DNA of 32,583 bases. Source: Nitrospirales bacterium. GTDB taxonomy: Bacteria; Nitrospirota; Nitrospiria; Nitrospirales; UBA8639. The notes below the pieces were generated by a model. The model was not told where the DNA came from and searched no databases. It saw nothing but the letters and a program-made list of their open reading frames with translations. This document shows, piece by piece, positions 1-32,583 of this stretch. The DNA is taken from assembly GCA_007570995.1 (NCBI GenBank), contig RKSG01000089.1, forward strand, positions 1-32,583, in the 5' to 3' direction. The number at the start of each line of letters is the position of its first letter. Positions within the stretch are counted from its first letter, which is position 1. A program made the translations under genes and the position numbers.

Positions 1-244
1 CCCCTACCGTGATATTGCCAGAACCTGACACCGCCCAGGCCAATGCCCCACCTCCAATCGTTCCAATAAAAATTCCGACAAAAAACCGGCGGCCCCCAAG
101 TAGCCCGATCCCCAAACCCAAGAGACATCCCAGCCCGGTTGCAATATAGAGTATGGCACCACCGAGAAGAATGCCAATGAGCGCCCCCACCGTCCCCATG
201 ACGACGACGCCCAGCCCCACGTCCAGCACACCTGATTTAGACAT
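1..244 (-). CDS. Glycine-rich small membrane protein (3' end cut off by window start)
   Basis: Read directly on the minus strand from ATG at 244: [81 protein letters not shown], open to the edge, with GAAGGAG upstream of the ATG. The supplied 4..231 ORF is a different, spurious frame. Confidence 0.75.
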
Positions 245-279
245 GGCAGACTCCTTCGTCAACGGCCACTGGCCATACG

Positions 280-921
280 TCATTCCGCACTGACTTCAAT
301 GGTCCCAAAATCCACCTCCACGCCAGGACCACTTTGCAGAGAAATACCCCATGCCCGGGACGCCGGGTCATGACGATGAATTTTCTGAAAGTCCTCGTAG
401 GCATTGACTTCTTCCTCGACCCAGACCCCCAACGGTTGTCGGCCCGAACGAACCACGATCTCCGCCGCACCAAATAATCCGCCATCTGTGACCGATCCTT
501 TGCGTTTCAGATCACTCCAGACGTATTTGGTCGACACCGGAATAAACAGCAAATCTGTATCCAGGTTCGCAAAGAGCGCTACAAGAAAATCAGCGTTCTC
601 CGGGACCGATTGTAGACGCCACCGCCACCGCAACACAGGATGAGTTTTGGGATTCCACTCAATATGCCTGGTATAGACCCGCTGATTCGCCCTCGTCCCT
701 CTCAGAAACATGGTATCGCCTTCGCGATGAATGGCATACGCCTCTTTCGCGGTCACCGTGCTCCGTGACCCTTCCCATTCGCGAGGAAAGCCATCCTCAT
801 CAGGATTGCGAAAATCTTCGAGTATCGTCCCGCTCAAGACAACCGGGGCACCGATCAAAGACACGATGAGCACCATTAGGACCATGACCCCGTTGCGGAA
901 CCCGCAGTGTCTCTCGCTCAC
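280..921 (-). CDS. DUF3047 family secreted protein
   Basis: 213 aa with signal-like N-terminus, then [19 protein letters not shown]...[16 protein letters not shown]...[16 protein letters not shown], typical of DUF3047. GTG start overlaps the stop of the upstream gene (GTGA). Confidence 0.8.
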
Positions 922-2786
922 GCCGACTCCTCTCGAGAAAACACTCGTGCAAACGACACACTATCAGGTGTGGTTGGCCGATCGTCCTCCACCGCGAACA
1001 CGCTCTCTCTCGTGGACAACCAGAACATGCAAAACACCGAGGCCCAGAATACCGCCATATTCACGGTCACTATTTTGGCGGCAAACATCATCTGGGGCGT
1101 GAATGACCAAGGGGAAAGATCTGCCATCACTTCATGCACGTGCCAGCCCAACCGCCCGGCTGAACGAATGTATCCCATCAATCCCATCACCCAGGAAAAC
1201 GTCGCTGCAACCCCGAACAACGCTACCATTCCTCGCACAGAAATCCTGCCCCACTGGACGAGACCGCGACGCTCGCTTCCCTTCAGCATACAATGATTGA
1301 TCAGTAACCCACCGATTAAGACTCCAGCCGTGGTCACACCCTGCGGCAGGGACAAACCAACCCGGACATGAGCGGGAATGTAAAACCCGTAAATGGCAAC
1401 CCAGATGATATTGGCCATCCCCGAGGCAAACAATACCCCGATTGCAACATTACCCGCCCTGGCCCAAGGCACCGTGATGACTCGATTGGCCCGACGATAC
1501 AACAGGTAGCTCAAAGCCGTCAGGCAAACCATGACATTAATGGCCCCGTTTTTTGCCGACATCACCCCGAATTGACCAATGACAGGATGTTGAGCCGCGC
1601 CCATCGCTTTCATTTCACCAGGTGTCATGGCAATGGTATGGGGGGTGAACCAGACCAGAAAAGCCACGATCAGTCCGCCGATGATACATTTGAAATAGGG
1701 ATGATACCGTGCCCCATCACGTAACCGTCCCAAGGATTGCCAGACATAATAATTAATGCCTAGGAACAACGCACCGACGGTACTCGCCTGAATCACAAAA
1801 AGCCAGGACAGCAACCCGCCCATCATCGTCATGCCCATTTCCTGACGGAAGGTAAAGACGGCCCGCATGAGCCAATACCCGGCAAACGGCATCGGGAGCA
1901 AGGCACACACCACGACGACAATGAACACGTAGCCCATCCAATCGTAATACGCCCGCTCTTCCAGACACCTGGTTTTCAAGAACCGATAGGCCGCATAGGC
2001 CACAACCACGGCCCCCCCCGACATAATATCCGCCAGGAAACGATGGGCATTTAATGGATTCCACAAAGGAGAATGCAGCAGATGCCAGACGTTCCCTAAA
2101 AACTGTCCCTCGGCATTCACACCGGCCGGGGCCATCATGAATGACGCCCAGGCATTCGCTAACAGGAGCAACATTACTCCCATACCATTAGCCAGTACTC
2201 CGAGAGACAGGTGCACCCATTTCCAGACGCCGAAAGCCAGACGCGTCCAACTGTAGTGGTACAACACGAGAAGAAACGATTCACCGACAAACACCATGGC
2301 GTACACCGGCATCATGGGTTTAAACGTCGAGCCCATGTACTGCATAAAATCCGGGTAGAGTGTCAGGAACGCGCCAAGCATCACACTTCCCAGCAACGCC
2401 GTCATCGTCATCGAAAGCACGCCGACACGCAGCACATCGCGACCGAGTCCATCGTAGCGTTTGGCCGCCTGAGAATCACGACGGGACACACCAATGAACT
2501 CAAGGAGCAACGCAAACAACGGGAGCGCCAGAACGAATCCCCCAAAATAGGTATGCTGCTGCGTGACAAACCAGATGAGGATCCGGTTATCCAGGTATCG
2601 CCACTGGGGATAGGTAGGTTCAACCGCCGTGGCAGGCAGGCTCTGCGGGATGCCTTCAGTCTGATAATAGACGTCCCGAGTCGGTTGATAGAGCGAAGGG
2701 GTCTCGGAACGGGCCCACAACTCGGTGGCAATACCAAGGGCACCGCCAAGAACGAGCAAAAGCACACAACGTGAAGCCATGTTCAT
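918..2786 (-). CDS. CydA-like cytochrome bd-type oxidase subunit I (long, many TM helices)
   Basis: 622 aa polytopic protein. HTYFGGFVLALPLFALLLEFIGV, VFVGESFLLVLYHYSW, LANAWASFMMAPAGV...NAHRFLADIMSGGAVVVAYAAYRF resemble CydA helices and heme-ligand regions. No CydB-like gene nearby. Confidence 0.75.
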   Translation of the reverse strand: MNMASRCVLLLVLGGALGIATELWARSETPSLYQPTRDVYYQTEGIPQSLPATAVEPTYPQWRYLDNRILIWFVTQQHTYFGGFVLALPLFALLLEFIGVSRRDSQAAKRYDGLGRDVLRVGVLSMTMTALLGSVMLGAFLTLYPDFMQYMGSTFKPMMPVYAMVFVGESFLLVLYHYSWTRLAFGVWKWVHLSLGVLANGMGVMLLLLANAWASFMMAPAGVNAEGQFLGNVWHLLHSPLWNPLNAHRFLADIMSGGAVVVAYAAYRFLKTRCLEERAYYDWMGYVFIVVVVCALLPMPFAGYWLMRAVFTFRQEMGMTMMGGLLSWLFVIQASTVGALFLGINYYVWQSLGRLRDGARYHPYFKCIIGGLIVAFLVWFTPHTIAMTPGEMKAMGAAQHPVIGQFGVMSAKNGAINVMVCLTALSYLLYRRANRVITVPWARAGNVAIGVLFASGMANIIWVAIYGFYIPAHVRVGLSLPQGVTTAGVLIGGLLINHCMLKGSERRGLVQWGRISVRGMVALFGVAATFSWVMGLMGYIRSAGRLGWHVHEVMADLSPWSFTPQMMFAAKIVTVNMAVFWASVFCMFWLSTRESVFAVEDDRPTTPDSVSFARVFSREESA

Positions 2787-2811
2787 GCAAAGCTCTCTCT
2801 CGAAGATCCGC

Positions 2812-3843
2812 CTAGCCTGACACCCTCTGTCCGGTTTTGGCGAGCATGTCCATTACGAATGGGCAACGTCTCAAGGCTTCGGGCATACCGCCTTGTGTTT
2901 GCGCTTCAACATGCACTCGCACCCCCAACACATAGCCATACCCGGCCATCATTGCGACCGTTCCCCCGCCGACAGCCAGGTGCAGGACAAGCGGGACATC
3001 CTGCCACTGCAACACAAACATGATAACGCCCGTTTGCACCAGATAGTATGTCAACGCAAACGTCAAACACGGCCAAATCCAGAACTGGCACATGTCCCAC
3101 CATGGGCGGCTTGTGAGACGTTCCGAAGCAGGTACATGCGGGTGTCTCCCTGATAAAAATGCTCCGTGCGCAAAACAAGCCGCCAACACACAGACGACCA
3201 TCATCTGTCCAATCTCATTCTCGGCTGCAGGCCAATAGAAGCGACACACAGCGACGACCGTTCCACCGGCTCCTACCCCCGCCCCTCCCCAGCGAGCCAG
3301 TTGAAAAACGTCCCGCCGGCTCAATGCACGAAACGAACCACCGTCAGGAAACGTCACCATCCGTGTCCCATGTGATTCCACGCGGACGACGTGCCCGATT
3401 TCAAAGGCATCACGCGTGACCGCCGTACAGGCAATAATCAAGGCCATCATCGCTGGGCCTTCGGGATGCAGAAGAAAGTGATAATCGACAAAGAGTGCCA
3501 GGAGTGCCAAGACGAACAACGAAAGCTGCACACCATAGACCAACCCGATCCACCCACCTACCCAGAGAAGACGACGGAGCCCCTCCGTATGCACAATACG
3601 GACAAAGGACTCCTGCCGCCCCATCGCATACGACCAGTACGCGACCAGCATCGCCAGCACACCACTCACTGTCAACAACAGAAACGGGTCAGAGAGAGGC
3701 AGCACATGGGTGACGAGACGGTAGAGCAGGAACGCCACCAATCCCGGAACGATCATCACCCATCGTTTCCGCTTCCGAACGTCGGGAGTCGTGACAGCCA
3801 CCTGCAGTTGCGGGATGACTCGAAGTGCTAATCGATGAAACAT
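2812..3843 (-). CDS. Polytopic membrane protein of unknown function
   Basis: 343 aa with several hydrophobic helices; start overlaps the end of the PCP_red gene (3828..4421) by 16 nt, supporting a real operon gene. Confidence 0.75.
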   Translation of the reverse strand: MFHRLALRVIPQLQVAVTTPDVRKRKRWVMIVPGLVAFLLYRLVTHVLPLSDPFLLLTVSGVLAMLVAYWSYAMGRQESFVRIVHTEGLRRLLWVGGWIGLVYGVQLSLFVLALLALFVDYHFLLHPEGPAMMALIIACTAVTRDAFEIGHVVRVESHGTRMVTFPDGGSFRALSRRDVFQLARWGGAGVGAGGTVVAVCRFYWPAAENEIGQMMVVCVLAACFAHGAFLSGRHPHVPASERLTSRPWWDMCQFWIWPCLTFALTYYLVQTGVIMFVLQWQDVPLVLHLAVGGGTVAMMAGYGYVLGVRVHVEAQTQGGMPEALRRCPFVMDMLAKTGQRVSG

Positions 3844-4421
3844 CGGAATCTCAACAAGGCACGACGTCCCATGCAGGACGTGGAGACAGCACCGAACGGC
3901 GCGCCCGTCAGCCTGCGCGCATGACCGTGTGTGCCTCGGGATGTTGGCACCGCCACGCCGAAATAGCGGGCTTTGATGTCGTCCATCAGGGCTACCGTGA
4001 CTTCCGGCATCTCCCGGTCCTGCGCGGTCCGTTCCAATTCCGCGCGGGCCATAGCACGAACGGCGGCAGGAACCCGGGACAAACGACGTTCCGCGTCAGG
4101 GTGCCAGGAGACCAAGCCATGATGCCGGGCCTGCATCATCAATCCGGTTGAAATCAGCGCGAGACGGTGTTGAACAGCATAGGCCTCCACTTCCTGCTGA
4201 ACCAAAGGCGCCACGTATGGTGGCAGCCGATCTAAACGATGCTGAGCCTCATCGGTCCATACCGGACGTGCAAAGAAGCCGCTCGCTTCCCGATTATTTG
4301 CCTCAATCCCTAAATGAAATCCGCACGACCGACAGGTGTAACAAAGCATTGCATGCTGCGCATCCCATTCTTCAATGGCACGGCACTGGAAATCCGAGCC
4401 GCAGGCACACGTCATCACCAT
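3828..4421 (-). CDS. Tandem PCP_red domain protein with N-terminal CxC...CxxC motif
   Basis: 197 aa; N-terminus TCACGSDF...CYTCRSCGF (zinc-ribbon-like), then two PCP_red-like segments: VWTDEAQHRLDRLPPYVAPLVQQEVEAYAVQHRLALIS and SWHPDAERRLSRVPAAVRAMARAELERTAQDREMPEVTVALMDDIKARYFG. ATG directly follows the TAG of the upstream gene. Confidence 0.75.
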   Translation of the reverse strand: MVMTCACGSDFQCRAIEEWDAQHAMLCYTCRSCGFHLGIEANNREASGFFARPVWTDEAQHRLDRLPPYVAPLVQQEVEAYAVQHRLALISTGLMMQARHHGLVSWHPDAERRLSRVPAAVRAMARAELERTAQDREMPEVTVALMDDIKARYFGVAVPTSRGTHGHARRLTGAPFGAVSTSCMGRRALLRFRCFID

Positions 4422-5138
4422 CTATCCAATTCTTCCAGGATACAAAATATACAGCATGGCATACGTCACACTTCCAGTGACAAACAGGATGCAATACACC
4501 ACGATGGTAAACCGGCCCAACACCCGATGGCGCCGCGCGCCATTCGGCCAAAGCCTCTGAATGGTCATCTCCACACCAAACACAATGGCAATAAGCACGA
4601 TAAGGCCAAGGTAGACACCGAGCTTGCCTGCGGAAAATCCGGCGGTGACCCCGCGGCCGAGAAAGAATAACAATACGACACCCGCCACGATCCCAAACAT
4701 CGTCCCGATTTTCTTCCAAGTGGTTTGCACGATAGCCTCATGTAATGTGCGATGCCCATCGACAATGGTCTGGGAGCGAAACCCCAAGACTATCATGTAA
4801 ATTGCCATGACCAATCCGATCACGACCAAAAGAATGTGAAAAGTTAACAGAGGAACAAAGACGTTCTCATACAGAGTCTGTGACCCGCCGAACCCCTCTT
4901 TCCCTTCAAAGGCCAACACCCCCAACTGACGAAATAAATAATAACTCGTGAAAAACGCCAACATGGCCACCATGCCGCCAAGCATCAACCAATGATGACC
5001 TGTCCCATTGCCCTTTTTGGCCTGTACCCCCCCGACAAGGAAAAGCGCGGTGAACAACATCGCCATGAACTGGCTGATATCGGCTCCCATTGTCGCATGC
5101 GTCCCGGCAAACCCGGGCTCTCGCAACCATTCAGCCAT
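4422..5138 (-). CDS. DUF420 family membrane protein
   Basis: Start chosen at MAEWLREPGFAGTHATMGADISQFMAMLFTALF, overlapping the methyltransferase stop (ATGGCTGA). LRQLGVLAFEGKEGFGGSQTLYENVFVPLLTFHILLVVIGLVMAIYMIVLGFR is DUF420-like. Confidence 0.75.
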   Translation of the reverse strand: MAEWLREPGFAGTHATMGADISQFMAMLFTALFLVGGVQAKKGNGTGHHWLMLGGMVAMLAFFTSYYLFRQLGVLAFEGKEGFGGSQTLYENVFVPLLTFHILLVVIGLVMAIYMIVLGFRSQTIVDGHRTLHEAIVQTTWKKIGTMFGIVAGVVLLFFLGRGVTAGFSAGKLGVYLGLIVLIAIVFGVEMTIQRLWPNGARRHRVLGRFTIVVYCILFVTGSVTYAMLYILYPGRIG

Positions 5139-6165
5139 CTCCGCCTCCTCTTGGTTTGATTCCCTGAACAATCGCCCGCGGCGCAAGTTCCGTGACGGAC
5201 CCAAAACCAGCCTGTGTCATCCACTGCATGGCGTCCTGTGTCGTGAAACATTCCCCCTGTTCCGTGTTGACCAAGATATGCACGGCAAACGCTGTCGTCC
5301 AGGCAGGGCTCGTCCGGTCCTGATCCAAAAACCGATCTTTGATCAGCACCCGACCAAGGGCCGTTAAATGAGAAAATGCTTTTTCCACCAACCGTGCATT
5401 GGCGTGAGCACTTTGGTAATGAAGAATATCGGACAGCAACGCCAGATCGTAGGGACCGCCCCATGAATCCGTATTAAAATTCCCAGGTTGTAAGGCAATA
5501 CGGTCCTCCAAACCGGCTTCCCGGATATACCGTTTCGTCACCTTCAGGGTTTGAGGAAGATCAAACACGGTGGCTTTAAGAGAAGGATACGCGCGGCAAA
5601 ATGCGATGGCATTCGTCCCCGCACCTCCGCCCACGTCAACCATATGCTCTCCTCCCTCCAGTTGGAGGAATTGCGCGAGGTTGACACCACTCCCTCTACC
5701 GACACGGTCCAGCACCGCCAACACGTTGGCACCCATTTCCGGGTTGGTCTCAAACAGATGCTGACGCACCGGGGCAATACCGGTCCGGACGGTTTCCTCC
5801 AGTCTGCCCCAGTTCGCCCATTCCGAATCGTGCAACACCAGAAGATGGCCAACGTAGTCCGGACTTGTTTTCACCAGATGCTTCTGAGAAACACTGGTAT
5901 TCGCAACACGCTCCTCTTGTTTCGTCAAGATTCGCATCGCGACCAACGCATTGACGAGGAGTCCCAGTGCCCGTTCATTGAGCGATAATCGACGGGCCAA
6001 GCCGGCAGGAGAGTCACTGCACCCGTCCAAGGCCGAAAACAGCTCCAGCTTCACTGCCGTGAGGAGAATTTTCGTCTCCCAGTAATAGCCCATCTGAAAT
6101 ATTTCGGCGAGAGACAGCTCACGAGGCACAATACATCCTTTGTATTGTCGATGCGGATAAGCCAC
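5131..6165 (-). CDS. SAM-dependent O-methyltransferase with dimerisation domain (hydroxyneurosporene / acetylserotonin methyltransferase-like)
   Basis: 344 aa; winged-helix N-terminus (ELFSALDGCSDSPAGLARRLSLNERALGLLVNALVAM), SAM motif MVDVGGGAGTNAIAFCRAYPSLKATVFDLPQTL, and LALLSDILHY. Confidence 0.85.
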   Translation of the reverse strand: MAYPHRQYKGCIVPRELSLAEIFQMGYYWETKILLTAVKLELFSALDGCSDSPAGLARRLSLNERALGLLVNALVAMRILTKQEERVANTSVSQKHLVKTSPDYVGHLLVLHDSEWANWGRLEETVRTGIAPVRQHLFETNPEMGANVLAVLDRVGRGSGVNLAQFLQLEGGEHMVDVGGGAGTNAIAFCRAYPSLKATVFDLPQTLKVTKRYIREAGLEDRIALQPGNFNTDSWGGPYDLALLSDILHYQSAHANARLVEKAFSHLTALGRVLIKDRFLDQDRTSPAWTTAFAVHILVNTEQGECFTTQDAMQWMTQAGFGSVTELAPRAIVQGIKPRGGGDG

Positions 6166-6387
6166 GGTTGAATCGTTGCCCGATAGTAGCGGCCTGAAAC
6201 CTGCGAACGCAAGGCAAGGACACGAAGCACAAAGGATAACAACGGTAATACACGACCGCCATCTCCATTGTGGGAGGTTTCACCTGCAACGCAACTGTTG
6301 TGGCCAGCCTAGGCCAGACTGTCGACAATCTGACGGGACACGGAGAGAGACGGGGATTCGAGAGGAACAGGAGGAAAGGAACACCAA

Positions 6388-6416
6388 GACAGAAAAGGGA
6401 GAACCCCTTTTCTGTC
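6388..6416. terminator. Perfect 12-bp hairpin (GACAGAAAAGGG-agaac-CCCTTTTCTGTC), candidate terminator
   Basis: Arms 6388-6399 and 6405-6416 read directly; lies in the gap after the 6604..7398 gene and before the methyltransferase gene. Confidence 0.5.
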
Positions 6417-6603
6417 CTGGTTTGTCATACTTCAGGCCGACATCCGGATAACTCCACCACACGCCTGGATTGTCAGTGGCAAGCTCCATCGCAAAGACGC
6501 CACTACACCATCAATGAGCGTGATCTGACCGGACGGGCGACATCGCCCTCTCACAGGGCAGGCACGGCTACAAAAGCCAACTTCCATTGCCCAAGGCATG
6601 GCT

Positions 6604-7398
6604 TCACGGCTTAAATTTATTCTTCTTTTTGATATCGAAGTCGACTTTTACAGTCGCACCATCCTCGACTTCCACATCCATCGTCACGTTCCCGGCCACT
6701 GGGTGCCAAGCCAGAACTTTGTGTTTACCTGCCGGGACGTCCGTAATTTCAAACGACCCATCGCCACCTGACACATCAAAATGAGCGTTACTGACCGGCA
6801 AAAACCAAGCCTGCATAAATTCATGCTGGTCACACTGCAACCGAAGAACAGAACCCTTTCTAGCCATACGCATCTTGATTTTCTTGTCAAGTTTGTCGCC
6901 CTTTTTGGCCAACCCGATATTGAACAAGGTCGAGGATTTCGCACCAAGCACATCAAAGCTGTGGGGATTATGTAACACCCCTTCTTTGGACTTGGGATCA
7001 TTGGGGTCCGCGTCAGTATTCTCCACAACAAAGTTCCCTTTGTTCACTAACACACCTGTAAAAGGTAGGAACTCACACAGTTTGGCGATCACCTGGGGCG
7101 TATGCTGAAAGCCTTTATCCTTAATGCCACGAACAGACACGATGGCGTTTTTGAGGCCCTTGTTCGCATCCACTTCGACTTCCTTCAACAAACGTGTATC
7201 GTCGCCTTCTTTACTGGGATTCTGTTTGCAGAAATCCGGATTGGGGAACTTGGAAAAGGCAAATTCTTTCGGCGGGACGGGTTTGCCGGAATACGTGATT
7301 GTGCCCGCAATCGTCCCCCCAGCCTGCGCCATCAATGGCGTTGCAAGCAACAACCCGCCAAGGAACACCGAAACAGCACGCGATTGACGATTCCTCAT
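6604..7398 (-). CDS. Secreted cupredoxin-like + carboxypeptidase-regulatory-like protein (paralog 1)
   Basis: Start MRNRQSRAVSVFLGGLLLATPLMAQA with GGAGGAGAG upstream. Ligand-like residues HNPHSF and QCDQHEFMQAW; C-terminal GDGSFEITDVPAGKHKVLAWHPVAGNVTMDVEVEDGATVKVDF. Confidence 0.8.
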   Translation of the reverse strand: MRNRQSRAVSVFLGGLLLATPLMAQAGGTIAGTITYSGKPVPPKEFAFSKFPNPDFCKQNPSKEGDDTRLLKEVEVDANKGLKNAIVSVRGIKDKGFQHTPQVIAKLCEFLPFTGVLVNKGNFVVENTDADPNDPKSKEGVLHNPHSFDVLGAKSSTLFNIGLAKKGDKLDKKIKMRMARKGSVLRLQCDQHEFMQAWFLPVSNAHFDVSGGDGSFEITDVPAGKHKVLAWHPVAGNVTMDVEVEDGATVKVDFDIKKKNKFKP

Positions 7399-7513
7399 AA
7401 TCTCTCCTCCATGGGAATGAAGCCTGAACCTACAAAACCCCTCACGAACAACGCTCACCTGACTTACGGGGAAGGCACACTAAACGCGTGTCAGTCCCTC
7501 ATTGTCTGACTGG

Positions 7514-7534
7514 CACGCCCGGTGACCGGGCGTG
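7514..7534. repeat. Inverted repeat CACGCCCGG-tga-CCGGGCGTG
   Basis: Perfect 9-bp arms, 3-nt loop, in the gap between the 7655..9685 gene and the 6604..7398 gene; no T-run beside it. Confidence 0.45.
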
Positions 7535-7654
7535 AAATTCCCCCCGACATCTTCCCACGCAAATCATTCTTTCTATAACAACACGCTCAACAACGTGTCA
7601 AGTGCATACGCTTTCCAATGCCTCAAGCATCCGTAGGTTTCGGCTGACGGTGAT

Positions 7655-9685
7655 TCAGCGAGCCGGTGAGGAGGCGGCATTCTCCATCGTCGGAAAGCCT
7701 GTCCGCGACTCCATCACAGCCGCGAACACTTCCTTGAACTGGTCCATCAACTCATCGGCCCGTCTGACAGGACTGGAGCATAATCTGTCGGTGCACACGT
7801 AGGCCAAAGGGCCTGTCACCCTGGGAAACGTGACCCCTCCAATGGACAGCACATCAACACGGGGGTCCAGAAACCGAACCATCTTCCCAGGAACATACAT
7901 CGCCAGACTGTGGCGAAAGAGGTGTTGAGCTTCGCGAGTAGATTTGTCGCCCACCACAACGATAGACACAGGATCGTATAGGAACCGACTGAGGGCACGA
8001 CCCGTTTGAGTAACCGGCAGCGGTGCAGCCCCGGCTATAAATTGAAGCAGTGTCCTGGCTTTATCACGGTACCAGGGATTCCGGGTGAGATAAAACAAGT
8101 CAGAAAACACCATGGACAACGCAGCATTGATCCGAAGGTCCTTATGGGGAAATTTCAACAATCCCAAGGAAGACGAAGCCGGCACTCGATCAAAATACCC
8201 ACCTCCCCGTTCATCTCCGAGAAGGTGGACGCAGTCCGCAATGACGGCCTCAGCCTGTTCAAGGTACAGCAACACGCCAGTGGTGACAAAGGCTTCAATC
8301 AGGGCATCCGCAAAAAAGACCTGGTCGGCCAGCAGCCCGAATTGCTGGGAGCGACCCTCGTGCAGAAAATGAGCCAGTCCACGCCCGGGCTGATACCGTT
8401 CGTCATACAGACGCTGAAGCGTCGTCAGGGCAAACTTCCGAGCCTGATCGCTTCCCAGAACCTGGGCGACCCTGAGAAACGCCTTGGCCATCATCCCATT
8501 CCAGTCCGTCAACATCGTCCGGTCAACAGCAGGTACGCCAATGCCCAGACGCTGCGATTCATTCAAGACAAAAAACTCGCTCCCGAGGACGGTGGTCCCA
8601 GCACCATCCACGTGTCGAACGTCGGCATCCTGACTGGCATAAAAGCCTCCCCGCTCTTGATCAGACAGAAACCGTGTCACGTAACGCATCGTCCCCTCTA
8701 CCACTCCACGATAGATCGGCAAGCCGGTGCTCTGGTACGCCTCAAGATAATTGAGCAGATTGGATGCTTGAATGTACAGCATCTTTTCATAATGCGGTTT
8801 GGACCAATCCGACTCCTCGGCATAGCGGAAAAACCCACCCCACACCGGATCATAGAGCTGTAATTGTTGATCCAGCGTAAATAACGCCATCTGCCGATAC
8901 CCGGAATTCGGATCCCAGAAATGGCGCGCGAAGGCCAAGGTAATGGCTTCGGGCTCAAAAAATTTTGGAGCATCGCCAAAGCCCCCGTTCACCTGGTCAT
9001 ACTGCTGCTTCATGGCATCGAGCAGTTGACCAAGCATCGCTGGTCGAATGGGATCGTGCGGTAACGTATGCTCTCGTTTTGCGGCTTCCACCTGTGCCCA
9101 GACATTGGCAGCTCGTTCCACCATACCCTGCTTGTCTTCTCGATACACTTCATCGGAGACCCGCAACACTTCAATGATGTTTTCTGCAGTCAGGAAGTTC
9201 GTCTGGAACACGATTTCTCCGGAAGGGAGAAGGATGCTGGTGGTTGGCCAACCGCCATGTTTGTACCGAACCGTAATATCCGGACGTTGATCGGTGTCAA
9301 CCCTGACTGGAATAAACTTGGCATTCAGCAGGGCCACCACCTGAGGATCACTGTACGTGGTCGCATCCATCACATGGCATGCATGACACCACCTCGCTGT
9401 AAGATCAAGCAGGATCAGTTTGTCTTCTGCACGGGCCCGATCAAATGCGTTGGTACCCCATTGCAACCACTGGATCGTTGACGAGGCAGCCACAGATTCC
9501 GTGCTCGCGAGCACAGACCCTGGCATCACATATCCCACCATCAACACATACAACGCATACGGGATGATCCGGGCGTGAAACTGGGCACCGTGATTGCGGC
9601 GTAGCCTTCCTAGCTTGTGCCCTTTGAGGCTTCGCTTGTTATTGAGCCGCTTCGCCCTCGACATTTCAAAATCACCAGCGTACAT
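7655..9685 (-). CDS. Thioredoxin-fold DUF255 protein (YyaL/SPATA20-like), secreted or membrane-anchored variant
   Basis: 676 aa; WLQWGTNAFDRARAEDKLILLDLTARWCHACHVMDATTYSDPQVVALLNAKFIPVRVDTDQRPDI...GGWPTTSILLPSG is DUF255; N-terminal hydrophobic segment. Confidence 0.85.
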   Translation of the reverse strand: MYAGDFEMSRAKRLNNKRSLKGHKLGRLRRNHGAQFHARIIPYALYVLMVGYVMPGSVLASTESVAASSTIQWLQWGTNAFDRARAEDKLILLDLTARWCHACHVMDATTYSDPQVVALLNAKFIPVRVDTDQRPDITVRYKHGGWPTTSILLPSGEIVFQTNFLTAENIIEVLRVSDEVYREDKQGMVERAANVWAQVEAAKREHTLPHDPIRPAMLGQLLDAMKQQYDQVNGGFGDAPKFFEPEAITLAFARHFWDPNSGYRQMALFTLDQQLQLYDPVWGGFFRYAEESDWSKPHYEKMLYIQASNLLNYLEAYQSTGLPIYRGVVEGTMRYVTRFLSDQERGGFYASQDADVRHVDGAGTTVLGSEFFVLNESQRLGIGVPAVDRTMLTDWNGMMAKAFLRVAQVLGSDQARKFALTTLQRLYDERYQPGRGLAHFLHEGRSQQFGLLADQVFFADALIEAFVTTGVLLYLEQAEAVIADCVHLLGDERGGGYFDRVPASSSLGLLKFPHKDLRINAALSMVFSDLFYLTRNPWYRDKARTLLQFIAGAAPLPVTQTGRALSRFLYDPVSIVVVGDKSTREAQHLFRHSLAMYVPGKMVRFLDPRVDVLSIGGVTFPRVTGPLAYVCTDRLCSSPVRRADELMDQFKEVFAAVMESRTGFPTMENAASSPAR

Positions 9686-9878
9686 CCATGCCGAAACTCA
9701 TTTCCAGAATCGTGGCGACCAACCAGATCATGCAAGCAAGATTGTCAGTTTTCTTGCCGACCATATTGTTGCATTTAACAATCATGCACACCGGAACGCG
9801 GTCTGGCCGCGCAAGCCAACGAATAAAGCAGGACCGCCGCTCACGTCCAGGGAACGCGTTCGGTTCACGGATCGGGCA

Positions 9879-11249
9879 TCAGATCTCTGCCGGAAAGGAC
9901 AGGATACGGGCAAGTGCTCCTCCCGCAGTGGCTCGCACGGCTTCATTGGCATCGCGCATGAGTTTTTTGAGATGCGGCATGATCTCGCGGCCACCGACTC
10001 TGCCAAGTGATCTGACAGCTGATATACGTGGTTTGGAGACAGGGTCCTCGCTCAAGAGCAGTAAAGGGGCCACGACATCTCTGACACGGCCGTGCCCTAA
10101 TGCTTTGGCCACAGATGATCGCAGACCTGGATTGTGCTGCTCCATTAACACCCGCACGGTCCCGGCCACCACATGAAACGGGCTGTCCAGTTGCAACAAC
10201 CCCGCGACGGCCGCCGCCCGTACCCCCATATTGTTGTCATGGAGGGCACGCGTTAATGCAGACACGGCCTGTTTCGTATTGAACTGACCCAATGTCACGG
10301 CCACGACACTCCGGACAGCCGGAACGGGATCAGACAAAGCAGCGATCAATGGCAGTACACTTTCCGCAAGACCCAGATTGCCCAGCGAGGCCACCGCTGC
10401 AGCTCGAATGGACGGTTGGGGATCGCGAAGTCCTCGCGTAAGAAGAGGCACACCTCTCGGATCCCCCATTTCGCCAAGCATGCGCAACGCCGCCCCTCGT
10501 TCATACCCCTCGGCCACCGTGGCGGCATGCTCCACATTCTGCCATTGTTCCTTTTGTCCGAGTCTATACAACGCCGCCGCAGCCACGACCCGCACGACGG
10601 TTTGCTTATCTCTGAGCCGTGAGGTGATGAGGGGAATCGTGGCAGCATCACCAAACCGACCGAGGGTTTTGATCACCGTCACCCGCACTAATCCCGCCTG
10701 ATCGTCGAGGGCATCACGAAACATTGTCGATTGCCTCCCAGCCGGAAATTTCCCCAAGCCCTCGGCAACTAACACCCGAATCATACCCGATCCATCACTG
10801 AGCCCATCGTAAAAATAGGGCACGACATCATCGGAAGGTATTTCTTTCAAAGCTGAATAGGCCGCCCCTCTCACTTGAACCCGCATATCCGACCGCAAAG
10901 GCAGAATGCTGTGCAGGGCAAGTTCTCGAAGGAGCACATCATCTTCCCTGTCGTCCATGGCAACAACGAAACGATCGTAGGCATCAAGACCTTCGGCAGT
11001 TTTTCCAAGACGCACCAAGCTCAGCACCTGTAACCGACGGGAGGAGCGGAACACTGCAGGATTGTCAAGGATGGGCTGAACGAACGCGATCGCTTTGGGG
11101 AAATCGCCTTGCGCAAACGCCTGGTTCGCAAGGCCAAGCGTCTGTTCAGGAGACCGGTCAGCACCGACTGCAACCGCCCCGCCCATCAGCCCAATGCCAC
11201 AGACCACTCCCACCAACGCCTTCACCCAGGTCATCTCCCCCAGTCTCAT
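9879..11249 (-). CDS. HEAT-repeat protein, predicted exported
   Basis: 456 aa with serial HEAT/PBS-lyase-like repeats (SGMIRVLVAEGLGKFP; LVRVTVIKTLGRFGDAATIPLI; PSIRAAAVASLGNLG; MGVRAAAVAGLLQLD); N-terminal signal-like segment; ATG directly follows the upstream TAA. Confidence 0.85.
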   Translation of the reverse strand: MRLGEMTWVKALVGVVCGIGLMGGAVAVGADRSPEQTLGLANQAFAQGDFPKAIAFVQPILDNPAVFRSSRRLQVLSLVRLGKTAEGLDAYDRFVVAMDDREDDVLLRELALHSILPLRSDMRVQVRGAAYSALKEIPSDDVVPYFYDGLSDGSGMIRVLVAEGLGKFPAGRQSTMFRDALDDQAGLVRVTVIKTLGRFGDAATIPLITSRLRDKQTVVRVVAAAALYRLGQKEQWQNVEHAATVAEGYERGAALRMLGEMGDPRGVPLLTRGLRDPQPSIRAAAVASLGNLGLAESVLPLIAALSDPVPAVRSVVAVTLGQFNTKQAVSALTRALHDNNMGVRAAAVAGLLQLDSPFHVVAGTVRVLMEQHNPGLRSSVAKALGHGRVRDVVAPLLLLSEDPVSKPRISAVRSLGRVGGREIMPHLKKLMRDANEAVRATAGGALARILSFPAEI

Positions 11250-11921
11250 TTATCCTTCACCCGCCTGTTTCCTGGCCGCCTGGACCTTGCGATAGCCCAA
11301 TGGAATCTCAAAAAAATACTCCGGCTGTCTGGAGAGAATGACGCGATCATATTCGACCGACCAATCCCTGTTCTGACTCATCAATTTGAGCAATAACTGT
11401 CGTGGTTCATCAACCCACTCATAATACATCTCACGACGATCGTGATGCTCAACGGCCACTTCATACAATACAGCTTCCTGGTCGCCAACCAGTGCATCGC
11501 CGATCTTCCGCCTTAACGCCTCACCCTCCAGAGTCACGGACAGGGGCAACACGTCATCCAGGATCAACGGAACCTCCACGACCAATCGTCGCTGAGAAAG
11601 CACGTACCACACGCATTGTTGGTCCAGTCGGACAATCGTGACCGTCGCATAGCCCAAATTTGTTTTGATCCCCCCACGATGTTCGATGCGATATCGGTCA
11701 CCCTTCGCAAACAACTGGGCCCGGGAAGTTTTCCCGCCGGCATGCCATGTGAGACTGGCTGAAAAGTCTCGACTGTGTCCAGCCTGAAGACCGGATAGTT
11801 CCACGGCATACGCTGGCTCGTCGGACAGGCCGAAGAGCAGGACGGAAAACAAACAGGGGAAAACAGGAAGGAGCCCACGCCGCCCCGCCTGGATTGTACG
11901 GGGGACAATACCAATCATCAC
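11250..11921 (-). CDS. Secreted LolA/outer-membrane-lipoprotein-sorting-like protein
   Basis: 223 aa, signal peptide; SLTWHAGGKTSRAQLFAKGDRYRIEHRGG...CVWYVLSQRRLVVEVPL...YYEWVDEPRQLLLKLMSQNRDWSVEYDRV resembles LolA/DUF4412-type beta sheets. Coupled to neighbours at both ends. Confidence 0.55.
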   Translation of the reverse strand: MMIGIVPRTIQAGRRGLLPVFPCLFSVLLFGLSDEPAYAVELSGLQAGHSRDFSASLTWHAGGKTSRAQLFAKGDRYRIEHRGGIKTNLGYATVTIVRLDQQCVWYVLSQRRLVVEVPLILDDVLPLSVTLEGEALRRKIGDALVGDQEAVLYEVAVEHHDRREMYYEWVDEPRQLLLKLMSQNRDWSVEYDRVILSRQPEYFFEIPLGYRKVQAARKQAGEG

Positions 11922-11922
11922 A

Positions 11923-12831
11923 TTACTGCCGCTTGAGGAGGGGAACGATCGTCACGTCTCGCCCTAATGCAGCAGGCGTAAATCGAGGAGGCGTGCGCAC
12001 CGTGAGCACCGTCTTGTGTCGTCCGGGAGCAGGAAGCTGAAAATCAACAGTGAGCGTGTGCTCTGGCTCAATCGTCACGTGCTTCTTCACAATCTGCTTC
12101 ACGCTTGGATGCCATACCCGAATGGAATAATTGCCAGGCGGCACATCGGCAATGGAAAATCGCCCGCGTTCATCGGTCAGCACATGGTACGGATTCTCCA
12201 CCGCGATCGCCCAGCTTTCCATATAGGCATGAAAGCCACACTGCATAACAAATGTTCGGCGTTTTTTGCTCAGTTGGAATTGTCGAACCAGGGAGGCACC
12301 GGGTTGATGGTCGTGCTTTGCATGCAAGTTACCACGTTGATGTCGCCGGTTAAAAGGAAGCGGGGCATTAAACAGCACGCGTGTCCCTGTCACGGCCGAC
12401 GTTTCATAGGCTTGAATATCATGCATCACGGGGTCCATATTGACGACCTCAACCCCATGCCCGCTTCTCACAACAGTGGTGAAAGGCAGAAACTGACAGT
12501 CTCGAGCCTCAATACGAGGAACAGACACCGAAAATGGCTTACCTGCCTCGACTCCCTCCAGTAAGACGACGACGTCTTGTATCTGGCCTTGATCGTTCAC
12601 GACAAAATCCCGAAGCAGCCGCCACCCATTGCCATTGGATATGCGTCCGCAATACTCAGGATCTGGAAATGTCACCAGATTATAGGCCTTGGGATCAGGA
12701 ACGGGGCCAACAAGCGTGATCGTCCCCTCTACCCGTCCTCCATTGTTGACTTCGCGGACTTCATAGCCCCACGCCACACGACCAGCCATAAAGAACACGA
12801 TGCACAGGAAGACCCAGACGGACTTGGCCAT
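11923..12831 (-). CDS. Secreted cupredoxin-like + carboxypeptidase-regulatory-like protein (paralog 2)
   Basis: Likely start MAKSVWVFLCIVFFMAGRVAWG. CQFLPF...NMDPVMHDIQAYE...FVMQCGFHAYMESW, then GRFSIADVPPGNYSIRVWHPSVK. Confidence 0.8.
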   Translation of the reverse strand: MAKSVWVFLCIVFFMAGRVAWGYEVREVNNGGRVEGTITLVGPVPDPKAYNLVTFPDPEYCGRISNGNGWRLLRDFVVNDQGQIQDVVVLLEGVEAGKPFSVSVPRIEARDCQFLPFTTVVRSGHGVEVVNMDPVMHDIQAYETSAVTGTRVLFNAPLPFNRRHQRGNLHAKHDHQPGASLVRQFQLSKKRRTFVMQCGFHAYMESWAIAVENPYHVLTDERGRFSIADVPPGNYSIRVWHPSVKQIVKKHVTIEPEHTLTVDFQLPAPGRHKTVLTVRTPPRFTPAALGRDVTIVPLLKRQ

Positions 12832-12847
12832 CACGACACGCGTTTTG

Positions 12848-13774
12848 TTAAGGACGTTGCAACCGAACAGAGGGAACAATTTCAAGATCTTCCCCCAATA
12901 ATTCCAGACCAAAGTGGGGATTCTCCTGCATTTCATGCACACTTCTGCGTCCTGTAACAGGCTCATAGGCAAAATGTGCAGTGCTCGTTCTCCCCGCTTC
13001 CACAACAACGGGCTGCTCCAGATATTTTTTCATGCCGGCATGCCAGACGGTCAACACATACTCTCCGGGAGGGACATCCGTCATTGCAAACGCACCATCT
13101 TCTTTTGTGATGACATAGTAGGGATTGCGAACCACGACTCCCCAGGAAAACATATAGGGATGAAACCCGCATTGCATCACAAAAATATCTCTTCCTTTGC
13201 TGAGACGAATTTTCTGAACCATGGGCGTTCCAGGCAAATGCCTGTGACTATTCACCATCCCCAGCATCTTATGGAAAGGATTCATGGGTAACGGGCGATT
13301 AAACAAGACCCGTGCACCACGCACGCGAGCAGTTTGATAGCCCTGAATATCGTGTTGAACGGGGTCCATATTCACCACCGTGATTTCATCTTGGTCTCGC
13401 AATACATTCACAAACGGCAGAAAATCGCAGTCCACCGCCTCGATGCGCACTTCGGGCAAAGCAAAAGGTTTCCCTTCTTCAATTCCCTTGAGCATGACCA
13501 CAGCATCTTTCAGACTGCCATTTGGTCCAACAACAAAATCTTCGACAATCCGCCACCCGGTACCTGTGGAAATCCTGCCGCAATACCTGGCATCGGGTAT
13601 GGTCACCAAATTAAAAGCCATAGGCCGGGGTTTTTCGCCAAGTATCCTCACGTCCCCTTTGATTGTCCCCCCATCAGTGACCGAAATTTCTTCATACGAC
13701 CACCCCGGCGAAGCCGCCAAAAGAAGCCCGACGGAGATCACCCACGCCCAACCCACCAAGGGACGTTTCCCCAT
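12848..13774 (-). CDS. Secreted cupredoxin-like + carboxypeptidase-regulatory-like protein (paralog 3)
   Basis: Likely start MGKRPLVGWAWVISVGLLLAASPGWS. CDFLPF...NMDPVQHDIQGYQ...FVMQCGFHPYMFSW, then GAFAMTDVPPGEYVLTVWHAGMK. Strongly similar to 11923..12831. Confidence 0.8.
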   Translation of the reverse strand: MGKRPLVGWAWVISVGLLLAASPGWSYEEISVTDGGTIKGDVRILGEKPRPMAFNLVTIPDARYCGRISTGTGWRIVEDFVVGPNGSLKDAVVMLKGIEEGKPFALPEVRIEAVDCDFLPFVNVLRDQDEITVVNMDPVQHDIQGYQTARVRGARVLFNRPLPMNPFHKMLGMVNSHRHLPGTPMVQKIRLSKGRDIFVMQCGFHPYMFSWGVVVRNPYYVITKEDGAFAMTDVPPGEYVLTVWHAGMKKYLEQPVVVEAGRTSTAHFAYEPVTGRRSVHEMQENPHFGLELLGEDLEIVPSVRLQRP

Positions 13775-13868
13775 CGCTCTCTCTATCAGCGTTCCTGCAA
13801 CACTCATGATTATGTGGACCACGAGAGGCCCCAATACATGCCCCTCATACTACAAAAGCAACGTATAG

Positions 13869-13905
13869 AAAAAAGACGGAGAAGCCGAACATCGGCTCCC
13901 CCGTC
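13869..13905 (-). terminator. Rho-independent terminator downstream of the multicopper oxidase
   Basis: Hairpin GACGGgggAGCCGA-tgt-TCGGCTtcTCCGTC followed on the minus strand by TTTTTT (13869-13874), just after the gene stop at 13942. Confidence 0.7.
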
Positions 13906-13941
13906 CTTCCCCACCGCAATGGTTTCTCCAACCAGCCGTTA

Positions 13942-16900
13942 TTAAAATGAAACCTGGCTGACTCTGCCTTCCGAAAACCGGTCGATCTGTGCTTCCTTGA
14001 CACCTGGAGTCACGCCACGAAGCGGCAGAATTCTCTGATCATTTTTGGACAAAACCCGAAAGTACCCCCATTGCCCTGACTGTGAGTAAGGCAAACGCGC
14101 ATTGCTGTACACGTAATCACCCGTCATGGCATACGGACCACCTGCCGCGGGAACAAAGACATCAACGCCTTCAGAACCGGAAAATTCCACGACGCTGATC
14201 TGGTCTGCACCTTCCATAAACGGTTCAATCGGCCATTCATGCTTTTCGAGAGTAAACATGCCATTTTGCTCATTGCTGGCACCAAACACATGAATCCGCA
14301 CGGGATCACCAGCATGGGCTTCAATAAGCGGCGTAACCGGATCTTGCGGATCATCAACCTGGCAAGGTTGGAACATACGACCCAACGAACATCCAAGTTC
14401 TTCGCGATACAAATAAGGCTCATTCCGGTAATTGACTCCGACGAGCCCGGCCACATTCTGGACGTAGGGCATAAAACTGGTTCCAATAATATTGTCCTCA
14501 TCCTGGAAATACAGGGACACGTCACGATAGTTGGCCCGATATTCATTGCCCGGGATGGTCCGATCCACAATGACATCGGCAACCCAGCTGTTCTTCAAGG
14601 AAATATCAGCTCCAGTCTTGGGGTCACGATAATGTGACCCCTTGGGACCAATAATAATCCCACCGAACAACCCGTTTCTCGGATTCAGAGCCACGTTTCC
14701 CCAGTCCCATACCAAAGATTGCGTCTCGCCAGTAGATGGATCCGCATAATAGGTATAAGTCCGGCTTTTCCCTGGAGCGACGGTTTGATCACCGGCATTC
14801 TTGCCAAGGTTGACGCCTTGCGAATCCGCAGGATCGAACGCCAAGGCGAAGGCGGAGAAAGACGCCCGTCCTTCCTTCATTTTGTTGGTGAGTTTCACCT
14901 TCAGGCAATCCCCAACATTCGCCCGTAAGGTCAGAGGCATGGGCTGGAATTCTCCGGAAACCTTGGCCGCTTCTTCCTCCAAGATGTAGATCCTAGCATT
15001 TGGATTTCGCACGGCAATGGTTCGTTCAAAATCCACTTCAATGGCTTCCTCCACATTGGGATTGAAGACCATTTGCGGATAATCAATTGCCACGACATTG
15101 AAATTTTTCACCGGAGCATCAGAGGGACACAATGGCAACGGCTTCTTCAGGCCAGGCCCACCGAAACCGGCATTCGGCAAAGGCTGCAAATCAGGCACTG
15201 GTTCATCCAGAACCCTGACCACCCCCCAGGACCCCTCGGACAGTTTCGAGCTCCGGCCATTGAAATACATGTAATCCCCGGGTTGTAGTCTCGGCCCTCC
15301 AGCCTGTGGGACCACCAAGTCATAGCGTTCGGCAATCCCGATGTGAATGGAATTCTTACGATTGGCGTCACCAGCATACCGCTCGGTCAGGAAGCTGTGA
15401 CCTGACACGGTGAAGACATTACTTTCGTTCATTGTCACATCAATTAACCGAAAGACAATGGTATCACCCAGATACGCCCGCACCATGGCAGTGCTCGGAT
15501 CCCCATGGATTGTGCTGTTGAAAATCTGCGATGGATCCGCGTTATTGGCCAATCGCTGGGCAAAGGGCTCGGCCCGAAAATTCAAGGCCCCGCCCGTCGT
15601 ATGTGTCCCTCCGTTGAGAAACGGCATTGGTGTCATTTTAATTGAGTCGTTCGGTGGCATTTGGAAAGATACCGTCCGTCCGGCTTCTAACGCCACCTCA
15701 ACCGGTTGTCCGGGAGGATTCCCGGCTGTCACGACATTGACCGTGTGAGGAACGGTATCCATAATCTGCACCATCAACTCACGAAAACTTCCGCTCACGC
15801 CGTAGCCCACGGGCTCCACAGTGTGAATATCCATCACCGGGCCTGTCCGTTTGGCCTCCCCAGTGACCGGATCATGCCACGTGGATCCAAACGGCTCAAT
15901 CAGGAACGAACAGATTGCACCATGTGGCCATGTCGTTCCGCCAAACGCATGGTCGTGACAGAACACGGACCCGACATCCGCATCTGCCCAGAACCGTTGA
16001 CGCACGAATTCAACCGTCACGATATCCCCAACCGGGTGAGCATGTCGCAGGGGCTCTTTCAAGGTAAGTGTCTGAGCCTTCTCATCGATGCTGGTAATTC
16101 GCTTCACTTCCGAGCCTTCGACGTTATCAGCCCCGACAAGGATTACGGTACCGACGTGATACTGCTTGGCATTCGTGACATGAATGGTCCGATCGCCCTG
16201 CTTAGCCGCTTTCGTGAATCTGGCATTCATGGGTACCGGTAACCCTTTTTCCGTTTTCTTCTCGAACTGTGTAAAAGGTCGCACAGATTGTTCGTAGGAG
16301 AAGCCACTGATCACGCCATCGGAAGCCTGATTGTCAAACTGGACAAAATGAAAGTGGGTATTAATCTTCGAAGACTGAAAATTGGTAAAGTCATCGTCGA
16401 GCCATTCACTTGTCAAAATCCAGTCCATGCAATCATAAATGTTCGCGCGAAACACCAGCGGTACCTTCAAATCATTATTCTGCCGAATCGCTTCTTCTTC
16501 ATCATGCACCACATACAACAACCCGTTCGGATCAACAATGGCGTCCTGATCCCCTTGGGCCGCTGACAACTCAATTGGAAGCTTGATAAAATGGATATTA
16601 TACTCTTGGGAACCAGCCCGCTCCGGGCACAGGCTCCAACGGCCATTCTCACCGGGTCGTGCCGGCTCAACCGACGGCTGGCCATCATCATCGAGATGGA
16701 TCATTTCCAGCCATGGCGCGGGATTGCGATCCGGCGAGAACGGTGCCCGTTTTCCGAAGTGAGGAGTCAACCAAGGCCACGCGACTTTGCCGGTACTTGC
16801 CTCGAACCATATCGGCCGCCGTTCCCCCTGCTTGTATCCTTGCCATTCAGGATGGTATTTGGGATTTTCAACCGTGCTTTCTTTTTCACTCATTGCACGA

Positions 16901-18906
16901 TCACCGTCCCAAACCCAATCAACCACGGTTGCGTCATACGATTTAATTTGGCCGACCTCATCTTCCACATGACCGGGAAGACCGCGAGTCGGCAATTGCA
17001 TTTCCACCCAATCGTAAATGCGCACCACAGCCGGATCGGATTGCCAATTGGTTTTTTCAGTGTTCTCAACGATCCTGAACCGTTTTCCGAACCAGTCAAC
17101 GGTGGTCCCCACCAATTTGTCAGACGTCACCGGCCCGGCAATGCGCCCCATACGATCGGGCAACTCGCGAAGTGGAGGCATCACGTCGTTCTGGATACCA
17201 GGAGCCTGCAAGGTGTTATACACCCGCCAGTAGCCCCACATGCCAGCCACATAGTGATGCGCCACGTGGCAATGGAACAAAAAGTCACCGGCCAGATATT
17301 GACACAAACCGGATCCGCATTCCGTTTCCAGATCAATTGCTTCAGACGGCCCTATCACCTCCACGTCAACCCGGTCTGATTTGGCACGAATGAGCGGATA
17401 TTTCACGGGCCCATTCTGCCCCTTGTGCCACATGGGCATCTGATCGACCGCTCGAGGGCTTCGGACCCATCGAATCGCACCGCCATGCGGATGATGGGAA
17501 TGGAACACCTCGGACCCGCCATGCACCAGACGAAACTTGGCAGGATCCCCCAAATAACTCCGTGGAATTGTCGGCCCTGCATCACCGAACGTGTATGCAC
17601 TGTACGCCATGGACTCGTCTTCAAACCCAAAGTACTCATGTTGAACGTGCATATTGTTGATGCCAAACGGCTCACTTCGGTAGTTCAGTGCCCTGGCCCC
17701 TGGCCGATAGGCATCGGTTAACGGGTCACGTTGCGGAAGGAAGTCCCCATGCCGGTTCACGGGTCGGAAGGCTTCATCGCCTACTTCGTGGTAGATTAAC
17801 ACAAATTCCCGGAAGTCTGGCCCTTGGCCATTTTGAATGATGGCTTGCCAACCACTCGACATCGCATCGGCAGAACCCACCCCAAGTGGATCCAGATACT
17901 CCGAACCAGCCGGTTCAACCACGAACACCCCAAACAGCCCCATCACTGTCAGCTCACGGTCATTACTGTAACTGTGGAACTGCCGCCCGCCTTCCTGCGT
18001 GGCAGGATGGATATACCACTCCATGTGCACGGGTGTGGCGTCACAATGTTCTTCTCCCTCTTCTTCACCCTCTTCGCCTTCTTCCTCTTCTTCACAATCT
18101 TCGCCAGGGCCATAGGCAATGGCATCAGGATTTGTCGTCGTCGCAGGCTGGCCTGTCTTACTGACCACCATGCTGGACCCGTTGATGTGGAGACTGACAT
18201 CCTCTCCGAATTCCAATTGATTGCGCAGTGTGATTCTGACACAATCGCCTTGATTGCCACGAATCACCAGCGGTTGAATGTATTGACCCTGAATGCCGTT
18301 TTTCACAGCACCTGGGTCATGATGGCCTTCCGCCTCCCGCGCTTCGGCATTGCTGGCCTCTTCTGCACGAACCTTCTCAATATTCTCGGTCAGCACGTAC
18401 ATATAGCCTGGGTAATAATCCAGCCATTGATTTAGAGTGATTTCCACATTGATGGCCGACACGTCATATTTTCGAACCGGAGCCGCCGTCGGACATCTCC
18501 CATCGCTTGTCAGGGAAACCGGTTCAATATCGGCATCGGAAGACAGCAAGTAATTCCCCTTACCCGCACCGTATTGATGCATCATGGACATCGTGTCAAA
18601 TCCCCCGGAGCCAGAGGATCCTGCTTCCCTGCCCATTTGCCGCATCAAACGCTCATGCTGCTGTTCAACAAGCGCGGCGCGCTCTGCCCTCCCCTCCTGG
18701 GCATTTTCGACAATCGTCTGCCCTTTAAGGCGCTCTGTCCACGTCGGGCTCTGATGACTCATCCCTGTTGTGTGAAGCAATGGTTGCACAGTGCGCTCTT
18801 CAGCTCCCGCAACCGACAACGGAAGCATAAGGAACGCGAGAGCAAACATACTTTTCACTCCCGGAAACGCACATGATCTTACGGAAAAACGATTAAAACG
18901 AAACAT
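13942..18906 (-). CDS. Giant multicopper oxidase (~1654 aa), MofA-like candidate
   Basis: Start at MFRFNRFSVRSCAFPGVKSMFALAFLMLPLSVAGA with CGGAGG upstream. Contains FHCHVAHHYVAGM (canonical HCHxxxHxxxxM), VFHSHHPHGG, NTHFHFVQF, VFCHDHAFGGTTWPHG. Confidence 0.9.
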   Translation of the reverse strand: MFRFNRFSVRSCAFPGVKSMFALAFLMLPLSVAGAEERTVQPLLHTTGMSHQSPTWTERLKGQTIVENAQEGRAERAALVEQQHERLMRQMGREAGSSGSGGFDTMSMMHQYGAGKGNYLLSSDADIEPVSLTSDGRCPTAAPVRKYDVSAINVEITLNQWLDYYPGYMYVLTENIEKVRAEEASNAEAREAEGHHDPGAVKNGIQGQYIQPLVIRGNQGDCVRITLRNQLEFGEDVSLHINGSSMVVSKTGQPATTTNPDAIAYGPGEDCEEEEEGEEGEEEGEEHCDATPVHMEWYIHPATQEGGRQFHSYSNDRELTVMGLFGVFVVEPAGSEYLDPLGVGSADAMSSGWQAIIQNGQGPDFREFVLIYHEVGDEAFRPVNRHGDFLPQRDPLTDAYRPGARALNYRSEPFGINNMHVQHEYFGFEDESMAYSAYTFGDAGPTIPRSYLGDPAKFRLVHGGSEVFHSHHPHGGAIRWVRSPRAVDQMPMWHKGQNGPVKYPLIRAKSDRVDVEVIGPSEAIDLETECGSGLCQYLAGDFLFHCHVAHHYVAGMWGYWRVYNTLQAPGIQNDVMPPLRELPDRMGRIAGPVTSDKLVGTTVDWFGKRFRIVENTEKTNWQSDPAVVRIYDWVEMQLPTRGLPGHVEDEVGQIKSYDATVVDWVWDGDRAMSEKESTVENPKYHPEWQGYKQGERRPIWFEASTGKVAWPWLTPHFGKRAPFSPDRNPAPWLEMIHLDDDGQPSVEPARPGENGRWSLCPERAGSQEYNIHFIKLPIELSAAQGDQDAIVDPNGLLYVVHDEEEAIRQNNDLKVPLVFRANIYDCMDWILTSEWLDDDFTNFQSSKINTHFHFVQFDNQASDGVISGFSYEQSVRPFTQFEKKTEKGLPVPMNARFTKAAKQGDRTIHVTNAKQYHVGTVILVGADNVEGSEVKRITSIDEKAQTLTLKEPLRHAHPVGDIVTVEFVRQRFWADADVGSVFCHDHAFGGTTWPHGAICSFLIEPFGSTWHDPVTGEAKRTGPVMDIHTVEPVGYGVSGSFRELMVQIMDTVPHTVNVVTAGNPPGQPVEVALEAGRTVSFQMPPNDSIKMTPMPFLNGGTHTTGGALNFRAEPFAQRLANNADPSQIFNSTIHGDPSTAMVRAYLGDTIVFRLIDVTMNESNVFTVSGHSFLTERYAGDANRKNSIHIGIAERYDLVVPQAGGPRLQPGDYMYFNGRSSKLSEGSWGVVRVLDEPVPDLQPLPNAGFGGPGLKKPLPLCPSDAPVKNFNVVAIDYPQMVFNPNVEEAIEVDFERTIAVRNPNARIYILEEEAAKVSGEFQPMPLTLRANVGDCLKVKLTNKMKEGRASFSAFALAFDPADSQGVNLGKNAGDQTVAPGKSRTYTYYADPSTGETQSLVWDWGNVALNPRNGLFGGIIIGPKGSHYRDPKTGADISLKNSWVADVIVDRTIPGNEYRANYRDVSLYFQDEDNIIGTSFMPYVQNVAGLVGVNYRNEPYLYREELGCSLGRMFQPCQVDDPQDPVTPLIEAHAGDPVRIHVFGASNEQNGMFTLEKHEWPIEPFMEGADQISVVEFSGSEGVDVFVPAAGGPYAMTGDYVYSNARLPYSQSGQWGYFRVLSKNDQRILPLRGVTPGVKEAQIDRFSEGRVSQVSF

Positions 18907-18998
18907 AGCCAGCCTCCGTAACAAGGAACACACCTTCTGGGAAACACTTGTGGAATGACACAATCCATCCTCGTCATATCAGATGCAACAGTGAGGGG

Positions 18999-19028
18999 AG
19001 CGTATCGAAAACCATTCGAACATGTCAA
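18999..19028 (-). promoter_or_regulatory. Candidate sigma70-like promoter for the multicopper oxidase
   Basis: Minus strand TTGACA (19023-19028), 18-nt spacer, TACGCT (18999-19004). The -35 is perfect, the -10 weak. Confidence 0.3.
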
Positions 19029-19106
19029 GCCTCCTGGCCTGAGCACACTGGAAGGGCCGTGACAACAAAACGACAGCTGCCTCATACCCCCTTCTCACGC
19101 CTGCCC

Positions 19107-19958
19107 TCATCCCGTTTCAGATCGCACACAATGCCGAAAAGCTTCGCCGATCTCTTGTACCACAGCACCGGGCATTCGCACGCCCACCGGCACGCCGTTC
19201 AACTGAGTCACGGGCAACACTTCGATGGTCGTTCCAACCAGAAACAACTCATCAGCCTGCGACAACTCCTCTTCTCGAACAGCCCGTTCTTCTACGGCAA
19301 TGCCGTGTTTTCTCGCCAGTTCCAGCACGATGGCCCGTGTGACACCAGACAAGAGCTGGTCGCTCAGGAAAGGTGTGACGATCCCCCCCTGCTTAACCAG
19401 ACATACATTGCTCGTGGCACCTTCAGTGACCAATCCATCCTTCACCAGAATCGCTTCAAAGGCACCGGCTTCGTTCGCGGCCTGTTTGGCCAAGATATTC
19501 GGCAACAGATTCAGGCTTTTGACAGAGCATCGGGCCCACCGCAAATCCGGGAGGGTGATAGCATGGACCCCCTGCCATTGGAGGGACACGTCAACCTCGG
19601 CCATGTTCCGAAACGTCATCATAAGAGTGGGACACACTGAATCCGGGAAGCAGTGATCCCTTGGAGCCACACCACGGGTCACCTGGATGTACACCTTGCC
19701 CTCGTCACAATGGTTTCTTGCGATGCCCTCCCTGATCAATGCCTCCCATTCAGTGTTAGAAAGCGGACAGGGAAGGGAGATGGCCTGAGCACTCCGCTCG
19801 AATCGCAAGAAATGGTCGTGAAGTCGGAAGGGAACGCCATGATACACTCGAATCACTTCGTAGACGCCGTCGCCAAACTGGACCCCCCGATCCTCAATGG
19901 AGATTTTCGCTTCTTCAAGCGGAAGAAAGTGTCCGTTCAGATACGCAATGCCGGGCAT
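19107..19958 (-). CDS. Aminotransferase class IV, D-amino-acid transaminase-like
   Basis: 283 aa; YLNGHFLPLEEAKISIEDRGVQFGDGVYEVIRVYHG, SVKSLNLLPNILAKQAANEAGAFEAILVKDGLVTEGATSNVCLV (PLP Lys region), SGVTRAIVLELA. Confidence 0.88.
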   Translation of the reverse strand: MPGIAYLNGHFLPLEEAKISIEDRGVQFGDGVYEVIRVYHGVPFRLHDHFLRFERSAQAISLPCPLSNTEWEALIREGIARNHCDEGKVYIQVTRGVAPRDHCFPDSVCPTLMMTFRNMAEVDVSLQWQGVHAITLPDLRWARCSVKSLNLLPNILAKQAANEAGAFEAILVKDGLVTEGATSNVCLVKQGGIVTPFLSDQLLSGVTRAIVLELARKHGIAVEERAVREEELSQADELFLVGTTIEVLPVTQLNGVPVGVRMPGAVVQEIGEAFRHCVRSETG

Positions 19959-19973
19959 GAGAAGACCGTCTCG

Positions 19974-20288
19974 TCAGGAACCCTCTTCCCGAACGTGGAT
20001 CAGAAACACGCGTCGGGCTTCGGCCGTAAACTTCCAAGCCATCCGCTTATGAAACTCCAATCGATGCGTCCCGGGCTGGCGTGGTTCAAATTCAAACTGA
20101 TGGTTACCTGATTCCACTGCATTATTGCTGGTGGTACACACAAAATCATCCTCCGTCAGCACCAGGCAGCACGCATCATAGACAGGCACCCATTGTTCAC
20201 CCCGCGTGCGATCCTCCCAGAGTTTCACGGTCAAGGGAACGCCAACTGTGGCATCGAGACATTGCACATCAGGTTGGTGCGCATCCAT
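19974..20288 (-). CDS. Chagasin/I42-like small Ig-fold protein
   Basis: 104 aa; GVPLTVKLWEDRTRGEQWVPVYD...GNHQFEFEPRQPGTHRLEFHKRMAWKFTAEARRVFLIHV resembles the I42 inhibitor layout with a degenerate RPW loop (KRMAW). Confidence 0.55.
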   Translation of the reverse strand: MDAHQPDVQCLDATVGVPLTVKLWEDRTRGEQWVPVYDACCLVLTEDDFVCTTSNNAVESGNHQFEFEPRQPGTHRLEFHKRMAWKFTAEARRVFLIHVREEGS

Positions 20289-20434
20289 CAGCGTATCCGA
20301 ATTGGGGTATCACACGGATCAACGTTGCCGAAAGGGAAAGCGTCTCCCACTTCCAAAGCGGCAGGAATCAGGATCAACGGCTTCCATCCCCAGAAGCACA
20401 GAAAAGACCGGAGAGGAGAACGGCTCTCTTACCA

Positions 20435-20770
20435 TTACAGTCCTCGGCACGAGGCACTGATAAAAATTTCGCCGTCCTGAACCCGAACATCATAACTCGC
20501 AACACAATACCCCCCTCCATCTGTCCCAAAGCCAGTGCGAACGTCAAATTGGAGATCATGCCAAGGACACCCGACGACATACCCTTTCAGCTTTCCCTTG
20601 GCGAGTGGCCCCCCCTCATGCGGACAGATGTTGTTGATCGCGAAAAAGTTTCCAGAGACATGAAAGAGCGCAATGGTCCTGTTCTTCACCTTGACGGTTT
20701 TTGACGTTCCGTGAGGAACATCTTCTACCTTCCCAACGCATACAAACTCGTCTGATGATTGAGGTTCCAT
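20435..20770 (-). CDS. Rieske [2Fe-2S] ferredoxin-like protein
   Basis: 111 aa; NNICPHEGGPLAKGKLKGYVVGCPWHDLQFDVRTG carries both Rieske Cys/His pairs. Confidence 0.9.
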   Translation of the reverse strand: MEPQSSDEFVCVGKVEDVPHGTSKTVKVKNRTIALFHVSGNFFAINNICPHEGGPLAKGKLKGYVVGCPWHDLQFDVRTGFGTDGGGYCVASYDVRVQDGEIFISASCRGL

Positions 20771-20846
20771 AAGTCACTGGGGCCGTTTGGTTCTGAAAGG
20801 CATGCTTCCGTCCGTCAAGTGAGAATCCGCGCACCCCCTGTGCTGC

Positions 20847-21374
20847 TTACATCCGCAGGGTAAAGACGAGTTCGTGTCCCACAGAGACTCGGGCGCGGTC
20901 AACAAATCCGCTGTTCGCCACAAGCACGTACCGCGCTCGTTCAGGAGGTGGCCCATACCACTCACAGGGATCGTGCACACAGGGGACAGCGGTTTCGACA
21001 ATATGGACGACACGTTTACTTTCATCGATCCATATCAAATCAACATTGAACTGGTACTGTTTGGTCCAGACTTGGTGCAGACCGGACTGTTCAAACAGAA
21101 ACAGCATGCCATGGTTGTCTGGAAGTACTTCCCGGAAGGCCAACCCGAACAGCAACTTTTCTGGTGTCTCGGCAACTTCTGCCTCAAGTGTAACCTCATT
21201 GGGAAAATGGACGACGATGACGCCCGTGTCTGGAGGAGCATTAAAAAGCATTGCCCCGGAAATTAACAACATCGACATGAGAATCAGAAACAGGATCCGT
21301 TTCTTCTTACGAGGCGTTGACGTTTTGCCTGGTGTTGAGTGAGTTGTGTGCGAAGCCATGGGACGGAACGACAT
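20847..21374 (-). CDS. DUF192 family protein
   Basis: 175 aa; membrane anchor, then EVTLEAEVAETPEKLLFGLAFREVLPDNHGMLFLFEQSGLHQVWTKQYQFNVDLIWIDESKRVVHIVETAVPCVHDPCEWYGPPPERARYVLVANSGFV. Confidence 0.88.
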   Translation of the reverse strand: MSFRPMASHTTHSTPGKTSTPRKKKRILFLILMSMLLISGAMLFNAPPDTGVIVVHFPNEVTLEAEVAETPEKLLFGLAFREVLPDNHGMLFLFEQSGLHQVWTKQYQFNVDLIWIDESKRVVHIVETAVPCVHDPCEWYGPPPERARYVLVANSGFVDRARVSVGHELVFTLRM

Positions 21375-21628
21375 GGTTGCGAAATAAGCGGGACACTCCA
21401 GACTGCCGCGTGTCCCGTTGGTTATAGAGGCTCTCTATCACCTGTTCACCGCCAACATGGCCTGAGAACGTCCCCTACCATCTCATCATCTCACAGCAAG
21501 GAATCTCGCAATAGAACGACACACCCGGGCCACTCGCCGCCTTTTACCTTTTGGCCAATAGGATTGACGTAGTGTACCATGAGAGGATGTTCGGCCTGTC
21601 TGCTCACTGTCGACAAGGAGGCTGTATC

Positions 21629-21966
21629 ATGAAAAAATGACGCTCGCATTGTTCACGTGGATGACCTTGTCTCTGTCTGCTGCAATCTCCTCATTCGCCT
21701 CATCACCTGTTCCACCCGTTGTCATTGACCATTTTGTCGCCGATCTGTTCCCCAAAGCCAGTCATTACTTCTGAGTCGTCAACGCCACACAGAAGGACAC
21801 CCAACGGGAAATCATCGTCGATCTTAAAACCTTTGTCACTCCAAAAGAAGGGGATGCCCCCGTTGAAACCAGGTTTTTACTGCTGATCCGTGATGGAGAA
21901 GTGTTCGCAGCACAAAACATCCCAGTCAATGCCACAGTCGATTGCGGGAAAGAAGAAGCTGTCTGA
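21629..21966 (+). pseudogene. Disrupted small secreted-protein gene (early frameshift plus in-frame TGA)
   Basis: AAGGAGG RBS then ATG AAA AAA TGA (21629-21640). The +1-shifted frame from 21637 reads MTLALFTWMTLSLSAAISSFASSPVPPVVIDHFVADLFPKASHYF*VVNATQKDTQREIIVDLKTFVTPKEGDAPVETRFLLLIRDGEVFAAQNIPVNATVDCGKEEAV*, with internal TGA at 21772-21774. Confidence 0.65.
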
Positions 21967-21986
21967 CCATCCAGGGTCAAGTGACA

Positions 21987-22023
21987 AAAAAGCCCCGTTC
22001 CCAAAACTGGAACGGGGCTTTTT
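21987..22023. terminator. Bidirectional Rho-independent terminator
   Basis: AAAAAGCCCCGTTCC-caaaact-GGAACGGGGCTTTTT, perfect 15-bp stem between convergent genes. Confidence 0.9.
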
Positions 22024-22047
22024 GCTTTCCTTGTCTGTCTTCAACAA

Positions 22048-22542
22048 TCAGCGAAGAACCAGAAGCGTGCCACCCACATGCGCGCCATGCAACTGACATT
22101 TGTACTGCAGGGTGTTGCTTGCCGTAACATATGTCAAGTCGCTGACCGGAATACCAATGTACTTGGTTTCACCTGGCTCCAGGGTAATCTTCACATGCAT
22201 TGACGTTGGCCCGGCAAACGCAGAATCTGCATTGAGGTCAAACCCATGCACACTGTCAAGTGAATTGGTCACCTTGAGAAGCACCGGGCGACCTGCTCGC
22301 CCCCCTGTTCCCTGAGATGTGAGATCAAGGATGGCTGTTGGCGGATACCATACCTTTTTGCCACCGATCTCCATCGCAATAAAACTCACGTCAACATCAA
22401 GTGTTTTAAACGGCTGTCCTACAACGGACCCGGAAGCGAGATCCCCAACTTCCACACCTCCGGACTGCAACGCCAACGCGACCGAAGAACCAGTCGCCAC
22501 CAGAATGAAACTCAAAAGGACGGATAGAAGCACCTTGCGCAT
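22048..22542 (-). CDS. Small secreted cupredoxin-like protein
   Basis: 164 aa, signal peptide; TNSLDSVHGFDLNADS...ITLEPGETKYIGIPVSDL...LQYKCQLHGAHVGGTLLVLR, cupredoxin C-terminal Cys/His loop. Confidence 0.8.
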   Translation of the reverse strand: MRKVLLSVLLSFILVATGSSVALALQSGGVEVGDLASGSVVGQPFKTLDVDVSFIAMEIGGKKVWYPPTAILDLTSQGTGGRAGRPVLLKVTNSLDSVHGFDLNADSAFAGPTSMHVKITLEPGETKYIGIPVSDLTYVTASNTLQYKCQLHGAHVGGTLLVLR

Positions 22543-22909
22543 TGCCGTACCTCCCCACTTCTAAAGGACGTTAATAATAAAAAGTGCCGTCGAACAACCC
22601 TCAGGACCCTTCAATTTTCAGACAGCCCTATCGTTCTCCCACCAATAACGGTTGCCACTTATAGCATATGCCGTCCGGTGACGCAAGGCAGTTTTTGAGA
22701 GAATCGGAAAGCACAACGCCGGGTCATCCAAGACCATTTTCAGGACAATGCCGAACCGTGTTCCATGCGTGGCACAACATTCCCCGTCAGGCCCGCTTCA
22801 CCCACCCAATCCGGAACTGCCACGGGAAATGTACAAAGAACGTTTCCCTCAACAACGCCCGGCATCATTGTTGTACAATGACCCGCCACAAACGTAAACT
22901 GGAGGCACC

Positions 22910-23956
22910 ATGAGGCCCTCCGGGAAGACAGGTGAAGCCATGATGAGATTTCTCGTCCCTGTCACCTTTCGCCTGCTTTTCTGTGTGATCGCGCTCGTCG
23001 CAGGCATCCCGCTACAGGTCACAGCATTTTCAATTGAACAACCGAAGGCTTTCAGCAGCCACCCTTCGCATCAGAACATTGCGGTCGTCATCAACGTCGG
23101 GCAAGTCACGGGCATTACCAGTGTCAGATTCCACTGGTACGGGGAACAGGAAGACATGCTCAAGAAATCTGACGACGACACATTCGCAACCGTCATCGCC
23201 TCCCCTCCGTTTGAAGTTGACCTTTACCCACCCAAGGAAGCCATTGGTACGTATCGCCTGCTGGCTGTTGCTGAACAGAAAGGGCGACAAAACGACAACG
23301 AAGAATGGGCGATCTTCGACGAAGTCCTTCTCCATATCCAACCCCATAGCCCATTGCAAGCCATCGAATTTCAAACGGAGAAACCATTAAAATTTGGCCG
23401 TGCAAGCACTGTTCGGGTCTATGATCAACTGGATTTTCTGGGCAAAACAATCGCGCTTCCGGTCATAGGGCGCTTTGCGGACGGGACGTTGCGGTCCATT
23501 CGTAGCGCATCCGCGGGGACAACGTATCACGTCGACGATCCGTCGGTTATTACCATCAGTCAACATGGACTGCTTCGGCTGACGGGCAATGGCTTCACGA
23601 CACTCACCGTCCGCAATAGCGGGCTGACACGCACACTTGACGTTCTGGTGCAAGTCAAGACAGAACCAAACCAACCACCCATTGCCGACCCGGGTCCAAC
23701 CCAGACCATCGATTCACACGACACGGTCATACTGAGTGGCCTCAACAGCTACGATCCAGAGGGGGAATCTCTCCAATACCATTGGGCACAGATCCGTGGT
23801 AGCAAGGTGGCCCTCCTCGACCCCTATGCGTCCCAAGCTCGCTTTTTAGCGCCTTTTGTGGTTGAACCCCGTCTCTTCCGATTTCAACTCAGAGTCACCG
23901 ACATCCAAGGAGCCGACAGTGTGCCCGCATGGGTGGATATTGTGGTGGAACCGTAG
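22910..23956 (+). CDS. Secreted protein with C-terminal PKD/REJ-like Ig-fold domain
   Basis: 348 aa; signal-like N-terminus; PIADPGPTQTIDSHDTVILSGLNSYDPEGESLQYHWAQIRGSKVALLDPYASQARFLAP...FRFQLRVTDIQGADS. GGAGG precedes the ATG at 22910; the alternative start MMRFLV is also possible. Confidence 0.75.
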   Translation: MRPSGKTGEAMMRFLVPVTFRLLFCVIALVAGIPLQVTAFSIEQPKAFSSHPSHQNIAVVINVGQVTGITSVRFHWYGEQEDMLKKSDDDTFATVIASPPFEVDLYPPKEAIGTYRLLAVAEQKGRQNDNEEWAIFDEVLLHIQPHSPLQAIEFQTEKPLKFGRASTVRVYDQLDFLGKTIALPVIGRFADGTLRSIRSASAGTTYHVDDPSVITISQHGLLRLTGNGFTTLTVRNSGLTRTLDVLVQVKTEPNQPPIADPGPTQTIDSHDTVILSGLNSYDPEGESLQYHWAQIRGSKVALLDPYASQARFLAPFVVEPRLFRFQLRVTDIQGADSVPAWVDIVVEP

Positions 23957-24195
23957 CGTATGAACCCCGCCAACCAGACACGGAGCAGGATGGAGACAGA
24001 ACACGGGTACACAGGACAACCCAAGCTGCAGATATCACCCTCCACACGTTGCTCGCGATGATCTCACTGATCATCCGTGCTGAATTTGCATTGACGTTGC
24101 CAGCAATCTACAATCCAGCTCGTTTGTATTCCGTACAGGCTCTGTCATCCGTGGCTATCCGCGGAATGGACGTTGGCGGGGACCGTCGTGCACCA

Positions 24196-25095
24196 ATGAA
24201 AGATTACAACACGGATATGACCCCACGGCCGCCAGTCCGTCAGGTTCCCGGGGGGGGCACCCCACCCCCAGGTTGGTCTCTGCTCCGTGTCTCCGGCGCG
24301 ATTCTGGCCTGTGTTCTGTTCACCGCCTGCCCACCCGACAACACCCCACTCATCGAAGAAAATGAGCGGCTTAAAAAGCAAAACGTCAAGCAGGAAACAA
24401 TGATGGCGACGATTCAAGATGGAAACAGGGTCCTCCAGGAACAGATCGACCGGCTCAATCAGGAACTGCGGGACAACGAGCAGACGTTCGCGGAACAACT
24501 CGAGCACGCTCAACAAACCGGGCAAAGTCTCTCAACCGAAAACCACAACCTGCTCAAACAAATCCAGACGTTAACCAAAGACAACCATAAACTGAAACAG
24601 GAGTACGAAAAACTGAAGGCAGAAAACACCAAACACAAAGGCGATGCCCAATGGTTGCGGAAGCAACGCAAGATCTTTCGACAATCTCTTCAAGCCAACA
24701 CACAGACAGCGAAAACGCAACGGTTCCCCTATCCCCTGCGTGACGTGATCAAAGCCACCTCGCAAGCCTTGGCACAACACGGGTATATGGTGTTGGCAAA
24801 AATGGCAACCGACACAAAAGCCGTCTTTGTCACAGAACGAAAAACTTCACCCTCCTCTTCAATCGAGTCGCGAGGTTACCGGAATCAGTACCTCGTGGAA
24901 CTGACAGCGCAATCCACCAATCAGACTGCCCTGAAAATCAGGTCGCAGTACGAAAAAATGAGGCAGCAGGAAGAACCGATTCTGGACACTGACAGCGAAG
25001 ATGTCTCAGACCTTGAGCAGCAATTTATTCAGGCCATTCACCAGCAACTTGATCAGCCACGCTCGAAGGCCAAGTCCAAAGCCACCAACAAATAA
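24196..25095 (+). CDS. Coiled-coil lipoprotein
   Basis: Start reassigned to MKDYNTDMTPRPP; LLRVSGAILACVLFTAC lipobox-like; long coiled coil (EENERLKKQNVKQE...LEHAQQTGQSLSTENHNLLKQIQTLTKDNHKLKQEYEKLKAEN) and a C-terminal globular part. Confidence 0.65.
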   Translation: MKDYNTDMTPRPPVRQVPGGGTPPPGWSLLRVSGAILACVLFTACPPDNTPLIEENERLKKQNVKQETMMATIQDGNRVLQEQIDRLNQELRDNEQTFAEQLEHAQQTGQSLSTENHNLLKQIQTLTKDNHKLKQEYEKLKAENTKHKGDAQWLRKQRKIFRQSLQANTQTAKTQRFPYPLRDVIKATSQALAQHGYMVLAKMATDTKAVFVTERKTSPSSSIESRGYRNQYLVELTAQSTNQTALKIRSQYEKMRQQEEPILDTDSEDVSDLEQQFIQAIHQQLDQPRSKAKSKATNK

Positions 25096-25337
25096 CGAGC
25101 ACTCCACCCTCAGGCGTCGCACTGCCCTGACCTGCCACCATGGGTCTGTTTCTGTCCCGCTAAGGCCATAGACATGCGCCGGTCGTACAGCACGCAGGAA
25201 CCAGCCCCTCAGATCTGTGATCCGGCCACAGCCATGACTCACATCAACGCCATCCCTGACAACTCGCCCCCCTGCAACTCACAGGCCGCAGGATACATGG
25301 AATCCCCTGGCATGTGCGCGTCCCGCTTTCCTTGAGG

Positions 25338-25447
25338 CTGTAGGATTATGGAGAGAAAGCTAACAGATTGCGGCCGATCCCCACGGAGACCGGGCGATAT
25401 TTGTCGGTCTGTAGGATTATGGAGAGGAAGCTAACAGACTGTGGCCG
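25338..25447. repeat. Two-copy imperfect direct repeat (39 nt, 36/39 identical, 71-nt spacing)
   Basis: 25338-25376 ctgtaggattatggagagaaagctaacagattgcggccg and 25409-25447 ctgtaggattatggagaggaagctaacagactgtggccg; copy 2 covers the gltD C-terminus and stop. Confidence 0.9.
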
Positions 25448-26856
25448 GCTTTCAGATAGGCATCAATCCCTGCAGCGGCTTTCCGGCCCTCCGCAATAGC
25501 CCAGACGATGAGCGAGGCACCACGCCGCGCATCCCCGGCGGCAAAGATGCCCGCCTTGCTGGTCATGAAATTGTGGTCCACCGCTACATTTCCGCGAGCG
25601 TCGTAGTGTATACCAAGACTATCGAGCAGGCCATCTTTCACTGGTCCCGTAAAGCCCATAGCCAAAAGAACCAGATCGACGTCCATGTCAAACGCTGCTG
25701 TCCCGGCCTTCGGAATGAATGTTCCCCCCTCAGCTGAAACCCGATGAGCGTGCAACTTGCTCAGACGGCCATTTTCCCCGGAGAATTTCGTTGTCGAGAC
25801 ACTCCACCGGCGATCACACCCTTCTTCGTGAGCATGGGAGGTGCGAAGTTGCATGGGCCACATCGGCCACGGCGTGCGCGCTGCGCGCTGGGGAGGAGGT
25901 TCAGGCAATAGCTCAAACTGAAACACCTCCTTGCATCCTTGGCGACGAGCCGTGCCCAAACAGTCGGATCCCGTATCGCCGCCACCAATAATCACGACCC
26001 GTTTATCTTTCGCCGTGATCCGTTTGCCCACCACATGTTCCCCGGCATTCACTTGATTTTGCTGGACGAGATACGGCATGGCAAAGTGGATGCCCTCCAG
26101 CTCTCGACCACGTACCGGCAAATCACGTGCTCGTTCGGCCCCCAAGGCCAGACACACGGCATCGTACTGCCGGGTCAGGTCTTCTCCTGCCACAGTCACG
26201 CCGACGGTGACATTGGTTTCGAACCGCACGCCTTCCGCGATCATTTGATCCAGTCGGCGGTCAACGACCCATTTTTCCATCTTGAAATCCGGAATGCCAT
26301 ACCGCAGCAACCCGCCAATTCGGTTTGCCTTTTCATACACGGTGACGCAGTGACCCGCACGGGCCAGCTGCTGGGCGGCGGCCAGCCCCGCAGGGCCTGA
26401 TCCAACGATCGCCACGGTTTTACCTGTTTGGGATACCGGCATAATCGGATCAATCCACCCTTCGGCAAACGCGCGATCAATGATGTTCCATTCAATCGTA
26501 CGGATGGCGACAGGATCGGCATTGATGCCAAGCACACAAGCCGACTCGCACGGTGCCGGGCACAACCGCCCGGTGAATTCAGGAAAATTATTCGTGGCAT
26601 GGAGCACACCGAGCGCCTCCTTCCACTGCCCTCGATGCACCAGATCATTCCACTCAGGAATCAGATTGACAACCGGGCACCCGTTTGTGCTCTGACAAAA
26701 CGGCACGCCACAATCCATACACCGTCCGCTCTGGTTGATCAGCTTCTCTTCGGGAAACGGCTCATACATTTCCTTCCAATCCAACACCCGCATCTCAACC
26801 GGACGTCGGACAGGATCTTCCCGCCTAAACCTCACAAACCCTCGTGGATCACCCAC
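25417..26856 (-). CDS. gltD: Glutamate synthase small subunit
   Basis: 479 aa; [106 protein letters not shown]. Confidence 0.95.
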
Positions 26857-29800
26857 GGACCGCTCCCTGCTGCTGGTAGGCGCGGCTGTGCACCGTCGCC
26901 TTCCGTTCCATCATGACTCGCTTATAATCCAGTGGCATCACCTTCACAAACATGGCAAGCATCTGATGCCAGTTGTCCAGCATCATCCTGGCTTTGCGGC
27001 TGCCGGTATAGCGGACATGCTGTTCAATCATGGTGCGCAACGTGTCAACGTCCTCGTCCGCCTCCACCACGTCCAGGTCAACCATGCCAAGGTTGCACCG
27101 GGAGGCAAACTTGCCATCTTCGTTCAACACATAGGCTTCACCGCCCGACATGCCGGCCGCAAAGTTTCGCCCGGTTCTGCCCAACACCACCACCACTCCG
27201 CCCGTCATATATTCACACCCGTGATCTCCCGTCCCCTCAATCACCGTGCGCACGCCGCTGTTACGCACCGCAAACCGTTCGCCCGCTGTCCCGTAAAAAT
27301 AACACTCGCCACCCGTGGCACCATACAGTGACGTATTACCAATCAGAATTGTGTCTTCCGGTCGAAACAGCACGCCTTGGGGCGGAGTCACAATGATCTT
27401 GCCACCCGAGAGGCCCTTCCCCAGATAATCATTCGACTCGCCTTCGAGACGCAGGGTCACCCCGTTGGCCAGAAAAGCGCCGAACGACTGCCCTGCAGAC
27501 CCCTTGAAGTTGATGGTAATGGTGTCAGGAGGCAAACCCTTTTCTCCATATTTCTTCGCAAGATGACCTGACAACATGGTCCCCGTCGTGCGATCGGTAT
27601 TACCAATAGGCAAATCCAGCGTCACCGGTTCCTGTCGTACAATCGCCGGCTCGCAGAGCTTTATCAATCGACTGTCCAGTACCTGATCCAACCCGTGGTG
27701 TTGCGATTGGACCTTGTGTGTCGCCACATCGGGGCCAACGTCGGGCTTCCACTGCAAGGGAGAGAGATCCAAGCCACTGGCCTTCCAGTGGTCAACGGCC
27801 TTCTGCACCTTGAGTTTGTCACTGCGGCCAATCATCTCCGGAAATGTCCGGAACCCAAGTTGTGCCATGAGCTGCCGCACTTCCTCCGCCACGAAGAAAA
27901 AGAAATTCACCACGTGCTCCGGTTGGCCCGCAAACCGCTCACGCAGTTCGGGATCCTGGGTCGCGATGCCGACCGGACAGGTGTTGAGATGGCACTTCCG
28001 CATCATGACACAACCTTCAACAATTAAGGGCGCGGTGGAAAACCCAAACTCTTCAGCACCAAGCAGAGCGGCCACCACGACATCGCGACCAGTCTTCATT
28101 TGTCCGTCGGTTTCCACAGTGATGCGCCCTCGAAGGTCATTGAGGACCAGCGTTTGATGAGTCTCCGCCAAGCCCAGCTCCCAGGGAATGCCGGCGGACT
28201 TAATCGACGACAGGGGAGATGCTCCCGTGCCACCGGCATCACCACTGATCAGCACTTTGTCGGCATGTGCCTTGGACACACCAGCAGCGACCGTGCCCAC
28301 ACCCACTTCAGACACGAGCTTCACTGACACCGCTGCGGCGGGATTCGCGTTTTTCAGATCAAAAATGAGTTGCGCCAAATCCTCGATGGAATAAATATCA
28401 TGGTGCGGCGGTGGGGAAATGAGCCCCACCCCGGGTATCGAAAACCGCATCTTTGCAATAACATCGTCCACTTTATGGCCAGGAAGTTGTCCTCCTTCTC
28501 CGGGTTTCGCGCCCTGTGCCATTTTAATTTGCAGTTCTTTCGCGTTGACCAGATAATGCGCGGTGACACCAAAGCGTCCTGAAGCCACCTGCTTTATATA
28601 CGAATTCTTCGAATCGCCGTTCGGCAAGGGCACAAAACGCGCGGCATCTTCCCCACCTTCTCCCGTATTACTCTTGGCTCCGATCCGATTCATCGCAATG
28701 GCAAGCGTCTCATGTGATTCCTTGCTGATGGCACCATATGACATCGCGCCGGTAGTAAACCGTCGCATGATGTCCCTGGCCGGTTCGATGTCTTCCAGTG
28801 GCAATGGCTGCGGCAACACATGGAAGTCAAACAACCCCCGAAGATGCGTTCGATGTTGGGTTTCATCATTCACCAGCTGCGCATATTCTGCATAGGTTTT
28901 GGCGTCGTTGTTGGAGGTCGCATGTTGCAGTTTCGCAATGGTCTCGGGGTTCCAGGCATGATGTTCACCCTGAATGCGATAGTGCACGTCACCACCAACG
29001 TCCAACATGCGAACGGAAACCGGGGTATACGCGACCTGGTGGCGACGCAATGACTCCTCAGCAATTTCACGCATCCCGATCCCCTGGATCCTGGAGGAAG
29101 TGCCGGTAAAGTATTGATCCACGAACTGGTGATTCAGTCCAAGGGCTTCAAAGATTTGTGCCCCGCAATAGGACTGCACCGTCGAGATACCCATTTTGGA
29201 AAAAATCTTGAGCAGGCCCTTGTTGACGGCTGTGATAAATTTCGCCGACGCGCTTTCGGCGTCAGTCCCTTCCGGCAAAGCACCATCGAGTTCCAGATCG
29301 TGATAGGTCTCAAACACAAGATAGGGGTTCACGACCCCGGCACCATAGCCGATCAGACATGCAAAATGATGGGTATCGCGCGGCTCGCCGGTTTCAAGAA
29401 TCAAGCCGACTTCCGTGCGCGTGGACTCACGCACCAAATGGTGATGGACCGCAGCCACGCCCAGCAAACTGGGAATTGGTGCCCATTCCTGCTGCACGCC
29501 GCGATCACTCAGGATCAGAAACTTGTACCCCTGCCGAATCGCCTGTGACGCATCCTGGCACAGTTGATGCACTGCCTCCTCCAGCCCATCCGGGCCTTTG
29601 GACACACGGAACAACAGCGGCAATGTCTTGCTGACAAAATTGGGGTCCTGGATCTCCCGAAGTTTGGCCAGTTGGGCATTGGTCAGAATCGGCTGCTGGA
29701 TTCTAATTCTGCGACAGGCTTCCGGAACCTCTGCCATCAGGTTGGGTTTCGGCCCGATATTCGTAACCAGCGACATGACCAGCTGTTCGCGAATCGGATC

Positions 29801-31468
29801 AATGGGAGGATTCGTCACCTGTGCAAAGAGTTGTTTAAAATATTTCGGCAACAATTGCGGCCGATTGGACAGCACCGCCAACGGGGTATCCATGCCCATT
29901 GACGACGTGGGTTCTTCACCGTTGATCCCCATCGGCGACAATACCATTTTAATTTCTTCCACGGTGTATCCAAACACCTGCTGTCGTTGGCGGAGGGTCT
30001 GGCGATCCGGTTGCGGCACATGCAACGGCTCCTGGAGTTCATCCAGTGACACACGGCACTGCATCAGCCAGGAGCGGTACGGTTGGCTGTTGACAATATG
30101 GGCTTCGATTTCCTCGTCGTCGATAATGCGCCCCTGTTCAGTATCCACCAGAAACATGCGGCCCGGTTCGAGACGGCCTTTGGCACGGATCTGGTTCGGG
30201 GCAGCCGGCAGGACACCCGCCTCGGACGCCAGGACAACGACATCATCCGTCGTGATCTGATAGCGGCACGGCCGTAACCCGTTGCGATCCAACGTCGCAC
30301 CGATCTGTTTGCCATCTGTGAACGCGACGGCCGCCGGCCCGTCCCACGGTTCCATAATAGAGGCATGGTATTCATAAAACGCCCGTCGCTCGATATTCAT
30401 ATGAGGATTGCCAACCCATGGTTCGGGGATCAACATCATCATGACATGAGCCAGCGGTCGGCCGGCCATCGAGAGAAACTCCACCGCATTGTCGAGACAG
30501 GCGGAATCGCTTTGATTGTCATGGATGATGGGGTAGAGTTCTGCGATCTCATCGCCAAACAGATCAGAGGCTAAGCGCCCCTGGCGCGCTCGCATCCAGT
30601 TGACATTGCCTCGCAGGGTGTTAATTTCGCCATTATGGACAATGTACCGATAGGGGTGAGCCAACGACCAGGCAGGGAAGGTATTCGTACTAAAGCGGGA
30701 ATGCACAAGTGCCAAAGCCGAGATCATACTGGCATCGGCCAGATCCGGGAAAAAGAGACCGAGTTGCCCAGGCAGGAGCATGCCTTTATAGACAATCGTT
30801 CGGGACGATAGACTGCAGACATACACGTGATCGTGTTCCTCCAGTGCGGACTCACGAATCGCCCGGGTCATACATTTCCGCACGATGTACAACTTCCGTT
30901 CAAACTGAGTTGCCGTGAGCCTGTCGCGAGCAATGAAAAACTGCCGTATGGCAGGCAGGGTCTTGCGAGCAACGGTGCCAACGTGCTCGAGTTTCACCGG
31001 TACGTCACGCCACCCTAACACCCTGAGCCCCTGCCCATGAATAACGGACTCCACGATGCCTTCGCATTGACGACAAAGCAGTTCGGCCTGGGGGAAGAAC
31101 GCCATTCCCACCCCATAGCCCCCCGCTTCAGGCAAGTGAATCCCCACGTCAAGACAGACGCGCCTGAAAAATTCATGGGAGATTTGCAGAAGAATCCCCG
31201 CACCATCGCCGGTACAGGGATCGCACCCCTGTGCCCCACGATGGTGTAAATTGTTCAAAACCAGCAAGGCCTTCTCGATGATATCGTGGGACCGATGGCC
31301 TTTCATGTTGGCCACAAAGCCAATGCCACACGCATCCTTCTCACATTGCGGGTCATAGAGCCCCTGTTTGGATGGAAAACCGTAGAATGGTCGTTGAGTA
31401 CGCATTGAATGAAGGTCAGGGATGACAACAGCCGCCATGCTGGCATCCTGTCTGCCAGAATGAACCAC
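26849..31468 (-). CDS. gltB: Glutamate synthase large subunit
   Basis: 1539 aa; [127 protein letters not shown]-terminal GXGXG-type repeats; overlaps gltD by 8 nt. Confidence 0.96.
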
Positions 31469-31710
31469 GACGGCAACACGGCGACGGCCTCAACCCCGTG
31501 CCACCGCGTGCACGAACAGACCAGAACCAGCGACCTGAAGCACCGCAGGGACAAAACAAAAATCTACTGGATGCGAAAAATGGTGTCAAGGCAGATCCCA
31601 GGAAACCCCGCTTCCATGCTTGCATTCCGCCTCTCACTCATTGATGTGATCGTTGAGAGAGGATCAGCACTTACCTTGACAAACACCAGACCCTTCCCTA
31701 GGATCACCCC

Positions 31711-32583
31711 ATGGCCACTGGGCAACCGGCTGTGCAACCCTCCCTCACGATGGATGCCGTGTGGGAAATCTACCACGAGGATCTCGAAGAAATTGAATCG
31801 CAAATCCGTCGTCATCTCAATTCTGATGCCCCACTGATCAACGAAGTCGCCGCTCATATTCTCAACGGCGGTGGCAAGCGCATTCGGCCCCTCCTCCTCA
31901 ATCTCTGTGCCCGACTCTCAGGCTATGTCCCCACAGATGACCTGATCATTGGCAGTCTGATTGAATTCATCCATACGGCGACGCTCCTCCATGACGATGT
32001 CCTGGACGAGGCCGCCCTCCGTCGGGGTCAGCTCACCGCCCAACGCATTTGGGGAAACCGGGCCAGTATTCTGGTGGGAGACTATCTGTACTCACAGGCC
32101 ATGCAGCACATTGCCGCATTTAAGAACCACGACATGAACGAGACCATGGCTACCGCCTGCCGGAAGATGGCCGAAGGAGAAATTCTTCAACTGACCGTCA
32201 ACCGACAACCGCTTGTCCCAGAGTCGGATTATCTCAGGATTGTCGAATACAAAACCGGTGCTCTGGTCGCAGCCGCGTGCAAAGTTGGAGCCATTCGAGG
32301 CAGCACCTCCCCCATGCAGCAGGAAGCGTTATATAAATTCGGCCTGTACATGGGCATCGCCTTCCAACTCACGGACGACCGGCTGGACTATACGGCCAAT
32401 GACAAGAATCTGGGCAAACCCCTCGGACAGGATTTGCGGCAGGGGATGGTCACGTTGCCTCTTATTCATTTACTGCACCATCTGCCGGTTGAGGACCGCC
32501 AACGCCTGGTCACGAACATTGAAACCGGATCCCTTGACGAGCAGCATGTGCTTCATCTCACAGGCCTTATGCGTCGCTATGGC
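31711..32583 (+). CDS. Polyprenyl synthetase (trans-isoprenyl diphosphate synthase), 3' end cut off by window end
   Basis: Read from ATG at 31711: ...HILNGGGKRIRPLLLNLCARLSGY...IEFIHTATLLHDDVLDEAALRRG...FQLTDDRLDYTANDKNLGKPLGQDLRQGMVTLPLIHLL, both aspartate-rich motifs; open to the edge. Confidence 0.92.
   Translation, partial: MATGQPAVQPSLTMDAVWEIYHEDLEEIESQIRRHLNSDAPLINEVAAHILNGGGKRIRPLLLNLCARLSGYVPTDDLIIGSLIEFIHTATLLHDDVLDEAALRRGQLTAQRIWGNRASILVGDYLYSQAMQHIAAFKNHDMNETMATACRKMAEGEILQLTVNRQPLVPESDYLRIVEYKTGALVAAACKVGAIRGSTSPMQQEALYKFGLYMGIAFQLTDDRLDYTANDKNLGKPLGQDLRQGMVTLPLIHLLHHLPVEDRQRLVTNIETGSLDEQHVLHLTGLMRRYG

Follow-up and report, generated by a model that had tools for sequence, protein, structure and literature searches.

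The window analyzed here, a stretch of 32,583 nucleotides, is the entire contig C3 of a 1.98-Mb metagenome-assembled genome (MAG) in 186 contigs, the nearest named relatives of which are Nitrospirales MAGs (e.g., isolate MEX2-MAG7 and Nitrospira sp. bin75). The source organism, of marine type, is most likely a nitrite oxidizer, because NxrA- and NxrB-type genes (NXR alpha and beta) are encoded on another of its contigs (C94). Every gene that the first-pass annotation had named in positions 1-19028 was recovered, all on the minus strand, from the open reading frames (ORFs), Pfam matches and a PDB match to MnxG. As the window is a complete contig, this block is truncated at its left end. Its features are as follows (f1, f2, and f3 denote three families of the order).

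2-283, minus strand: 94-aa membrane protein (ORF), truncated by the contig end; 110 aa in genome G009, and kept at this place in f1 and f3
280-921, minus strand: DUF3047 protein with signal peptide (PF11249, E=9e-14); syntenic
918-2786, minus strand: bd-like oxidase subunit, CydA-like (PF01654 over residues 68-324 only)
2812-3843, minus strand: orphan membrane protein with about five hydrophobic segments; 12 orthologs, conserved in the order
3828-4421, minus strand: tandem PCP_red protein with an N-terminal Cys (zinc-finger-like) motif (PF08369, E=8e-22, two stretches)
4422-5138, minus strand: DUF420 (CtaM-like) membrane protein (PF04238, E=3e-17)
5131-6165, minus strand: O-methyltransferase (OMT), dimerisation and Methyltransf_2 domains (PF00891, E=6e-23)
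6383-6421, minus strand: terminator-like hairpin between cup1 and OMT, 18-pair stem
6604-7458, minus strand: cup1, secreted type-1 cupredoxin with a CarboxypepD_reg-like domain
7655-9685, minus strand: DUF255/Thioredox_DsbH protein (PF03190, E=4e-29)
9879-11249, minus strand: HEAT-repeat protein with signal peptide (PF13646, E=8e-47)
11250-11921, minus strand: secreted protein, earlier labeled LolA-like; syntenic
11923-12831, minus strand: cup2, secreted type-1 cupredoxin with CarboxypepD_reg (PF13620, E=7e-11)
12848-13834, minus strand: cup3, secreted type-1 cupredoxin with CarboxypepD_reg (PF13620)
13942-18906, minus strand: giant MnxG-related multicopper oxidase (MCO); the ORF opens at 18963

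Ortholog alignments and signal peptides set the DUF420 start at 5138 rather than 5204 and that of cup2 at about 12831 rather than 13008, and make 18906 the most likely start of the MCO. The many start/stop overlaps first noted in the block hold inside two sub-blocks, OMT to DUF3047 and cup2 to HEAT, to which overlaps and zero gaps are confined; the other intergenic gaps measure 107, 193, 196, and 438 bp. Likewise, the gene called LolA-like is present, but the label itself found no match in a Pfam search.

We then compared the block with relatives, most of which are MAGs. In family f1, tblastn recovers the order MCO, cup3, cup2, LolA-like, HEAT, DUF255, cup1, OMT, DUF420, PCP_red, orphan membrane protein, CydA, DUF3047, small membrane protein. 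The same order is found in f2 (one genome) and f3 without DUF255, which occupies its block position only in f1, and often with one of cup2 and cup3 detected. In 55 of 68 genomes, the MCO and CydA-like genes are co-directional, with 7.1-12.5 kb between them (median 8.9 kb); the linkage is missing in the other 13, some perhaps owing to contig breaks. The two genes lie far apart on the single complete chromosomes of G010, G244, G192, and G058 and on one contig of G241. In G010 the break falls between HEAT and DUF255. G002 looked like a further case of split halves and was not counted, because its MCO half stops close to the end of a contig, so that the split may be a contig break. Gene order is thus conserved in three families far above chance, the expected linkage of the MCO with cupredoxins and CydA-like genes is borne out across relatives, and the locus is real, ancient, and common to the whole order.

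The block had been read as one module. An 18-pair hairpin follows cup1 at 6421-6383, within the 438-bp gap before OMT; the folding energy of this segment is -37.9 kcal/mol (z=-3.3 against shuffles, an optimistic value since the segment was picked as the best of the gap). Ten other f1, f2, and f3 genomes have strong hairpins of about -24 to -40 kcal/mol at a distance of 13-40 nt past cup1, and a T-rich tail follows most of them; in G016, G028, G054, and G056 the hairpin is weaker or missing. A scan for sigma-70 promoters gave no excess over shuffles. Given this predicted terminator-like structure and the relocation of the MCO half in several genomes, the block is probably not one operon, and cup1 would be separated in transcription from the OMT-DUF420-PCP_red-CydA unit; the hairpin itself may act as a terminator. 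The single-module reading is therefore not upheld.

The MCO comprises about 1650-1670 aa. Its Pfam Cu-oxidase match is weak, and its best solved relative is the Mn oxidase MnxG (PDB 9bxa, E=1.3e-67), in line with the first-pass link to large MCOs implicated in Mn(II) oxidation. All four copper motifs of a multicopper oxidase are present (HxxHxH, HCHxxxHxxxxM, and two HxH), in the order of the aligned MnxG. The T1 ligands (H488, C565, H570, and M575) and trinuclear ligands (H491, H493, H564, H566, H870, H872, H1003, and H1005), assigned by motif, are invariant in 87 homologs and also in 44 chosen for diversity. An AlphaFold model of residues 376-1262 built with 44 homologs reached pLDDT 61, left the T1 domain unfolded (~30), and was discarded, so the copper-site geometry rests on motif conservation. 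Homology to MnxG extends along much of the length, and in both proteins HxxHxH and HCH precede two HxH; the MCO is nevertheless longer (about 1650 versus 1227 aa) and scores 122.2 bits against the NCBIfam MnxG equivalog NF041487, far below its cut-off of 3100.

Between the two HxH motifs, 21 MCO sequences carry a LysM domain (Pfam E=1.6e-13). As far as their loci show, these are all of the block-linked type in family f1. The insert occurs in most close orthologs and is lacking in the MCOs of the window and of G002. LysM binds peptidoglycan, and its presence inside orthologous MCOs argues for a periplasmic enzyme. No LysM-bearing MCO was found in open-licence papers searched mostly by keyword.

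Each of cup1-3 has a signal-like hydrophobic N-terminus, a blue-copper domain and a CarboxypepD_reg-like domain, with the type-1 ligand set (H and C-x2-H-x2-M) invariant. In cup1 the ligands are H163, C209, H212, and M215 (79 homologs); in cup2 they are H196, C257, H260, and M263 (numbering of the 361-aa ORF). The predicted model of cup3 (pLDDT 89) matches plastocyanin and amicyanin folds at E of about 1e-4. A same-strand cupredoxin lies at most 1.4 kb downstream in 73 of 90 MCO loci (45/49 in Nitrospirales, 13/17 in the class outgroup, and 15/24 in Nitrospinota), against 5.7 +/- 2.3 expected at random positions; because the loci share ancestry, the adjacency shows retention rather than independent events and no p-value is attached to it. 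The tightest unit of the block is the MCO with its cupredoxin. Even with the MCO relocated, as in G010 and G058, cup1 is still beside OMT, which ties cup1 by position to the CydA side and cup2 and cup3 to the MCO side.

The window CydA resembles CydA in its N-terminal half, where H78, E96, and H248 are invariant in 17 bd-like proteins, and the GRQPW quinol motif of canonical cytochrome bd quinol oxidase is absent from all 17 sequences. With heme ligands in this half and an unrelated C-terminal half, it fits the bd-like (OR-N-like) CydA of nitrifiers, as judged by pairwise identities, and the call of an atypical bd-like oxidase stands. Its position corresponds to bd-like_4 of Nitrospira. Beyond the left edge, as seen in G009 and on contig C26 of the same MAG, lie two FGE-sulfatase domain proteins and a second CydA-like protein, 49% identical to the first and about 3.5 kb past the small membrane protein in f1. 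Next in G009 come two cytochromes c and a protein that combines an EB_dh domain with two cytochrome c domains (alternative-NxrC/EB_dh). A further bd-like pair adjoins a Rieske protein on contig C170 and resembles the proposed terminal oxidase bd-like_1/2; the window CydA, which shares about 35% and 28% identity with the members of this pair, is a separate paralog. The orphan membrane protein has 12 orthologs at 38-69% identity with H126, D145, E148, and C327 invariant, and Pfam, PDB, and profile searches gave no convincing relative. The tail of the PCP_red protein past residue ~160 is not conserved.

The DUF420 protein is 59-79% identical to its orthologs, and a profile search found no convincing PDB relative. 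It belongs to the same membrane protein family as CtaM of Bacillota, which excerpts of two papers describe as required for heme-copper oxidase assembly and as a proposed copper exporter (PMC13344008, PMC9145763). In contrast to the CtaM of those excerpts, DUF420 is kept here in genomes with no detectable heme-copper oxidase: COX1 went undetected in 17 of 22 genomes, including that of the window. Copper would thus more likely go from it to the MCO, the cupredoxins, or the bd-like complex.

In a wider sample, the MCO was found in 117/117 Nitrospiria genomes and in 0/182 other Nitrospirota. One MCO was found in each of the window genome and G002; most congeners have two. NxrA is present in 85/101 Nitrospirales and 0/16 other Nitrospiria (the query was the NxrA of the window's own genome, as TIGR03479 stayed below its cut-off for NXR). 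All 16 sampled Nitrospiria outside Nitrospirales encode an MCO and a CydA-like protein and have no NxrA match at E<=1e-200, and the idea of the MCO as an NXR accessory was rejected for this reason. The surroundings of the MCOs in these class members revealed no CydA block, and MCO-cupredoxin pairs stand without a nearby CydA both there and in Nitrospinota.

Previously, a region with NXR, cupredoxins, a bd-like oxidase, and an MCO was drawn for Nitrospina gracilis and Ca. Nitrospira defluvii, with Kuenenia also compared (Luecker et al., 2013, Fig. 6, in the excerpts of PMC3578206). The window locus is a member of this group. As far as those excerpts go, the two share the bd-like oxidase, cupredoxin-like proteins, a zinc-finger protein, cytochromes c, and an alternative NxrC, with the MCO in the two aerobes; they differ in that NXR alpha and beta lie here on another contig, and in the order resolved here gene by gene over three families, with DUF420, OMT, the orphan membrane protein, and a dividing hairpin. 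In N. moscoviensis, bd-like_3, bd-like_4, and alt_NxrC_2 are described as conserved and among the 40 most transcribed genes, and the arrangement is similar: two CydA-like genes a few genes apart, with cytochromes c and an EB_dh-type alternative NxrC beside one of them. PMC6606698, the source of this description, makes no mention of a multicopper oxidase. The window CydA also shares with the OR-N type CydAA' of Nitrospirota, as portrayed in excerpts of PMC12342949 and PMC10839748, a conserved N-terminal half, the missing quinol motif and encoding as pairs; it differs in being a paralog distinct from the Rieske-adjacent pair that looks like the proposed terminal oxidase of those excerpts. The gene-by-gene conservation, the dividing hairpin, the LysM insert, and DUF420 without a heme-copper oxidase do not appear in the earlier open-licence passages, which were located mostly by keyword.

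We favor, with a probability of about 0.5, a respiratory and copper locus common to the order Nitrospirales and built from units that lie side by side: a cupredoxin-fed, O2-reducing periplasmic MCO and a cytochrome-c-linked bd-like complex. The first unit (MCO, cup3, cup2, LolA-like, and HEAT) would provide the periplasmic MnxG-related oxidase and its blue-copper partners. By the known chemistry of the MCO family, an enzyme whose trinuclear site is intact should accept electrons at T1 and use them to reduce O2. Since all T1 and trinuclear ligands are intact here, the MCO would receive electrons and pass them to O2, and the cupredoxins appear better placed as donors than as acceptors, the reverse of the proposed flow from MCO to cupredoxin to CydA. 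The unit-1 cupredoxins would thus most likely pass electrons to the T1 copper, with the respiratory chain, Cu(I), and Mn(II) as candidate ultimate donors, and the trinuclear cluster would reduce O2 to water; alternatively, they could act as copper chaperones or work with NXR or the cytochromes. The second unit (OMT, DUF420, PCP_red, the orphan membrane protein, the CydA-like protein, DUF3047, two FGE-like proteins, the second CydA-like protein, two cytochromes c, and alternative-NxrC/EB_dh) would form a cytochrome-c-linked bd-like membrane complex, in which the two CydA-like proteins presumably act together, and DUF420, as a CtaM relative, would probably supply copper to proteins of the block. 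DUF255 and cup1 sit between the units. The cup1 gene has a hairpin of its own at its end, yet it keeps its place next to unit 2 in genomes with a relocated MCO, which makes its product the leading candidate for a carrier that serves the bd-like complex.

It is possible, if doubtful, that the MCO-cupredoxin and CydA units are neighbors by inheritance only and share no function. The hairpin between them, the five genomes in which they lie far apart and the MCO-cupredoxin pairs without a nearby CydA are all consistent with this, yet it sits poorly with an order kept over three families at near constant spacing. We consider rather unlikely a periplasmic defence against reactive oxygen in which the MCO would convert Mn(II) to Mn(III), a role that the excerpts of Luecker et al. 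(2013; PMC3578206) suggest for Nitrospina and Nitrospira. This proposal draws on the kinship with MnxG and on the MCOs of class members without NXR, but it leaves the adjacent cupredoxins unexplained, and the MCO scores far under the MnxG equivalog cut-off. A bolder form of the favored reading strikes us as a long shot: a soluble MCO, tethered to peptidoglycan and fed by cupredoxins, would serve as a terminal O2 reductase, a copper-only branch of the respiratory chain in nitrifiers mostly without heme-copper oxidases.

A CueO-like role in copper detoxification would fit the action of DUF420/CtaM relatives in copper resistance (excerpts of PMC13344008), but is very unlikely: the window holds no copper efflux gene, the architecture is MnxG-like rather than the three-domain form of CueO, and no genome of the class sample lacks the MCO, a distribution atypical of resistance genes. 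Least probable of all is the oxidation of an extracellular metal by the MCO with cupredoxins carrying the electrons to the bd-like oxidase, a path that the first-pass annotation had raised from gene proximity and the cupredoxin partners and that conflicts with trinuclear ligands that should pass electrons to O2, with the LysM domain of most close orthologs, with the hairpin between cup1 and the CydA unit, and with the absence of an MtrB/PioB-type porin conduit (PF11854) in seven genus members, in a weak search in which no control genome passed the cut-off.

Nitrite oxidizers of the Nitrospirales are mostly without heme-copper oxidases, and our comparison narrows down how their electrons may reach O2. 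The MCO with its blue-copper proteins is conserved more widely than any other unit of the block and occurs class-wide and in Nitrospinota, also without NXR. In Nitrospirales this unit adjoins the genes of the bd-like complex, from which it is probably transcribed apart.

Several smaller proteins accompany the giant MnxG-related multicopper oxidase (MCO), within the window and beyond its left end.

Window 2812-3843 (-): orphan membrane protein
Window 3828-4421 (-): PCP_red ORF
Window 22048-22542 (-): small secreted cupredoxin-like protein
G000:C26:53-1922 (L100) (+), on another contig of the window genome: two FGE-sulfatase (SUMF1-like) proteins

The orphan membrane protein is conserved across the order. 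It carries an RDAFEIGHV motif as well as invariant His residues, and searches of Pfam and PDB gave no convincing relative. Most orthologs of the PCP_red protein are 158-166 aa long; because the window protein has ~36 extra, unconserved C-terminal residues, its sequence suggests a frameshift near the stop. In the small cupredoxin-like protein H99, C149, H152, and H155 are invariant, and His occupies the axial position filled by Met in the three type-1 cupredoxins of the block (cup1-3). The genes of both FGE-sulfatase proteins lie between the left end of the window and the second CydA.

Searches of the window genome and its relative G002 turned up a single MCO in each, compared with two in most congeners, where the second is a 78-79% identical copy that adjoins two-component regulator genes and has no cupredoxin downstream.

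L031:6941-14785: second MCO of congeners
L028:7054-14866: second MCO of congeners
L025:12827-12958: LysM domain in MCO (example locus)

The block-linked MCO of family f1, whose genomes show the window gene order, has an inserted peptidoglycan-binding LysM domain between the two HxH copper motifs, seen at L025 and in 20 other relatives. Absent from the window MCO (site near aa 965) and from that of G002, this domain has been lost in both.

Follow-up and report, generated by a model that had tools for sequence, protein, structure and literature searches.

A giant six-domain MnxG-like multicopper oxidase and its candidate copper-protein partners in a Nitrospirales bacterium

The window, i.e. the whole 32,583-nt stretch of contig RKSG01000089.1 that we analysed, encodes a giant multicopper oxidase (MCO) of 1654 residues. 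This protein is a further member of the bacterial six-domain MnxG-like MCOs, a known type found here in a known type of host: it has six cupredoxin domains arranged as three pairs. On balance, we consider it probable that it is a secreted, probably periplasmic enzyme whose reductant is a metal ion, with Mn(II) as the first candidate, and that neighbouring proteins with CxxHxxM motifs help it with copper or electrons. The features discussed below are collected in Table 1.

Table 1. Features of the MCO gene and its surroundings. Coordinates are those of the window; residue numbers count from the TTG codon at 18963.
Feature	Position	Strand	Description
MCO gene	13942..18906	-	ATG start, 1654 aa; frame open to TTG 18963
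Probable N-terminal signal peptide	18790..18906	-	hydrophobic core MFALAFLMLPLSVAGA; read by eye
Cupredoxin D1	17908..18495	-	residues ~157-352; trinuclear HxH motifs degenerate (HIN / FHS)
Cupredoxin D2	17164..17901	-	residues ~355-600; carries type 1 Cu site plus one half of trinuclear site
Cupredoxin D3	15883..16641	-	residues ~775-1027; second half of trinuclear site
Cupredoxin D4	15178..15846	-	residues ~1040-1262; no type 1 Cys-His motif
Cupredoxin D5	14629..15141	-	residues ~1275-1445; no Cu ligands
Cupredoxin D6	14014..14616	-	residues ~1450-1650; no Cu ligands
HSHHPH	17485..17502	-	type 1 His488, trinuclear His491 and His493; invariant in all homologues aligned there
HCHVAHHYVAGM	17239..17274	-	trinuclear His564/His566, type 1 Cys565/His570/Met575; invariant in all homologues aligned there
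HFH	16348..16356	-	trinuclear His870/His872; 109/109 homologues
Beta-rich D3 insert	15988..16191	-	between HFH and CHDH motifs; site of LysM in close relatives, LysM missing here
CHDH	15949..15960	-	Cys1002, trinuclear His1003/His1005; His in 108/108 aligned rows
Cys1018	15910..15912	-	co-occurs with Cys1002
Partner 1	12848..13834	-	secreted-looking, CxxHxxM (blue-copper-like); carboxypeptidase-regulatory-like C-terminal domain
Partner 2	11923..13008	-	CxxHxxM paralogue of partner 1, 47% identical
Partner-family paralogue 3	6604..7458	-	CxxHxxM; homologue adjoins MCO in Nitrospinota
Cytochrome bd-like oxidase subunit I	918..2786	-	PF01654; same gene block

The MCO gene lies on the minus strand, which the original prediction had left unstated. 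The end coordinate given there, 18906, is the first in-frame ATG and is right, since alignments with homologues begin at about that residue. The open frame reaches further 5', up to a TTG at 18963 (1673 residues), from which all residue numbers used here are counted; ATG-based numbers are lower by 19. The N-terminus resembles a signal peptide, which suggests that the protein is exported and probably resides in the periplasm, the location given for this MCO family in the relevant passages of Luecker et al. 2013 (PMC3578206).

A threefold internal repetition had been proposed for this giant MCO, and the landmark motifs quoted as its signs are all present in the minus-strand protein. The repetition was borne out by comparisons between the three units (U1 to U3). 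Single-sequence BLASTP yielded E-values of 2e-12 (U1-U3), 1.6e-17 (U2-U3) and 2e-6 (U1-U2). Comparisons of profiles made from 94 Nitrospirota and Nitrospinota homologues yielded 9e-24 (U1-U2), 4e-27 (U1-U3) and 5e-30 (U2-U3), with column-shuffled controls at 0.06-0.54. At the level of domains, odd ones matched odd ones (D1-D3-D5) and even ones matched even ones (D2-D4-D6), with no convincing cross match between odd and even domains in the profile comparison. Thus, two cupredoxin domains together make up the unit that is present three times.

As originally predicted, the copper motifs are limited to D2 (HSHHPH and HCHVAHHYVAGM) and D3 (HFH and CHDH). D1 retains mere fragments of an HxH pair, and no Cys-His type 1 motif was found in D4 to D6. 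The ligands of the type 1 site are His488, Cys565, His570 and Met575, and those of the trinuclear site are His491, 493, 564 and 566 of D2 together with His870, 872, 1003 and 1005 of D3. All 12 ligands expected for one site of each kind are invariant wherever they are aligned (103 to 109 rows each), in an alignment that extends to Halobacteria, Streptomyces, Proteobacteria and a Priestia protein encoded downstream of two small genes, as in mnxEFG. Judging from these aligned residues, the distribution of ligands is not haphazard: a single type 1 site, complete, lies in D2, and a single trinuclear site, likewise complete, is formed jointly by D2 and D3. The ‘graded ligand loss’ noted in the original prediction thus exists as a pattern. 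Nevertheless, it is no peculiarity of this protein: all bacterial six-domain MCOs surveyed in 2013 have their type 1 site in D2 and their trinuclear site between D2 and D3, with eroded ligands in other places (PMC3600357). The aligned ligands of the window protein follow that layout, with a type 1 site only in D2, which makes the loss real but ordinary.

Next to the trinuclear site, Cys1002 directly precedes His1003 at a position occupied by Trp in most relatives. In the group of the window protein (24 rows), it always occurs with Cys1018, the two taking the place of Trp and a small residue. A disulphide between these two Cys residues is possible.

The best match of the protein in the PDB by sequence is Bacillus MnxG (9bxa, E 1e-67), followed by two-domain laccases (4e-5). 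Both partial AlphaFold models, which are of moderate confidence (pLDDT 65 and 72, with domain 2 badly modelled), also match this structure best in fold (E 3e-51 and 2e-40); the runners-up are of the ceruloplasmin/factor V type (E 6e-24 and 3e-12). The window protein resembles MnxG of the Bacillus sp. PL-12 MnxEFG complex (9bxa) in its six cupredoxin domains, its type 1 site in D2, its trinuclear site between D2 and D3 and all its ligands, but it is larger than the 1217 residues of MnxG. The Priestia homologue of Bacillus MnxG shares 28% identity with the window protein, and its locus has two small genes preceding the MCO gene. We recognized no mnxE- or mnxF-like small genes beside the window MCO gene, with ORFs of <100 residues covered unsystematically. 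The MnxG of Pseudomonas is a giant six-domain MCO family as well, but the window protein scores only 122 of the 3100 bits required by the corresponding NCBIfam equivalog model, NF041487. In a phylogenetic tree, the Nitrospirota and Nitrospinota sequences form one clade, with the Streptomyces homologue next to it and the MnxG-, haloarchaeal- and proteobacterial-type sequences further out on long branches.

The size and organization of the protein had also been likened to those of MofA of Leptothrix discophora, which is of similar size and belongs to the giant MCO class as well. Closeness to MofA is unsupported, because at E 1e-20 the window protein had no match in 299 other genomes of the order sampled for this purpose. 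This sample, which may or may not include Leptothrix, comprised 300 genomes from the order to which a Nitrosomonas-labelled bin belongs; the only match was the Nitrospirales-like contig of that bin itself, which is probably mis-binned. Searches of the same order with family models found distant MnxG-type proteins only, one of which was placed far outside in the tree. Furthermore, we found no mofBC-type operon beside the window MCO gene: the MofA operon includes Mip-like and cytochrome c genes, whereas the neighbours in the window code for CxxHxxM, HEAT-repeat, thioredoxin-like and aminotransferase proteins.

Luecker et al. 2013 described a periplasmic MCO similar to the Mn oxidase of Bacillus SG-1 and conserved in Nitrospina and Nitrospira, the gene of which clusters with those of a cytochrome bd-like oxidase and cupredoxin-like proteins (PMC3578206). 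By that description, the MCOs of Nitrospina gracilis and Ca. Nitrospira defluvii belong to the same family as the window gene; the Nitrospinota homologues that we collected are about 51-59% identical to the window protein. For nitrite oxidizers, those passages propose a role of the family in Mn oxidation and in a defence against reactive oxygen species based on Mn(III). They contain no mention of the D3 insert, a LysM domain, the Cys pair or an occurrence in genomes that lack nitrite oxidoreductase (NXR). Our analyses thus add to earlier knowledge the nested insert, in which LysM is variable, the paired Cys residues and a distribution independent of NXR.

One to several copies of the giant oxidase are found in nitrite oxidizers of the Nitrospirales and Nitrospinota. 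The gene is present in 58 of 60 close relatives. Among these, a same-genus genome shows the same contig coordinates and score as Nitrospira sp. bin75, which places the window in that genus-level group. Of 246 sampled Nitrospirota, 91 have the gene; 80 of these belong to the order of the window and the remaining 11 to other orders of class Nitrospiria. Among the matches listed for this sample, none came from outside the class. NxrA was not found in those 11 genomes at E 1e-200, a cut-off permissive enough to pick up NxrA-like proteins of ~40% identity. Conversely, such proteins of about 40% identity occur in 12 genomes from outside the class that gave no MCO match. In Nitrospinota, we found the MCO in 52 and NxrA in 24 of 77 sampled genomes, which were often fragmented. 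The 11 class members with the MCO and no detectable NxrA indicate that the MCO is not specific to nitrite oxidation; its gene tracks the lineage, class Nitrospiria, rather than that metabolism. They would also allow the enzyme to be tested separately from nitrite oxidation. Proteins sharing 52-77% identity with the window MCO, as do those of Nitrospirota and Nitrospinota, also turned up in five contigs assigned to Nitrosomonas, Opitutales, Poseidoniales, Acidobacteriota or Verrucomicrobiales, probably through mis-binning.

The genes next to the MCO gene code for proteins that, from their sequences, look like type 1 copper proteins. Their CxxHxxM motif is kept in all 118 partner homologues. A member of this family follows within 1.5 kb on the same strand in 48 of the 62 MCO copies, spanning Nitrospirota and Nitrospinota, with enough downstream sequence to see it. 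The listed frame of partner 2 overlaps partner 1, and its true start is probably further downstream. Elsewhere in the window, a gene on the minus strand (22048-22542) codes for a secreted-looking, 164-residue protein that recalls a nitrosocyanin-like cupredoxin; its CxxHxxH motif is kept in 18 of 18 homologues from the same neighbourhood. PDB sequence searches with this protein and with partner 1 returned no significant match. The cytochrome bd-like gene sits beside genes for DUF420 membrane, PCP_red-domain and O-methyltransferase proteins (918-6165, minus strand), and the order of these three genes with the MCO block is retained in several relatives. The neighbourhood gave no manganese-specific hints.

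In the mechanism that we propose, the single type 1 copper of D2 (His488, Cys565, His570 and Met575) would accept electrons from a small reductant. These electrons would cross the bridge formed by Cys565 and His564/566 to the trinuclear cluster between D2 and D3, where O2 would be reduced to water. Domains 1, 4, 5 and 6 would serve as a scaffold. The reductant would most likely be a metal ion, with Mn(II) ranking before the alternatives Fe(II) and Cu(I), and the neighbouring CxxHxxM proteins would probably deliver copper to the oxidase or exchange electrons with it. Mn(II) as the substrate is a reasonable analogy with MnxG; we found no activity assay of any member of the Nitrospiria/Nitrospinia clade in the literature. 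If the protein does oxidize Mn(II), abundant nitrite oxidizers would have a hand in the manganese cycle and acquire a means of defence against superoxide.

The same genes might be read differently, with the CxxHxxM neighbour as the electron donor and the pair as a periplasmic, O2-reducing electron sink that uses no metal substrate. The frequency with which a partner with the conserved motif follows the MCO gene in both phyla, and the cytochrome bd-like oxidase in the gene block, are consistent with such a pair. Nevertheless, we hold it to be unlikely, as 14 of the 62 copies have no adjoining downstream partner, an oxidase that wastes energy would be a burden for chemolithoautotrophs, and the solved relative MnxG is known to oxidize Mn(II) directly. 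A detoxification oxidase acting on Cu(I) or Fe(II), comparable in effect to CueO or ceruloplasmin, would fit with the six-domain fold shared with ceruloplasmin and with the copper-protein genes clustered around the MCO gene. It would also fit with the copC-annotated gene that follows the Streptomyces homologue and the copC/copD genes that precede the Priestia one. However, by far the nearest solved homologue is a Mn oxidase, and no copper efflux gene was recognized within the window, so that this role too appears rather doubtful.

A function specific to NXR was also considered, with the MCO as a dedicated part of the electron chain of that enzyme. Both NxrA and NxrB are present in the window's genome, and the reported clustering of the gene, in nitrite oxidizers, with those for cytochrome bd-like and cupredoxin proteins would agree with it (PMC3578206). 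We nonetheless regard this function as very unlikely: it is weakened by the 11 MCO-bearing genomes outside Nitrospirales in which NxrA was not detected, and the anammox bacterium Kuenenia lacks the MCO according to those same passages. Least credible of all is a non-catalytic structural relic; four of the six domains have no complete set of copper ligands, but the invariance of all 12 active-site ligands in >100 homologues makes such a status extremely improbable. A metal-oxidizing MCO, with Mn(II) as the first candidate substrate, is thus the reading that we retain.

The D3 insert, about 65-85 residues long in the family, has a weak similarity to PF23764 that remains under the cut-off. It is present in the Streptomyces homologue and missing from the Priestia MnxG type, which has a loop of 8 residues there. 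Most members of the group closest to the window protein have a LysM domain nested within it (PF01476, E 3e-13 to 4e-15). LysM is missing in the window protein and in that of MEX2-MAG7, both of which belong inside a LysM-bearing clade (support 100/100); a tree uniting the nine LysM-bearing relatives to the exclusion of these two was rejected (AU test, p 0.002). An ‘AQTLT’ remnant in the LysM-less sequence matches the 3' linker of LysM. The simplest reading is that the window protein has lost its LysM. Four LysM changes in all are needed on the tree, and repeated gain may be an alternative to loss. Our literature search on LysM in combination with multicopper oxidases found nothing relevant. One might speculate that the Nitrospiria/Nitrospinia proteins form a metallo-oxidase clade of their own, in which the insert gates or anchors the enzyme, with wall-bound LysM forms and free LysM-less ones, as a class-wide, NXR-independent Mn(II)/O2 system shared with manganese-oxidizing relatives; we consider this scenario quite unlikely as a whole. 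Lastly, one MCO (locus L035, 9995-15100) combines the W/G residues of the second marine paralogue group with a LysM insert and with the gene neighbourhood of the first group, possibly a case of gene conversion.
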